This document shows, piece after piece, positions 1-56,818 of a DNA stretch of 56,818 nt (position 1 is the stretch's first letter; every line of letters starts with the position of its first letter). The stretch spans positions 1,013,810 through 1,070,627 of the forward strand of contig NZ_RDBN01000005.1 of assembly GCF_008042075.1 (NCBI RefSeq). Direction: 5' to 3'. Under the pieces are notes generated by a model that ran no database searches, was not told the DNA's origin, and saw nothing but the letters and a program-made list of their open reading frames with translations. This DNA is from Streptomyces sp. UW30 (GTDB taxonomy: Bacteria > Actinomycetota > Actinomycetes > Streptomycetales > Streptomycetaceae). Position numbers and translations under genes: made by a program.

Positions 1-1
1 C

Positions 2-616
2 AGCGTCGAGCAGGCCCTCGTGCGCTGGCGGCAGGTCACGGACGCCCAGTGGGCGCGGTTCTCCGCCGGGGAGACGACCTTCCAGGGGCAGCGGCGTGAT
101 CGCGTACGGGTCTTCCTGGGCGCGGAGCTCACCGACGCCGAGGCCGACCGGTGGTTCGAGCGTTACATCGGTCACTACGAGTCCGCCTGGGCCCTCTTCC
201 CGGACGTTGTGCCCGTCCTGGACGCCCTCGCCGCCAGCCACCGGCACGCGGTGCTGTCCAACTCCAGCCTCACCGTCCAGGACCGCAAGCTGCGCGTACT
301 CGGCGTCCACGACCGCTTCGAGGCGATCCTGTGCGCCGCCGAGCTCGGCGTCTCCAAGCCGGAGGCCGGCGCCTTCCACGCGGCCTGCGCCGCCCTCGAC
401 CTCGCCCCGCATCAGGTCGCGTATGTCGGCGATCACCCGGAGATCGACGGGCGGGGCGCCGCGGACGCCGGGCTGCTGTCGGTGTGGATCGACCGCGACG
501 GGGCGCGCACCAGCGAGGACGACCCCGGCGGGCCCCATCGGATCGCCTCCCTCGCCGAACTCCCCGCGATCCTCGGCGCGGATACCCGTTTTGGAGCCCC
601 GTCCACCTTCAGGTAA
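2..616 (+). CDS. HAD-family hydrolase (5' truncated)
   Basis: The open frame runs into the left window edge, so the N-terminus with the catalytic DxD motif lies outside. What is visible fits the later HAD motifs: LSNSS (motif II Ser/Thr), SKPEAGAF (motif III Lys) and YVGDHPEIDG (motif IV acidic residues). The middle part (about residues 25-85) would be the helical cap. It is probably a small-molecule phosphatase of the phosphoglycolate phosphatase/haloacid dehalogenase type; the substrate cannot be inferred. It lies about 90 bp upstream of a tRNA array on the same strand. A GTG at 20 exists, but the frame continues upstream with good coding character, so I treat the gene as partial. Confidence 0.85.
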   Translation, partial: SVEQALVRWRQVTDAQWARFSAGETTFQGQRRDRVRVFLGAELTDAEADRWFERYIGHYESAWALFPDVVPVLDALAASHRHAVLSNSSLTVQDRKLRVLGVHDRFEAILCAAELGVSKPEAGAFHAACAALDLAPHQVAYVGDHPEIDGRGAADAGLLSVWIDRDGARTSEDDPGGPHRIASLAELPAILGADTRFGAPSTFR

Positions 617-707
617 TGTTCTTCCTGCGCCGCCGGGGAGCGGGCCGAAAGGCCGGGAACCGGAGGAGCAAACTAGAACAAGAACCCCTCAGGGGCTTGC
701 GTTCCAG

Positions 708-779
708 TGGCCTATGGTGTAATTGGCAGCACGACTGATTCTGGTTCAGTTAGTCTTGGTTCGAGTCCAGGTAGGCCAG
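708..779 (+). tRNA. tRNA-Gln (CTG)
   Basis: A 72-nt cloverleaf. The 7-bp acceptor stem pairs TGGCCTA with TAGGCCA, the T-arm carries TTCGAGT, and the anticodon loop TTCTGGT gives anticodon CTG. The discriminator base is G and no CCA is encoded. First gene of a five-tRNA array. Confidence 0.95.
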
Positions 780-821
780 CTCGCAGAGCTCATCTGCAAA
801 GGCGGAGATCAACTCCGCGAA

Positions 822-894
822 GCCCCCGTTGTGTAGCGGCCTAGCACGCTGCCCTCTCAAGGCAGTAGCGCCGGTTCGAATCCGGTCGGGGGTA
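822..894 (+). tRNA. tRNA-Glu (CTC), copy 1
   Basis: A 73-nt cloverleaf with acceptor GCCCCCG paired to CGGGGGT (terminal G-U). The T-loop is TTCGAAT and the anticodon loop CTCTCAA gives anticodon CTC. The anticodon stem is CTGCC/GGCAG, whereas the other two Glu copies have CCGCC/GGCGG, a compensated U-A to C-G change. CCA is not encoded. Confidence 0.95.
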
Positions 895-956
895 CAGATC
901 CTTCCCGCGAGGAGAGTTCGGGTAGCTCCCCCTCACCTCGATGCAGGATCGCTAGG

Positions 957-1029
957 GCCCCCGTTGTGTAGCGGCCTAGCACGCCGCCCTCTCAAGGCGG
1001 TAGCGCCGGTTCGAATCCGGTCGGGGGTA
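957..1029 (+). tRNA. tRNA-Glu (CTC), copy 2
   Basis: Same cloverleaf as the neighbouring Glu copies, with anticodon loop CTCTCAA and anticodon stem CCGCC/GGCGG. It looks identical to copy 3 across the mature tRNA. Confidence 0.95.
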
Positions 1030-1049
1030 CGAACTTGTTTAAACCACAT

Positions 1050-1121
1050 TGGTCTATGGTGTAATTGGCAACACTACGGTTTCTGGTACCGTCATTCTTG
1101 GTTCGAGTCCAGGTAGACCAG
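1050..1121 (+). tRNA. tRNA-Gln (CTG), copy 2
   Basis: A 72-nt cloverleaf with acceptor TGGTCTA/TAGACCA, anticodon stem ACGGT/ACCGT and loop TTCTGGT (CTG). It differs from the first Gln copy at several stem positions, and the differences are compensated on both strands of the stems. CCA is not encoded. Confidence 0.95.
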
Positions 1122-1149
1122 CTCGGATCTGCGGAAACGTAAGATCCTC

Positions 1150-1222
1150 GCCCCCGTTGTGTAGCGGCCTAGCACGCCGCCCTCTCAAGGCGGTAGCGCC
1201 GGTTCGAATCCGGTCGGGGGTA
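1150..1222 (+). tRNA. tRNA-Glu (CTC), copy 3
   Basis: Last tRNA of the array; anticodon loop CTCTCAA, anticodon stem CCGCC/GGCGG, acceptor GCCCCCG/CGGGGGT. It is followed within 10 nt by a strong hairpin that probably ends the tRNA transcript. Confidence 0.95.
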
Positions 1223-1230
1223 CGCAGTTC

Positions 1231-1260
1231 GAAGGCCCTCCACTTCGGTGGGGGGCCTTC
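1231..1260. terminator. Bidirectional hairpin terminator (tRNA array / merR)
   Basis: GAAGGCCC at 1231 pairs with GGGCCTTC at the right end around a CACTTCGGTG-containing loop. It lies between the last tRNA and the convergent MerR gene, so it could serve both strands. Confidence 0.7.
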
Positions 1261-1277
1261 GACGTGCCCGGCACCGG

Positions 1278-1922
1278 TCACTCGAAGCCGTACCGCCGCG
1301 TCGTCTCCTCCTCCTGGGCCAGCCGGTGCAGCGCCTGAAGCAGCGGCTCGTTGAGGATCGCGCCCAGGACCGCGAACTCGATCCGCTCCGCCTCCGACGG
1401 GTGCGCCTCCATGTTGTCCACGTCGAGGACGGCGGTCCGGTGCATCAACTCGGCGTACGGCGCGAGCTGTTCGGCCCCCCAGCTGTAGCCGAGCCGGCGG
1501 AACGCGGCCACCCCCACCACCAGCGAGCGGTACGCGGGGGAGAGGGCCGAGAGCCGCTTGGCGTTCTCCCAGCCGAGCCGGTCCAGGAGGGTGCTGACCT
1601 CCGCGTGTGCGGCCTGGACGTACTCGTCCTCCTCGTCCGGCTCCGGCACCTGCGGCAGTGCCCACACCGCCGCGCCCACGCGGATCGCGCGGCCCAGGGA
1701 GTCGTCGTCCACGTGGCCGAGCACCTCTTTGACCGTCGCCACCGGCACCCGGCCGACCTGGATCATCGCGCGGATCAGACGGAGGCGGCGCAGGTGCTCC
1801 TCGTCGTACTCGGCCGTCGTCGTGTTGATCTGGCGGCCGGGGGCCAACAGTCCTTCGCGCAGGTAGTACTTGATCGTCGAGGTGGACACCCCGCTGCGCT
1901 CGCTCAGTTCAGCCAGCCGCAT
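1278..1922 (-). CDS. MerR-family transcriptional regulator
   Basis: A 214-residue protein. Residues 1-30 form the winged helix-turn-helix typical of MerR proteins (MRLAELSERSGVSTSTIKYY), followed by the MerR wing and a dimerisation helix around residues 35-75. The C-terminal half is a long ligand-binding region without the cysteine cluster of metal sensors, so an organic effector or protein partner is more likely. It is divergently transcribed from a DUF4188 gene, with 87 bp between the starts holding a conspicuous set of repeats. By analogy with the family it should repress or activate itself and its neighbour by untwisting a long-spacer promoter. The effector is unknown. Confidence 0.85.
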   Translation of the reverse strand: MRLAELSERSGVSTSTIKYYLREGLLAPGRQINTTTAEYDEEHLRRLRLIRAMIQVGRVPVATVKEVLGHVDDDSLGRAIRVGAAVWALPQVPEPDEEDEYVQAAHAEVSTLLDRLGWENAKRLSALSPAYRSLVVGVAAFRRLGYSWGAEQLAPYAELMHRTAVLDVDNMEAHPSEAERIEFAVLGAILNEPLLQALHRLAQEEETTRRYGFE

Positions 1923-1944
1923 CTCTTGCGCCCTTCATTGGGGA

Positions 1945-1988
1945 GTGCCACTATCCAAGCATCACTCGCAAGGATAGTGCCGCTATCC
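1945..1988. promoter_or_regulatory. Operator repeats between merR and the DUF4188 gene
   Basis: CACTATCC (1949-1956) and GGATAGTG (1972-1979) form a perfect 8-bp inverted repeat. GGATAG/CTATCC (1972-1988) forms a second, tighter dyad with 5-bp spacer. The 12-mer GTGCCRCTATCC occurs twice, at 1945 and 1977, exactly 32 bp (three helical turns) apart. This is a likely binding site for the adjacent MerR protein. Confidence 0.65.
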
Positions 1989-2009
1989 GACAGGGGAAGC
2001 AGGGGCCGT

Positions 2010-2519
2010 ATGTTCGCCAAGCCGGTACCGGGTCGCACCACCGCGGACGCCGAGGGCGATGTGGTCGTCCTGCTGATCGGGATGCGCATCAACCACTTCT
2101 GGGCCGTGCACCACTGGCTGCCGGTGGCGGTGGCCATGCCGCGGATGCTGCGCGAGCTGGGGAAGGCACCCGAGCGTGGTCTGCTCGGCCACGTCCTGCT
2201 GACAGCCTCGCCGCGGACCTTCTACGTCGTCCAGTACTGGGAGTCGAAGGAGAAGCTGTACGCCTACGCGCACGCGTCGGACCTGCTCCACCGCCGGGCG
2301 TGGGCGATCTTCAACCGCAAGGAGAAGGCGGGGAAGGTCCGCCAGCACGTGGGGATGTGGCACGAGACGTACGTCGTGCCGGAGGGGTCGTACGAGTCGA
2401 TCTACTCGGACATGCCGGCGTTCGGACTCGCCGCGGCGCACGGCCAGGTGCCGGTCGCTGCGCGCGGGCGGTACGCGAAGGATCGGTTCGCATACCGGTC
2501 CGGGAGTGCGGCGAAATAG
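2010..2519 (+). CDS. DUF4188 domain protein (putative monooxygenase-like)
   Basis: A 169-residue protein starting MFAKPVPGRTTADAEGDVVV, a profile I recognise as DUF4188, a small alpha/beta-barrel family distantly related to heme-degrading monooxygenases. It contains conserved aromatic and His residues (MRINHFWAVHHWLP; VVQYWESKEKL; HVGMWHETYVV). The biochemical activity of the family is not established. The ATG at 2010 is chosen because the open frame continues upstream through merR and its operator, where coding is impossible. Its divergent partner MerR probably controls it as a stress-responsive unit. Confidence 0.75.
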   Translation: MFAKPVPGRTTADAEGDVVVLLIGMRINHFWAVHHWLPVAVAMPRMLRELGKAPERGLLGHVLLTASPRTFYVVQYWESKEKLYAYAHASDLLHRRAWAIFNRKEKAGKVRQHVGMWHETYVVPEGSYESIYSDMPAFGLAAAHGQVPVAARGRYAKDRFAYRSGSAAK

Positions 2520-2531
2520 CATGCGGGGCGG

Positions 2532-2605
2532 GTGCGGGCCGCCTGTGGCTGGTCGCGCCCACGCGGCGGTGGCCGCAGATCGAATACAGCCCCGCGCCCC
2601 TGAAG
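2532..2605. repeat. Dispersed intergenic GC-rich element (copy A)
   Basis: The 156-bp gap between the DUF4188 and ndgR stop codons is filled by a GC-rich segment containing CTGGTCGCGCCCACG and ending CAGCCCCGCGCCCCTGAAG. The core CCCCGCGCCCCT is shared with the element behind recG. It resembles a family of short Streptomyces intergenic repeats that I recall often lying between convergent genes. No gene is visible here. Confidence 0.45.
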
Positions 2606-2675
2606 TGGATCGTCTTGCCCGGGGGAAACCTGCCGCGGCGTTGGGGCAGGTCCTCCCGGCTGACGTGTCCCTGAG

Positions 2676-3392
2676 TCAGCCCGTGCGGCGCAGTGCCTCG
2701 GAGAGGCGGGCGGCGGCGTCGATGACCGCCTGGGCGTGCATACGGCCCGGGTGGCGGGTCAGGCGCTCGATGGGGCCGGAGACCGAGACGGCGGCCACCA
2801 CGCGGTTCGAGGGGCCGCGCACCGGCGCGGAGACGGACGCGACGCCCGGCTCGCGCTCGCCGATCGACTGGGCCCAGCCGCGGCGTCGTACGCCGGAGAG
2901 CGCGGTGGCCGTGAAGCGGGCGCCCTGCAGTCCGCGGTGCAGGCGCTCCGGCTCCTCCCAGGCCATGAGGATCTGCGCGGAGGAACCCGCCTTCATCGTG
3001 AGCGTCGAGCCGACCGGGACCGTGTCCCGCAGGCCGGACAGGCGTTCCGCCGCGGCGACGCAGATGCGCATGTCGCCCTGGCGGCGGTAGAGCTGTGCGC
3101 TCTCGCCGGTGATGTCACGGAGGTGGGTGAGGACCGGGCCCGCCGTGGCGAGGAGACGGTCCTCACCGGCCGCCGCGGCCAGCTCCGCGAGGCGGGGGCC
3201 GAGAATGAACCTGCCCTGCATGTCACGCGCCACCATGCGGTGGTGTTCCAGCGCCACGGCCAGTCGATGTGCCGTGGGTCTTGCCAATCCGGTGGCCGAG
3301 ACGAGCCCCGCGAGGGTGGCCGGACCGGACTCCAGGGCGCTCAGGACAAGGGCTGCCTTGTCCAGAACGCCGACGCCGCTACTGTTGTCCAT
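2676..3392 (-). CDS. ndgR: IclR-family regulator NdgR (AreB), leucine biosynthesis control
   Basis: A 238-residue IclR protein. The N-terminal winged helix (about residues 10-65) includes TLAGLVSATGLARPTAHRLA. The C-terminal effector domain (80-238) contains the GERE-P-V-x-S-VSAPV block typical of the family. Length and position immediately upstream of, and divergent from, leuCD match NdgR/AreB, a known regulator of leucine biosynthesis and amino-acid-dependent growth and antibiotic production in Streptomyces. The ATG at 3392 is preferred because upstream in-frame sequence overlaps the shared promoter. It most likely binds the palindrome near 3436 to control both leuCD and itself. Confidence 0.92.
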   Translation of the reverse strand: MDNSSGVGVLDKAALVLSALESGPATLAGLVSATGLARPTAHRLAVALEHHRMVARDMQGRFILGPRLAELAAAAGEDRLLATAGPVLTHLRDITGESAQLYRRQGDMRICVAAAERLSGLRDTVPVGSTLTMKAGSSAQILMAWEEPERLHRGLQGARFTATALSGVRRRGWAQSIGEREPGVASVSAPVRGPSNRVVAAVSVSGPIERLTRHPGRMHAQAVIDAAARLSEALRRTG

Positions 3393-3435
3393 GAAACGAT
3401 ACTCGCGTCTCACTCTGTGAAACGCAAGTTCAATT

Positions 3436-3445
3436 TTCCGTGGAA
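3436..3445. promoter_or_regulatory. Candidate NdgR operator in the ndgR-leuC intergenic region
   Basis: TTCC-GT-GGAA is a dyad with 2-bp spacer in an unusually A/T-rich patch of the 202-bp divergent promoter region. It is flanked by AAGTTCAATT and TGGAACACG half-site-like sequences. IclR proteins of this subgroup are known to bind between these two genes; the exact site is inferred. Confidence 0.5.
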
Positions 3446-3594
3446 CACGCCACTCTGGAAGAACGAAGGCAGAGCGGCCCGCGGACCAGAGCGGGCTTGT
3501 CGGTGGACGCCCGGAAGCAGGGGCGCGGGCGCCGGCCGCCTTCTCAAGATCTCTAGTTGGGCCGGTGGACCGTATGCCGGCCGGAGGGAAAGCG

Positions 3595-5025
3595 ATGGGT
3601 AGGACACTCGCGGAGAAGGTCTGGGACGACCATGTCGTCCGGCGCGCCGAGGGCGAGCCCGACCTCCTCTTCATCGATCTGCACCTGCTGCACGAGGTGA
3701 CCAGCCCGCAGGCCTTCGACGGCCTCCGCAAGAGCGGTCGCCCGGTGCGCCGGCTCGACCTGACCATCGCCACCGAGGACCACAACACCCCGACCCTCGA
3801 CATCGACAAGCCCATCGCCGACCCGGTCTCCCGGGTACAGCTGGAGACGCTGCGCAAGAACGCCGCCGAATTCGGTGTGCGTCTGCACCCGCTGGGCGAC
3901 GTCGAGCAGGGCGTCGTGCACGTCGTCGGCCCGCAGCTGGGCCTGACCCAGCCGGGCATGACCGTGGTCTGCGGTGACTCCCACACCTCCACGCACGGCG
4001 CCTTCGGCGGTCTGGCGTTCGGCATCGGCACCTCCCAGGTCGAGCATGTGCTGGCCACCCAGACGCTGCCGCTGGTCCGCCCGAAGACCATGGCCATCAC
4101 GGTCGACGGCGAGCTGCCCGACGGCGTCACCGCCAAGGACCTGATCCTGGCGATCATCGCCCGGATCGGTACCGGCGGCGGCCAGGGCTACGTCCTGGAA
4201 TACCGCGGCTCCGCCATCGAGAAGCTCTCGATGGAGGCCCGGATGACCATCTGCAACATGTCGATCGAGGCCGGCGCCCGCGCGGGCATGATCGCCCCCG
4301 ACGAGACCACCTTCGAGTACCTCAAGGGCCGCCCGCACGCGCCCAAGGGCGAGGACTGGGACGCGGCCGTCGCGTACTGGAAGACGCTGAAGACGGACGA
4401 GGACGCCGAGTTCGACGCCGAGGTCGTGATCGAGGCCGCCGAGCTGTCGCCGTTCGTCACCTGGGGCACCAACCCCGGCCAGGGTGCGCCGCTTTCCGCG
4501 TCCGTCCCCGATCCGGCTTCGTACGAAGACGCTTCGGAGCGGCTCGCCGCCGAAAAGGCCCTGGAATACATGGGGTTGGAGGCCGGTCAGTCGCTGCGCT
4601 CCATCAAGGTGGACACCGTCTTCGTAGGCTCCTGCACCAACGGCCGCATCGAGGACCTGCGCGCCGCCGCGGAGCTCGTGAAGGGCCGCAAAGTCGCCGA
4701 CGGCGTACGGATGCTGGTCGTGCCCGGCTCCGCGCGGGTGGGTCTGCAGGCCGTTTCCGAGGGCCTGGACGTCGTCTTCAAGGAGGCCGGCGCCGAGTGG
4801 CGGCACGCGGGCTGCTCGATGTGCCTGGGCATGAACCCCGACCAGCTGGCCCCCGGTGAGCGCTCCGCCTCCACCTCCAACCGCAACTTCGAGGGCCGGC
4901 AGGGCAAGGGCGGTCGTACGCACCTGGTGTCGCCGCAGGTCGCGGCGGCCACCGCGGTCCTGGGCCACCTGGCCTCCCCGGCCGACCTGTCCGACGCCGA
5001 GACCCGTACGCCCGCTGGAGTCTGA
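3595..5025 (+). CDS. leuC: 3-isopropylmalate dehydratase large subunit LeuC
   Basis: A 476-residue aconitase-superfamily protein that isomerises 2-isopropylmalate to 3-isopropylmalate in leucine biosynthesis, working with Leu[21 protein letters not shown] is the substrate/Fe-S signature. The three cysteine ligands of the [4Fe-4S] cluster are present: C347 (SCTNG), C407 and C410 (CSMC). The ATG at 3595 is preceded by GGAGGG six bases upstream; an in-frame ATG 30 nt earlier lacks a Shine-Dalgarno. leuD follows after 6 bp, so the two subunits are co-translated. Probably controlled by NdgR. Confidence 0.97.
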
Positions 5026-5031
5026 GAAGTC

Positions 5032-5625
5032 ATGGAAGCATTCACCACGCACACCGGCCGGGCCGTTCCGCTGCGCCGCTCCAACGTCGACACCGACCAG
5101 ATCATCCCTGCTCACTGGCTCAAGAAGGTCACTCGGGACGGGTTCGAGGACGGGCTGTTCGAGGCCTGGCGCAAGGACGAGAACTTCATCCTCAACCGGC
5201 CCGAGCGCAAGGGCGCGACCGTCCTGGTCGCCGGTCCCGACTTCGGCACCGGCTCCTCCCGTGAGCACGCCGTCTGGGCGCTGCAGAACTACGGCTTCAA
5301 GGCCGTCATCTCCTCGCGTTTCGCGGACATCTTCCGCGGTAACTCGCTCAAGAACGGCCTGCTCACAGTGGTTCTGGAGCAGAAGATCGTGGACGCGCTG
5401 CAGGAGCTCACCGAGAACGACCCGCAGGCCGAGATCACGGTCGACCTCGAGGCTCGTGAGGTGCGCGCCGAGGGCATCACCGCCTCCTTCGAGCTGGACG
5501 AGAACTCCCGCTGGCGGCTGCTGAACGGCCTCGACGACATCTCGATCACCCTCCAGAACGAGGATGACATCGCCGCCTACGAGGCGAAGCGGCCGTCGTT
5601 CAAGCCGCGCACGCTCCAGATCTGA
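5032..5625 (+). CDS. leuD: 3-isopropylmalate dehydratase small subunit LeuD
   Basis: A 197-residue swivel-domain subunit that docks onto LeuC to complete the active site. The family signature is clear: [18 protein letters not shown] near the N-terminus, and [13 protein letters not shown] around residue 70, which contacts substrate. The length is normal for the bacterial small subunit. It lies 6 bp after leuC and ends at a very strong terminator, so leuCD form a two-gene operon. Confidence 0.97.
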
Positions 5626-5671
5626 CCCGAGGCTCGCCCGCAAGGCGACTTTCGGACACCGCAACACCCTC

Positions 5672-5706
5672 CCAGTACCCCCGATCAGCCCGATCGGGGG
5701 TACTGG
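5672..5706 (+). terminator. leuCD terminator
   Basis: A perfect 15-bp stem, CCAGTACCCCCGATC with GATCGGGGGTACTGG, and a 5-nt loop AGCCC. It lies 46 bp after the leuD stop. There is no U-tract, as is usual in Streptomyces. Confidence 0.85.
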
Positions 5707-5890
5707 CATGTCTGCACCCGAACGGTCCTGCGGCGCGTGCGCCGGGAGCTCAACTGCCCACGTTATGACGGGTGTTACCGGGGTAGGCGAGTGGTGTGGC
5801 GGTGACTTCCGCAAGTGCCCCGAAGGCCATTTGAGGCCGGAGTTGCACCCCTGGCAGGCGACAACTCGCCCCAGATGGCACAATCTGTGC

Positions 5891-6121
5891 ATGGAACACG
5901 ACGGCCAACTCGAGCTCTATGCGGCAGTCGCGGACCAACTGAAGGAAGCGCACACAAGAGTGCGCGCACTGCAAGTCCCGGAGGGCGTACGGATGGCGCT
6001 GACCCGGAAGCTGCTGGTCATTACGGCCGCGGCCAAACACGACGTCGCCGAAGCGACAAGGCGTCTGGAGCTGTTCATCGCGGACCTCGACGCGGGGCGA
6101 TTCCCCGAAGAGGAACGCTGA
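5891..6121 (+). CDS. Small conserved hypothetical protein
   Basis: A 76-residue, probably all-helical, charged protein beginning MEHDGQLELYAAVADQLKEA. It has no signal peptide, membrane segment or cysteine. The ATG at 5891 is the first start downstream of the leuCD terminator, with a non-coding-looking leader. I do not recognise a characterised family; a short gene at this position between leuD and the HU gene is, as I recall, conserved in Streptomyces. Function unknown. Confidence 0.7.
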   Translation: MEHDGQLELYAAVADQLKEAHTRVRALQVPEGVRMALTRKLLVITAAAKHDVAEATRRLELFIADLDAGRFPEEER

Positions 6122-6180
6122 GAACACCTTCGAGACAGCCGAGTCTGTTGCGGCACAAGGGTGATTAGCCCGTTTCGTGT

Positions 6181-6209
6181 TTGATTTGCGGTATATATCT
6201 GCCTAACGT
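6181..6209 (+). promoter_or_regulatory. hupS promoter
   Basis: TTGATT (6181-6186), a 17-bp spacer and TAACGT (6204-6209) form a housekeeping sigma-HrdB-type promoter in the most A/T-rich stretch of the region. The predicted start gives a 5' leader of about 45 nt. Confidence 0.6.
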
Positions 6210-6260
6210 GCGAAAAAGCTTGAACACTTTCGTTCTGGCGATGTCTCCGAAGGGGAAGAC

Positions 6261-6902
6261 GTGAACAAGGCGCAGCTCGTAGAAGCGATTGCCGACAAGA
6301 TGGGCGGCCGCCAGCAGGCCGCCGATGCTGTCGACCACGTACTGGACGCCATCGTCCGCGCGGTCGTCTCGGGTGAGCGGGTCTCCGTCACCGGCTTCGG
6401 TTCGTTCGAGAAGGTCGACCGTCCGGCCCGGTACGCCCGTAACCCTCAGACGGGCGAGCGGGTTCGGGTCAAGAAGACCTCCGTTCCGCGCTTCCGTGCG
6501 GGTCAGGGCTTCAAGGACCTGGTGAGCGGCTCGAAGAAGCTCCCGCGGGGCGGCGAGGTCGCGGTCAAGAAGGCGCCCAAGGGCAGCCTGACCGGTGGTG
6601 CCTCGGCGACGGTCAAGAAGGCCGCCGCGAAGAAGACCACCAAGGCGGCCGCGAAGAAGACGACCGCGAAGAAGACGACGGCCAAGAAGACGACGGCCGC
6701 CGCCAAGAAGACCACGGCGAAGAAGACGACGGCCAAGAAGACCACGGCCGCGGCGAAGAAGGCCACCGCGGCGAAGAAGGCCACCGCCAAGAAGGCGACG
6801 GCCAAGAAGGCCCCGGCGAAGAAGGCGACCGCCAAGAAGGCGCCGGCCAAGAAGTCGACGGCGCGCAAGTCCGCTGCCAAGCGGACGACGCGCAGCAGGT
6901 AG
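6261..6902 (+). CDS. hupS: Two-domain HU-like nucleoid protein HupS
   Basis: A 213-residue protein. Residues 1-95 are a standard HU domain ([15 protein letters not shown] at the N-terminus; [20 protein letters not shown] for the DNA-binding arm). Residues 100-213 are a histone H1-like tail of repeated [11 protein letters not shown] units with 30% or more lysine. This two-domain form is the actinobacterial HupS/HupB/Hlp type that compacts the nucleoid, in Streptomyces mainly during sporulation. The GTG at 6261 follows GAAGGGGA at good spacing. A housekeeping-like promoter lies upstream and a strong hairpin lies 26 bp downstream. Internal repetition of the tail makes length variation between strains likely. 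Confidence 0.95.
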
Positions 6903-6927
6903 GACCGCACAGGGGCACTCACGCGCC

Positions 6928-6955
6928 GGGCCGGACTCCGTGGGGAGTCCGGCCC
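6928..6955. terminator. Terminator between hupS and the convergent small gene
   Basis: GGGCCGGACTCC and GGAGTCCGGCCC form a perfect 12-bp stem with a GTGG loop. It is symmetric enough to act on both strands. Confidence 0.8.
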
Positions 6956-6977
6956 GCGGCGTGTTTCAGGGCCTGTT

Positions 6978-7181
6978 TCAGAGGGTTTGCAGGGTCACCA
7001 GCGTGATGTGCAGGGACTCGCCCTTGCCCTCGGTCTCGATACGGACCCGCTGCCCTGGGCGCAGCAGCCGCAGGCCTCCGGCGTCGAAGGCCGGGGCGTC
7101 GAAGGGGACGGGGGTGCCGTCGTCCAGCAGCACGCTGCCGGAGCGGGTTTCGGCGTCGTAGGTGTATGCGGTGGCCTGCAT
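6978..7181 (-). CDS. Small OB-fold/cold-shock-like protein
   Basis: A 67-residue protein starting MQATAYTYDAETRSGSV. The pattern GSVLLDDGTPVPFDA followed by GLRLLRPGQRVRIE resembles the beta-barrel of cold-shock domain proteins (G-x-V-x-DDG-x-PF, then L-x-x-GQRV). However, the RNA-binding aromatic motifs RNP1/RNP2 of CspA are not obvious, so nucleic-acid binding is uncertain. It lies 70 bp downstream of fbiD on the same strand and may be co-transcribed. The ATG at 7181 gives a compact domain without extra N-terminal sequence. Confidence 0.65.
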   Translation of the reverse strand: MQATAYTYDAETRSGSVLLDDGTPVPFDAPAFDAGGLRLLRPGQRVRIETEGKGESLHITLVTLQTL

Positions 7182-7235
7182 GGCTGTCAGCCTACGACGG
7201 GTTGTGGTTCGGGTGCGGCGCCCGGGGGCCGCATC

Positions 7236-7252
7236 GCGCAGTTCCCCGCGCC
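7236..7252. repeat. Dispersed intergenic element (copy B)
   Basis: GCGCAGTTCCCCGCGCC abuts the fbiD stop codon. The identical 17-mer occurs in inverted orientation behind recG (23225-23241). Confidence 0.55.
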
Positions 7253-7878
7253 TACGGCAGGCGTGCCGCCGCCGCCTTCGTACGTGGGCCCACGCCAAGT
7301 GCCAGCGCGGCGCGCAGGTCGGCTCCGGTGTCCACGTCCTGGCGTACGGAGTCCACGTCGTCGAGGTGGAGTTCCTCGGCTCCCGAGGTGCGGTGGCGGG
7401 CCCGGGAATCCTCGCCGAAAGCGGGCAGCAATTCATATCCAGGGGCCGCGGTCAGCAGCGTCGTGCCGATTTCCGCAGCGTCCGGGAGAAAAGCGCGCGG
7501 GAATTGCGCCGCCGCGTCCAGGACCCGGGCCAATTCCAGCGGGCGCAGGGCGGGGAGGTCGGCGTTCAGGGCGGCCACGGGGGTTTCGGGGCGCGACGAT
7601 CGTACGACCGCCGCGGCGTGCGCCAGCGCCGCGTTCAGGCCGCCGCCGGGCTCGTCGGGGACGATGTGCGCGCCAAGTGCGCCCAGCTCACGCCCGGCCA
7701 GGGCGTCGTCCGTGACGACTGCCACATCCTTCACCGCGGGGCAGGCCAGCGCCGCGGCCACCGTGTCCTGTGCGAACGCGAGCGCCAGGCCCGGGCGCAG
7801 TTCGTCCGCCGCGGCGTCCGACAGCCTGCTCTTCGCCCGCGCCAAGGGCTTCAGGGGTACGACCAAGGTCCACTGCAC
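7252..7878 (-). CDS. fbiD: 2-phospholactate/phosphoenolpyruvate guanylyltransferase FbiD (CofC)
   Basis: A 208-residue nucleotidyltransferase of the CofC/FbiD family. It starts MQWTLVVPLKPLARAKSRL, the typical nucleotide-binding loop with PLK..AKSRL. It also has VVTDDALAG, VPDEPGGGLNAAL and LNADLPAL, which matches the family's substrate and metal-binding Asp motifs. The enzyme activates phosphoenolpyruvate or 2-phospholactate with GTP in coenzyme F420 biosynthesis. In Actinobacteria FbiD uses PEP. The GTG start at 7878 is divergent from plsC with 169 bp between. Other F420 genes are not in this window. Confidence 0.88.
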   Translation of the reverse strand: MQWTLVVPLKPLARAKSRLSDAAADELRPGLALAFAQDTVAAALACPAVKDVAVVTDDALAGRELGALGAHIVPDEPGGGLNAALAHAAAVVRSSRPETPVAALNADLPALRPLELARVLDAAAQFPRAFLPDAAEIGTTLLTAAPGYELLPAFGEDSRARHRTSGAEELHLDDVDSVRQDVDTGADLRAALALGVGPRTKAAAARLP

Positions 7879-8047
7879 GAGCGCTCCGTCCCTCTCCAGT
7901 CGCGGTCATTGTCACTCAGCCGTCACCAGGGCCATCTGGCGGTCGCGGTCGCGAGGCGTACGGTGTTCTCGACAGACCGGCGGCCTGGGGCGACACTTGT
8001 GCGGCCCCATGGGCCGACGACCTTGATACCTAGAGGAAGGTGCACGC

Positions 8048-8830
8048 GTGCCCCGCCGCAGAATCGGCTTCTGGTACCGCTTCGCCGCGGTGCTCTGCAA
8101 ACCGCCGTTGGTGGTTCTGATCAAGCGGGACTGGCGTGGAATGGAGCACATTCCGGCCGAGGGCGGATTTATCACCGCGGTGAACCACAATTCGCACATC
8201 GATCCCTTCGCGTACGCGCACTTTCAGTACAACACCGGCCGGGTTCCGCGATTCCTCGCGAAGAGCGGGCTTTTCAAGAAGGGATTCGTCGGCGCCGCGA
8301 TGCGCGGCACCGGGCAGATCCCCGTCTACCGGGAGACCACGGACGCGCTGAGCGCCTTCCGCGCCGCGATCGACGCCGTGGAGCGCGGCGAGTGCGTCGC
8401 CTTCTACCCCGAGGGCACCATCACCCGGGACCCGAACCAGTGGCCCATGACCGGCAAGACCGGCGCCGCGCGCGTGGCCCTGCAGACCAAGTGCCCGGTG
8501 ATCCCGGTCGCGCAGTGGGGCGCCAACGAACTGCTGCCGCCCTATGCCAAGAAGCTCAACCTCCTTCCGCGCAAGACCCACCGGGTTCTCGCGGGTCCGC
8601 CGGTGGACCTGACGCGCTTCTACGACAAGGAGATGTCCCCGGACCTGCTGAAGGAGGCGACCGAGGTCATCATGGCCGCGATCACCCACCATCTGGAGGA
8701 GATCCGCGGCGAGAAGGCGCCCGGGACGACGTACGACCCGCGCCAGGAGCGCATCGAGCAGCGCCGCAGGACGGCCGCGCAGAACAATGGGCAGACGAAG
8801 GCCGAGCAGGAAGAGGGGCAGGGCACGTGA
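8048..8830 (+). CDS. 1-acyl-sn-glycerol-3-phosphate acyltransferase (PlsC-like)
   Basis: A 260-residue membrane-associated acyltransferase making phosphatidic acid from lysophosphatidic acid. The catalytic NHxxxxD block is NHNSHID (about residue 46), and the glycerol-phosphate binding motif FYPEGTI lies near residue 120. A basic, hydrophobic N-terminus (FWYRFAAVLCKPPLVVLI) would anchor it to the membrane. The GTG at 8048 follows AGGAAGGTG. The stop codon overlaps the gpsA start (GTGA), so the acyltransferase and the enzyme that makes glycerol-3-phosphate are translationally coupled. The C-terminal tail (220-260) is charged and low complexity. Confidence 0.9.
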   Translation: MPRRRIGFWYRFAAVLCKPPLVVLIKRDWRGMEHIPAEGGFITAVNHNSHIDPFAYAHFQYNTGRVPRFLAKSGLFKKGFVGAAMRGTGQIPVYRETTDALSAFRAAIDAVERGECVAFYPEGTITRDPNQWPMTGKTGAARVALQTKCPVIPVAQWGANELLPPYAKKLNLLPRKTHRVLAGPPVDLTRFYDKEMSPDLLKEATEVIMAAITHHLEEIRGEKAPGTTYDPRQERIEQRRRTAAQNNGQTKAEQEEGQGT

Positions 8831-9837
8831 GCAAGCCCGTCAAGGCGGCAGTCCTGAGTGCCGGTTCGTGGGGCACGGCGTTCGCCATCGTCCTCGCGGA
8901 CGCCGGCTGCGACGTCACCCTGTGGGCCCGCCGCCCCGAGGTCGCCGAGGCCATCAACTCGACGCGGACGAACCCCGACTACTTCCCCGGCGTAGAGCTC
9001 CCGCAGGGCGTCCGGGCCACCACCGACCCCGCCGAGGCCATGGCCGGCGCCGACTTCACGGTGCTGTCCGTCCCCTCCCAGACCCTGCGCGCCAACCTCG
9101 CCGAGTGGACGCCGATGCTGGCGCCGGGCACGGTCCTGGTGTCCCTCATGAAGGGCGTCGAACTCGGCACCACCATGCGGATGAGCGAGGTCATCGAGGA
9201 CGTCGCCAAGGTCGGCCACGACCGCATCGCCGTCGTCACCGGCCCCAACCTGGCCCGTGAGATCGCCTCCCGCATGCCCGCAGCGGCCGTCGTCGCCTGC
9301 ACCGACGAGTCCGTCGCCCAGCGCCTCCAGGCCGCGTGCCACACGCCGTACTTCCGCCCGTACACCAACACGGACGTGGTGGGTTGCGAACTGGGCGGAG
9401 CCGTGAAGAACGTCATCGGTCTCGCCGTGGGCATCGCCGACGGCATGGGCCTCGGCGACAACGCCAAGGGGTCCTTGATCACGCGCGGGCTCGCCGAGAC
9501 GACCCGGCTCGGGATGGCGCTGGGCGCCGACCCGCTGACGTTCTCCGGACTGGCCGGACTCGGCGACCTGGTGGCGACCTGCTCCTCGCCGCTGTCGCGC
9601 AACCACACCTTCGGCACCAACCTCGGCAAGGGCATGACCCTCCAGGAGACCATCGCGGTCACCAAGCAGACCGCCGAGGGCGTCAAGTCCTGCGAGTCCG
9701 TGGCGGATCTGGCCCGCCGGCACGGTGTCGACATGCCGATCACGGAGACGGTCGTGGACATCGTGCACGAGGGCAAGCCCCCGGTGGTCGCCCTCAAGGA
9801 GCTGATGTCGCGCAGCGCGAAGCCCGAACGACGCTGA
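8827..9837 (+). CDS. gpsA: Glycerol-3-phosphate dehydrogenase [NAD(P)+]
   Basis: A 336-residue cytoplasmic enzyme reducing dihydroxyacetone phosphate to sn-glycerol-3-phosphate for phospholipid synthesis. The N-terminal Rossmann motif reads SAGSWGTAFA; the usual first Gly is Ser, which I recall as normal for Streptomyces. VTGPNLAREIA, ELGGAVKNVIGLAVGIADG (catalytic Lys) and LAGLGDLVATC are the family blocks. The GTG at 8827 overlaps the plsC-like stop by 3 nt, so this start is well supported. Longer upstream frames are shadows of plsC. Confidence 0.95.
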   Translation: MSKPVKAAVLSAGSWGTAFAIVLADAGCDVTLWARRPEVAEAINSTRTNPDYFPGVELPQGVRATTDPAEAMAGADFTVLSVPSQTLRANLAEWTPMLAPGTVLVSLMKGVELGTTMRMSEVIEDVAKVGHDRIAVVTGPNLAREIASRMPAAAVVACTDESVAQRLQAACHTPYFRPYTNTDVVGCELGGAVKNVIGLAVGIADGMGLGDNAKGSLITRGLAETTRLGMALGADPLTFSGLAGLGDLVATCSSPLSRNHTFGTNLGKGMTLQETIAVTKQTAEGVKSCESVADLARRHGVDMPITETVVDIVHEGKPPVVALKELMSRSAKPERR

Positions 9838-9895
9838 GCGAACCGACCCTCCGGACGCTGACTCGGCCCCTACGGGCGGGTACGCTCATCGCGAT

Positions 9896-11053
9896 ATGAG
9901 CACCGAGAACCTCCCCCAGAGCCCTGACCAGCCGCAGCGCAAGCCGCGTGTGGCCGTCGTGTTCGGCGGCCGCAGCTCCGAGCACGGGATCTCCATGGTC
10001 ACCGCCGGCGCCGTACTGCGCGCGATCGACCGGACGAAGTACGACGTCCTGCCGATCGGCATCACGCAGAGCGGCCGCTGGGTGCTCACCGCCGACGAAC
10101 CGGAACGCATGGCGATCACCGAGCGCCGTACGCCCAACGTCGAGCAGCTTGCCGACTCCGGCGAGGGCGGCGTGGTGCTCCCCGTCGACCCCGCGAACCG
10201 TGAAGTCGTCTACACCGAGCCCGGATCGGTGCCCAAGGCGCTCGGCGAGATCGACGTGGTCTTCCCGGTGCTGCACGGCCCCTACGGCGAGGACGGCACC
10301 CTCCAGGGCCTGCTGGAGCTCTCCGGGGTGCCGTACGTCGGCTCCGGCGTGCTCGCCTCGGCCGTCGGCCAGGACAAGGAGTACATGAAGCGGGTGTTCA
10401 CTTCGTTCGGGCTCAAGGTGGGCCCGTACGTGGTGATCCGGCCGCGCGAGTGGGAGCAGGACGAGTCCGCCGCCCGCAAGAAGATCATCGACCTCGCCGG
10501 CGACCACGGCTGGCCGCTCTTCGTGAAGCCCGCGCGCGCGGGCTCGTCGATCGGCATCACCAAGGTCGAGGACCTGTCCGGCCTGGACGAGGCGATCGCC
10601 GAGGCCCAGCGGCACGACCCGAAGATCCTTGTCGAGGCGGCCCTGCGCGGCCGGGAGATCGAGTGCGGGGTGCTGGAGTTCGAGGACGGCCCGCGCGCCT
10701 CCGCCCCCGCCGAGATCCCGCCGCCGGACGCGCACGCGTACTACGACTTCGAGGCCAAGTACATCGACTCCACGCCCGGCGTCGTACCGGCGCCGCTGAC
10801 GCCCGAGGAGACGGCCGAGGTGCAGCGCCTTGCCGTGGACGCCTTCGACGCGGCCTCCTGCGAGGGCCTGGTGCGCGCGGACTTCTTCCTCACCGAGGAC
10901 GGGGAGTTCGTGATCAACGAGATCAACACGATGCCCGGCTTCACGCCGATCTCGATGTACCCGCAGATGTGGCAGGCCAGCGGAATCAGCTACCCGGACC
11001 TGGTGGACCTGCTGATCGAGGCGGCGCTGCGGCGGTCGACCGGGCTCAGGTAG
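9896..11053 (+). CDS. ddl: D-alanine--D-alanine ligase
   Basis: A 385-residue ATP-grasp ligase making the D-Ala-D-Ala terminus of peptidoglycan precursors. FGGRSSEHGISMV is the N-terminal D-Ala binding motif, HGPYGEDGTLQGLLE and SAVGQDKEYMK follow, then PARAGSSIGI (ATP-grasp loop) and FVINEINTMPGFTPISMYP (metal ligands and C-terminal signature). The Tyr following the QG loop (GVPYVGSG) and VFP.LHGPYG favour the D-Ala-D-Ala rather than D-Ala-D-Lac type. It starts 58 bp after gpsA and may share its transcript. It ends at a hairpin that lies inside the opposite-strand neighbour. Confidence 0.95.
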   Translation: MSTENLPQSPDQPQRKPRVAVVFGGRSSEHGISMVTAGAVLRAIDRTKYDVLPIGITQSGRWVLTADEPERMAITERRTPNVEQLADSGEGGVVLPVDPANREVVYTEPGSVPKALGEIDVVFPVLHGPYGEDGTLQGLLELSGVPYVGSGVLASAVGQDKEYMKRVFTSFGLKVGPYVVIRPREWEQDESAARKKIIDLAGDHGWPLFVKPARAGSSIGITKVEDLSGLDEAIAEAQRHDPKILVEAALRGREIECGVLEFEDGPRASAPAEIPPPDAHAYYDFEAKYIDSTPGVVPAPLTPEETAEVQRLAVDAFDAASCEGLVRADFFLTEDGEFVINEINTMPGFTPISMYPQMWQASGISYPDLVDLLIEAALRRSTGLR

Positions 11054-11068
11054 GAGCCGTCACGGTTT

Positions 11069-11575
11069 TCAGTCGGCGATCCCTTCGGGGATCGCCTTCT
11101 TGACGGCCGCGGCCAGGTCGATCAGCACACCCGAACTGTCCCGGCCCTCCGGCACGGTGACCTCGACATATGCGCGCCGCAGCGCGGTGGTGAACCGGTA
11201 ACCGTCGCCCTGCCGCTCCATCAGCCACCTGACGCCGTTCACGCCGCCCGCCACCGCGTCCTGGTCCCGGCCCTCGGCCACCTTGGGGTCGCTCATCTTC
11301 GGCGGTCGTACGACACCGCACCGCAGTATGATCGCCGGGTCTCCCCAGCCCGCGGTCAGCGTGGACGCGGGCGAGGGATCCTCACGGTCGGCACCGTCCA
11401 CCTCGGCCGGCAGTTTCTTGTCGAGGTTCTGGCACAGCTTCGTGGCCTTCGCACCGGGGCTGGGAACCGCCGCCGACGCGCTGCCGTCTGCTGATGAGCA
11501 GCCCGCGGTGGTGACCAGCAGGACGAACGCGGGCAGCCCGATGACAGAAAAGCGCCGGTGACGGAAAGAGTTCAC
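11069..11575 (-). CDS. DUF3515 family lipoprotein
   Basis: A 168-residue protein with a typical lipoprotein signal: basic N-terminus (RHRR), hydrophobic stretch 11-22 and lipobox TTAGC with Cys26 as the lipidated residue. The mature part has two cysteines (KLCQNL; LRCGVV) that could form a disulfide, and it matches the DUF3515 family found in actinobacteria. Function unknown; it is predicted to be anchored to the outer face of the membrane. It follows the Lrp-like gene by 20 bp on the same strand, suggesting co-transcription. It is convergent with ddl. Confidence 0.8.
   Translation of the reverse strand: MNSFRHRRFSVIGLPAFVLLVTTAGCSSADGSASAAVPSPGAKATKLCQNLDKKLPAEVDGADREDPSPASTLTAGWGDPAIILRCGVVRPPKMSDPKVAEGRDQDAVAGGVNGVRWLMERQGDGYRFTTALRRAYVEVTVPEGRDSSGVLIDLAAAVKKAIPEGIAD
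11075..11096 (+). terminator. ddl terminator embedded in the DUF3515 coding end
   Basis: GGCGATCCC-TTCG-GGGATCGCC is a perfect 9-bp stem with a stable TTCG loop, followed by TTCTT on the + strand. On the other strand it encodes the last codons of the lipoprotein, so one sequence serves as coding region and terminator. Confidence 0.65.
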
Positions 11576-11595
11576 CGGCCAAGGGTAGACGGGGG

Positions 11596-11829
11596 CTACA
11601 GATGTACGACCGGGCAGGTCAGGGTGCGGGTGATGCCGTCCACTTGCTGGACCTTCGCGACCACCATGCGACCCAGGTCGTCGACGGTGTCGGCTTGGGC
11701 GCGCACGATGACGTCGTACGGTCCGGTGACGTCCTCGGCCTGGATGACTCCAGGGATCTTGCTGATCGTCTCGGCGACGGTCGACGCTTTGCCGACCTCC
11801 GTCTGGATCAGGATGTACGCCTGTACCAC
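11596..11829 (-). CDS. Lrp/AsnC ligand-binding (RAM) domain protein
   Basis: A 77-residue stand-alone RAM domain (VQAYILIQTEVGKASTVAE...). It has the GPYDVIVRA segment that forms the amino-acid binding cleft in Lrp/AsnC proteins, but no helix-turn-helix. Such domains assemble into rings and may modulate full-length Lrp proteins; its role here is unknown. The GTG at 11829 is preceded by GGAGG at 6-7 nt. Upstream in-frame sequence lacks a Shine-Dalgarno and is divergent promoter space shared with thiL. Confidence 0.8.
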   Translation of the reverse strand: MVQAYILIQTEVGKASTVAETISKIPGVIQAEDVTGPYDVIVRAQADTVDDLGRMVVAKVQQVDGITRTLTCPVVHL

Positions 11830-12035
11830 GGAACCTCCAGGGCGGCCACGAGGATCATGTGGGGAAAAGGAACGCCACGGTATCGCGTCACCGCTCGTCA
11901 CGGGGAGACCCTCGTTGGCCAGGGCACCCGCGCCGCGGTGCACGGACCACGGAAGTTGACGTACACCTCGACCGTAGCGAGCACAGTAGGGACGCGCGAC
12001 CGGGTGCGGACAGGGACAGAAGGGGCGTAAGGGAA

Positions 12036-13004
12036 ATGAAGGGCACTGTTGGTGAGCTCGGTGAGTTCGGGCTCATCAGGGAGCTCACCTCCCGTCTCAC
12101 CACCACCCCGGCGGTCCGGGTCGGCCCGGGCGACGACGCCGCGGTGGTGGCCGCGCCCGACCGCAGGGTGGTCGCCAGCACCGACATCCTGCTGGAGGGA
12201 CGGCACTTCCGCCGCGACTGGTCCACGGCCTACGACGTCGGCCGCAAGGCCGCCGCGCAGAACCTCGCGGACATCGCCGCCATGGGCGCCGTGCCGACCG
12301 CGCTGCTGCTCGGCCTGGTCGTACCGGCCGAACTCCCGGTGACCTGGCCCAGCGAGCTGATGGACGGAATCCGCGACGAGTGCCAGGTCGCGGGCGCCTC
12401 GGTGGTCGGCGGCGACGTCGTACGCGGCGACACGATCATGGTGTCGATCACCGCGCTCGGCGATCTGCGCAACCAGGAGCCCGTCACGCGGGCCGGCGCG
12501 CAGCCCGGTGACATCGTCGCCGTGACCGGCTGGCTGGGCTGGTCCGCCGCCGGATACGCCGTACTCTCCCGGGGTTTCCGCTCGCCACGCGCCTTCGTGG
12601 AGGCGCATCGGCGCCCCGAGCCGCCGTATCACGCGGGTCCGGCCGCCGCCGGGCTCGGCGCCACGGCCATGTGTGACGTGAGCGACGGACTGATCGCCGA
12701 CCTCGGGCACATCGCCGAGGCCAGCAAGGTCCGCATCGACATCCGTTCGGGCACGATCGACATCCCGACGCAGATGAACGACATCGGGCAGGCCGTCGGC
12801 GTCGACCCCATCCAGTGGGTGCTGACCGGGGGAGAGGACCACGCGATCGTGGCGACCTTCCCGCCGGACGTGAAACTGCCGGCCCGCTGGAAGGTCATCG
12901 GCGAGGTCCTCAACCCCTCGGCGCTGCCCCAGGTCACGGTGGACGGGGCGCCGTGGACCAGGAAGGGCGGCTGGGACCACTTCGGCGGGGACATCGAGTC
13001 ATGA
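12036..13004 (+). CDS. thiL: Thiamine-monophosphate kinase
   Basis: A 322-residue ATP-dependent kinase converting thiamine monophosphate to the diphosphate coenzyme. Family blocks visible are [10 protein letters not shown] (Mg binding), [39 protein letters not shown] and TGGEDHAIV. The ATG at 12036 follows AAGGGAA. The stop overlaps the thiD start (ATGA), so the two thiamine genes form a coupled operon. No THI-box riboswitch is visible upstream, so thiamine feedback probably acts elsewhere. Confidence 0.95.
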
Positions 13005-13792
13005 TCCCGGGCGTTCTCACGGTGGCCGGTTCCGACTCCGGTGGCGGCGCGGGCATTCAGGCCGACCTGAAGACGATGCTCGCGCTCGGCGTGCACGGCA
13101 TGAGCGTGATCACGGCGGTCACCGCCCAGAACTCCCTCGGTGTGCAGGGCGCTTGGGAACTGCCGGTGGAGGCGGTGCGGGCGCAGTACCGCAGCGTCGT
13201 CGACGACATCGGCGTCCAGGCGATCAAGACCGGCATGCTCGCGTCAGCCGAACTCGTGGAGGCGGTGGCCGAATTGATCGGGGAGACGGACGCGCCCAGC
13301 GTGATCGACCCCGTCGGCGTCTCCAAGCACGGCGACCCGCTGCTGGCGGCCTCCGCGCTGGACTCCGTACGCACCAAGCTGCTGCCGGTGGCCACCGTGG
13401 CTACGCCGAACCTCGACGAGGTGGCGCAGTTGACCGGCGTGCACGTCGAGTCCGAGGAGCAGCTGCGGGAGGCAGCGGCGGCCGTGCTGGCGTACGGGCC
13501 GCGCTGGGTGCTGATCAAGGGCGGTCATCTGCCCGGGGACGCCGTGGATCTGCTCACCGACGGCTCCCAGGAGCACTGGCTGCGGGCTCCCCGGTACGAC
13601 AACCGGCACACCCACGGCACCGGCTGCACCCTCGCCTCCGCGATCGCCTCGGGGCTCGCGAAGGGACAGTCCGTGCCGGAAGCGGTCACCGCCGCGAAGG
13701 AGTACGTCACCGGGGCGATCAAGGCCGGGTTCGCGCTGGGCGGCGGGATCGGTCCCGTGGATCACGGGTGGAGCTTCCGCGTCGGCGCGTAG
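13001..13792 (+). CDS. thiD: Hydroxymethylpyrimidine (phosphate) kinase
   Basis: A 263-residue ribokinase-fold enzyme phosphorylating hydroxymethylpyrimidine and its phosphate in thiamine synthesis. [18 protein letters not shown] at the N-terminus binds the pyrimidine, and [14 protein letters not shown] near residue 205 holds the catalytic base and anion hole. The length is normal for single-domain ThiD. The start at 13001 is set by the 4-bp ATGA overlap with thiL. A 16-bp perfect terminator hairpin follows 24 bp after the stop. Confidence 0.95.
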
Positions 13793-13816
13793 CCCTCCGG
13801 CGGCCGCGGGCACAGC

Positions 13817-13852
13817 AAAGAGCCGGTCCACCGAAAGGTGGACCGGCTCTTT
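13817..13852. terminator. Bidirectional terminator thiD/rpmB
   Basis: AAAGAGCCGGTCCACC-GAAA-GGTGGACCGGCTCTTT is a perfect 16-bp stem with a GAAA tetraloop. A-rich and T-rich ends on both sides suit termination from either direction. Confidence 0.9.
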
Positions 13853-13891
13853 ACAGCGAACCAGCAGTGGCCGCGCGCGAAGCTGTGGGCG

Positions 13892-14077
13892 TCAGCGCGA
13901 GACCTTGCCGGCCTTGATGCACGAGGTGCAAGCGTTCACGCGCTTCGGCGTCCCGCCGACCACGGTACGGACGCGCTGGATGTTCGGGTTCCAGCGACGG
14001 GACGTACGGCGGTGCGAGTGCGAGATGTTGTTGCCGAAGCCCGGCCCCTTGCCGCAGACGTCGCAGTTGGCAGCCAC
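13892..14077 (-). CDS. rpmB: 50S ribosomal protein L28 (zinc-ribbon form)
   Basis: A 61-residue L28 ([21 protein letters not shown]...). It carries two CxxC pairs, CDVC near the N-terminus and CTSC near the C-terminus, so it is the zinc-binding C+ paralogue. Streptomyces are known to encode Zur-regulated C- paralogues elsewhere; the C+ copy is the zinc-replete housekeeping version. It is transcribed alone toward a shared terminator. Its upstream region contains several hairpins. Confidence 0.95.
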
Positions 14078-14113
14078 GGGTCACTCCAAAGACTTCAGAT
14101 GCACTTACGGATA

Positions 14114-14185
14114 ATCCCGGCATGCCGGGATCGAGATCAATGATCTGAAGTGGCGCTGCCAGGGGAACGGCCCGATCTGCATCGG
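14114..14185 (-). promoter_or_regulatory. Structured leader upstream of rpmB
   Basis: Three hairpins lie between the rpmB start and its presumed promoter. ATCCCGGCATGCCGGGAT (14114-14131) is a perfect 18-bp palindrome, AGATCA-A-TGATCT (14134-14146) is a short dyad, and GCCCGAT-CTGC-ATCGGGC (14168-14185) has a 7-bp stem. They could be operator DNA or an RNA leader for autogenous control. Confidence 0.4.
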
Positions 14186-14327
14186 GCAACCGGAGCAGCA
14201 TACAACGACTGCGCCAGTGGAACGAAACTACCATGGCTGCTCAGGGGCCCGCTCCCAGCCCTCTTCCGGCGCCCACCGGCCCTGGGTCTACGCTGCGTGC
14301 CACGTCCGGCAGCTCAAGGAGGCGCAG

Positions 14328-16016
14328 GTGGCGCAGGTGCCGCAGACATTCTTCGATGCTCTCGCGGTGCGCACCTGGTGCGGTCTCGCGCTGGAGTCGC
14401 TCGGCCGCGCGCGTGAGGAGATCGACGCGATCAACGTCTACCCCGTGGCCGACGGGGACACCGGGACGAACCTGTATCTGACCGTGGAGTCGTCGGTGGC
14501 GGCCGTGGAGGCCGTCTTCACCGCCTACGACGTGGGCAAGCCCAGCCTCGCGGTCGCCGCCCGCGCGATGGCGCACGGCGCCCTCATAGGTGCCCGCGGG
14601 AACTCCGGGACGATCCTCGCCCAGCTGCTGCGGGGCATGGCCCAGGTGCTCGCCGACGACGGTGAGACGGCTCACACCGACGGCTCCGGTCTGCGCGACG
14701 CCCTGCGGCGGGCCGCCGACTCCGCCCGCGAAGCCGTGGCCCACCCCGTCGAGGGCACCGTCCTCACGGTCGCCTCAGCCGCCGCCGACGCGGCCCACGG
14801 TGCCGCGGGCGACGACTGCGGGAGCGTCGCGCGGGCGGCCTACGAGGGCGCGCGTGCCGCGCTCGCCGCTACGCCCCGACAGCTGGCCGTCCTGGAGCGC
14901 GCGGGGGTGGTCGACGCCGGCGGGCGTGGGCTGCTGGCGGTGCTGGGCGCGCTGGTGGAGACGTTCACGGGGGAGGCGGTGCCCGCGGCCCCCGGCGGGC
15001 ACGCGCGCGTGGCGAGCGCTTCGCCCGGGGCCCCGGCCGCCGACGGCGCCTTGCTCGCCGATGCCGAGGACTGCGCCGACGTGCCGGAGGCCGGCGGTCC
15101 CGCCTTCGAAGTGATCTACCTCCTGGAGGCCGAGGACGCGGCCGTGGCGCGGCTGCGGGCACGGCTCGACGGGCTCGGGGACTCGCTCGTGATCGTCGGC
15201 GGTGACGGACTGTGGAACGTCCATGTGCACGTCGACGACGCGGGGGCCGCCGTGGAGGCGGGCGTCGAGGCCGGGCGGCCGTACCGGATCCGGATCACCC
15301 ACTTCGGGGCCGGCGACGCGCACACCACCGGCGAGCGGCTGCCCCGGGAGCGGGTCCAGCGGGCCGTCGTCGCCGTCGTGCCCGGCGAGGGCCTGGCCGG
15401 GCTGTACGGCGAGGCCGGCGCGACCACCGTCCTCGCCCGCCCCGGCGAGCCGCCCGCCAGCGGAGAGCTGGTCGAGGCCCTGCGGCGGGCCCACGCGCGC
15501 GAGGTCGTGCTGCTGCCCAACGACGCCGAACTGCGCCACACCGCGGCCGCCGCGGCCGAGCAGGCCCGCGTGGAGGGCATCCGCGTGGCGCTGATCCCCA
15601 CCCGCTCCGCGGTCCAGGGCATCGCCGCGCTCGCCGTGCACGAGCCGGACCGCCGCTTCGACGAGGACGTCGTGTCGATGACGTCGGCGGCCGGTGCGAC
15701 CCGCTACGCCGAGGTCGCCGTCGCCGAACGCCAGTCCTGGACCATGGCCGGCATCTGCCAGGCCGGCGACGTCCTGGGCCTCATCGACGGCGACGTGGCA
15801 GTGATCGGCACGGACGTCACCGCCACCGCAGAGAGCGTCCTCGACCGGATGCTGTCCGCAGGCGGCGAGCTCGTCACCCTCGTCCTCGGTGACGAGGCGC
15901 CCGAGACGATCGCCGAGCACCTCGAAGCACGCGTGCGTGAGTCCTACCTCGCTGTCGACACGGTGGTGTACCGCGGCGGGCGGCAGGGGGCGCTGCTGCT
16001 CATCGGCGTGGAGTGA
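14328..16016 (+). CDS. DAK-domain (FakA-like) fatty acid kinase
   Basis: A 562-residue protein. The N-terminal DhaL/DAK2 domain (about residues 1-200) has the ATP/Mg motifs NVYPVADGDTGTNL, ARGNSGTILAQLLRGM and DAGGRGLLA. The remaining part (about 240-562) resembles the FakA middle and C-terminal domains, with alpha/beta DegV-related character. FakA phosphorylates fatty acids bound by DegV/FakB carriers; no DegV gene lies adjacent here. In Actinobacteria this gene classically sits immediately upstream of recG, but here the HSP90-TPR pair separates them. The GTG at 14328 has AAGGAGG five bases upstream. Confidence 0.85.
   Translation: MAQVPQTFFDALAVRTWCGLALESLGRAREEIDAINVYPVADGDTGTNLYLTVESSVAAVEAVFTAYDVGKPSLAVAARAMAHGALIGARGNSGTILAQLLRGMAQVLADDGETAHTDGSGLRDALRRAADSAREAVAHPVEGTVLTVASAAADAAHGAAGDDCGSVARAAYEGARAALAATPRQLAVLERAGVVDAGGRGLLAVLGALVETFTGEAVPAAPGGHARVASASPGAPAADGALLADAEDCADVPEAGGPAFEVIYLLEAEDAAVARLRARLDGLGDSLVIVGGDGLWNVHVHVDDAGAAVEAGVEAGRPYRIRITHFGAGDAHTTGERLPRERVQRAVVAVVPGEGLAGLYGEAGATTVLARPGEPPASGELVEALRRAHAREVVLLPNDAELRHTAAAAAEQARVEGIRVALIPTRSAVQGIAALAVHEPDRRFDEDVVSMTSAAGATRYAEVAVAERQSWTMAGICQAGDVLGLIDGDVAVIGTDVTATAESVLDRMLSAGGELVTLVLGDEAPETIAEHLEARVRESYLAVDTVVYRGGRQGALLLIGVE
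15001..15010. repeat. Palindromic 10-mer ACGCGCGCGT (first of ten copies)
   Basis: Identical copies start at 15001, 16141, 17545, 17911, 19176, 34946, 42228, 51923, 52157 and 56429, all inside coding regions. Eight of the ten extend to the 12-bp palindrome CACGCGCGCGTG. Nine of ten are read as NNA-CGC-GCG-CGT (X-Arg-Ala-Arg). The sequence is fully alternating purine-pyrimidine, hence Z-DNA-prone. The count was made by eye. Confidence 0.7.
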
Positions 16017-16029
16017 GCCCGGCCGGGAC

Positions 16030-18972
16030 CTACGCCTCGTCCTGCTCCTCCACGACCTGGAGCATCTGCCCGGCCTCCGCGCGCCGCTCCCGCGCCGCCT
16101 CGTCGGCCTCGTCGACGCCGTCGTACGCCGCGAGCACGGCACGCGCGCGTGCCGCCGCCTCGGCCGGACGGCTCAGGTCGGCCTCCAGCCAGCCCGCGGC
16201 GAGCTCGGCGCCGGTACGGCTGTGCAGGGCGTCGTCGCCGAGGGCGGCGAAGACCGCGACGGCCTGCGTCACCTGGGACAGGGCCTCCTCCAGCGCGCCG
16301 CGGATCGACTCGTCCTCGGCATCCTCCGCGGCGGAACGCGCCAGGAGGTCGCTGAACTGGCGGTGGGTGTGGCCGAGTTCGGCGACGAGCCGCTCGCGGG
16401 CCTCCTCGTCGTCGACCGCCTCCAGCGCCGCCCGGCACTCCTCGACCGCGCTCGCCATCAGCGCCGGAGCCGTGTCCTGCCCGCCTTCCACGTCCTCCTC
16501 GCCCAGCGCCAGCCACGCGCGGGCGCGCAGGGACCGCACCAGGCCGTGGACATTGCCGACGGAGCGCCACAGCGTGCCCGCGCGCGCGTACGCCTGGTCC
16601 GCCTCGGCGTGCAGGCCCGCGTGGCCCAGGGACTCGGCTGCGAGGTGGGCGAGGGTGGCGTGGTCGTGCTGCTCGGGCCAGTGCCGGGCGATCTCGGCGG
16701 CCTGAAGCCGGCGTTCGGCCGCCTCGCGGTGCTCGCCGAGCTCGCTCAGGCAGTCGCCGAGCCACCACTGCGTCTGGACGACCGCCCCGTCGCCGTGCGT
16801 CTCGGCGGACAGGTCGACGAGCGCCGACTCCAGCACCTCGGCGGCCTCGGCGAACCGTCCCTGCCGCAGCAGGAACCCGCCCAGCTGCTGCCGCGCCCAG
16901 GCGCCCAGCGTGCGGCTCTCGCCCGCCTCGTCGGCCCAGTGGGCGGCCTCCAGGGCGTGCTCCGCGGCCTCCTCGGACAGCCCCCGGCCGCCGAGCACCT
17001 CGGCCAGCTGGAGGTGCAGCTGCGCCCGCCCCGCGGCCTCCAGGTGCGGCCCGCCGTGCTCCAGGGCCGCCCGCAGCGCCCGCTCGGCCTGCGCGGTGTC
17101 GCCGAGATGGTGCGCGAGCCCGGCCAGCCGGGCCTCGTACTCCACCGCGAACCACGGCAGCCCGGCCCCGACGAACGCCGCCGCGGCCCGCGCGAACAGC
17201 TCCGCGGCCCCCTCCACGTTCCCCGCGAGCGCCGCCAGTTCCGCGAGCATCGCCTGCGCCTCAGCGATCCGTGCGGCGAGCCGTACGTCGTCCCGGGACT
17301 GCCCGTCGACGAGCGCGAGCACCTCACGGGCGGCGATCTCGGCGCCGGCCGCCGACTGCGGCGCCGCGTCCTCGGCCTCGTGCACCTGCCGCATCAGGAT
17401 CCGCGCCCGGCTCATCAGCACGGCCGCCGTCTGCCGCAGGCCCGTGCCGTCCTCGGCGTACAGCGCGAGGACCCGGTCGTACAGGTCGGCGATCGCCGTG
17501 AGGGCCTCGGACACCTCGCCCTGGAGCGCCCGTACGTACGCTCCACGCGCGCGTGCCGCCAGCGCCTCACCGGGGTCGCCCGCCTCCGCGTACAGCCCCG
17601 CCGCCTCCTCGAACAGGGCGACGCCCTCGGGGCCCAGGTCCATCGCCCGGTGGTCGGCGATCTCCGCGCGGTCCCGGGCGTCCAGCTCGACGCCCTCGGC
17701 GGCCCGCGAGACGGCCGCCCACGCCTCGACGGCGCCTGGCTGGAGGGTGTCCGACAGCCGCCGTGCCTCGGCGATCAGCGCCGGCAGGCCGGGCCGCGGG
17801 CCCGGGTCCTGCGGCGCGTTCGACGCGGCGGGCGCGGGCACCGACGGTGTCGGCCGTGCCGCCGTACGCACCCCCAGCGGCAGCCGCTCCACCAGCGGGC
17901 GCTGCTCCATACGCGCGCGTGCCCGCTCGCTGATGTGCGTCGTGCCGTTGCGCTCGTCGAAGCGCGCGGCCAGGGCGAGGGCCTCCTCGCGCGCGTGGGC
18001 GGCGAGTTCGCGGGCGGTCCAGGTGCGGCCTGCCGGACCGGGCACCTGCTGCGCGCCCAGCCCGAGCGCGCCCAGGCGGTCCATGAGCAGGGCCACCACC
18101 GACATGAACTCCAGCTTGCTGCGCGGATGCCCGTCGTCCGTGAAGTACGCCGGCCGCTCCGCTAGCAGCTCCAGGCCGCGCGCCTCGTTGCCGGTCAGCA
18201 CACAGAACTCGACGTGGTCCGCGTACGCCCCGCGCATGCTCTCCATGGCCCGCACGAGCCTGAAGCCCCGCAGATGGTTGGCGCGGGCCTCGTCCACGCG
18301 GCCCAGGCGCAGCAGCGGCGTCAGGGAGGACGCGAGGACCGTGTGCGGCTCGTGGGCGCAGGTGAACTCGCCCTCCAGGACCGGCGCCCACAGCCGCAGC
18401 GCCTCGGTGTCCTGGCCCCGCTCCGCCTGCCACCACCCCTGCCCGTGCAGCTCGCACGCGTGGCAGTCGGCCATGCTGTCGCGGTCCGCGCCCAGCCAGG
18501 CGCCGTACGCCCGCTCCGCCCGCGCCACGTCTCCGACATGCGCGGCCACGCTGAACTCGGCGCCGCGCACGGCCCGTTCGGAGTGCCCGGCGAGCCGGTA
18601 GCGGTGCTCCATCTCGCCGAGCCACTTCTCGATCGAGGCCAGCGGGACGTGCGGCTGGTCGAGCATGCCGGACGACATCCACTTGAAGACCCAGTGCAGC
18701 GAATGGATCTCGTACTCGTCGAAGTCCTCGGGCCGCTCGTCCCACATGCGCAGCAGACGCGCGAAGGGGACGAACATCTTGCCCTTCTCGGAGCTGTAGT
18801 TGTAGACCTTCAGCTGGTGCCCGAGCGCCTCGATCACGGCCAGCGGGACGTTCAGCTTCTCCGCCTCGGCGAGCAGCTGCTCCGCGCGCGCGTTGCGGGC
18901 CGGACCCTCCGGTTCCTCGCCGTTCTCCGCCATCGCCCGGCGCAGCGAGTCGAAGTCGGTGATCTCGCTCAT
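16030..18972 (-). CDS. Large TPR-repeat protein paired with HSP90
   Basis: A 980-residue cytoplasmic protein without signal peptide or membrane segments. The N-terminal part (1-360) is helical with an unusual CHACELH cluster (C170, C173, H176). A Pro/Ala-rich linker covers about 365-395. The C-terminal 580 residues are a long run of amphipathic helix pairs with TPR-like spacing (A-x-x-G-D..A and WW..G-x-C-x-x-L-G patterns). It starts with ATG overlapping the HSP90 stop (TGATG), so translation is coupled to the upstream ATPase. By analogy with eukaryotic TPR co-chaperones it may be a dedicated partner or client scaffold of the HSP90. Function is inferred only from this pairing. It contains three copies of the ACGCGCGCGT palindrome. 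Confidence 0.8.
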   Translation of the reverse strand: MSEITDFDSLRRAMAENGEEPEGPARNARAEQLLAEAEKLNVPLAVIEALGHQLKVYNYSSEKGKMFVPFARLLRMWDERPEDFDEYEIHSLHWVFKWMSSGMLDQPHVPLASIEKWLGEMEHRYRLAGHSERAVRGAEFSVAAHVGDVARAERAYGAWLGADRDSMADCHACELHGQGWWQAERGQDTEALRLWAPVLEGEFTCAHEPHTVLASSLTPLLRLGRVDEARANHLRGFRLVRAMESMRGAYADHVEFCVLTGNEARGLELLAERPAYFTDDGHPRSKLEFMSVVALLMDRLGALGLGAQQVPGPAGRTWTARELAAHAREEALALAARFDERNGTTHISERARARMEQRPLVERLPLGVRTAARPTPSVPAPAASNAPQDPGPRPGLPALIAEARRLSDTLQPGAVEAWAAVSRAAEGVELDARDRAEIADHRAMDLGPEGVALFEEAAGLYAEAGDPGEALAARARGAYVRALQGEVSEALTAIADLYDRVLALYAEDGTGLRQTAAVLMSRARILMRQVHEAEDAAPQSAAGAEIAAREVLALVDGQSRDDVRLAARIAEAQAMLAELAALAGNVEGAAELFARAAAAFVGAGLPWFAVEYEARLAGLAHHLGDTAQAERALRAALEHGGPHLEAAGRAQLHLQLAEVLGGRGLSEEAAEHALEAAHWADEAGESRTLGAWARQQLGGFLLRQGRFAEAAEVLESALVDLSAETHGDGAVVQTQWWLGDCLSELGEHREAAERRLQAAEIARHWPEQHDHATLAHLAAESLGHAGLHAEADQAYARAGTLWRSVGNVHGLVRSLRARAWLALGEEDVEGGQDTAPALMASAVEECRAALEAVDDEEARERLVAELGHTHRQFSDLLARSAAEDAEDESIRGALEEALSQVTQAVAVFAALGDDALHSRTGAELAAGWLEADLSRPAEAAARARAVLAAYDGVDEADEAARERRAEAGQMLQVVEEQDEA

Positions 18973-20807
18973 CAGCGGCCTCCCTCGCCGTTCGTGGCCC
19001 ACTCCAGCAGACCGATGAAGGCCCGGTTCAGCAGCGCCGAGTCGGCGGGCCTGAGCGGACGCTGCGCCATCAGCAGGGCCTGCCCGTACAGCGACTCGGT
19101 GGCGGTGCCGATCAGCTCCGGATCGCCCAGCGAACCGATCCGCCGGATCAGCGGGTTGAGGTGGTTCAGCACCAGACGCGCGCGTGGCGCGCTGCCGCGC
19201 AGGGACCCGAGGATGCCCGCCCACAGGTCGTCGGCCTGCTCCTCGGCCTGCGCGCGCGCCTGCTCGTGCCGGGCCGCCCGGTCGTCCAGGTGCAGCGCGG
19301 GCACGGACAGCGGATGGAAGGCGCGCAGGACGACGTCACAGCCCAGCGGGTCGAGTTTCGCCCGCGCGGCCGCCAGGAAGCCCGACAGGGCCAGCTCCTC
19401 GGCCGGGTCGACCGAGTCCAGATGGGCGGTCACGGTCTCCGCGTCCAGCTCGGCGACGACCGTCCCCGGCCGCACCGACGGCAGCGCCTCGATCAGCTCG
19501 CTGTCGTACGTGTAGCCGCCGTTGACCACCCCGACGCCCTGCGCGGACGCGATCGGGGCGACCTGCCGGTACTCCTCGACGGTCCGCGTGAAGTGCACCA
19601 CCGCGTGCCGCTGCGCGAACTCCTCCAGGGACAGCCGTCCGTCGGACGTCTCGAAGGGCAGCCACGGCAGCATCGTGCGCAGCATCTCCTTGTCGTGCCG
19701 CGCGAGGGACTTCACGCCCAGGTGGTGCACGGACAGGAACGCCGCCAGCCGTTCCGGATCCCCGGCCGCGAGGCCCGTGAGCCAGGACCGGATCCTTGTC
19801 CCCAGCGCCTCCCGTACGGCCGCCAGCGTCTCGTCCTCGTACAGCGACTCGCGCGACGCCGTCGGCCGCAGGCTGTCGGTGTCCAGGACGCAGCGCACGA
19901 AGAACGCCCAGTCGGGCAGCAGCTGTTCGGCCCGCTCGGTCAGCAGCATGCCCTTGAGGTGGACGCGATGACCGGCCCGCTGGGCGGGGCTGACCGCGGC
20001 CGGCAGCACGTACGCGACCCCGCGGATCCCGGCGAGCGGCACGTCCAGCTCGATCGAGTCCAGCGGGGTGAAGCCGAACAGGTCCTGACAGTGCCGGGCC
20101 AGGGCCACCCTCCGGTTGGCGGGGGAGGGGTACGACCGGTCCCAGGGCGCGGGCAGATCGGTGACGGCCTCGCCGCCGACCCGTACGTCGTACGGCAGCA
20201 GTGAGCCGAAGTCCCGCGCCAGCGCCAGGACCCGGTCCTCGGCCAGCCACTCGGCGGCCCCCGCCCGCGCCACCAGGTGCACGGTCGTGCCCGGTTCGGG
20301 GCGGGCGTCGTCCGGCAGCGTCCGCACGGTGTACGAACCGTCGTCCGTCGCCGTCCACTCCACCGGCGGCGCGTCCGGCGTACGGGCGCTGCGGCTGACC
20401 ACCCGGATCCGCTCGGCGACCACGAAACACGCCAGCAGACCGATGCCGAACTGCCCCAGGAAGTCGGACCGGGCCTCCTGAAGCCCCTCGGCGCGCTTGG
20501 AGCTGCGGCCGATGGTCGCGAGGAGGCTGTGCACGTCCGCCTCGGTCAGCCCGATCCCGGAGTCCTCGACGCGCAGGGTGCCCGACTCGGCGTACAGCCG
20601 CACCGCGGCGGGCGCGCCCGGCTCCTCGGCGCGTCTGGCGGTGATGGCGTCGACGGCGTTCTGCAGCAGCTCGCGCAGATAGACCTTCGGACTGGAGTAG
20701 AGGTGGTGGGAGAGCAGGTCCACCAGACCGCGCAGGTCGACCTGGAACGTATGAGGTGACGGGGATGGCTGAGGTGCCTGGGATGACTGTGAGGTCTGGG
20801 AGTCCAT
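18972..20807 (-). CDS. HSP90-family (HtpG-like) ATPase
   Basis: A 611-residue GHKL ATPase. The Bergerat-fold motifs are intact: ELLQNAVDAI (E46, N50, D53), EDSGIGL (D82, G84, G86) and the GQFGIG lid (118-123). A middle domain with SRESLYEDE follows, then a C-terminal dimerisation part. There is an extra Gln/Ser/Pro-rich N-terminal leader (residues 3-18). It is a divergent actinobacterial HSP90 type rather than a close HtpG. The C-terminus (NGEGGR) lacks the eukaryotic MEEVD TPR-binding motif. It is divergent from recG and overlaps the downstream TPR gene by 1 nt. A chaperone activity is family knowledge; its clients are unknown. Confidence 0.88.
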   Translation of the reverse strand: MDSQTSQSSQAPQPSPSPHTFQVDLRGLVDLLSHHLYSSPKVYLRELLQNAVDAITARRAEEPGAPAAVRLYAESGTLRVEDSGIGLTEADVHSLLATIGRSSKRAEGLQEARSDFLGQFGIGLLACFVVAERIRVVSRSARTPDAPPVEWTATDDGSYTVRTLPDDARPEPGTTVHLVARAGAAEWLAEDRVLALARDFGSLLPYDVRVGGEAVTDLPAPWDRSYPSPANRRVALARHCQDLFGFTPLDSIELDVPLAGIRGVAYVLPAAVSPAQRAGHRVHLKGMLLTERAEQLLPDWAFFVRCVLDTDSLRPTASRESLYEDETLAAVREALGTRIRSWLTGLAAGDPERLAAFLSVHHLGVKSLARHDKEMLRTMLPWLPFETSDGRLSLEEFAQRHAVVHFTRTVEEYRQVAPIASAQGVGVVNGGYTYDSELIEALPSVRPGTVVAELDAETVTAHLDSVDPAEELALSGFLAAARAKLDPLGCDVVLRAFHPLSVPALHLDDRAARHEQARAQAEEQADDLWAGILGSLRGSAPRARLVLNHLNPLIRRIGSLGDPELIGTATESLYGQALLMAQRPLRPADSALLNRAFIGLLEWATNGEGGR

Positions 20808-20997
20808 CGTCGCAGCGCCGTTGGGGGGACTTGGCGACGGCGCGGGGTCGGGCGGCCCCGGTGAGGCGGTGACCGCGAAGGGATGGCCGGAGCGCGCCAT
20901 CCTAGGGCCGAAGCGAGCCGCCTGACCAGGGGTTTCCGGGAGTTTTACCGGGACGGACGCCGTGACCTCTACGGCATTGTCAGTGCCGTGGTGTGGA

Positions 20998-23205
20998 ATG
21001 GATCTCGTGCCCGCACTGGAAGAACCACTGAAGAAAGTGCTCGGCCCTCCCACCGCGAAGGTGATGGCCGAGCATCTCGGCCTGCACACCGTGGGCGACC
21101 TGCTGCACCACTACCCGCGCAGATACGAGGAGCGCGGCCAGCTCACCCACCTCGCCGACCTCCCCATGGACGAGCACGTCACGGTGGTCGCCATGGTCGC
21201 CGACGCGCGCCTGCACAGCTTCGCCTCCAGCAAGGCGCCGCGCGGCAAGGGCCAGCGCCTCGAAGTCACCATCACCGACGGCAGCGGCCGCCTCCAACTG
21301 GTCTTCTTCGGCAACGGCGTTCACAAGCCCCACAAGGATCTCCTGCCGGGCACACGCGCGATGTTCGCGGGCAAGGTCTCGGTCTTCAACCGCCGCCTGC
21401 AACTGGCGCACCCGGCCTACGAGTTGCTGCGCGGCGACTCGGAGGAAGCGGTCGAGACCTGGGCCGGCGCCCTGATCCCGATCTACCCCGCCACCGCCAA
21501 GCTGGAGTCCTGGAAGGTCGGCAAGGCGATCCAGACGGTCCTGCCCAGCGCCCAGGAGGCCGTCGACCCGCTCCCGGACACCCTCCGCGAGGGGCGCCGC
21601 CTGGTCGCCCTCCCCGAGGCCCTCCTCAAGATCCACCGTCCGCACACCAAGGCCGACATCGAGGACGCCCGCTCCCGGCTCAAGTGGGACGAGGCCTTCG
21701 TCCTCCAGGTCGCCCTCGCCCGCCGCCGCCACGCCGACGCCCAACTCCCCGCGGTCGCCCGCAAACCCAAGCCCGACGGCCTCCTGACCGCCTTCGACGC
21801 CCGCCTCCCCTTCACCCTCACCGAGGGCCAGCAGAAGGTCTCCAAGGAGATCTTCGACGACTTGGCGACGGAGCATCCGATGCACCGGTTGCTCCAGGGG
21901 GAGGTCGGATCCGGGAAAACCATGGTGGCGCTGCGCGCCATGCTCGCCGTGGTCGACGCCGGCGGACAGGCCGCCATGCTCGCGCCCACCGAAGTGCTCG
22001 CCCAGCAGCATCACCGCTCCATCGTCGAGATGATGGGTGAGCTGGCCGAGGGCGGGATGCTGGGCGGAGCGGATCAGGCCACCAAGGTGGTGCTGCTCAC
22101 CGGGTCCATGGGCGCGGCCGCCCGCCGCCGGGCGCTGCTCGATCTCGTCACCGCGGAGGCCGGGATCGTCATCGGCACGCACGCGTTGATCGAGGACAAG
22201 GTCCAGTTCCACGACCTCGGCCTGGTCGTCGTCGACGAACAGCACCGGTTCGGCGTGGAGCAGCGCGACGCCCTGCGCGGCAAGGGCAAGCAGCCGCCGC
22301 ACCTGCTCGTCATGACGGCCACGCCCATCCCGCGCACGGTCGCCATGACGGTCTTCGGCGACCTGGAGACCTCGGTCCTGGACCAGCTCCCCGCCGGTCG
22401 CTCACCCATCGCCTCCCATGTCGTCCCGGCCGCCGACAAGCCCCACTTCCTGTCCCGCGCCTGGGAGCGGGTGCGCGAGGAGGTCGGCAACGGCCATCAG
22501 GCCTACGTCGTCTGCCCCCGGATCGGGGACGAGGAGGACGACCCGAAGAAGTCCGGGAAGAAGAAGTCACCCGAGGACGAGGCCGAGAAGCGCCCGCCGC
22601 TCGCCGTCCTCGACGTGGCCGACCAGCTCTCCAAGGGCCCGCTCAGCGGCCTCCAGGTGGAGGTCCTGCACGGCCGTATGGCTCCGGACGACAAGGACGC
22701 CGTCATGCGCCGCTTCGCCGCCGGCGAGACCGACGTCCTGGTCGCCACGACGGTCATCGAGGTCGGTGTGAACGTCCCCAACGCCACCGCGATGGTGATC
22801 ATGGACGCCGACCGCTTCGGCGTCTCCCAGCTCCACCAGCTGCGCGGCCGCGTGGGCCGAGGCTCCGCCCCCGGCCTCTGCCTCCTGGTCACCGAGATGC
22901 CGGAGGCCGCCGCGGCCCGCCAGCGCCTGGCCTCCGTCGCCGCCACCCTCGACGGCTTCGAACTCTCCCGCATCGACCTCGAACAGCGCCGCGAGGGCGA
23001 CGTCCTCGGCCAGGCCCAGTCCGGCGCCCGCACCAGCCTGCGGATGCTGGCGGTCATCGAGGACGAGGAGATCATCGCGGAGGCGCGGGAGGAGGCGGTG
23101 ACGCTGGTGGCGGCCGATCCGGAGCTGACGGGACTTCCCGGCCTCAAGACGGCCCTGGACGCCCTTTTGGACGAGGAAAGGGAGCAGTTCCTGGAAAAGG
23201 GGTGA
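20998..23205 (+). CDS. recG: ATP-dependent DNA helicase RecG
   Basis: A 735-residue helicase that regresses stalled replication forks and branch-migrates Holliday junctions. Residues 1-160 form the OB-fold wedge (LHHYPRRYEERG). The SF2 motor follows, with Walker A GEVGSGKT (about residue 300), Walker B VVDEQHRFG, motif III MTATPIPRT and motif VI QLHQLRGRVGRG. A Lys/Asp-rich insert (DPKKSGKKKSPEDEAEKRP) interrupts the second RecA lobe, which I read as an actinobacterial loop extension. The ATG at 20998 has a poor Shine-Dalgarno; the GTG at 21007 is an alternative. It is divergent from the HSP90 gene. Confidence 0.95.
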   Translation: MDLVPALEEPLKKVLGPPTAKVMAEHLGLHTVGDLLHHYPRRYEERGQLTHLADLPMDEHVTVVAMVADARLHSFASSKAPRGKGQRLEVTITDGSGRLQLVFFGNGVHKPHKDLLPGTRAMFAGKVSVFNRRLQLAHPAYELLRGDSEEAVETWAGALIPIYPATAKLESWKVGKAIQTVLPSAQEAVDPLPDTLREGRRLVALPEALLKIHRPHTKADIEDARSRLKWDEAFVLQVALARRRHADAQLPAVARKPKPDGLLTAFDARLPFTLTEGQQKVSKEIFDDLATEHPMHRLLQGEVGSGKTMVALRAMLAVVDAGGQAAMLAPTEVLAQQHHRSIVEMMGELAEGGMLGGADQATKVVLLTGSMGAAARRRALLDLVTAEAGIVIGTHALIEDKVQFHDLGLVVVDEQHRFGVEQRDALRGKGKQPPHLLVMTATPIPRTVAMTVFGDLETSVLDQLPAGRSPIASHVVPAADKPHFLSRAWERVREEVGNGHQAYVVCPRIGDEEDDPKKSGKKKSPEDEAEKRPPLAVLDVADQLSKGPLSGLQVEVLHGRMAPDDKDAVMRRFAAGETDVLVATTVIEVGVNVPNATAMVIMDADRFGVSQLHQLRGRVGRGSAPGLCLLVTEMPEAAAARQRLASVAATLDGFELSRIDLEQRREGDVLGQAQSGARTSLRMLAVIEDEEIIAEAREEAVTLVAADPELTGLPGLKTALDALLDEEREQFLEKG

Positions 23206-23207
23206 GC

Positions 23208-23241
23208 GGGATCGCCCCTGAAGGGGCGCGGGGAACTGCGC
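23208..23241. repeat. Dispersed intergenic element (copy C) / recG terminator hairpin
   Basis: CGCCCC-TGAA-GGGGCG (23213-23228) forms a hairpin a few bases after the recG stop. It overlaps GGCGCGGGGAACTGCGC (23225-23241), the reverse complement of the element next to fbiD. It may double as the recG terminator. Confidence 0.55.
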
Positions 23242-23304
23242 GAGCAACCACGACGAACCTGCTGCCACACTGAATCCGTAACCACCCCCGAACAAGGACC
23301 CAAG

Positions 23305-23892
23305 ATGACGCGCGTGATCGCCGGCACGGCAGGTGGACGCCGCTTGGCAGTCCCGCCAGGGACCGGCACCCGCCCCACCTCCGACCGCGCACGCGAGGGC
23401 CTCTTCTCCACTTGGCAGGCCCTCCTCGGCGGCCCCCTGGAGGGCGACCGCGTCCTCGACCTCTACGCCGGATCCGGCGCGGTCGGCCTGGAGGCACTCT
23501 CCCGAGGCGCCGGCCACACCCTCCTCGTCGAGGCCGACGCCCGAGCCGCCCGCGTCATCCGCGAGAACGTCAAGAGTCTCGGCCTCCCCGGCGCCGAGGT
23601 CAGATCGGGCAAAGCCGAACAGATCATCCAGACCCCGGCGCCGACCGAGCCGTACGACATCGTCTTCCTGGACCCGCCCTACGCCGTCACGGACGACGAT
23701 CTTCGCGAGATTCTCCTCACACTCCGCTCAGGGGGCTGGCTCGCGCGCGAGGCGCTCGTCACCGTGGAGCGCAGCACCAGAGGCGGAGAATTCCGGTGGC
23801 CCGAAGGTTTTGAAGCGATCCGGGCCCGTCGTTACGGCGAGGGAACGTTTTGGTACGGTCGCGCCGCCTCTACGTGCGAAGACGCACGATGA
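23305..23892 (+). CDS. rsmD: 16S rRNA (guanine966-N2)-methyltransferase RsmD
   Basis: A 195-residue Rossmann-fold methyltransferase. TRVIAGTAGGRRLAVPPG is the RsmD N-terminus, VLDLYAGSGAVGLEALSRGA is the SAM-binding motif, and FLDPPYAV is the catalytic (D/N)PPY motif for exocyclic-amine methylation. It modifies G966 (E. coli numbering) in the small subunit. The ATG at 23305 starts in a 99-bp gap after recG. coaD follows 26 bp downstream, a pairing conserved in many bacteria. Confidence 0.93.
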   Translation: MTRVIAGTAGGRRLAVPPGTGTRPTSDRAREGLFSTWQALLGGPLEGDRVLDLYAGSGAVGLEALSRGAGHTLLVEADARAARVIRENVKSLGLPGAEVRSGKAEQIIQTPAPTEPYDIVFLDPPYAVTDDDLREILLTLRSGGWLAREALVTVERSTRGGEFRWPEGFEAIRARRYGEGTFWYGRAASTCEDAR

Positions 23893-23918
23893 CCGGACCG
23901 GAGAGCGAGGGATCACAA

Positions 23919-24398
23919 GTGCGCCGCGCCGTATGTCCCGGGTCATTCGACCCGATCACCAACGGACACCTCGACATCATTTCCCGCGCCTCCAGGCTGT
24001 ACGACGAGGTCTACGTCGCAGTCATGATCAACAAGTCCAAGCGGGGCCTGTTCGAGATCGACGAGCGGATCGACCTGATCCACCAGGTCATTGCGGAGTT
24101 CGAGAACGTCCGGGTCGAGGCCTTCCACGGCCTCCTCGTCGACTTCTGCAAGGAACGCGACATCCCGGCCATCGTCAAGGGCCTGCGCGCGGTCAGCGAC
24201 TTCGACTACGAGCTGCAGATGGCGCAGATGAACAACGGTCTGTCCGGCGTGGAGACGCTCTTCGTGCCGACCAACCCGACCTACAGCTTCCTGTCGTCCT
24301 CGCTGGTGAAGGAGGTCGCCACCTGGGGCGGCGACGTCTCCCACCTGGTGCCGCCGGTGGTGCTGGAGGCCCTCAACAAGCGTCTGCGCCAAGGCTGA
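23919..24398 (+). CDS. coaD: Phosphopantetheine adenylyltransferase
   Basis: A 159-residue nucleotidyltransferase making dephospho-CoA from 4'-phosphopantetheine and ATP, the penultimate step of CoA synthesis. RRAVCPGSFDPITNGHLDII has the T/HxGH catalytic motif, and YSFLSSSLVKEVA has the second (ISS-type) motif. I choose GTG 23919 (preceded by GAGGGA) because it gives the normal family length. An upstream ATG at 23889 overlapping the rsmD stop would add ten residues. Confidence 0.95.
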   Translation: MRRAVCPGSFDPITNGHLDIISRASRLYDEVYVAVMINKSKRGLFEIDERIDLIHQVIAEFENVRVEAFHGLLVDFCKERDIPAIVKGLRAVSDFDYELQMAQMNNGLSGVETLFVPTNPTYSFLSSSLVKEVATWGGDVSHLVPPVVLEALNKRLRQG

Positions 24399-24465
24399 AC
24401 GGGCAACGGCGGCTACAGTCGTCCCGTCCGTCTCCATCACAGCTGTAGAGAGTGGCGAGCACACG

Positions 24466-25533
24466 GTGGACGTACAGAACAAGCTCGACGAGATCGTCGC
24501 GGCGGTCTCAGGTGCCCGGTCGATGCCGATGTCGGCGTCCTGCGTGGTCAACCGCGCCGAACTGCTCTCCTTGCTGGAAGAGGTCCGTGCGGCCCTGCCC
24601 GGCTCCCTCGCCCAGGCCCAGGAGCTGATCGGCGACCGCGAGCAGATGGTCGAGCAGGCCCGCCAGGAGGCCGACCGGATCATCCAGGGTGCGCACGCCG
24701 AGCGTGGCTCGCTGATCTCCGACACCGAGGTCGCCCGCCGCTCCCAGGCCGAGGGCGACCGCATCCTCGCCGAGGCCCGCCAGGAGGCCGAGGACGTCCG
24801 CGCGGAGGCCGACGACTACGTCGACTCCAAGCTCGCCAACTTCGAGGTCGTCCTCACCAAGACCCTCGGCTCGGTCGGCCGCGGCCGCGAGAAGCTCCTC
24901 GGCACCGGCCCGGGCCTCGACGAGCAGGGCTACGAGGACGAGGACGCCCCCGAGCGCAGCCACGACCCGGAGACCCTGCGCCGCACGGCCGACCAGTACG
25001 TCGACGCCAAGCTCGGCGCCTTCGAGGCCGTCCTCGCCAAGACCCTGGAGGCCGTCGGCCGCGGCCGGCAGAAGCTGCACGGCCGGATCGCCACCGACGA
25101 CCTCGGCGCCCTCGGCGACGACATCGGCACCGCCCAGCACTCCAGCGACGCCGACTACCTCGCCGACCTCGTGGCGCTGGCCGAGCAGGACGCCCCGGCG
25201 GCCCCGCCCGAGCAGCCGGCGGCCGTACCGGCACAGCCGCAGTACGACCCGCAGACCGTGCAGCCGGCGTACGGCTACCAGCAGCAGGACACCTACGGCG
25301 GCTACCCGCAGCAGCAGGCCTACGCCCAGCAGCAGGACCCGTACGGCTACCAGCAGGCCGATCCCTACGGCTATCAGGGCTACGACGGCCAGCAGGCGGC
25401 TTACGACCAGCAGCAGGCCCAGCAGCCCCAGCAGGTCCACCAGTCGTACGCCCTCGACGAGACCAGTCTCTTCGACACGGGCATGATCACTCCGGAGCAG
25501 TTGCGGGCGTACGAGCAGGGGCGCGGCCAGTAA
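24466..25533 (+). CDS. SepIVA/DivIVA-like coiled-coil protein with Q/Y/G-rich tail
   Basis: A 355-residue protein. Residues 1-115 are a helical, DivIVA-like coiled coil (QARQEADRIIQGAHAERG). Two near-identical helical units, YVDSKLANFEVVLTKTL (118-134) and YVDAKLGAFEAVLAKTL (178-194), both followed by VGRGRxKL, reveal an internal 60-residue duplication. Residues 235-330 are a Gln/Tyr/Gly/Pro-rich low-complexity tail. The last 25 residues (DETSLFDTGMITPEQLRAYE) are again conserved-looking. Position before yceD, rpmF, rnc and mutM matches mycobacterial SepIVA, a septation factor. I infer a role in cell division or polar growth. GTG start at 24466. Confidence 0.75.
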   Translation: MDVQNKLDEIVAAVSGARSMPMSASCVVNRAELLSLLEEVRAALPGSLAQAQELIGDREQMVEQARQEADRIIQGAHAERGSLISDTEVARRSQAEGDRILAEARQEAEDVRAEADDYVDSKLANFEVVLTKTLGSVGRGREKLLGTGPGLDEQGYEDEDAPERSHDPETLRRTADQYVDAKLGAFEAVLAKTLEAVGRGRQKLHGRIATDDLGALGDDIGTAQHSSDADYLADLVALAEQDAPAAPPEQPAAVPAQPQYDPQTVQPAYGYQQQDTYGGYPQQQAYAQQQDPYGYQQADPYGYQGYDGQQAAYDQQQAQQPQQVHQSYALDETSLFDTGMITPEQLRAYEQGRGQ

Positions 25534-25670
25534 CGGACCACCGGATTGGGCCGTGAGCGAAAGGTCCAGTATCCTGGCTCTTCGGTCGCGTGTACGTCCG
25601 CGATCAAAGCTGCCCAGGAACACCGCGGGCAGTGACCCCCTGAGCTCAGCAGATCGAAAGCAGGAATGGC

Positions 25671-26318
25671 GTGACAGCCCGCCTCGACCACCGCAACCCT
25701 CTCGTGTTCGACACGCACGAGCTGGGTCGGCGGCCCGGTGCGCTGCAGCGCTTGACCCGTACGGTCGCCGCCCCCAAGGACTTCGGTATCCAGGGGGTCG
25801 TCGGAGTGCCGGAAGGCGCCCCGGTGGAGCTCGGACTCCGGCTCGAGTCGGTCATGGAAGGGGTGCTTGTCACAGGCACCGCCCGTGCACAGGCCGAGGG
25901 GGAGTGCGTAAGGTGTCTGGAGCCGCTTCAGCTCGACGTCGAAGCGGAATTCCAGGAGATGTTCTCGTACCCTGACGCCGACGACCGGGGCCGCCACCAC
26001 GCGGAACCGGGCGACGACGCCGAGGACGACGAGGACAGGCTCTTTCTCGAGGACGGCATGTTCGACCTCGAAGCCGTGCTGCGTGATGCGGTGGTGCTCG
26101 CACTGCCGATGCAGCCGGTGTGCCAGGAAGGCTGCCCAGGACTGTGCACCGAGTGCGGTGCACGCCTTGCGGACGACCCGGACCACCACCATGACGCCGT
26201 CGACATGCGTTGGGCGGCACTGCAGGGACTCGCCGAGACCATGACGGACGGCGAGAAGGACGAGATGAGCGGCGGCGCGCTTCCATCAGCGCACGCCGAC
26301 GAGAAGCAGGAGAAGTAG
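25671..26318 (+). CDS. YceD/DUF177 family protein
   Basis: A 215-residue cytoplasmic protein of the DUF177/YceD family. It contains the CVRCLEPL motif (about residue 83) and [13 protein letters not shown] (about 152), plus an acidic middle. In bacteria and plants YceD is linked to 23S rRNA processing and L32 levels, consistent with the next gene rpmF only 2 bp downstream. The GTG at 25671 follows CAGGAATG. It forms the head of the yceD-rpmF-rnc unit. Confidence 0.88.
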
Positions 26319-26320
26319 CC

Positions 26321-26494
26321 GTGGCTGTTCCGAAGCGGAAGATGTCGCGCAGCAACACGCGCCACCGCCGGTCGCAGTGGAAGGCTGCGGTCACCCCCCT
26401 GGTTGCGTGCGAGCGCTGCCACGAGCCCAAGCAGCAGCACATCGCGTGCCCGTCTTGCGGCACTTACAACAAGCGCCAGGTCCTCGAGGTCTGA
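26321..26494 (+). CDS. rpmF: 50S ribosomal protein L32 (zinc-ribbon form)
   Basis: A 57-residue L32 ([20 protein letters not shown]). Two CxxC pairs, CERC and CPSC, form the zinc ribbon, so this is the C+ paralogue. The GTG at 26321 follows GCAGGAGAAG at good spacing and lies 2 bp after yceD. It is probably co-transcribed with yceD and rnc. Confidence 0.96.
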
Positions 26495-26513
26495 GCGGCT
26501 GGTGAGAGGCACT

Positions 26514-27299
26514 GTGTCCACGCCGAAGAAAAACTCTGCGGAGACCACGGCCTCGTCCCACACGCTGTTGGAAGGGCGGCTCGGGTACAAGCTCGAGTCC
26601 GCCCTTCTGGTGCGTGCGCTGACGCACCGTTCCTACGCGTACGAGAACGGCGGTCTGCCGACCAACGAGCGCCTGGAGTTCCTCGGGGACTCCGTCCTGG
26701 GCCTCGTCGTCACGGACACGCTGTACCGAACCCACCCCGACCTGCCCGAAGGCCAGCTGGCCAAGTTGCGGGCCGCGGTGGTCAATTCGCGTGCGCTGGC
26801 GGAGGTCAGCCGCGGGCTCGACCTGGGCTCCTTCATCCGGCTCGGCCGCGGTGAAGAGGGCACGGGCGGCCGGGACAAGGCATCCATCCTTGCCGACACC
26901 CTGGAAGCGGTGATCGGCGCGGTCTATCTCGACCAGGGCCTGGACTCTGCGGCGGAGCTCGTGCACCGCCTGTTCGACCCCCTGATCGAGAAGTCCTCGA
27001 ACCTCGGTGCCGGCCTGGACTGGAAGACCAGTCTCCAGGAGCTCACCGCGACCGAAGGGCTCGGCGTGCCCGAGTACCTGGTCACGGAGACCGGCCCCGA
27101 CCACGAGAAGACCTTCACTGCTGCCGCCCGCGTCGGAGGCGTCTCGTACGGCACCGGCACCGGCCGCAGCAAGAAGGAGGCGGAGCAGCAGGCCGCTGAA
27201 TCCGCGTGGCGGGCCATCAAGGCCGCCGCGGAGGAGCGCGCCAAGAAGGCGGCAGCGAACGCCGCCGAGCCCGACGCGGACGCGTCGGCCTCCGCCTGA
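26514..27299 (+). CDS. rnc: Ribonuclease III (AbsB)
   Basis: A 261-residue double-strand-specific endoribonuclease. [16 protein letters not shown] is the catalytic signature with Glu/Asp metal ligands, [15 protein letters not shown] supplies the second acidic pair, and the dsRNA-binding domain (about 165-240) ends [13 protein letters not shown]. The C-terminus is an Ala-rich tail. In S. coelicolor this gene (absB) globally controls antibiotic synthesis and rRNA processing. I give GTG 26514; the in-frame GTG at 26502 is equally possible. Confidence 0.95.
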
Positions 27300-27393
27300 C
27301 CGAACAAGCGCGATCCGAGCGCCCGTCCCGGCCCCGTAATTGGTCGTGGGCGGGCGCTCGGCCCATACCCGCAAGGTGTGTACGGGAGATCCC

Positions 27394-28254
27394 ATGCCCG
27401 AGTTGCCCGAGGTCGAGGTCGTGCGGCGTGGCCTGGAGCGGTGGGTCGCCCACCGTACGGTCGCCGACGCCGAGGTGCTGCACCCGCGTGCCGTACGCCG
27501 CCACATCGCCGGCGCGGACGACTTCGCGCACCGCCTCAAGGGTCATCGCGTCGGTGTCGCCAGCCGCCGCGGCAAGTACCTGTGGCTGCCCCTGGAGGAC
27601 ACCGGTCAGTCGATCCTGGCCCACCTCGGCATGAGCGGTCAGCTGCTGGTCCAGCCGCACACCGCGCCCGACGAGAAGCACCTCAGGATCCGGGTGCGGT
27701 TCGCGGACGCGGTCGACACCGAACTGCGGTTCGTGGACCAACGCACCTTCGGCGGCCTGTCGTTGCACGACACGACTGCGGACGGCCTGCCCGACGTCAT
27801 CGCGCACATCGCCCGCGACCCCCTCGACCCGCTCTTCGACGACGAGGCCTTCCACCAGGCCCTGCGCCGCAAGCGGACGACCATCAAACGGGCCCTGCTC
27901 GACCAGTCGTTGATCAGCGGAGTCGGCAACATCTACGCGGACGAGGCCCTTTGGCGCGCCCGTCTGCACTACGACCGCCCGACGGGCACCTTCACCCGCC
28001 CGCGCAGCCTCGCACTCCTGGGCCATGTCCGGGACGTGATGAACGCGGCCCTCGCGGTCGGCGGCACCAGCTTCGACAGCCTCTATGTCAACGTCAACGG
28101 CGAGTCGGGCTACTTCGACCGCTCGCTCGACGCGTACGGCCGTGAGGGGCTGCCCTGCAAGCGGTGCGGTACGCCGATGCGCAGGCGGCCCTGGATGAAC
28201 CGGTCGAGCTACTTCTGCCCGAAGTGTCAGAGGGCGCCGCGCGTCTCGTCGTAG
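27394..28254 (+). CDS. mutM: Formamidopyrimidine-DNA glycosylase MutM (Fpg)
   Basis: A 286-residue bifunctional glycosylase/AP lyase removing 8-oxoguanine and ring-opened purines. The mature N-terminus [13 protein letters not shown] carries the catalytic Pro2 and Glu3. Lys in SRRGKYLWL and HLGMSGQL follow. The C-terminal zinc finger is CKRCGTP...[21 protein letters not shown] is the helix-two-turn-helix. ATG 27394 is fixed by the need for a free Pro2. The 3' end overlaps the convergent HxlR gene by 28 bp. Confidence 0.96.
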
Positions 28255-28628
28255 CTCCGGCGTGCTTCGAGCACGTCGTCCATCTGCCCCTCCACGAAGT
28301 GGATGAGGCTCAGCAGTCGCTCCGCCACCCCGCGCCCGAGGGGCGTCAGCTCGTAGTCGACCCGCGGCGGGTTCGTCGGCTGGGCGTCGCGGTGGACCAG
28401 GCCGTCCCGCTCCAGGGCGTGCAGCGTCTGGGACAGCATCTTCTCGCTGACGCCGTCGATCCGCCGGCGCAGCTCGTTGAAGCGCAGCGAGCCCTCGTAC
28501 AGGGCGCCGAGCGTGAGCCCGCCCCAGCGGCCCGTGACGTGCTCCAGCGTGCCGCGCGAGGGGCAGGCCTTGGCGAACACGTTGTACGGGAGGTCCTGCT
28601 CCTCCGTGCGCTCCTGCGTGATGTCCAT
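28227..28628 (-). CDS. HxlR-family redox-sensing regulator
   Basis: A 133-residue winged-helix protein. [22 protein letters not shown] is the HxlR N-terminus with a single cysteine (Cys22), the position used for redox sensing in YodB/Hyp[28 protein letters not shown] is the recognition region. It is divergent from a flavodoxin-fold quinone reductase-like gene, the usual target of such regulators, with a perfect palindrome between them. Its 3' end overlaps mutM tail-to-tail. Confidence 0.9.
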
Positions 28629-28667
28629 ATCTGAAGCGTACTCGAACGCAGCGCTAACCGGCAGGTT

Positions 28668-28688
28668 GCACTAACTGGAAGTTAGTGC
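28668..28688. promoter_or_regulatory. HxlR operator palindrome
   Basis: GCACTAACT-GGA-AGTTAGTGC is a perfect 9-bp inverted repeat. A related half-site, GCGCTAACC, lies just upstream at 28650-28658. The arrangement is typical of MarR/HxlR autoregulation and control of the divergent gene. Confidence 0.75.
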
Positions 28689-28750
28689 TTTCCTTTCGTC
28701 ATTGCCAGTGAGCTGGCCAATACCCAGCTGCCTACTTCAGGAGTGCCTAC

Positions 28751-29341
28751 GTGACCACCCCCGTCATCTCCATCGCCTACCACTCCGGCTTCGGCCACAC
28801 CGCCGTCATCGCCGAGGCCGTCCGCTCCGGTGCCGTCGAGGCCGGTGCCGAGGTGCATCTGATCAAGGTGGACGAGATCACCGAGGAGCAGTGGACGATC
28901 CTCGACGGTTCGGACGCCATCGTGTTCGGCTCGCCGACCTACATGGGCACCGCGTCCGGCGCCTTCCACGTCTTCGCCGAGGCCACCTCGAAGCGCTGGG
29001 CCGAGCAGGCCTGGACGGACAAGCTGGCCGCCGGCTTCACCAACTCCGCCTCCAAGAGCGGCGACAAGCTGCACACCCTGCAGTTCTTCCAGATCCTGGC
29101 CGGCCAGCTCGGCATGCACTGGATCAACCTCGGCCTGCTGCCCGGCTGGAACAACAGCGCCGGCTCCGAGAACGACCTCAACCGCCTCGGCGTCTTCACC
29201 GGCGCCGCCGCCCAGACCAATGCCGACCAGGGCCCGGAGGCCGTCCACAAGGCCGACGTGGCCACGGCCGAGCACCTGGGGCGCCGGGTGACCGAGACCG
29301 CGAAGGTGTTCGCCCTCGGCCGCTCGGCGGTCGCCGCGTAG
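28751..29341 (+). CDS. Flavodoxin-fold NAD(P)H:quinone oxidoreductase (WrbA-like)
   Basis: A 196-residue FMN-binding protein. The phosphate loop is SGFGHTAVIAEAV, and GSPTYMGTASGAFHVF is the FMN isoalloxazine-binding region characteristic of WrbA-type reductases. It most likely detoxifies quinones by two-electron reduction in the cytoplasm. The GTG at 28751 follows AGGAGTGC. Divergent HxlR and the palindrome between them indicate induction by quinone or electrophile stress. A long hairpin terminator follows 20 bp after the stop. Confidence 0.88.
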   Translation: MTTPVISIAYHSGFGHTAVIAEAVRSGAVEAGAEVHLIKVDEITEEQWTILDGSDAIVFGSPTYMGTASGAFHVFAEATSKRWAEQAWTDKLAAGFTNSASKSGDKLHTLQFFQILAGQLGMHWINLGLLPGWNNSAGSENDLNRLGVFTGAAAQTNADQGPEAVHKADVATAEHLGRRVTETAKVFALGRSAVAA

Positions 29342-29361
29342 GCGCGGGCGAACACGCACGA

Positions 29362-29400
29362 GGGGCTCCCAGCCGGTGTTCGTCACCGGGTGGGAGCCCC
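29362..29400 (+). terminator. Terminator after the WrbA-like gene
   Basis: GGGGCTCCCA (29362) pairs with TGGGAGCCCC (29391-29400), enclosing CCGGTG/CACCGG. The result is a nearly continuous 16-bp stem. Confidence 0.85.
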
Positions 29401-29524
29401 CATGTGGTCGGCGCCACGGCGTCGGAATGCCGACGGAGTGCCGTCGTGCCAGGCTGAGATCAGGGATCGAGTCAGTCCGGGAAACTCGGCTGACCGGATG
29501 GCTCTGCGACCCAAGGAGGCCGGC

Positions 29525-29971
29525 ATGGCCCGTGACGCCCCTCAACCCGAATGGGCCAACGTCGACCCGCGCCCCTGGCACGGGCCCACGTCCGGTACCA
29601 CCGTCTTCGCCGCTGCACTGATGATCTTCGGCGGAGCAATGGCGATTTTCGAGGGTGTCGCTGCCGTTGCCGAGGACGACCTGTTCCTCGCGACACGTCA
29701 CTACGTGTTCGACTTCAGCCTGGCGGGCTGGGGCTGGGTCCACCTCATTCTGGGAATCGTCACTGTCCTTGCAGGCTGCGCCGTACTCGGCGGAGCGCTG
29801 TGGGCACGCTTCTTCGGCGTGCTCGTGGGCGGCCTGGGCGCGCTCGCCAACTTCCTGTGGGTGCCGTACTACCCTCTATGGGCCCTGGCACTGGTCGCCA
29901 TCAACATCTTCATCGTCTGGGCCCTGTGCACGGGTATGCACAGAGAGGCCCACGACGGCCGGACGGCCTGA
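29525..29971 (+). CDS. Small four-helix membrane protein (DUF7144-like)
   Basis: A 148-residue integral membrane protein. Four hydrophobic segments are visible, at roughly residues 25-47, 72-92, 96-112 and 115-137. Short loops include PYYPLWALA. ATG 29525 follows AAGGAGG five bases upstream; upstream in-frame sequence crosses the preceding terminator. The pattern matches a family of small actinobacterial membrane proteins (I recall it as DUF7144); the function is unknown. Codon choice is less GC-rich than in neighbours. Confidence 0.75.
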   Translation: MARDAPQPEWANVDPRPWHGPTSGTTVFAAALMIFGGAMAIFEGVAAVAEDDLFLATRHYVFDFSLAGWGWVHLILGIVTVLAGCAVLGGALWARFFGVLVGGLGALANFLWVPYYPLWALALVAINIFIVWALCTGMHREAHDGRTA

Positions 29972-30049
29972 CCCGGACATCACTTCCGTGCGGGGCTCGA
30001 TCCGTTCAGGCGCCTCGGCCCGAGCCGCGCAAGGTGACCTGCGGCTGTC

Positions 30050-31201
30050 TCAGTAGCCGAAGTCCTGCGTCCACCAAGGGCCGCCGGCGCCGATGTGCAC
30101 ACCGACCCCGAGGGTCTTGAAGTCGCAGTTCAGGATGTTCGCCTTGTGGCCGGGACTGTTCATCCAGGCCTCCATCACGGCGGCCGCGTCGGCCTGGCCG
30201 CGGGCTATGTTCTCGCCGCCGAGGTCGGCTATGCCGGCCTTCGCGGCCCGGTCCCACGGGGAGGCGCCGTTCGGGTCGGTGTGGTCGAAGAAGCCCCGCT
30301 GGGCCATGTCCTCGCTGAAGTCCTGCGCCAGATCGGCCAGCGAGCTGTTGGCGGCGACCGGGCTGCAGCCCACCTGTGCGCGCTCGTCGTTCACGAGCCT
30401 CAGTACCTCGGCAGCGGCGGCGGCCTGGGCGGACACCGTCACCGGCGGGGTGGTCTTTTCCTGGCCCTGCTCGGGCTTCTTGTCCTTCTGCGGCGCCTTG
30501 GTGGCCGTCCGCGAAGGAGTCTCCTTCGGCTTCTTGCTGGGCGTGGCCGACGGCTTCTTCGACGGCGTCTTCGTCGGCGCGGCCGACGAGGTCGACGGGG
30601 CCGGAGTGGTCGGCCGCTCGATGTCACGGCTCGTCGATTCGCCGCTGTCGTCCCGGTCGGCGCTGCCGGACGTACCGCCCTGCTCGGCGGGGGAGTTGGT
30701 CGGGCTGTCGGCGGCCTGCACCCGGTCCGTGCCGTTGCTGCCGCCGAGCTGGTAGTTGTCGATGCCGGGCACCACGCCCGTGGCCACCGCGACCGTGCCG
30801 ATGGCCACCGCCGCGGAGACGCCGAGCAGCCCGGTCTTCACCGGAGCCGCGGCCTTCTTCTTACGGCGGCGGTGCGTGCCGGGCCGCCGGGAGCCGCCGT
30901 CGGGCGTGAAGCCGTCACTGTGGAAGACCGCGGTGGCCGTGGCGTCGTCGCTCGGGAAGGTCGTGGGGTCGGTGATCCGGTCGTAGTCCTCTTCCGTGGC
31001 GAAGAGGTAGGCGTCGCTCATCGCGTAGGCCTCGGCGTACGCCTCCGGATTCAGATAGGGCGCGATGCCTCTCGCGGGGCGTTCGCTCGCGTACGAGTCC
31101 CGTGGGTCGTGGCCCTCCGTATAAGAGCCGTCCGTGTGTGTGACCCCCGTGGCGCGGCCGGTGGCGGCGCGTCCGGCGGCGGAGCGTCGGTGGCGTCCCA
31201 T
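30050..31201 (-). CDS. Membrane-anchored CAP (SCP/PR-1) domain protein
   Basis: A 383-residue protein. Cytoplasmic N-terminal part 1-118 ends in a basic RRRKKK patch, then a single transmembrane helix at about 121-143. A long Thr/Ser/Pro/Lys-rich spacer (165-255) precedes an extracytoplasmic CAP domain (258-383). The CAP signatures are GFFDHTDPNG, GGENIARG and AWMNSPGHKANIL, with the His/Glu cleft residues. CAP proteins bind lipids or act on cell-wall partners; the bacterial role is not established. It lacks a cleavable signal peptide and is type-II oriented. Inverted repeats lie upstream. Confidence 0.88.
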   Translation of the reverse strand: MGRHRRSAAGRAATGRATGVTHTDGSYTEGHDPRDSYASERPARGIAPYLNPEAYAEAYAMSDAYLFATEEDYDRITDPTTFPSDDATATAVFHSDGFTPDGGSRRPGTHRRRKKKAAAPVKTGLLGVSAAVAIGTVAVATGVVPGIDNYQLGGSNGTDRVQAADSPTNSPAEQGGTSGSADRDDSGESTSRDIERPTTPAPSTSSAAPTKTPSKKPSATPSKKPKETPSRTATKAPQKDKKPEQGQEKTTPPVTVSAQAAAAAEVLRLVNDERAQVGCSPVAANSSLADLAQDFSEDMAQRGFFDHTDPNGASPWDRAAKAGIADLGGENIARGQADAAAVMEAWMNSPGHKANILNCDFKTLGVGVHIGAGGPWWTQDFGY

Positions 31202-31243
31202 GTACTGGCCTTCCTCGTCCCTGCGGTCTGAACGTCCTCACAG

Positions 31244-31265
31244 AACTCACACGATCGAGTGAGTT
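31244..31265 (-). promoter_or_regulatory. Inverted repeat upstream of the CAP gene
   Basis: AACTCAC-ACGATCGA-GTGAGTT is a perfect 7-bp dyad with 8-bp spacer, 42 bp upstream of the CAP start codon and between it and divergent acyP. It may be an operator or a leader hairpin. Confidence 0.35.
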
Positions 31266-31353
31266 TCATATGAGATTCATTGGGTCGGGACGGTACCGCA
31301 TGGCGCCAGAGGAGGGAGTGCCCCGAGAGACATTGGCCCGTTAGGTTGCAGTC

Positions 31354-31635
31354 ATGAGCGAGGATGTGCGGTTGGTCGCCTGGGTGCGGGGACGCGTCCA
31401 AGGTGTGGGTTTTCGCTGGTTCACGCGGGCCAAGGCCCTCGAGATCGGCGACCTGAGTGGTTTTGCTCTCAATTTGGACGACGGCCGGGTCCAAGTGGTC
31501 GCGGAGGGCCCCCGGGGCGGCTGCGAGGGGCTGCTCGACTGGCTCCAGGGCGCCGACACGCCCGGGCGGGTGGACGGTGTCACCGAGATCTGGGACACAC
31601 CTCGCGGGGGTTACGACGGCTTCGCCATCCGCTGA
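31354..31635 (+). CDS. acyP: Acylphosphatase
   Basis: A 93-residue acylphosphatase hydrolysing carboxyl-phosphate bonds. [15 protein letters not shown] contains the phosphate-binding loop and catalytic Arg. The substrate Asn is in [17 protein letters not shown]. The length is normal for the family. ATG 31354. It is the only gene between the CAP protein and the 382-bp gap before the small coiled-coil gene and smc. Confidence 0.92.
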
Positions 31636-32017
31636 GCCGATTCTGTAAACAGGCCCAGTAGCAAGCGGAGGGACCTGCCACCGGCAACTGCCCCGAGCAG
31701 AAATGAGCAGGTGGTTGCCAAGAACGGCGCGCGGTGGCAGGCTCCGCACTTAAGGATGATCGCCACGCCCCGCGGGGCCCGCAGGAGTCGCCGCGCAGCC
31801 GTCTGCGGCCGTGTGCACCCGGGTTTGCCCGCCAATACGGGGCGTGATCGTGTTGACCGTCAAACTTTTTGGTGAGACGCTAAAAGCCCCGCGCACCTTA
31901 GCTGTTTGGCGTGGCTGAACGGCAGAACAAGTCCAGGCCTGCCAAGCAACCGCGGGTGCGAATCCCTCACGACCCACACCGCTTCGGTCGGTCACTCAGT
32001 GTGGAGGACCATCCATC
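31636..32017. other. Gap without a gene; possible tRNA-like relic
   Basis: No open frame with Streptomyces codon bias is visible. A TTGACC promoter-like hexamer lies at 31853. A tRNA-like stretch starts about 31904, with D-arm-like TGGCTGAACGGCAGAACA at 31912, a CTGCCAA loop (Gly GCC-type) at 31939 and T-arm-like GCGGGTGCGAATCCCTC at 31952. The acceptor and anticodon stems do not pair, so it is at best a degraded tRNA. The last 25 bp carry GGAGG for the next gene. Confidence 0.3.
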
Positions 32018-32221
32018 ATGGCAAAGGCGCTTCTCGGTTACGTCGGCGGCTCCGACCCTCGACTCCTCGCCGAGATGCGACGGCTCCAGCAGCGTGTCCA
32101 GGACCTCGAATCCGAGCTCGGACGGATTCAGGCCGAGAACGACGCGCTGACGGCTGCCGCTTCTCACGACAGGATCATGGAGAGCATCGACGCACACCAG
32201 GCGGAGCCTGCGCTCACCTGA
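32018..32221 (+). CDS. Small coiled-coil hypothetical protein upstream of smc
   Basis: A 67-residue protein starting MAKALLGYVGGSDPRLLAEM. Residues 18-50 form a heptad-like coiled coil (RLQQRVQDLESELGRIQAEN), followed by a short acidic tail. ATG 32018 follows GGAGG at suitable spacing. I do not recognise a characterised family; its conserved position before smc in Streptomyces is from memory. A link to chromosome organisation is only suggested by the neighbourhood. Confidence 0.75.
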   Translation: MAKALLGYVGGSDPRLLAEMRRLQQRVQDLESELGRIQAENDALTAAASHDRIMESIDAHQAEPALT

Positions 32222-32294
32222 TCACTGCATCGCTCCACGACAGCACAAGCAGTGGTTGGGCGGCCTGTATCCAACCGCTAAGTAGTTGTCAGAC

Positions 32295-32344
32295 GTCCGG
32301 CTTGCCGGACATCAGAAGTTGCAAGGGACGCTTCGGCGTCCCTT
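32295..32344 (+). terminator. Tandem hairpin terminator before smc
   Basis: GTCCGG-CTTG-CCGGAC (32295-32310) is followed by AAGGGACGC-TTCG-GCGTCCCTT (32323-32344) and then CTTTCTTG. The T-rich tail is unusual for this genome and points to strong intrinsic termination. Confidence 0.85.
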
Positions 32345-32474
32345 CTTTCTTGCCCCCTGTTTACTGCCCCGCGCATCCTTTCACCCTCTTTAACGTCTGG
32401 TGTGCCCTGCACGTTCACCGGTGAAACCGTGGGTTCATGGAGCGAGACTTCCCCGGGAGGTAGAGTCCACCGGC

Positions 32475-35400
32475 GTGCACCTCAAGGCCCTGACCCTCCG
32501 AGGGTTCAAGTCGTTCGCCTCGGCGACCACGCTCCGGTTCGAGCCGGGCATCACGTGTGTCGTCGGTCCGAACGGCTCGGGCAAGTCCAACGTCGTGGAC
32601 GCGCTCAGCTGGGTCATGGGCGAGCAGGGTGCCAAGTCGCTGCGCGGCGGCAAGATGGAGGACGTCATCTTCGCCGGCACCACCGGCCGCCCGCCGCTGG
32701 GCCGCGCCGAGGTGTCGCTGACCATCGACAACTCCGACGGGGCACTGCCCATCGAGTACTCCGAGGTCACCATCACGCGGATCATGTTCCGCAACGGCGG
32801 CAGCGAGTACCAGATCAACGGCGACACGTGTCGCCTCCTCGACATCCAGGAGCTGCTCTCCGACTCCGGCATCGGCCGCGAGATGCACGTCATCGTCGGC
32901 CAGGGCCAGCTCGACTCCGTCCTGCACGCGGACCCCATGGGCCGGCGCGCCTTCATCGAGGAGGCCGCGGGCGTCCTCAAGCACCGCAAGCGCAAGGAGA
33001 AGGCGCTGCGCAAGCTGGACGCGATGCAGGCCAACCTCGCGCGCGTGCAGGACCTGACGGACGAACTGCGCAGACAGCTCAAGCCGCTCGGCCGCCAGGC
33101 GGCGGTCGCCCGCAGGGCCGCCGTCATCCAGGCGGATCTGCGCGACGCCCGGCTCCGCCTCCTCGCCGACGACCTCGTACGGCTGCGCGAGGCGCTGCAG
33201 GCCGAGGTCGCCGACGAGGCCGCGCTGAAGGAGCGCAAGGAGGCCGCCGAGCAGGATCTGAAGAAGGCGCTCCAGCGCGAGGCCCTCCTGGAGGAAGAGG
33301 TGCGCAGACTCACGCCGCGCCTCCAGCGGGCCCAGCAGACCTGGTACGAGCTGTCCCAGCTGGCCGAGCGGGTGCGCGGCACGATCTCGCTGGCCGACGC
33401 GCGGGTGAAGAGCGCGACGTCCGCGCCGCCGGAGGAGCGTCGGGGTCGCGACCCCGAGGACATGGAGCGTGAGGCCGCCCGCATCCGCGAGCAGGAGGCC
33501 GAGCTGGAGGCTGCGCTCGAAGCGGCCGAGCGGGCTCTGGAGGACACGGTCGCCCACCGCGCCGAACTGGAGCGGGAGCTCGCCCTCGAAGAGCGCCGGC
33601 TGAAGGATGTCGCCCGCGCCATCGCCGACCGGCGCGAAGGTCTGGCCCGGCTGAACGGCCAGGTCAACGCGGCCCGTTCGCGTGCCGCCGCCGCCCAGTC
33701 GGAGATAGAGCGCCTGGCAGCCGCACGGGACGAGGCCCAGGAGCGGGCCTTTTGCGCACAGGAGGAGTACGAGGCACTCAAGGCCGAGGTCGACGGCCTG
33801 GACGCCGGGGATGTGGAGCTCGCCGAGCAGCACGACGCGGCGAAGGCGCAGCTCACGCAGGCGGAGGCCGCCCTGACGGCGGCCCGCGAGGCGGCCACCG
33901 CGGCGGAGCGCAGCCGCGCCGCGACGCAGGCCCGCCGCGAGGCCCTGGCCCTCGGCCTGCGCCGCAAGGACGGCACGGGCGCGCTGCTCGGCGCGAAGGA
34001 CCGCCTCACCGGTCTGCTGGGTCCGGCCGCGGAACTGCTGACCGTGTCGCCGGGCCACGAGGTGGCGCTGGCGGCTGCCTTCGGCGCCGCGGCGGACGCG
34101 ATCGCGGTGACGTCACCGGCCGCGGCGGCGGAGGCGATCCGGCTGCTGCGCAAGCAGGACGGGGGACGGGCGGCGCTGCTGCTGAGCGGTACCCCCGACG
34201 GAGCGGGCCAGGAACCGAGGCCGGACGGGCCGCCGCACGCCGCCGACCTGGTCCGGGGTCCCCACGAGCTCATGCCCGCCGTACGCCGCCTCCTGCGGGG
34301 CATCGTCGTCGTCGCCACCCTCGAGGACGCCGAGGACCTCGTCTACGCCCACCCCGACCTGACCGCCGTGACCGCCGAAGGCGACCTGCTCGGGGCGCAC
34401 TTCGCGCACGGCGGGTCCGCCGGGGCGCCGAGCCTGCTCGAAGTGCAGGCCTCCGTGGACGAGGCCGCGGCCGAGCTGGAAGAGCTGGCCGTGCGGTGCG
34501 AGGAGCTGAGCGAGGCTCAGCACGCGGCGGGCGAGCGGCGCAAGGAGTGTGCCGCGTTCGTCGAGGAGCTGGGGGAGCGCCGCAGGGCGGCCGACCGGGA
34601 GAAGTCCTCCGTGGCGCAGCAGCTCGGCCGGCTCGCCGGGCAGGCGCGCGGTGCCGCGGGCGAGGCCGAGCGGTCCGTCGCCGCCGCCGCGCGGTCGCAG
34701 GAGGCGCTCGACAAGGCGCTGACGGAGGTCGAGGAGCTGGCCGAGCGGCTGGCCGTCGCCGAGGAGATGCCGGTCGAGGAGGAACCCGACACCTCCGTAC
34801 GGGACCGTCTCGCCGCCGACGGTGCCAACGCGCGCCAGACCGAGATGGAGGCCCGCCTCCAGGTCCGTACGCACGAGGAGCGGGTCAAGGGGCTGGCCGG
34901 ACGGGCCGACTCGCTCGACCGGGCCGCCCGCGCCGAACGAGAGGCACGCGCGCGTGCCGAGCAGCGGCGGGCGCGGCTGCGCCACGAGGCGGCCGTCGCG
35001 GAAGCCGTCGCCTCCGGTGCCCGGCAACTCCTCCTGCACGTCGAGGTCTCCCTCGCCCGCGCCGACGAGGAGCGCACCGCCGCCGAGGCCGCCAAGGCGC
35101 GCCGCGAGCAGGAACTCACGGCCGCCCGGAGCGAGGGCCGCGACCTCAAGGCCGAGCTCGACAAGCTGACCGACTTCGTCCACCGCGGCGAAGTCCTCGG
35201 CGCCGAGAAGCGGATGCGGATCGAGCAGTTGGAGACCAAGGCCCTGGAGGAGCTGGGCGTGGAGCCCGCCGGGCTCGTCTCCGAGTACGGCCCCCACCAG
35301 CTCGTGCCGCCCTCCCTGGCCGCCGAGGGCGAGCAGCTCCCGGAGGACCCCGAGCATCCCCGCAACCAGCCCAAGTCCTTCGTCCGGGCCGAGCAGGAGA

Positions 35401-36029
35401 AGCGGCTCAAGGCCGCCGAGCGCGCCTACCAGCAGCTCGGCAAGGTCAACCCGCTCGCGCTGGAGGAGTTCGCGGCGCTGGAGGAACGGCACAAGTTCCT
35501 CAGCGAGCAGCTGGAGGACCTGAAGAAGACCCGCGCCGACCTGCTCCAGGTCGTCAAGGAGGTCGACGAGCGCGTCGAGCAGGTCTTCACGGAGGCGTAC
35601 TGGGACACGGCCCGGGAGTTCGAGGGCGTCTTCAGCCGGCTGTTCCCCGGTGGCGAGGGACGGCTGATCCTGACCGATCCCGACAACATGCTCACCACTG
35701 GCGTGGACGTCGAGGCACGGCCCCCGGGCAAGAAGGTCAAGCGGCTGTCCCTGCTCTCGGGTGGTGAGCGCTCACTCACCGCGGTCGCCATGCTGGTGTC
35801 GATCTTCAAGGCCCGGCCGAGCCCGTTCTACGTCATGGACGAGGTCGAGGCCGCCCTCGACGACACCAACCTCCAGCGGCTGATCCGCATCATGCAGGAG
35901 CTGCAGGAGGCCTCGCAGCTGATCGTGATCACGCACCAGAAGCGCACGATGGAGGTCGCCGACGCGCTGTACGGCGTCTCCATGCAGGGCGACGGTGTGT
36001 CCAAGGTCATCAGCCAGAAGCTTCGCTGA
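32475..36029 (+). CDS. smc: Chromosome segregation ATPase SMC
   Basis: A 1184-residue structural maintenance of chromosomes protein. The N-terminal head has GFKSF and Walker A GPNGSGKSN (31-39). Long coiled coils run about 170-505 and 670-1000, with a hinge between (about 520-650, AAAFGAAADAIAV). The C-terminal head has the ABC signature LSGGERSLTAVAM and Walker B FYVMDEVEAALDD. With ScpAB it condenses and aligns chromosome arms from parS/ParB. GTG 32475 is used; the nearest Shine-Dalgarno (GGGAGG) is about 13 nt away, unusually far. One ACGCGCGCGT site lies in the second coiled coil. Confidence 0.95.
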   Translation: MHLKALTLRGFKSFASATTLRFEPGITCVVGPNGSGKSNVVDALSWVMGEQGAKSLRGGKMEDVIFAGTTGRPPLGRAEVSLTIDNSDGALPIEYSEVTITRIMFRNGGSEYQINGDTCRLLDIQELLSDSGIGREMHVIVGQGQLDSVLHADPMGRRAFIEEAAGVLKHRKRKEKALRKLDAMQANLARVQDLTDELRRQLKPLGRQAAVARRAAVIQADLRDARLRLLADDLVRLREALQAEVADEAALKERKEAAEQDLKKALQREALLEEEVRRLTPRLQRAQQTWYELSQLAERVRGTISLADARVKSATSAPPEERRGRDPEDMEREAARIREQEAELEAALEAAERALEDTVAHRAELERELALEERRLKDVARAIADRREGLARLNGQVNAARSRAAAAQSEIERLAAARDEAQERAFCAQEEYEALKAEVDGLDAGDVELAEQHDAAKAQLTQAEAALTAAREAATAAERSRAATQARREALALGLRRKDGTGALLGAKDRLTGLLGPAAELLTVSPGHEVALAAAFGAAADAIAVTSPAAAAEAIRLLRKQDGGRAALLLSGTPDGAGQEPRPDGPPHAADLVRGPHELMPAVRRLLRGIVVVATLEDAEDLVYAHPDLTAVTAEGDLLGAHFAHGGSAGAPSLLEVQASVDEAAAELEELAVRCEELSEAQHAAGERRKECAAFVEELGERRRAADREKSSVAQQLGRLAGQARGAAGEAERSVAAAARSQEALDKALTEVEELAERLAVAEEMPVEEEPDTSVRDRLAADGANARQTEMEARLQVRTHEERVKGLAGRADSLDRAARAEREARARAEQRRARLRHEAAVAEAVASGARQLLLHVEVSLARADEERTAAEAAKARREQELTAARSEGRDLKAELDKLTDFVHRGEVLGAEKRMRIEQLETKALEELGVEPAGLVSEYGPHQLVPPSLAAEGEQLPEDPEHPRNQPKSFVRAEQEKRLKAAERAYQQLGKVNPLALEEFAALEERHKFLSEQLEDLKKTRADLLQVVKEVDERVEQVFTEAYWDTAREFEGVFSRLFPGGEGRLILTDPDNMLTTGVDVEARPPGKKVKRLSLLSGGERSLTAVAMLVSIFKARPSPFYVMDEVEAALDDTNLQRLIRIMQELQEASQLIVITHQKRTMEVADALYGVSMQGDGVSKVISQKLR

Positions 36030-36035
36030 CGCCGG

Positions 36036-36068
36036 GGCCGACGATCTCGGCGGATCAGCCGGTCGGCC
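36036..36068 (+). terminator. Possible smc terminator
   Basis: GGCCGA (36036) pairs with TCGGCC (36063-36068) around a 21-nt loop, 7 bp after the smc stop, followed by TTCACTTCTTCA. The loop is long, so this is weak. Confidence 0.35.
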
Positions 36069-36212
36069 TTCACTTCTTCACCTTCACTTCAAGAAGTGAA
36101 CACACGTCACCTGACTGCGTCTTCAAATTCACAGCAGCCCCCCTATTGACTTCGATACTTGAAGGAATAAGGTCTGCAACGTTGCTTTTAACTTCAGGTA
36201 TCACTGCCTGAA
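36069..36212 (+). promoter_or_regulatory. Repeat-rich glcP control region
   Basis: TTCACTTC (36069) is repeated at 36083, where it forms the palindrome TTCACTTC-AA-GAAGTGAA (36083-36100). A promoter TTGACT (36146-36151), 16-bp spacer, TAAGGT (36168-36173) follows. It overlaps CTTC-GATACTT-GAAG (36150-36164). TTCAGG-TATCACTG-CCTGAA lies at 36193-36212. The whole stretch is markedly A/T-rich. Confidence 0.55.
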
Positions 36213-36259
36213 ACGGCTGACCCCCACCCGGCAGCGTTGCCGGTGCCTCAGGAGTACAC

Positions 36260-37675
36260 GTGACCAGCACAGCGCAGGCGTCCACATCAGGAGCCAGGAC
36301 GGCTCACCCCGAACATCTCGGGCACGTCATCTTCATCACCGCCGCGGCTGCCATGGGCGGCTTCCTGTTCGGCTACGACAGCTCCGTCATCAACGGGGCC
36401 AACGGCGGCATCCAGGCCCGGTTCGACCTCAGCTCCGGCGTCACCGGCACCGTCGCCGCCAGCGCCCTGCTCGGCAGCGCCCTCGGCGCCGCCATCGCCG
36501 GCCGCATAGCCGACCGCATCGGCCGGATCCGCGTCATGCAGATCGCGGCGGTGCTGTTCGCTGTGAGTGCCGTCGGTTCCGGACTGCCGTTCGCCGCGTG
36601 GGACCTCGCCGCCTGGCGTGTCCTCGGCGGCATCGCCATCGGTATGGCCTCGGTCATCGGCCCGGCCTACATCGCCGAGGTCGCCCCGCCCGCGTACCGT
36701 GGCCGGCTCGCCTCGTTCCAGCAGGCCGCCATCGTCATCGGTATCGCCATCTCCCAGCTGGTCAACTGGGCCCTGCTGAACATGGCCGGTGGCGAGGAGC
36801 GCGGCACGATCGCGGGCCTGGAGGCCTGGCAGTGGATGCTCGGCGTGATGCTCGTACCCGCCGTGATCTACGGCCTGCTGTCCTTCGCGATCCCCGAGTC
36901 CCCGCGCTACCTGATCAGCGTCGGCCGCTTCGCCGACGCGAAGAAGGTGCTCGCCGACGTCGAGGGCGGCGCTGATCTGGACGGCCGGGTCGCCGAGATC
37001 GAGCAGGCGATGAAGAGCGACCACAAGTCCACGTTCAAGGACCTGATGGGCGGCCGGTTCGGCCTGCTGCCGATCGTGTGGATCGGTATCGGCCTCTCCG
37101 TCTTCCAGCAGCTGGTCGGCATCAACGTCATCTTCTACTACTCGAACCTGCTGTGGCAGTCCGTGGGCGTCGACCCGTCGAGCTCGTTCTTCTACTCGTT
37201 CGAGACCTCGATCATCAACATCATCGGCACCGTGATCGCGATGATCTTCGTCGACCGCATCGGCCGCAAGCCGCTGGCCCTCATCGGCTCCATCGGTATG
37301 GGCATCTCGCTCGCGGCCGCCGCCTGGGCCTTCTCCTTCCAGAACGGCAGCGACCCGCTGCCGACCGCGCAGGGCTACGTGGCACTGATCGCCGCCAACG
37401 CCTTCGTCCTCTTCTTCGCCCTGTCCTGGGGCGTGGTCGTCTGGGTCATGCTCGGCGAGGTCTTCCCGAACAAGATCCGCGCCGCCGCCCTGGGCGTGGC
37501 CGCGTCGGCCCAGTGGATCGCCAACTGGGTCATCACGATCACCTTCCCGGACCTGTCGGAGTGGAACCTGTCGCTCACCTACGTCATGTACGCGGTGTTC
37601 GCCTTCCTCTCCATCCCGTTCATCCTCAAGTTCGTGCCCGAGACCAAGGGCAAGAAGCTGGAGGAGATGGGCTGA
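36260..37675 (+). CDS. glcP: Major facilitator sugar permease GlcP
   Basis: A 471-residue sugar-porter family MFS transporter with 12 membrane helices. Signatures are GGFLFGYDSSVINGA (TM1), GRIADRIGR (loop 2-3), PESPRYL (end of N-half), QQLVGINVIFYYSN (TM7, sugar binding), DRIGRKPL (loop 8-9) and the C-terminal PETKGKKLEEMG. Length and position match S. coelicolor GlcP, the main glucose/H+ symporter whose expression is glucose-induced. GTG 36260 follows CAGGAG. The dense repeats upstream suggest specific sugar control. Confidence 0.92.
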   Translation: MTSTAQASTSGARTAHPEHLGHVIFITAAAAMGGFLFGYDSSVINGANGGIQARFDLSSGVTGTVAASALLGSALGAAIAGRIADRIGRIRVMQIAAVLFAVSAVGSGLPFAAWDLAAWRVLGGIAIGMASVIGPAYIAEVAPPAYRGRLASFQQAAIVIGIAISQLVNWALLNMAGGEERGTIAGLEAWQWMLGVMLVPAVIYGLLSFAIPESPRYLISVGRFADAKKVLADVEGGADLDGRVAEIEQAMKSDHKSTFKDLMGGRFGLLPIVWIGIGLSVFQQLVGINVIFYYSNLLWQSVGVDPSSSFFYSFETSIINIIGTVIAMIFVDRIGRKPLALIGSIGMGISLAAAAWAFSFQNGSDPLPTAQGYVALIAANAFVLFFALSWGVVVWVMLGEVFPNKIRAAALGVAASAQWIANWVITITFPDLSEWNLSLTYVMYAVFAFLSIPFILKFVPETKGKKLEEMG

Positions 37676-37732
37676 CCGCCCCCGGACTCGGGGGGAAGGG
37701 CCAAGTCCCCGCTGCCCCTCTCCCCGTAACCC

Positions 37733-37775
37733 GCCGCCGCCCCGGCTCGGCCACTGCCCGAGCCGGGGCGGCGGC
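37733..37775. terminator. Terminator between glcP and the convergent hypothetical gene
   Basis: CCGCCGCCCCGGCTCGG (37734-37750) pairs perfectly with CCGAGCCGGGGCGGCGG (37758-37774), plus one closing G-C pair. The loop is 7 nt. Confidence 0.9.
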
Positions 37776-37784
37776 CTTGGTACG

Positions 37785-38162
37785 TCACCAGATCAGGACG
37801 CCGGCTCCGAGCTCCTGGGCGCGCAGGGCGGCCGCCTCGATGTTCTCCAGCCGCGTCTCGATCTGAAGCCTGTGCTCCGTGATCTCCCGCGGGCGCCGCG
37901 TGGTGGTGGCTATCAGCTCCAGGTTCGCCCGCAGCAGCGCGACCTCGTCCCGGAAGGCGCGCACCTCGTGCGCCTCGACGTACAGATCGTTCTCGGCGAG
38001 CACGGGCAGGAACCGGGCGCCCAACGAGCGCACCGTTGCGGAGCCCCACACCGTCTCGCGCCAGACCTCGAATCCGGCCGAGTCGTCGCACCCCTCCGGC
38101 ACGTCGAGGACCCGCCACTTTCCGTCCGCCTCACGCACGAACACATCCACGCACAGACTCAT
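37785..38162 (-). CDS. Hypothetical protein
   Basis: A 125-residue protein starting MSLCVDVFVREADGKWRVLD. The N-terminal half looks alpha/beta; residues 60-120 are one or two long helices (EVALLRANLELIATTT...RLENIEAAALRAQELG) that may form a coiled coil. No signal peptide or membrane segment. I do not recognise a family. It ends 10 bp from the strong glcP terminator and starts 38 bp downstream of the LLM oxidoreductase stop, so it may be the second gene of that transcript. Confidence 0.65.
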   Translation of the reverse strand: MSLCVDVFVREADGKWRVLDVPEGCDDSAGFEVWRETVWGSATVRSLGARFLPVLAENDLYVEAHEVRAFRDEVALLRANLELIATTTRRPREITEHRLQIETRLENIEAAALRAQELGAGVLIW

Positions 38163-38200
38163 GCGCCCAGTGCACCACTCCGGTACCCGACCGGGCCAGG

Positions 38201-39172
38201 TCAGCCCTCCATCGCCGGTAGCACTCGCTCGCAGAACAGCCGCAGGCTCCGCCACCCCTCCTCCACCGGCATCCCGCCCGACAAGGGGTGCAGCACGTAG
38301 TTGTCGAACCCCAGCGCCACACACTCCTCGGGCGTCACGATCCGGTACACGCCCTCGGCACGCAGTTCCTCCACCGTCGTGGCCGCCGACTTCACCGCCG
38401 AACGGATGTCGCCGGACTGCCAGGAGGCGTAGGTGCGGGCCTCGTGCAGGAAGTGCCGGCCGTGCTCGGCCCAGGTCCGGTCGGGGTCCTCGGCGATGTG
38501 CAGCAGGGGGGTCTCGGCGGCCGGCATCATGGTCCAGCCCTCGGTGCCGTACTCGACCAGCCGCTCCTTGTAGTACGCCTCCAGCTCCGGCAGATGCGCG
38601 CTGGGGAAGAACGGCAGGCCGAGCCGGGCGGCCCGGCGGGCGGCGGCCTTCGAGGAGCCGCCGACCAGGAGCAGGGGGTGCGGGTCGGTGAACGGGCGCG
38701 GGGTGACCCGTACCGTACGGCCCCGGTACTCGAAGGGCTCACCCGTCCACGCCTTCAGCAGCGTCTCCAGCAGCTCGTCCTGGAGCCTGCCGCGCCGCTT
38801 CCACTCGACGTCGAACAGGGCGTACTCCTCGGGCCGGTACCCGATCCCGGCGACCGTCACGAGACGCCCGCCGCTCAGCAGGTCCAGAACGGCGATCTCC
38901 TCGGCGAGCCGCAGCGGGTCGTGCAGCGGCCCGATGATCGCCGAGACGGTGACCGCGAGGCGCCGCGTAGCGCCGAAGACGGCCGCCGCGAAGGCGAACG
39001 GCGACGGCAGCCAGTTGTTGTCGGCGCCGTGGTGCTCCTCCGTCTGAACTGTGGTGATGCCGTGCTCGTCGGCGTACGCGGCCATCTCCAGGGCCGCCCG
39101 GTAGCGGGCGGCGAGCGAGGCGGGGGTCGCGTCGGGCTCGACGAGGTTGAAACGTACGACCGTGACGGGCAT
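38201..39172 (-). CDS. LLM-class flavin-dependent oxidoreductase
   Basis: A 323-residue luciferase-like TIM-barrel protein. AAYADEHGITTVQTEEHHG near the N-terminus, then SAIIGPLHDPLRLAEEIAVLD followed by the LSGGRLVTVAGIGYRPEEY segment, are typical of F420- or FMN-dependent LLM enzymes. LLLVGGSSKAAARRAARLG is the phosphate-binding region. Whether it uses F420 (fbiD is in this window) or FMN cannot be told, and the substrate is unknown. It is divergent from ftsY. ATG 39172 follows AAGGGGGA. Confidence 0.87.
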   Translation of the reverse strand: MPVTVVRFNLVEPDATPASLAARYRAALEMAAYADEHGITTVQTEEHHGADNNWLPSPFAFAAAVFGATRRLAVTVSAIIGPLHDPLRLAEEIAVLDLLSGGRLVTVAGIGYRPEEYALFDVEWKRRGRLQDELLETLLKAWTGEPFEYRGRTVRVTPRPFTDPHPLLLVGGSSKAAARRAARLGLPFFPSAHLPELEAYYKERLVEYGTEGWTMMPAAETPLLHIAEDPDRTWAEHGRHFLHEARTYASWQSGDIRSAVKSAATTVEELRAEGVYRIVTPEECVALGFDNYVLHPLSGGMPVEEGWRSLRLFCERVLPAMEG

Positions 39173-39277
39173 GGGGGTCCCCCTTCACCGGGCGGGTGTG
39201 AAGGCGGACGTTAGCTGACGGTGTGTCAGACATCCAGAGGGGTGTCGCCGCACTCCATGGCCGATACTGGACGGGTT

Positions 39278-40489
39278 ATGGAAATCGTCATCCTTGCTGT
39301 AGTCATCGCCGTGGTCGTGCTCGGCGCGCTCGGCGGGCTCATCGTCGGCAGTCGCCGTAAGAAGCAGCTGCCCCCGCCGCCGCCCGCCGCCCCCGACATC
39401 ACCGCCCCTCCGGCCGAGCCGCACGTCGGCGACGAGGCCGAGACACCGCGCGACGAACCGCGCCGGACCATAGAGGAGGTGGATCTTCCCGACGGCTCGA
39501 CCGGGGTCGCCGTCGAGGAACCGCCCGTCGTCGAAGAGCTCCCGCCGACCGAGATCGAGGTTCCGGAGCCCACTGCCGGCCGCCTGATCCGTCTGCGTGC
39601 CCGGCTCTCCCGCTCGCAGACCGCCCTCGGCAAGGGGCTGCTCACGCTGCTGTCGCGCGAGCACCTCGACGAGGACACCTGGGAGGAGATCGAGGACACC
39701 CTGCTCACCGCCGACGTCGGCGTCGCGCCCACCCAGGAACTCGTCGACGGCCTGCGCGAGCGCGTCAAGGTCCTCGGCACCCGCACCCCCGAGGAGCTGC
39801 GCGGCCTGCTGCGCGAGGAGCTCCTCAAGCTGGTCGGCACCGACATGGACCGCGTGGTCAAGACCGAGCCCGAGGCCAGCAAGCCCGGCATCGTGATGGT
39901 CGTCGGCGTCAACGGCACCGGCAAGACCACCACCACCGGCAAGCTCGCCCGGGTCCTCGTGGCCGACGGCCGCAGCGTGGTCCTGGGCGCCGCCGACACC
40001 TTCCGTGCCGCCGCCGCCGACCAGCTCCAGACCTGGGGTGAGCGCGTCGGCGCCTACACCGTGCGCGGGCCGGAGGGCGGCGACCCCGCCTCCGTCGCGT
40101 TCGACGCGGTGAAGGAGGGCAAGGAGATGGGCTCCGACGTCGTCCTCATCGACACCGCCGGGCGCCTGCACACCAAGACCGGCCTCATGGACGAGCTCGG
40201 CAAGGTCAAGCGGGTCGTCGAGAAGCACGCGCCGCTGGACGAGGTGCTGCTGGTGCTGGACGCCACCACGGGGCAGAACGGCCTGGTGCAGGCCCGCGTC
40301 TTCGCCGAGGTCGTCGACATCACCGGCATCGTGCTCACCAAGCTGGACGGCACGGCCAAGGGCGGCATCGTCGTCGCGGTGCAGCGCGAGCTGGGCGTCC
40401 CGGTGAAGCTGATCGGGCTGGGGGAGGGCGCCGACGATCTGGCGCCGTTCGAGCCGGAGGCGTTCGTTGACGCCCTTATCGGAGAGTGA
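39278..40489 (+). CDS. ftsY: Signal recognition particle receptor FtsY
   Basis: A 403-residue SRP receptor. A single N-terminal membrane anchor (residues 2-22, EIVILAVVIAVVVLGALGGL) is followed by a Pro/Glu-rich acidic linker to about residue 100. The NG GTPase domain has G1 GVNGTGKTTTTGKLA, the DTFRAAAADQL block, DTAGRLHTK (G3) and TKLDGTAKGG (G4). It docks Ffh-ribosome complexes at the membrane. ATG 39278 places the anchor at the extreme N-terminus; ATG 39257 would add seven residues. A large terminator hairpin follows 31 bp after the stop. Confidence 0.95.
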   Translation: MEIVILAVVIAVVVLGALGGLIVGSRRKKQLPPPPPAAPDITAPPAEPHVGDEAETPRDEPRRTIEEVDLPDGSTGVAVEEPPVVEELPPTEIEVPEPTAGRLIRLRARLSRSQTALGKGLLTLLSREHLDEDTWEEIEDTLLTADVGVAPTQELVDGLRERVKVLGTRTPEELRGLLREELLKLVGTDMDRVVKTEPEASKPGIVMVVGVNGTGKTTTTGKLARVLVADGRSVVLGAADTFRAAAADQLQTWGERVGAYTVRGPEGGDPASVAFDAVKEGKEMGSDVVLIDTAGRLHTKTGLMDELGKVKRVVEKHAPLDEVLLVLDATTGQNGLVQARVFAEVVDITGIVLTKLDGTAKGGIVVAVQRELGVPVKLIGLGEGADDLAPFEPEAFVDALIGE

Positions 40490-40520
40490 CCCCACCTGCC
40501 GAATTTGGTATGTGCTCGAA

Positions 40521-40563
40521 GAAGCGCCCGCCTCCCAAGGTGCAGTTGGGAGTCGGGCGCTTC
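40521..40563. terminator. Terminator between ftsY and the prim-pol-like gene
   Basis: GAAGCGCCCG and CTCCCAA on the left pair with TTGGGAG and CGGGCGCTTC on the right, with one mismatch. The stem is about 18 bp with a GGTGCAG loop. Confidence 0.9.
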
Positions 40564-40586
40564 GCTGTGTACGTCTAGGTGTATGT

Positions 40587-41243
40587 CTATGCGCGCGACC
40601 TGTGGGCCACATAGGCCAGCGTCCCCAGCAGCAGCCGGGCCGCCGGTGGCTTCGTCGCCGTGTCCAGCGCCGGCGGGCGCAGCCAGCGTGCCGGACCCTG
40701 GCCGCCCCGGTCGGACGGCGGGGCCGTGAGGTGCGTGCCGGGGCCGAGGCCGCGCAGGTCGAGGTGGGTCGGGTCGTCCCAGCCCATGCGGTAGAGGATC
40801 TCGGGGAGCTCGGCGGCGGCGCCGGGGGCGACGAAGAAGTGGGCGCGGCCGTCGGGGGTGGCGGTGACCGGGCCGAGGGGCAGGCCCATGCGTTCGAGCC
40901 GGGTCAGCGCGCGGCGTCCGGCGGGCTCGGCCACCTCGATCACGTCGAACGCCCGCCCGACCGGCAGCATCACCGCGGCGCCCGGGAACTCCGACCAGGT
41001 CTTGGTGACCTCGTCGAGCGTGGCCCCCGCCGGGATCTGGGGCGCGAAGTCCAGGGGGTGCGCGCCGGGCGCGTCACAGTCCGAGCGGCCGCACGAACAG
41101 GCGCCCGCGGCGGCGCGTGCGCCGGGCACCGCGTCCCAGCCCCACAGTCCGGTGAACTCGGCGACGGCGGTGCACTCCGAGGAGCGGCCGCGTCGCCGCG
41201 AGCCGGATCGCATCTCCCGGATGCCGCCGATCGTGAAGCCCAT
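40587..41243 (-). CDS. Stand-alone prim-pol-like (bifunctional primase/polymerase) domain protein
   Basis: A 218-residue protein resembling the N-terminal prim-pol/AEP domain of actinobacterial plasmid and phage replication proteins. It has a cysteine-rich CSCGRSDCDAPGAHPL motif near residue 50, then the ATLDEVTKTWSEFPGAAVML block, and TPDGRAHFFVAPG around 130. No helicase domain follows, and clear catalytic DxD residues are not obvious, so activity is doubtful. It is a conserved chromosomal gene next to nsdA. ATG 41243 follows GGAGGGGG. Confidence 0.75.
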   Translation of the reverse strand: MGFTIGGIREMRSGSRRRGRSSECTAVAEFTGLWGWDAVPGARAAAGACSCGRSDCDAPGAHPLDFAPQIPAGATLDEVTKTWSEFPGAAVMLPVGRAFDVIEVAEPAGRRALTRLERMGLPLGPVTATPDGRAHFFVAPGAAAELPEILYRMGWDDPTHLDLRGLGPGTHLTAPPSDRGGQGPARWLRPPALDTATKPPAARLLLGTLAYVAHRSRA

Positions 41244-41700
41244 GCCCCCTCCAACGGTCCAGTGCGCCGGTGGTTACGACGCGATAGCGGAACGTGACCC
41301 TGTGTGTTCCTCGGCGGCCGGGTACCCCTTGGCGTCGCTCGGTCCACGCGGCGCTTGGAAGTGCTCCGGGTTGTGGGCCGGGCAACACGCGCCCCTGAGT
41401 GCTTCGCTCCGCCCACTTCCGGCCGTCCTATGTCAAGTGAATCGCGTGGAGGCGACCGTGAGTTCATTCGAAGGGGTGGCGAATGGTGGCGATTCAGGGA
41501 TCGCCATGGCTGGAGCAGTGATCGTAGGATTACCGTGAGTGCACGAAGCTTCGGGGCACATGCGCTCGTGGGTATGCCGGGGGCAAGTCGGCTTTCCGTT
41601 CGAAGGGTGAGAACCGCCGGACGGCCGACCGTATTTACCGGCATTCTGATAGGGCTTGGCGCACTCGGTGACAAGTGGTCCAAGGGATGGGGGCGTTCCA
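41244..41700. other. Long nsdA upstream region without a confident gene
   Basis: This 457-bp region has mixed base composition and poor third-position GC. Apart from a Shine-Dalgarno-preceded mini-ORF at 41458 no coding signal is convincing. The length suggests an extended 5' leader or several regulator sites for nsdA and the divergent prim-pol gene. Confidence 0.5.
41458..41538 (+). CDS. Possible leader peptide with a TTA codon (upstream of nsdA)
   Basis: GTG 41458 is preceded by GGAGG with 5-nt spacing and opens a 26-codon frame (VSSFEGVANGGDSGIAMAGA...). Codon 25 is TTA (41530-41532), the rare leucine codon read only by the bldA tRNA. Third-position GC is only about 50%, so the peptide itself may not be under selection. 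It could still couple translation to bldA. Confidence 0.2.
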   Translation: MSSFEGVANGGDSGIAMAGAVIVGLP

Positions 41701-43194
41701 GTGAGCGGCAACAGCGGAAGCGGTACGAGTGCCGGTGGCGCATCGCACGCTGACAAGCGCCCGAACGAGCTTCTCACGTCCTGGTTCGTGCGCAGCGGCT
41801 GGTCGAAGGGCGAACTCGCCCGCCAAGTGAACCGCCGGGCCCGCCAGTTGGGCGCCAACCACATCTCCACCGACACCTCCCGCGTGCGCCGCTGGCTGGA
41901 CGGCGAGAACCCCCGCGAGCCGATCCCCAGGATCCTGTCCGAGCTGTTCTCCGAGCGGTTCGGCTGCGTCGTCTCCGTCGAGGACCTCGGCCTGCGTGCC
42001 GCCCGCCAGTCACCCTCCGTGTCCGGCGTCGACCTGCCCTGGACGGCCCCGCAGACGGTGGCCCTGCTCAGCGAGTTCTCGCGCAGCGACCTGATGCTGG
42101 CGCGGCGCGGCTTCCTCGGGAGCTCGCTGGCCCTGTCCGCGGGCCCGGCGCTCATCGAGCCGATGCAGCGCTGGCTGGTCCCCGCGCCGCCCGCCCCGTA
42201 CCAGGAGACCCGGCCCGTCCCGTCCTCACGCGCGCGTGGCCGGCTGTCCAAGCCCGAGCTGGACCTGCTGGAGTCCACCACCGTGATGTTCCGGCAGTGG
42301 GACGCCCAGTGCGGCGGCGGCCTGCGCCGCAAGGCGGTCGTGGGCCAGCTGCACGAGGTGACGGACCTGCTCCAGGAGCCCCAGCCCGAATCCACGACCC
42401 GCAAGCTGTTCAAGGTCGCCGCCGAGCTGGCGGAGCTGGCCGGCTGGATGTCGTACGACGTCGGGCTCCAGCCCACCGCGCAGAAGTACTTCGTCCTCGC
42501 GCTGCACGCCGCCAAGGAGGCCGGCGACAGGCCGCTCGGCTCGTACGTCCTGTCCAGCATGAGCCGCCAGATGATCCACCTCGGCCGGCCCGACGACGCG
42601 CTGGAGCTGATCCATCTCGCGCAGTACGGCAGCCGGGACTGCGCGAGCCCGCGCACCCAGTCGATGCTGTATGCGATGGAGGCTCGCGCGTACGCCAACA
42701 TGGGCCAGCCCGGCAAGTGCAAGCGGGCGGTCCGGATGGCCGAGGACACCTTCTCCGAGGCCGAGGACTGGGACGACCCGGACCCCGACTGGATCCGCTT
42801 CTTCTCCGAGGCCGAGCTGTACGGCGAGAACTCCCACTCCTTCCGCGACCTCGCCTATGTCGCCGGCCGCAGCCCGACGTACGCCTCGCTGGCCGAGCCG
42901 CTGATGCAGCAGGCCGTGGATCTGTTCGCGAAGGACGGCGAGCACCAGCGGTCGTATGCGCTGAACCTCATCGGGGTGGCCACGGTCCATCTGCTGCGGC
43001 GCGAGCCCGAGCAGAGCGCGGCCTGTGCCGAGCAGGCCATGCTCGTCGCCAAGAAGGTGCGCTCCGAGCGCGTCAACACTCGTATTCGAAAGACGGTCGA
43101 CACGGCCGTCCGCGACTTCGGGGATCTCGCCGAGGTCGTGGACCTGACGGACAAGCTCGCCGTCGAGCTCCCGGAGACCGCGGAGGCGGTCTGA
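41701..43194 (+). CDS. nsdA: NsdA, negative regulator of differentiation and antibiotic production
   Basis: A 497-residue regulator. After a Gly/Ser-rich start, residues 20-95 form an HTH-like region (SWFVRSGWSKGELARQVNRRA...RRWLDGENPREPIP). An internal RRGFLGSSLALSAG segment (about 139-152) follows, then a helical TPR-like domain from 190 to the end (YFVLALHAAKEAGDRPLGSYVL; AEQAMLVAKKVRSE). Disruption of this gene in S. coelicolor is known to enhance antibiotic production and sporulation. GTG 41701 gives the expected length. One ACGCGCGCGT lies in the linker (42228). Confidence 0.9.
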   Translation: MSGNSGSGTSAGGASHADKRPNELLTSWFVRSGWSKGELARQVNRRARQLGANHISTDTSRVRRWLDGENPREPIPRILSELFSERFGCVVSVEDLGLRAARQSPSVSGVDLPWTAPQTVALLSEFSRSDLMLARRGFLGSSLALSAGPALIEPMQRWLVPAPPAPYQETRPVPSSRARGRLSKPELDLLESTTVMFRQWDAQCGGGLRRKAVVGQLHEVTDLLQEPQPESTTRKLFKVAAELAELAGWMSYDVGLQPTAQKYFVLALHAAKEAGDRPLGSYVLSSMSRQMIHLGRPDDALELIHLAQYGSRDCASPRTQSMLYAMEARAYANMGQPGKCKRAVRMAEDTFSEAEDWDDPDPDWIRFFSEAELYGENSHSFRDLAYVAGRSPTYASLAEPLMQQAVDLFAKDGEHQRSYALNLIGVATVHLLRREPEQSAACAEQAMLVAKKVRSERVNTRIRKTVDTAVRDFGDLAEVVDLTDKLAVELPETAEAV

Positions 43195-43293
43195 CGCCGC
43201 GGGCGAATCCCGCGGAAACCCCAGAACCCCGGCCGCGGCCGGCCCTCCCGAACTGCCCGACTCGGCTCCCCCATGCCAGGTCATCGGAAGGCC

Positions 43294-43307
43294 GACCGCG
43301 GCCGGTC
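43294..43307 (+). terminator. Possible nsdA terminator
   Basis: GACCG-CGGC-CGGTC is followed by CTTTTCTTCCTTC. The stem is short, but the pyrimidine tail supports termination before the amtB promoter. Confidence 0.45.
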
Positions 43308-43379
43308 CTTTTCTTCCTTCAGTGAAGGTTGCGCCACGATAACGATCCGGCAGCCGCACATCCGGCAGTTCATCGAGGC

Positions 43380-43415
43380 GTAACACGCAGGGCGCCTTCG
43401 TCACGGTGGCGAAAC
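43380..43415 (+). promoter_or_regulatory. GlnR box upstream of amtB
   Basis: GTCAC-GGTGGC-GAAAC (43400-43415) matches the GlnR consensus gTnAc-n6-GaAAc exactly. A second gTnAc half-site, GTAAC (43380-43384), lies 20 bp upstream with a weaker partner GGCGC. The position, about 120 bp before the amtB start, fits nitrogen-limitation activation. Confidence 0.8.
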
Positions 43416-43519
43416 AACGAGGGGCTTCGACCGAAACGGCGCTGCGCCAATCTCATGGCGCATAACCGGCCCACCCCTCATTCCGCTCAGGCTTCGCCCG
43501 CACGGGGCCGTACCAATGA

Positions 43520-45211
<1,692 letters not shown>

Positions 45212-45235
45212 CAGAAGAAGAACAGGAGCTGCTGG

Positions 45236-47683
45236 GTGTCGAGTACGGACGTGCGTAACGAAGCAGAGGACTCGGGACCCAGCGGCTACGCGGCGGCCCG
45301 GCTGCGTCTCCTCACCGAGGGGGCGCGGTCCGGGCCGCCGCGCCGTGCCGCCCTCGCGGAGCTGACCGACGAGTGGCTGACCGGCCTGTTCGCGGCCGGC
45401 GCCGAGGGGATGCGGGGCGTCTCCCTGGTCGCCGTGGGCGGATACGGCCGCGGCGAGCTGTCCCCGCGCAGCGACCTCGATCTGCTCCTGCTGCACGACG
45501 GCGGCGACAGCAAGGCGGTGGCCGCGCTGGCCGACCGCATCTGGTACCCCGTCTGGGACCTCGGTCTCGCCCTCGACCACTCCGTGCGCACGCCCGCCGA
45601 GGCCCGCAAGACCGCCGGCGAGGACCTCAAGGTCCAGCTGGGCCTGCTGGACGCCCGGCACATCGCGGGCGACCTGGGACTTACGGCCGCACTGCGCACG
45701 TCGGTGCTCGCCGACTGGCGCAACCAGGCGCCCAAGCGGCTGCCCGAACTCCAGGAGCTGTCCGTCGAACGCGCCGAGCGCCAGGGCGAGTTGCAGTACC
45801 TGCTGGAGCCCGACCTGAAGGAGGCGCGCGGCGGCCTGCGGGACGCCACCATCCTGCGCGCCGTGGCCGCGTCCTGGCTCGCCGACGCCCCGCGTGAGGG
45901 CCTGGACGACGCCCGGCGCCGGCTGCTCGACGTACGCGACGCCCTGCACCTGTCCACCGGACGGGCGACCGACCGGCTGGCGCTCCAGGAGCAGGACCAG
46001 GTCGCCGCCGAGCTCGGGCTCCTCGACGCCGACACGCTGCTGCGGCAGGTGTACGAGGCAGCGCGCGTCATCTCGTACGCCAGTGATGTCACCTGGCGTG
46101 AAGTGGGGCGTGTGCTGCGGGCGCGCGCCGTGCGGCCACGTCTGCGCGCCATGCTGGGCGGCGCGAAGCCGACCGCAGAGCGCTCCCCGCTCGCCGAGGG
46201 CGTCGTGGAGCAGGACGGCGAGGTGGTGCTCGCCCGCGCCGCGCGTCCCGACCGTGACTCCGTACTGCCCCTGCGCGCCGCGGCCGCCGCCGCGCAGGCG
46301 GGACTTCCGCTCTCCCTGCACGCCGTACGGCGCATGGCGGCCGGCGCACGGCCGCTGCCCACCCCCTGGCCCGCCGAGGCGCGCGAACAGCTCGTGACCC
46401 TGCTGGGCTCCGGGCGGCCGACGGTCGAGGTGTGGGAGGCGCTGGAGGCCGAAGGGCTGATCACTCACTTCCTGCCCGACTGGGAGCGGGTGCGCTGCCG
46501 CCCGCAGCGCAACGCCGTGCACATCTGGACCGTCGACCGGCACCTCATCGAGACGGCCGTCCGCGCCTCCGAGTTCACCCGCCGGGTCCACCGCCCGGAC
46601 CTCCTGCTGGTCGCCGCGCTGCTGCACGACATCGGCAAGGGCTGGCCCGGCGACCACTCGGTGGCCGGCGAGATCATCGTCAAGGACGTGGCCGCGCGCA
46701 TCGGCTTCGACCGCGACGACGTGGCCGTGCTCTCCACCCTCGTACGCCATCACCTGCTGCTCGTCGACACGGCCACCCGGCGCGACCTGGAGGACCCGGC
46801 CACCGTGCGCTCGGTCGCCGAGGCGGTCGGCTCGCAGGGCACCCTGGAGCTGCTGCACGCCCTGACCGAGGCGGACGCGCTGGCCACCGGCCCGGCGGCG
46901 TGGTCGTCCTGGCGCGGGTCACTCGTCGCCGACCTGGTGAAACGGGTCGGTGCCGTGCTCGCCGGGGACGACCCGGACGAGCCCGAGGCCGCCGCGCCCA
47001 CCGCCGAGCAGGAGCGCCTCGCCATCGAGGCGATCGCCACCGGCAGCCCCGTACTGTCGCTGCGCGCCCAGACCGAGCCGCCGACCGTGGAACAGCCCTC
47101 GGGCGACCCGGAGCCGCTCGGCGTGGAGCTTCTCATCGCCGTCCCCGACCAGCCGGGTGTGCTGCCCGCGGTGGCCGGCGTCCTGGCGATGCACCGCCTG
47201 ACCGTGCGCACCGCGGAACTGCGCGCCCTGGACCTGCCGGACGGCGTCGAGGGCTCCGTCCTGCTGCTGAACTGGCGGGTCGCCGCCGAGTACGGCTCCC
47301 TGCCGCAGGCCGCCCGGTTGCGAGCCGACCTGGTCCGGGCGCTGGACGGCTCCCTGGACATCGCGGGCCGTCTCGCCGAGCGGGACGCGGCCTATCCGCG
47401 TCGCCGGGGCGTCGTGGCACCGCCGCCGAGGGTGACGGTCCATCCGGCCGCCTCCCGGCTGGCCACGGTCATCGAGGTCCGGGCCCAGGACGCACCGGGG
47501 CTGCTGTTCCGGATCGGCCGGGCGTTGGAGGACGCGAGTGTGCGGGTGCGCAGCGCGCATGTCAGTACACCGGGCGCCAACGCCGTCGACGCGTTCTATG
47601 TCACAGGGCCCGGGGGAGCGCCGCTGCCCGGCGAGGAGGCGGCAGCCGTGGCACGCAAGCTGGAGGAGACGTTGCGGGGCTGA
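45236..47683 (+). CDS. glnD: PII adenylyl/uridylyltransferase and modifying-group-removing enzyme GlnD
   Basis: An 815-residue bifunctional nitrogen sensor. The nucleotidyltransferase domain has GGYGRGELSPRSDLDLLLL (68-86; catalytic D80 and D82). A GlnD linker follows, then the HD phosphohydrolase LLHDIGKGWPGDHS (about 461) that removes the group from PII. Two C-terminal ACT domains bind glutamine: ELLIAVPDQPGVLPAV (about 625) and VIEVRAQDAPGLLFRIG (about 743). GTG 45236 has AGGAGCTG upstream. With glnK it completes the amtB-glnK-glnD operon under GlnR. Confidence 0.95.
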   Translation: MSSTDVRNEAEDSGPSGYAAARLRLLTEGARSGPPRRAALAELTDEWLTGLFAAGAEGMRGVSLVAVGGYGRGELSPRSDLDLLLLHDGGDSKAVAALADRIWYPVWDLGLALDHSVRTPAEARKTAGEDLKVQLGLLDARHIAGDLGLTAALRTSVLADWRNQAPKRLPELQELSVERAERQGELQYLLEPDLKEARGGLRDATILRAVAASWLADAPREGLDDARRRLLDVRDALHLSTGRATDRLALQEQDQVAAELGLLDADTLLRQVYEAARVISYASDVTWREVGRVLRARAVRPRLRAMLGGAKPTAERSPLAEGVVEQDGEVVLARAARPDRDSVLPLRAAAAAAQAGLPLSLHAVRRMAAGARPLPTPWPAEAREQLVTLLGSGRPTVEVWEALEAEGLITHFLPDWERVRCRPQRNAVHIWTVDRHLIETAVRASEFTRRVHRPDLLLVAALLHDIGKGWPGDHSVAGEIIVKDVAARIGFDRDDVAVLSTLVRHHLLLVDTATRRDLEDPATVRSVAEAVGSQGTLELLHALTEADALATGPAAWSSWRGSLVADLVKRVGAVLAGDDPDEPEAAAPTAEQERLAIEAIATGSPVLSLRAQTEPPTVEQPSGDPEPLGVELLIAVPDQPGVLPAVAGVLAMHRLTVRTAELRALDLPDGVEGSVLLLNWRVAAEYGSLPQAARLRADLVRALDGSLDIAGRLAERDAAYPRRRGVVAPPPRVTVHPAASRLATVIEVRAQDAPGLLFRIGRALEDASVRVRSAHVSTPGANAVDAFYVTGPGGAPLPGEEAAAVARKLEETLRG

Positions 47684-47767
47684 ACGGGGGATCCCAGCAA
47701 ACCGCGCCGCCGGGATACCCTGGAGGGCGATTGCCAGCCGCCACCGACCCCGAGGACCGCGAGCGCC

Positions 47768-49321
47768 GTGTTCGATACTCTTTCCGATCGCCTCTCAGCG
47801 ACTTTCAAGAACCTGCGCGGCAAGGGACGGCTCTCCGAGGCGGACATCGACGCGACAGCGCGCGAGATCCGCATCGCGCTTCTCGAAGCGGACGTGGCAC
47901 TGCCCGTCGTCCGCACGTTCATCAAGAACGTCAAGGAGCGCGCGCTCGGCGTAGAGGTCTCCAAGGCGCTGAACCCGGCCCAGCAGGTCCTGAAGATCGT
48001 CAACGACGAGCTCGTGACGATCCTCGGTGGCGAAACCCGCCGCCTGCGCTTCGCCAAGCAGCCGCCGACCGTGATCATGCTGGCCGGTCTGCAGGGTGCC
48101 GGTAAGACCACCCTCGCGGGCAAGCTCGGCCACTGGCTGAAGGAGCAGGGCCACTCGCCGCTGCTCGTCGCCTGTGACCTCCAGCGCCCGAACGCCGTGA
48201 ACCAGCTCAGCGTCGTCGCCGAGCGCGCCGGCGTCGCGGTCTACGCGCCCGAGCCGGGCAACGGCGTGGGCGACCCGGTCAAGGTCGCCAAGGACTCCAT
48301 CGAGCACGCCAAGGCCAAGGTCCACGACATCGTGATCGTGGACACCGCCGGCCGCCTGGGCATCGACCAGGAGATGATGAAGCAGGCCGCGGACATCCGT
48401 GACGCGGTCTCGCCGGACGAGATCCTGTTCGTCGTCGACGCGATGATCGGTCAGGACGCGGTCAACACCGCCGAGGCCTTCCGCGACGGCGTCGGCTTCG
48501 ACGGCGTGGTGCTCTCCAAGCTCGACGGTGACGCCCGCGGTGGTGCCGCCCTGTCGATCCGGCAGATCACCGGCAAGCCGATCATGTTCGCGTCGAACGG
48601 CGAGAAGCTCGACGAGTTCGACGCCTTCCACCCGGACCGGATGGCCTCCCGCATCCTCGACATGGGTGACCTGCTCACCCTGATCGAGCAGGCGGAGAAG
48701 ACCTTCGACCAGGCCGAAGCCCAGAAGATGGCCGAGAAGCTGGCCTCCAAGAAGGGCCAGGACTTCACCCTCGACGACTTCCTGGCCCAGATGGAGCAGG
48801 TCAGGAAGATGGGCTCCATCTCCAAGCTGCTCGGCATGCTCCCGGGCATGGGCCAGATCAAGGACCAGATCAACAACCTCGACGAGCGCGACGTCGACCG
48901 CACCGCCGCGATCATCAAGTCGATGACGCCGGGCGAGCGCCAGGAGCCGACGATCATCAACGGCTCGCGCCGCGCCCGTATCGCGAAGGGTTCCGGCGTC
49001 GAGGTCAGCGCGGTCAAGAACCTCGTCGAGCGGTTCTTCGAGGCGCGCAAGATGATGTCCCGCATGGCCCAGGGCGGCGGCATGCCCGGTATGCCGGGGA
49101 TGCCGGGCATGGGTGGCGGTCCGGGCCGCACCAAGAAGCAACCGAAGAAGGCCAAGGGCAAGCAGCGCTCCGGCAACCCGATGAAGCGCAAGCAGCAGGA
49201 GCAGGACGAGGCCGCCCGCCGCGCCGCCGCCGCTCAGGCCGGAGGCGCCCTCGGGCTGCCGGGTCAGCAGGCCGCGCAGGACTTCGAGCTGCCGGACGAG
49301 TTCAAGAAGTTCATGGGCTGA
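47768..49321 (+). CDS. ffh: Signal recognition particle protein Ffh
   Basis: A 517-residue SRP54 GTPase. The N domain (1-90, LSDRLSATFKNLRGKGRL) precedes the G domain with AGLQGAGKTTLAGKLG (G1), DLQRPNAVNQL, DTAGRLGID (G3) and SKLDGDARGGAAL (G4). The Met-rich M domain (about 300-450) binds 4.5S RNA and signal peptides and ends in GMPGMPGMPGMGGG repeats. A basic, Gln/Ala-rich tail follows. The GTG at 47768 lies 84 bp after glnD. FtsY, its receptor, is 7 kb upstream. Confidence 0.96.
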   Translation: MFDTLSDRLSATFKNLRGKGRLSEADIDATAREIRIALLEADVALPVVRTFIKNVKERALGVEVSKALNPAQQVLKIVNDELVTILGGETRRLRFAKQPPTVIMLAGLQGAGKTTLAGKLGHWLKEQGHSPLLVACDLQRPNAVNQLSVVAERAGVAVYAPEPGNGVGDPVKVAKDSIEHAKAKVHDIVIVDTAGRLGIDQEMMKQAADIRDAVSPDEILFVVDAMIGQDAVNTAEAFRDGVGFDGVVLSKLDGDARGGAALSIRQITGKPIMFASNGEKLDEFDAFHPDRMASRILDMGDLLTLIEQAEKTFDQAEAQKMAEKLASKKGQDFTLDDFLAQMEQVRKMGSISKLLGMLPGMGQIKDQINNLDERDVDRTAAIIKSMTPGERQEPTIINGSRRARIAKGSGVEVSAVKNLVERFFEARKMMSRMAQGGGMPGMPGMPGMGGGPGRTKKQPKKAKGKQRSGNPMKRKQQEQDEAARRAAAAQAGGALGLPGQQAAQDFELPDEFKKFMG

Positions 49322-49370
49322 CGGTTCTCCGGACGGTTCTGTCGTACGACCGTCTCGTCCCGTACGTCAC

Positions 49371-49403
49371 AGAGGGCGCCCCTCGCCAAGGGGGGCGCCC
49401 TCT
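49371..49403 (+). terminator. ffh terminator
   Basis: AGAGGGCGCCCC and GGGGCGCCCTCT form a perfect 12-bp stem with a 9-nt loop, 49 bp after the ffh stop. Confidence 0.85.
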
Positions 49404-49442
49404 GCGCGTGCCATGGCCCGCTGTCTGCCGTAACGTCCAGAT

Positions 49443-51380
49443 ATGAGCAATGCCGCGCCACCGCGCAAGGCCCCTGACCAGCCGTGGCGCACCGAGGGCA
49501 CCCCGGACGAGCCGCCCAGGAAGTCCGGTGGCCGACGCCTACGCGGTCGCTGGTGGAGCCTGCTCCTCACCGCCGTGATCGTGTTCCTGCTGGCGTACAT
49601 CGGACTGACCTACCTCGACCAGGGCAACGAGCCGACGATCTCCTACACCGAGTTCAGCAGGCAGGTCGACGAGGGCAACGTCTCCAAGATCTACTCCAAG
49701 GGCGACGCCATCCAGGGCGAGCTCAAGAGCGCCAGGGACAAGCCCGACGGCGACGGCGACTACACCAAGTTCAAGACGCAGCGCCCCGCCTTCGCGGACG
49801 ACGAGCTCTGGCAGGAGCTGCGCAGTCACGACGTCACGGTGACCGCGGAGCCGGTCGTCAAGCAGCGCGGTCTCCTCGTCAATCTGCTGATCTCGCTGGC
49901 ACCGCTCGTGATCATCGTCGCGGTCTGGATCTTCGTCGCCCGGCGGTTCGCCGGGGGCCGCGGCGGCGCGGGCGGCATGTTCGGGCGCAAGGCGCCGCCC
50001 AAGCCGGTCGAGCTGCTGCCGGGCAAGGACCGTACGACGTTCGCCGATGTGGCCGGCATCGACGAGGTCAAGGGCGAACTGGACGACGTCGTCGACTTCC
50101 TGGAGCACCCCGACGCCTACCGCAGGATGGGCGCCAAGATGCCGCGCGGCGTACTGCTCGCGGGCTCACCCGGCACCGGCAAGACCCTGTTGGCGCGTGC
50201 GGTCGCGGGCGAGGCGGGCGTGCCGTTCTTCTCCGCCTCGGCGTCCGAGTTCATCGAGATGATCGTCGGTGTCGGCGCCTCCCGCGTCCGTGAGCTGTTC
50301 GCCGAGGCCCGCAAGGTGGCGCCGTCGATCATCTTCATCGACGAGATCGACACCATCGGACGGGTGCGCAGCGGGGGCGCGTCGGTGAGCGGTCACGACG
50401 AGCGCGAGCAGACCCTGAACCAGATCCTCACCGAGATGGACGGCTTCTCCGGCTCGGAGGGCGTGATCGTCATCGCGGCGACGAACCGCGCCGACATCCT
50501 GGACCCGGCACTGACCCGGCCCGGCCGCTTCGACCGGGTCGTCAACGTCTCCCCGCCGGACCGCCGCGGACGCGAGGCGATCCTGCGGATCCACACCCGC
50601 GACATCCCGCTCGCCGAGGACGTGGACCTGATCCAGCTCGCCCGCAAGACCCCGGGCATGACAGGCGCGGATCTGGCCAATCTCGCCAACGAGGGGGCGC
50701 TGCTGGCGGTCAAGAGGGGCCAGGAACAGGTGAGCGCCGCGGACCTCTCCGAGGCCCTGGAGAAGGTGCAGCTGGGCGCCGAACGCACCCTCGTGATGCC
50801 CGAGGAGGACCGCCGCCGCACCGCGTTCCACGAGAGCGGGCACGCCCTCCTCGGCATGCTGCAGCCGGGCGCCGACCCCGTCCGCAAGATCACCATCGTG
50901 CCGCGCGGCCGGGCACTCGGCGTGACGATGTCGACCCCCGAGGTGGAGCGGTACGCGCACTCGGAGGAGTACCTGCGCGGCCGGATCATCGGGGCGCTGG
51001 GCGGTATGGCGGCCGAGGACGTGGTCTACGGGGTCGTCACCACCGGAGCGGAGAACGACCTCGAACAGGTCACCAACATCGCGCGCGGGATGGTGGCCCG
51101 CTGGGGCATGAGTGAGCGCGTCGGCCGGCTGTCCGCCCTGCCGAGCGACGCCCAGCAGGCGTACGGACTCTCCGCCGCCCCGCAGACCCTCGACGTCATC
51201 GACTCCGAGATGCGCCGGATCGTCGACGCCTGCTACGAGGAGGCCTGCCGCAAACTCCGCGACCACCGCGGGAAGCTGGACGCGCTGGCGGAGGCCCTGC
51301 TGGAGAACGAGACCCTGGAGGAGGTGGACGCCTACCGGATCGCGGGGATCACAAGGCTGGCCAAGGACACGGAGGCTTAG
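49443..51380 (+). CDS. ftsH: FtsH-type membrane AAA+ metalloprotease (paralogue with altered pore loop)
   Basis: A 645-residue FtsH. Two membrane helices (about 38-57 and 147-165) flank an extracytoplasmic domain. The AAA+ domain has Walker A GSPGTGKT (241-248), Walker B IIFIDEID and second region of homology RPGRFDR. The zinc protease motif is HESGH (463-467) with the third Asp ligand in GAENDLEQ. The usual pore-loop MFVG is MIVG here (I274), removing the aromatic residue that normally grips substrates. It is shorter at the C-terminus than many FtsH proteins. Streptomyces has a main ftsH elsewhere (family knowledge), so this is probably a paralogue. It overlaps the methyltransferase 3' end by 4 bp, tail to tail. 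Confidence 0.9.
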   Translation: MSNAAPPRKAPDQPWRTEGTPDEPPRKSGGRRLRGRWWSLLLTAVIVFLLAYIGLTYLDQGNEPTISYTEFSRQVDEGNVSKIYSKGDAIQGELKSARDKPDGDGDYTKFKTQRPAFADDELWQELRSHDVTVTAEPVVKQRGLLVNLLISLAPLVIIVAVWIFVARRFAGGRGGAGGMFGRKAPPKPVELLPGKDRTTFADVAGIDEVKGELDDVVDFLEHPDAYRRMGAKMPRGVLLAGSPGTGKTLLARAVAGEAGVPFFSASASEFIEMIVGVGASRVRELFAEARKVAPSIIFIDEIDTIGRVRSGGASVSGHDEREQTLNQILTEMDGFSGSEGVIVIAATNRADILDPALTRPGRFDRVVNVSPPDRRGREAILRIHTRDIPLAEDVDLIQLARKTPGMTGADLANLANEGALLAVKRGQEQVSAADLSEALEKVQLGAERTLVMPEEDRRRTAFHESGHALLGMLQPGADPVRKITIVPRGRALGVTMSTPEVERYAHSEEYLRGRIIGALGGMAAEDVVYGVVTTGAENDLEQVTNIARGMVARWGMSERVGRLSALPSDAQQAYGLSAAPQTLDVIDSEMRRIVDACYEEACRKLRDHRGKLDALAEALLENETLEEVDAYRIAGITRLAKDTEA

Positions 51381-52234
51381 GGGACCCGCGCGATCAGGTA
51401 CCGGAACACGTTCGGCATCCACACCGTGCCGTCCTGCCGCTGGTGCGGGTGCAGTGCCTCGGTCAACTCCTTGTCGACCTGGGCCTGGTCGGTCGCGGAG
51501 ACCGCCGCGTCGAACAACCCCGTCGACAGCAGGCCCCGTACGGCACTGTCGACGTCCGCGTACCCGAAGGGGCAGGCCACCCGCCCGGAACCGTCGGGCC
51601 TGAGGCCCGCACGCTGGGCGACCTCCTCCAGGTCGTCACGCAGGGCCGGACGCCAACTGCCCGTGCTGCGCAGGGGATCGGCCAGCTTGGTGGCGACGCG
51701 CAGCACCGACGACGTGGCGCAGCGCTCCGGCGGACCCCAGCCGGCGAGCACCACCGGCGCCCCCCGCTCGGCGAGCGCAGTGACGGCCGCGAGCGTCTCA
51801 CCGAGGCCCTCCGAGTCACCCGCGAGGCACCCGATGGGCTCGAACGCGGTCACCAGCGTGTACGCGGGTGTCCGTGCGTCGGACGCGTCCCCGGGCGAGC
51901 CCTCGACGAGCCGGGTCTCGGCACGCGCGCGTGTGCCCCACGCCTCGGGCAGCAGCCGCTGCCGGGCGAGCCTCAGCCGTTCGGGGGAGTCGGACTCGAC
52001 GCCGGTGACGGCCGCGCCTCTGGACGCCGCCATCAAAAGGGCGAGTCCGCTGCCGCAGCCGAGGCCCAGCAGCCGGGTGCCCGGGCCCACCTCCAGTCGC
52101 TCGTAGACGGCCTCGTAGAGCGGAACCAGCATCCGCTCCTGGATCTCGGACCAGTCACGCGCGCGTGCACACAGGTCCACACGGGGCGTCGCGCCCGCGT
52201 GAGGTGGGTGCTGCCGCACGAGCGTAGGTGTCAT
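51377..52234 (-). CDS. SAM-dependent methyltransferase-like protein
   Basis: A 285-residue class I methyltransferase. The SAM-binding motif LGLGCGSGLALLMAA (about 56-70) and the acidic residue VTGVESD (second strand) are clear. The C-terminal half (CPFGYADVDSAVRGLLSTGLFDAAV) resembles the tail of ubiquinone/menaquinone-type or small-molecule methyltransferases. The substrate is unknown. It starts at ATG 52234 and is divergent from proS with a 199-bp gap. Two ACGCGCGCGT palindromes lie inside it, 234 bp apart (51923 and 52157). Confidence 0.82.
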   Translation of the reverse strand: MTPTLVRQHPPHAGATPRVDLCARARDWSEIQERMLVPLYEAVYERLEVGPGTRLLGLGCGSGLALLMAASRGAAVTGVESDSPERLRLARQRLLPEAWGTRARAETRLVEGSPGDASDARTPAYTLVTAFEPIGCLAGDSEGLGETLAAVTALAERGAPVVLAGWGPPERCATSSVLRVATKLADPLRSTGSWRPALRDDLEEVAQRAGLRPDGSGRVACPFGYADVDSAVRGLLSTGLFDAAVSATDQAQVDKELTEALHPHQRQDGTVWMPNVFRYLIARVP

Positions 52235-52396
52235 GTAAAGCGCCCCATTCCGACGAGAGTTGTCACTGTGCCCGATGTCGTAGCGCCCTGTGACGAGGCG
52301 CTCACGCTCCCCCGTATGCCAGGAAACTCCGCACCCGACGTCGCGTCCAGGGGTCTCGGGGCCCGGCTTGTGGGTTCTCTGCGTCCGTGGCGGAAA

Positions 52397-52427
52397 TTCA
52401 CATTCCGGCAACATGGGCCCGTACCAT
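52397..52427 (+). promoter_or_regulatory. proS promoter predicting a leaderless mRNA
   Basis: TTCACA (52397-52402), a 19-bp spacer and TACCAT (52422-52427) end 6 bp before the proS ATG at 52434. Transcription would then begin at or next to the start codon. No Shine-Dalgarno is visible. Confidence 0.5.
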
Positions 52428-52433
52428 CTGGCC

Positions 52434-53849
52434 ATGGCAAAGGCACTCGTTCTTACGCCACGGGCACATGACTTCCCGCGCTGGTACCAGGACCTGATCA
52501 ACAAGGCCGAGCTCGCCGACAACGGTCCGGTGCGCGGCACGATGGTGATCCGGCCGTACGGGTACGCGCTGTGGGAGCGGATGCAGGCCGAGATGGACGC
52601 CCGCATCAAGCAGGCCGGTGCCGCTAACGCCTACTTCCCGCTCTTCATCCCCCAGTCGTATCTGACGCGGGAGGCCGAGCACGTCGAGGGCTTCGCCCCC
52701 GAACTCGCCGTCGTCACGCACGGCGGCGGCAAGGAGCTGGAGGAGCCCGTCGTCGTCCGGCCCACCTCCGAGACGATCATCAACGACTACTTCGCCAAGT
52801 GGGTGCAGAGCTACCGCGACCTGCCGCTGCTGATCAACCAGTGGGCGAACGTGGTGCGTTGGGAGATGCGCCCGCGCGTGTTCCTCCGCACGACCGAATT
52901 CCTCTGGCAGGAGGGCCACACCGCGCACGCCACCTACGAGGACGCCCGGGACTACGCCGCGCACATCCACAAGGAGGTGTACGCCGACTTCATGGTCGAC
53001 GTCCTCGGCATCGACGTCGTCCTGGGCCGCAAGACCGCCAGTGAGCGCTTCGCCGGGGCCGTCAACACCCTCACCCTCGAAGCGATGATGGGCGACGGCA
53101 AGGCCCTCCAGATGGGCACGAGCCATGAGCTCGGCCAGAACTTCGCCAAGGCCTTCCACACCCGCTACCTGTCGAAGGAGGGCCGAGAGGAGTACGTCTG
53201 GCAGACCTCCTGGGGCTCCTCCACCCGCATGGTCGGCGGCCTGATCATGGCGCACGGCGACGACGACGGACTACGCGTGCCGCCGCGGCTCGCGCCGATC
53301 CAGGCCGTCGTCCTGGCGATCAAGGGGGACGAGCCGGTTCTGGCCAAGGTCCGCGAGATCGGCGCCCGGCTGGCCGCGGCGGGCATCCGCGTCCAGGTCG
53401 ACGACCGCACGGACACGCCGTTCGGGCGCCGCGCGGTCGACTGGGAACTCAAGGGCGTGCCCGTACGGATCGAGGTAGGGCCCCGTGACCTGGACAACGG
53501 CACGGCGATGCTGGCCCGCCGGATCCCGGGAGGCAAGGAACCGGTCCCGCTCGACGCACTGACCGGGCTGCTCCCCACGATCCTCGACGAGGACCAGGCG
53601 CTGCTGCTGCGTCAGTCCCGCGAGCGCCGCGAATCCCGTACGTCGGACGTGTCGACGGTCGAGGAAGCGCTCGAGGCGGCGGCCGCCGGCGGCTGGGCAC
53701 GCGTCCCGTGGGCCACGCTCGGCGAAGAAGGCGAGGCCAGGCTGGCCGAGCAGGCCGTGACCGTACGGTGTCTGGTCGCCGAGGACGGGTCGGTGCCGGA
53801 CGCCGACGACGCACCCGGTAACGTCGCCGTCGTCGCGCGCGCTTATTGA
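52434..53849 (+). CDS. proS: Prolyl-tRNA synthetase, archaeal/eukaryotic type
   Basis: A 471-residue class IIa synthetase without the editing (INS) domain of the standard bacterial ProRS. The DFPRWYQDLINKAELADN start, VRPTSETIINDYFAKW (motif 1/2 region), RTTEFLWQEGHTAHAT (motif 2), TSHELGQNFAKAF and the anticodon-binding domain ending in TVRCLVAEDGSVPDAD match the archaeal/eukaryotic form. Catalytic motifs are intact, so it should charge tRNA-Pro. Streptomyces normally has a bacterial-type ProRS elsewhere (family knowledge), which would make this a second enzyme. ATG 52434 is chosen; the in-frame ATG at 52413 would add seven residues. Confidence 0.92.
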   Translation: MAKALVLTPRAHDFPRWYQDLINKAELADNGPVRGTMVIRPYGYALWERMQAEMDARIKQAGAANAYFPLFIPQSYLTREAEHVEGFAPELAVVTHGGGKELEEPVVVRPTSETIINDYFAKWVQSYRDLPLLINQWANVVRWEMRPRVFLRTTEFLWQEGHTAHATYEDARDYAAHIHKEVYADFMVDVLGIDVVLGRKTASERFAGAVNTLTLEAMMGDGKALQMGTSHELGQNFAKAFHTRYLSKEGREEYVWQTSWGSSTRMVGGLIMAHGDDDGLRVPPRLAPIQAVVLAIKGDEPVLAKVREIGARLAAAGIRVQVDDRTDTPFGRRAVDWELKGVPVRIEVGPRDLDNGTAMLARRIPGGKEPVPLDALTGLLPTILDEDQALLLRQSRERRESRTSDVSTVEEALEAAAAGGWARVPWATLGEEGEARLAEQAVTVRCLVAEDGSVPDADDAPGNVAVVARAY

Positions 53850-54076
53850 GATGACGCCTGTGTGGAACGAGAGCGACCGAAACGCCTCTTGCGCATCCGC
53901 GGACCACAGCCACACCGGCGCGTGGACAGGGCGTACGTGCCGGGGCGTACGTCAGACTACGCACCGGCTTGGTATGAGCTGTGAGGCTTCTCCGCAGATC
54001 AGCGCACCCGCCCTCGTCCGGGCGCATCATTCGCAACTGACGGGTACGTGCAAATTATTTGGGATGGCCCGGAATC

Positions 54077-54103
54077 GGAACACAGCGGCACTCCGGCTCG
54101 TTG
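54077..54103 (+). promoter_or_regulatory. SigR-type (ECF) promoter before the metallopeptidase gene
   Basis: GGAAC (54077-54081), exactly 18 bp, then GTTG (54100-54103) fits the SigR-type consensus GGAAT-N18-GTT with one change. The GTG start codon begins 8 bp after GTTG, suggesting a leaderless transcript. Confidence 0.5.
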
Positions 54104-54110
54104 TCATTAC

Positions 54111-54707
54111 GTGAGCACGACACAGACACCACCTGTTCTCGCCGCAGAACTGGCGCAGGCGTGGGCCGATATTCAGCGGTACCACCCCGAGCTGCCGGAT
54201 CTCGCCGCGCCAGAGTCCCTGATCGGGGAGTCGTCGTCCGCCTGCGGTCACGAGCTCTCCTTCGAGCGACTGCTTCATGAGGCAGTCCATGGCGTCGCCG
54301 CCTCGCGCGGCGTCCGCGACACCTCCCGGGCCGGCCGCTACCACAACCGCAGATTCCTCGCGATCGCCGAGGAGCTGGGCCTCGACCACCCCGAGGAGCC
54401 GCACCCGAGCAGCGGCTTCTCCCTGGTCACGCTCAACCCCGAAGCCAAGCGCCGGTACCGCCCGACCATCGAACGCCTCCAGCGCGCCCTGAAGGCCCAC
54501 ACCGCGGCGACCTCCGCCGACACGAGCCGGACCTTCCGTGGCCCGGCCGCCCGCCACGGCTCGTCCGGCGGCGGCGTCCGGGTCAAGGCGGTCTGCGACT
54601 GCGGCCGCAACGTCCGCGTCGTCCCCTCGGTCCTGGCCCAGGCCCCGATCGTGTGCGGCGGCTGCGGCAAGCCGTTCCGGATCCCGGAGGTCGTGGGAGC
54701 GGCGTAG
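54111..54707 (+). CDS. SprT-like zinc metallopeptidase domain protein
   Basis: A 198-residue protein with an HExxH motif, HEAVH (56-60). A further His lies in RYHNRRFL (H78), fitting a SprT/gluzincin-like metal site. The C-terminus is a zinc-ribbon-like four-Cys element, C162-x-C164 and C182-x-x-C185. A DNA- or protein-linked protease function (as in Spartan/SprT) is possible but not shown. GTG 54111 gives a compact N-terminus; longer frames begin in the A/T-rich promoter. It stands alone between proS and the rpsP operon. Confidence 0.72.
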   Translation: MSTTQTPPVLAAELAQAWADIQRYHPELPDLAAPESLIGESSSACGHELSFERLLHEAVHGVAASRGVRDTSRAGRYHNRRFLAIAEELGLDHPEEPHPSSGFSLVTLNPEAKRRYRPTIERLQRALKAHTAATSADTSRTFRGPAARHGSSGGGVRVKAVCDCGRNVRVVPSVLAQAPIVCGGCGKPFRIPEVVGAA

Positions 54708-55059
54708 CGGCGTCCCGTCGGACACCGGCATCTCGTGGCTGCCGGTTCGGCACGTGGCGTCGATGGCGAGGGTGCCGTCGCGGACTCGTATGTGAGACGG
54801 CACCCCGTCGCGCCGGGGCGCGCAACCCGCCGAGGGCACCCTTCGCGCCGGGTGCCCCTCAGTGATGCCCAGGCGCAGTTGCCGTACCCCTCGGCCAAGA
54901 GTGACCCGCAGGGTGTGGCACAATGGCTAGCTGTACTCGACAGCCGCACAGGAACCCTCTCGCCTCCGGCTGACGCGTCCATCGGGCACTCGGGTACCGC
55001 AACCCCACGCGGCAGTCTCGCCGTGCCCAACCACGTCAAAACCAGGAGAACCCACTCCC
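54708..55059. other. Gap before rpsP; promoter region, no gene seen
   Basis: This 352-bp stretch contains GAGGGCACCC (54832-54841) facing GGGTGCCCCTC (54850-54860), a hairpin with one bulge that could end the metallopeptidase transcript. CACAAT (54919-54924) is a good -10 candidate for the rpsP operon, with no clear -35. No open frame with coding bias is present on either strand. Confidence 0.45.
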
Positions 55060-55479
55060 GTGGCAGTCAAGATCAAGCTGAAGCGTCTGGGCAAGATCCG
55101 TTCGCCTCACTACCGCATCGTCGTCGCCGACTCCCGCACCCGCCGTGACGGCCGTGCGATCGAGGAGATCGGCAAGTACCACCCGACCTACAACCCGTCG
55201 GTCATGGAGGTGGACGCCGAGCGCGTGGCGTACTGGCTGGGTGTCGGCGCGCAGCCGACCGAGCCCGTCCTCGCCATTCTGAAGAAGACCGGCGACTGGC
55301 AGAAGTTCAAGGGCGAGCCCGCCCCGGCTCCGCTGCTGGTTGCCGAGCCGAAGAAGGCGCGCCCGTCGTTCGAGGCCCTCAGCGGCGAGGACGAGGGCAA
55401 GGGTGAGGCGATCACCCAGAAGAAGAAGGCGGAGAAGAAGGACGAGGCTGCGGCCGAGTCCGAGTCGGCCGAGGCCTGA
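55060..55479 (+). CDS. rpsP: 30S ribosomal protein S16
   Basis: A 139-residue S16 ([25 protein letters not shown]). The core domain occupies residues 1-80 ([13 protein letters not shown]). The C-terminal 55 residues are an actinobacterial extension rich in Lys, Glu and Ala. GTG 55060 follows CAGGAG. First gene of the rpsP-khpA-rimM-trmD operon, which is conserved across bacteria. khpA follows after 2 bp. Confidence 0.96.
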
Positions 55480-55481
55480 GC

Positions 55482-55721
55482 ATGCTCGAGGAGGCTCTCG
55501 AGCACCTCGTGAAGGGCATCGTCGACAACCCTGACGATGTGCAGGTCGCATCCCGCAACCTGCGCCGCGGACGCGTGCTCGAGGTCCGGGTCCATCCCGA
55601 CGACCTCGGCAAGGTGATCGGTCGCAACGGCCGCACCGCACGCGCTCTGCGCACCGTCGTGGGCGCCATCGGCGGCCGCGGTGTCCGCGTCGACCTCGTC
55701 GACGTGGACCACGTCCGCTGA
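55482..55721 (+). CDS. khpA: KH-domain RNA-binding protein KhpA
   Basis: A 79-residue single KH domain. GKVIGRNGRTARALR contains the GxxG loop (GRNG) that binds RNA. In Gram-positives KhpA pairs with KhpB and influences cell division and sRNA-linked regulation. ATG 55482 lies 2 bp after rpsP. The gene is the usual second member of this ribosomal operon. Confidence 0.95.
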   Translation: MLEEALEHLVKGIVDNPDDVQVASRNLRRGRVLEVRVHPDDLGKVIGRNGRTARALRTVVGAIGGRGVRVDLVDVDHVR

Positions 55722-55743
55722 CGCCGAACACACAGCACCGGCT

Positions 55744-55779
55744 CGGGCCGGGGAGGGCCACTGGGCCGTCCCCGGCCCG
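55744..55779 (+). terminator. Internal hairpin between khpA and rimM
   Basis: CGGGCCGGGGA (55744-55754) pairs perfectly with TCCCCGGCCCG (55769-55779). Inner GGGCC/GGCCC-like bases extend it. No U-tract follows, and an operon gene lies 27 bp later, so it may attenuate or be a processing site rather than a full stop. Confidence 0.55.
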
Positions 55780-55806
55780 TAGTCGTCCGACAGGAGAGCA
55801 AGCACA

Positions 55807-56358
55807 GTGCAGCTGGTAGTCGCACGGATCGGCCGCGCCCACGGCATCAAGGGCGAGGTCACCGTCGAGGTACGTACGGACGAGCCGGAACTCAGGCTCG
55901 GCCCGGGCGCCGTCCTCCTCACGGACCCCGCCGCCACGGGCCCCCTCACCATCGAGACCGGGCGCGTCCACAGCGGACGCCTTCTCCTGCGCTTCGAGGG
56001 TGTGAAGGACCGCACCGGCGCCGAGGCCCTCCGCAACACCCTCCTCATCGCCGAGGTCGATCCGGAGGAGCTGCCGGAGGAGGAGGACGAGTACTACGAC
56101 CACCAGCTCATGGACCTCGACGTGGTGACGAAGGACGGAGTCGAGGTCGGCCGCATCACCGAGATCTCGCACCTGCCCTCGCAGGACCTCTTCATCGTGG
56201 AGCGGCCCGACGGGAGCGAGGTGATGATCCCCTTCGTCGAGGCGATCGTCACCGAGATCGACCTGGAGCAGCAGCGCGCGGTCATCACGCCGCCCCCGGG
56301 TCTGATCGACGACCGCGCGGAGATCGCCTCGGCGCGCGACGCGGAGGACGAGAGCTGA
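55807..56358 (+). CDS. rimM: Ribosome maturation factor RimM
   Basis: A 183-residue protein that helps assemble the 30S head. The N-terminal beta-barrel starts [18 protein letters not shown]. The PRC-barrel follows, with [11 protein letters not shown] and [13 protein letters not shown] short acidic tail ends the protein. GTG 55807 follows CAGGAG. Its stop overlaps the trmD start by 1 nt (TGATG). Confidence 0.95.
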
Positions 56359-56818
56359 TGAGGCTCGACGTCGTCACGATCTTCCCCGAGTACCTGGAGC
56401 CCCTGAACGTCTCCCTGGTCGGCAAGGCACGCGCGCGTGGGCAGCTGAACGTCCAGGTGCACGACCTGCGCGGCTGGACGTACGACCGCCACAACACGGT
56501 CGACGACACCCCGTACGGCGGCGGCCCCGGCATGGTCATGAAGACCGACCCCTGGGGCGAGGCGCTGGACTCCGTCCTGGCCGACGGCTACGAGAGCGGC
56601 TCCGGCGCGCCCACCCTGATCGTCCCCACCCCCAGCGGCCGCCCCTTCACCCAGGAACTCGCCGTCGAACTGTCCGAGCGGCCCTGGCTGATCTTCACGC
56701 CGGCCCGCTACGAGGGCATCGACCGCCGCGTCATCGACGAGTACGCCACCCGGATGCCCGTCCACGAGGTGTCCATCGGCGACTACGTCCTCGCCGGCGG
56801 GGAGGCGGCCGTACTGGT
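56358..56818 (+). CDS. trmD: tRNA (guanine37-N1)-methyltransferase TrmD (3' truncated)
   Basis: The first 153 residues of TrmD are in the window, running off the right edge. The start [16 protein letters not shown], the SAM-binding DDTPYGGGPGMVMK and the knot region ARYEGIDRRVID plus YVLAGGEAA are typical of SPOUT-family TrmD, which methylates G37 next to the anticodon to prevent frameshifting. ATG 56358 shares its A with the rimM stop. One ACGCGCGCGT palindrome lies at 56429. Confidence 0.95.
   Translation, partial: MRLDVVTIFPEYLEPLNVSLVGKARARGQLNVQVHDLRGWTYDRHNTVDDTPYGGGPGMVMKTDPWGEALDSVLADGYESGSGAPTLIVPTPSGRPFTQELAVELSERPWLIFTPARYEGIDRRVIDEYATRMPVHEVSIGDYVLAGGEAAVL

Follow-up and report, generated by a model that had tools for sequence, protein, structure and literature searches.

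The palindrome CACGCGCGCGTG is over-represented in part of the genus Streptomyces and is a candidate site for a chromosome-wide DNA-binding protein

We found that the exact 12-letter palindrome CACGCGCGCGTG occurs in strong excess in the genome of Streptomyces sp. UW30 and in about 40–220 copies in many other Streptomyces, and that it is conserved as a DNA word. We give about even chances to the reading that it serves as a cis-acting site for a protein that binds this sequence specifically, probably as a dimer, and acts chromosome-wide. A 12-bp word of this abundance in Streptomyces seems not to have been described before: no published report of the 12-mer as text was found in the literature searched (hit counts, titles and the beginnings of abstracts), and a term search of the available text of PMC5217627 gave no match.

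The starting point was the window, i.e. the whole stretch of 56,818 nucleotides of UW30 DNA that was analysed, for which ten copies of the 10-mer ACGCGCGCGT had been claimed. All ten were present at the positions given, compared to a mean of 0.45 and a maximum of 3 in 100 dinucleotide shuffles. The claimed extension was also borne out, as eight of the ten copies extend to CACGCGCGCGTG; the unit is the 12-letter word. The copies are as follows.

15000..15011, unstranded: 12-mer CACGCGCGCGTG in a YloV/FakA-like gene (14217-16016, +), read His-Ala-Arg-Val
16140..16151, unstranded: 12-mer CACGCGCGCGTG in a 1064-aa ORF (16030-19224, -)
17544..17555, unstranded: 12-mer CACGCGCGCGTG in the same 1064-aa ORF (16030-19224, -)
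17911..17920, unstranded: 10-mer ACGCGCGCGT, one mismatch to the 12-mer (TACGCGCGCGTG)
19176..19185, unstranded: 10-mer ACGCGCGCGT, one mismatch to the 12-mer (GACGCGCGCGTG)
34945..34956, unstranded: 12-mer CACGCGCGCGTG inside smc (32400-36029, +), codons GCA CGC GCG CGT
42227..42238, unstranded: 12-mer CACGCGCGCGTG inside nsdA (41668-43194, +)
51922..51933, unstranded: 12-mer CACGCGCGCGTG in an ORF with a weak methyltransferase match (51377-52609, -)
52156..52167, unstranded: 12-mer CACGCGCGCGTG in the same ORF (51377-52609, -), 122 bp before proS (52290)
56428..56439, unstranded: 12-mer CACGCGCGCGTG inside trmD (56358 onward, +), codons GCA CGC GCG CGT

To judge the excess, we used whole-genome counts and 457 kb of contiguous UW30 sequence. 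The 12-mer occurs 173 times in the 9.9 Mb genome (17.5 per Mb), while the same word read backward, GTGCGCGCGCAC, occurs 4 times; for the 10-mer, the counts were 283 and 46, respectively. The enrichment extends well beyond the window, since 165 of the 173 12-mers lie outside it. The window is nevertheless a local hot spot, with 8 of the 11 12-mers of the 457 kb within its 57 kb. Densities in the site regions, and in the regions of relatives, were not taken as evidence of excess, because the former were mostly chosen for holding copies and the latter for matching the hot spot. Synonymous-codon shuffles, which the original prediction had proposed as a check, gave a mean of 0.06 12-mers (maximum 1 in 100) in the window genes compared to 8 observed, and a mean of 0.31 10-mers (maximum 2) compared to 10 observed. 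In the 457 kb, 10 12-mers were found in genes versus 0.33 expected; this sequence includes the window, without which 3 were found versus 0.3. Genes were called here with our own simple codon-score caller rather than a published one. Furthermore, a palindrome scan placed CACGCGCGCGTG as the top ungapped 12-bp palindrome of the UW30 DNA (11 observed, 0.12 expected). By shuffles, backward control and palindrome scan, the excess of the 12-mer over composition and codon expectation is thus strong. Neither outcome that the original prediction named as refuting it, an explanation by codon shuffles or an enrichment limited to the window, was seen.

Across 120 other Streptomyces genomes, the counts of the 12-mer were bimodal: 52 high-copy genomes carried at least 40 copies (up to 218, in the complete genome G049), 12 carried 10–39, one carried 5–9, and 55 low-copy genomes carried 0–4. 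The density in high-copy genomes was roughly 5–25 per Mb, and the genomes sampled outside Streptomyces had at most 8 copies each. In a tree of SMC, all 51 carriers of the smc palindrome belonged to a single 65-tip clade (support 0.93), compared to 0 of the 26 tips outside it, and parsimony required 13 changes versus an average of 29.9 and a minimum of 21 in 1000 label shuffles. All 25 smc carriers counted have 44–196 genome copies, and 10 of the 13 clade members counted that have no smc copy still have 14–93 copies. The motif has also been lost, as three relatives within the clade (Streptomyces sp. WM6378, S. fragilis and Streptomyces sp. SID8352) have 2 copies each. Streptomyces triticagri has 186 copies and no smc copy and lies outside the clade on the SMC tree, so the history of the motif is not simply one gain plus losses. 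These losses and S. triticagri provide ready comparisons. The motif cannot have a genus-wide role, since 55 of the 120 genomes are without it. As for a possible substitute, 440 kb of the low-copy genome G005 and 80 kb of G019 and G063 yielded no ungapped palindrome of 12 bp that was comparable. Some gapped 11-base palindromes exceeded a rough expectation, in high-copy as well as in low-copy DNA.

The original prediction held that the DNA palindrome, rather than the Arg-Ala-Arg peptide, is selected, and comparison of coding sequences supported this. Ala-Arg-Ala-Arg in SMC is spelled GCA CGC GCG CGT in 43 of 80 named Streptomyces loci, while the other 37 encode the same peptide with other codons; the GCA and CGT codons are fixed in the smc carriers. 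In trmD, the low-copy genomes G063 and G005 likewise spell the same ARAR peptide with other codons. The use of all three reading frames (see below) points the same way, and we regard the case for selection on the word itself as well supported; the synonymous shuffles and the smc and trmD codon comparison led us to reject a codon or peptide artefact.

In the alignments overall, the 12-mer was kept in 35 of 60 high-copy cells, compared to 24.5% for GC-matched 12-mers, the genomes being related and hence the cells not independent; it was kept in 0 of 27 low-copy cells. With broad sampling, the smc copy at 34945..34956 was the best conserved copy of the window (11/12 high-copy, 0/7 low-copy genomes), and the copy at 52156..52167 was kept in 5/5 high-copy and 0/4 low-copy aligned genomes. 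The copies at 16140..16151 and 17544..17555 were kept in 6/9 and 7/9 aligned high-copy genomes, respectively, and the trmD copy at 56428..56439 in 1/3 high-copy and 0/3 low-copy genomes. At 15000..15011, 3 of 6 aligned high-copy genomes kept the site and two others had copies nearby, at window-equivalents 15018 and 15042; at 51922..51933, 1 of 5 kept it and two others had a copy at window-equivalent 51977. Turnover is fast at some positions, such as that of the poorly conserved nsdA copy at 42227..42238, which 1 of the 11 high-copy genomes aligned there has kept.

It had also been suggested that alternation of purine and pyrimidine makes the word prone to form Z-DNA. This is unsupported: GTGCGCGCGCAC, the word read backward, alternates just as fully and yet occurs 4 times against 173. 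Also against Z-DNA, other CG runs are avoided in the UW30 genes outside the window: CGCGCGCGCG and GCGCGCGCGC stood at 0.30 and 0 of the shuffle expectation, and CG-run 8-mers and 10-mers other than the motif ranged from 0 to 0.58. As counter-evidence, CGCGCGCGCG was 13-fold more common in high-copy than in low-copy DNA (38 versus 2 copies) and, where high-copy relatives match the hot spot, reached 1.34 of the shuffle expectation. That slight surplus could be read more broadly, as a sign that the 12-mer is a by-product of GC content, of codon or codon-pair preferences, or of Z-forming alternation, and such a reading would suit a genome of about 70% GC in which every codon of the His-Ala-Arg-Val frame ends in G or C. 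We consider its probability negligible, however, given the 0.33 copies left by synonymous shuffling versus 10, the scarcity of the backward word, the avoidance of other CG runs and the fixed GCA and CGT codons of the smc carriers. In addition, 55 of the 120 genomes have 0–4 copies, and the low-copy regions sampled are of similar GC.

The preferred codon frame NNA-CGC-GCG-CGT, proposed for nine of the ten window copies, was the majority frame there but accounted for eight copies in our ORF models (16141, 17545, 17911, 34946, 42228, 56429, 51923 and 52157). For 51923 and 52157, the frame was obtained by arithmetic on ORF 51377-52609 (-), which the gene caller did not call. The exceptions were 15001, read His-Ala-Arg-Val, and 19176, in the third frame. 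Outside the window the preference did not hold: among 121 12-mers from 60 regions of two genomes, the most common reading was CAC-GCG-CGC-GTG (58), followed by NCA-CGC-GCG-CGT (36) and ACG-CGC-GCG (14), and 13 lay between predicted genes.

Predicted genes thus contain 108 of the 121 copies, with all three frames used, and the copies are indifferent to gene function, the hosts being as unrelated as NuoG-like, FAD-binding, GH35, HrpB-like, SMC and TrmD genes. The predicted coding fraction of 20 regions of the complete genome G092 was 0.78–0.95, and with 13 of 121 copies outside predicted genes we saw no concentration in promoter regions. These numbers bear on whether the copies are the operators of one large transcription-factor regulon, for which a perfect 12-bp palindrome would be typical of a dimer. 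One of the 13 intergenic copies adjoins a GntR/UTRA regulator gene (L036), and in the same stretch a GntR-aminotransferase gene has another copy at its start. However, a scan of 10 genes flanking 10 of these 13 copies, in most cases a single neighbour per copy, gave enzymes, transporters and unknowns with that single GntR regulator, and an autoregulated binder gene was not found among them. With most copies inside unrelated genes and in every frame, we regard the operator reading as improbable. Dispersed intragenic copies of one exact word also recall DNA uptake signals, so a self-recognition or transfer signal, acting in DNA processing, recombination, uptake or conjugation, was weighed too. 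Chi and uptake signals are mostly not perfect palindromes, and roughly 5–25 copies per Mb is far below the densities of either, so a signal of this kind would be improbable too.

The copies cluster at the kilobase scale, with 27 of 94 gaps shorter than 5 kb versus 10.3 expected. Two complete genomes have no copy in their left outer arm, that is, none before 365 kb (G092) and none before 728 kb (G013). Chromosome arms turn over fast in Streptomyces. This result covers left arms, and the close position map covers the left 4.475 Mb of one genome, within which no ori- or ter-centred pattern was proved. Because the copies are intragenic, clustered, partly fixed in position and absent from the one outer arm covered in these two genomes, a chromosome-wide role suits them better than control of particular promoters.

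The proposed resemblance to highly iterated palindromes such as cyanobacterial HIP1 (GCGATCGC) is loose. Behind a HIP1-like palindrome there might be an orphan DNA methyltransferase that, coupled to mismatch repair, creates or preserves the word, although a 12-bp target would be long for such an enzyme. Our profile comparison covered the m5C family PF00145, which was undetected in 14 of the 52 high-copy genomes (11 listed without a match, 3 inferred from their absence in the list of matches), including the complete G049 with its 218 copies. An m5C methyltransferase is therefore disfavoured as the companion of the word, and of the nucleoid or methylation protein originally suggested, a nucleoid protein is the better candidate. 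The two palindromes share iteration, a strong excess and low or nearly absent counts in some relatives (PMC4390886, available text). They differ in that HIP1 has 8 bp and 300–2700 copies per Mb, compared to 12 bp and 17.5 per Mb here, and that no m5C methyltransferase consistently accompanies the Streptomyces word. As reported for HIP1 in the same source, variants at the outer two positions are more common than most inner ones. Evidence for an enriched core is mixed. The inner octamer CGCGCGCG was 3.6-fold more common in high- than in low-copy DNA, compared to 1.2-fold for the shifted GCGCGCGC, and in the DNA of high-copy relatives that corresponds to the hot spot it reached 1.62 of the shuffle expectation. 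In UW30 genes outside the window, however, it stood at 0.58, and when A before and T after were excluded the values were 0.49 (UW30) and 0.83 (high-copy relatives). On balance, we consider maintenance by a methyltransferase unlikely. Since CGCGCGCG and also CACGCGTG (4.6-fold) are more common in high-copy DNA, recognition may tolerate more than the exact 12-mer.

Under the preferred reading, most members of one large Streptomyces clade would have a sequence-specific protein, probably a dimer, that recognises CACGCGCGCGTG in double-stranded form. By analogy with Noc, SlmA or MatP, this protein may serve nucleoid anchoring, compaction, segregation or division coordination. We infer the binding, the dimeric state and the chromosome-organising role from the distribution of the word. 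Per Mb, the copy number agrees in order of magnitude with that of Noc and SlmA sites. Noc of Bacillus subtilis has about 70 binding sites (NBS), a 14-bp palindrome, and SlmA of Escherichia coli has 24–52 (SBS), both under-represented near the terminus (PMC4726725, available text). Like these short palindromes, scattered by the tens over the chromosome with one region under-represented (PMC4726725), the 12-mer has dispersed copies, 40–218 in 52 of 120 genomes; the empty left outer arm in G092 and G013 may be a counterpart of the under-represented region. It differs in sequence, and the candidate Streptomyces sites occur in part of the genus. The available text of PMC4852455 (2016) reports Streptomyces to be without Noc and SlmA homologues and treats negative control of septum placement as an open question. 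A set of chromosomal anchors shared by much of the genus would offer a way into that question. A specific version, in which a nucleoid factor subject to gain and loss anchors or compacts the linear chromosome through these sites and coordinates sporulation septation as a functional counterpart of Noc and SlmA, is possible but doubtful.

No binding protein was found in this computational analysis. A Noc-type ParB paralogue is disfavoured: 27 of 52 high-copy genomes have only a single HTH_ParB match, compared to 21 of 55 low-copy genomes, so that, unlike for Noc, no ParB paralogue tracks the 12-mer. UW30 itself has two strong HTH_ParB matches (126.6 and 124.8 bits). TetR paralogues, the family of SlmA, are too many in Streptomyces to track. 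With the word defined, a protein that binds it should be within reach of affinity purification and of comparisons between species that have the 12-mer and species that lack it. The palindrome scan also recovered GTTTCACGTGAAAC, which we take to be parS, the ParB site, in 6 copies in the sampled G092 DNA. It is likewise a perfect palindrome in a genome that carries the 12-mer; it is another word, however, and CACGCGCGCGTG is spread over megabases.

Viral or plasmid arrays were considered as carriers of the binder, and none of the four stretches inspected, among 80 listed of 120, led to one. In three of them (L190, L217 and L250; 46–49% GC), the 12-mer lies within a longer repeated unit, and in the fourth (L242; 62% GC), two 12-mers lie 50 bp apart.

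The ten ACGCGCGCGT palindromes of the original prediction were all found at their predicted positions in the window, where dinucleotide shuffles gave 0.45 expected copies and at most 3 in 100 shuffles, and eight of the ten extended to the palindromic 12-mer CACGCGCGCGTG. The 56,818-bp window is part of one contig of the 9.9 Mb UW30 genome, in which the 10-mer occurred 283 times versus 46 for the same word read backwards, and the 12-mer 173 times versus 4. When 457 kb of contiguous UW30 DNA was scanned against a fourth-order Markov model, the 12-mer ranked first for over-representation among ungapped 12-bp palindromes (11 copies versus 0.12 expected); eight of these 11 copies fell in the window, which is thus a hot spot. 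The earlier suggestion that the DNA word is selected rather than the peptide held under synonymous-codon shuffling of the called genes of this DNA, with 10 copies observed versus 0.33 expected (maximum 2 in 100), and 3 versus 0.3 when the window was left out. There is good evidence that the DNA word itself is under selection.

Other CG runs were avoided in UW30 genes outside the window, where 8-mers and 10-mers ranged from 0 to 0.58 of the shuffle expectation. High-copy relatives (at least 40 12-mers per genome) differed in the hot-spot region, with CGCGCGCG and CGCGCGCGCG at 1.62 and 1.34 of the shuffle expectation, respectively, and the value fell to 0.83 for the octamer lacking a preceding A and following T. 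Compared with low-copy DNA (0–4 12-mers per genome), high-copy DNA held 3.6-fold more CGCGCGCG, 4.6-fold more CACGCGTG (27.1 versus 5.9 per Mb) and 1.2-fold more of the shifted word GCGCGCGC, ratios that are inflated by the choice of the hot-spot region. Given the enrichment of CGCGCGCG and CACGCGTG, such half-matching versions may be weak sites or decayed copies. CACGCGCGTG occurred at 10.4 per Mb in high-copy and 0 per Mb in low-copy fetched DNA.

Among 120 other Streptomyces genomes, 52 carried at least 40 copies of the 12-mer (median 115, maximum 218), 12 carried 10–39, one carried 5–9 and 55 carried 0–4, while the backward control averaged 3.9 (maximum 12). Outside the genus, we counted 0–5 copies in the 16 such genomes of an order-level sample of 197 and 0–8 in the 354 of a class-level sample of 394, so the high-copy state is limited to part of Streptomyces in these samples.

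The copy in smc was followed through the genus. In a first comparison, Ala-Arg-Ala-Arg was spelt GCA CGC GCG CGT in UW30 and 7/7 high-copy relatives, whereas 3/3 low-copy relatives encoded the same peptide with different codons; in a larger set the palindrome was present in 11/12 high-copy versus 0/7 low-copy genomes. A degenerate pattern for the peptide matched at least 119 stretches, and the 80 named Streptomyces loci among the matches listed divided into 43 with and 37 without the exact palindrome. On a midpoint-rooted smc tree of 91 tips, built with the palindrome site removed, UW30 grouped with named Streptomyces, and all 51 carriers lay inside one smallest clade of 65 tips (support 0.93), with none among the 26 tips outside it. 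The carrier state required 13 parsimony changes, versus a mean of 29.9 and a minimum of 21 in 1000 label shuffles. Of the 80 named loci, 50 were chosen for counting across the genome, and 49 of them, all but L093, gave a count: all 25 counted carriers had 44–196 copies, 13 non-carriers within the clade had 2, 87, 79, 65, 81, 37, 31, 2, 2, 93, 69, 49 and 14, and 11 genomes outside it had 8, 2, 17, 186, 2, 1, 17, 2, 0, 0 and 0. The genome with 186 copies is that of Streptomyces triticagri, a species outside the main clade that has no copy in smc; its high-copy state is either a separate gain or a retention while its relatives lost it.

We then compared the window with orthologous regions from 20 relatives (40 kb each, one 23.5 kb). 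Counted by aligned cells, its eight 12-mers were retained in 35 of 60 from high-copy and 0 of 27 from low-copy relatives, the cells representing related rather than independent genomes. GC-matched control 12-mers, each aligned in at least eight high-copy genomes, showed a mean retention of 24.5%, and 9 of 871 were kept in all. Retention per site in high-copy genomes was uneven (3/6, 6/9, 7/9, 11/12, 1/11, 1/5, 5/5 and 1/3), which means that certain positions are stable while the rest are subject to turnover. Other genomes had a copy 18–55 bases from two UW30 positions (window-equivalents 15018, 15042 and 51977), that at 15018 lying in the FakA-like gene of the relative G002. These displaced copies suggest that the approximate location of a copy may matter.

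The window itself holds ordinary core genes (YloV/FakA-like, smc, nsdA, proS and trmD). Four of its ten 10-mers lie in one further reading frame:
16030–19224, minus strand, 1064-aa ORF
This ORF matched nothing in NCBIfam, its one TPR match stayed below threshold, and its 10-mer and 12-mer positions were unaligned in G092, a complete high-copy genome, and in the three low-copy genomes compared.

Across 121 12-mers in 60 regions of UW30 and G092, 108 lay within predicted genes and 13 between genes. The genic copies used each of the three frames (58 His-Ala-Arg-Val, 36 X-Arg-Ala-Arg and 14 Thr-Arg-Ala-Trp/Cys), and the host genes, like the neighbours of intergenic copies, were mutually unrelated. 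The 95 copies mapped in the first 4.475 Mb of G092 were clustered, with 27 of 94 gaps below 5 kb, where a uniform model predicts 10.3 and jittering the sites by up to 100 kb gives 12.4. The leftmost copy lay at 365 kb in G092 and 728 kb in G013, another complete high-copy genome. G or C occupied 298 of 326 bases flanking G092 copies, and one-mismatch variants were commoner at the outer two positions than at most inner ones.

The 12-mer is perfectly strand-symmetric and is kept as DNA whatever the reading frame, as expected of a site selected by a dimeric DNA-binding protein. Copies show no promoter preference, which makes a chromosome-wide role more likely than a regulon; for a binding protein with a chromosome-organising role we see roughly an even chance. 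Similar copy numbers per chromosome are given for Noc (about 70 sites) and SlmA (24–52) in PMC4726725, and Streptomyces are described as lacking homologues of both in PMC4852455. A methylation mechanism like that of HIP1 is weakened, since PF00145 (m5C enzymes), the one methyltransferase family searched, had no match in 14 of 52 high-copy genomes, including the complete G049 with 218 copies. The literature searched, which covered text other than figure logos and subscription papers, contained no report of the 12-mer.

A ParB paralogue is disfavoured as the binder, as its presence failed to follow that of the motif, with a single HTH_ParB match in 27 of 52 high-copy genomes. UW30 had two strong matches:
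C141, 1740959–1741249, HTH_ParB match (126.6 bits)
C144, 501–791, HTH_ParB match (124.8 bits)
Second matches in other genomes scored at most 64.2 bits among the matches listed, and the second strong UW30 match may reflect a genuine duplication, a plasmid or an artefact of assembly.

Three IMG/VR viral contigs (L190, L217 and L250; 46–49% GC) carried a longer repeat that includes CCACGCGCGCGTGG, present in groups of three, and are probably unrelated. In the 457 kb of UW30 DNA (L001–L020 plus the window), the gapped palindromes CTCGACNNNGTCGAG and GAAGCGCTTC each occurred seven times, versus 0.37 and 0.7 expected under a crude model.
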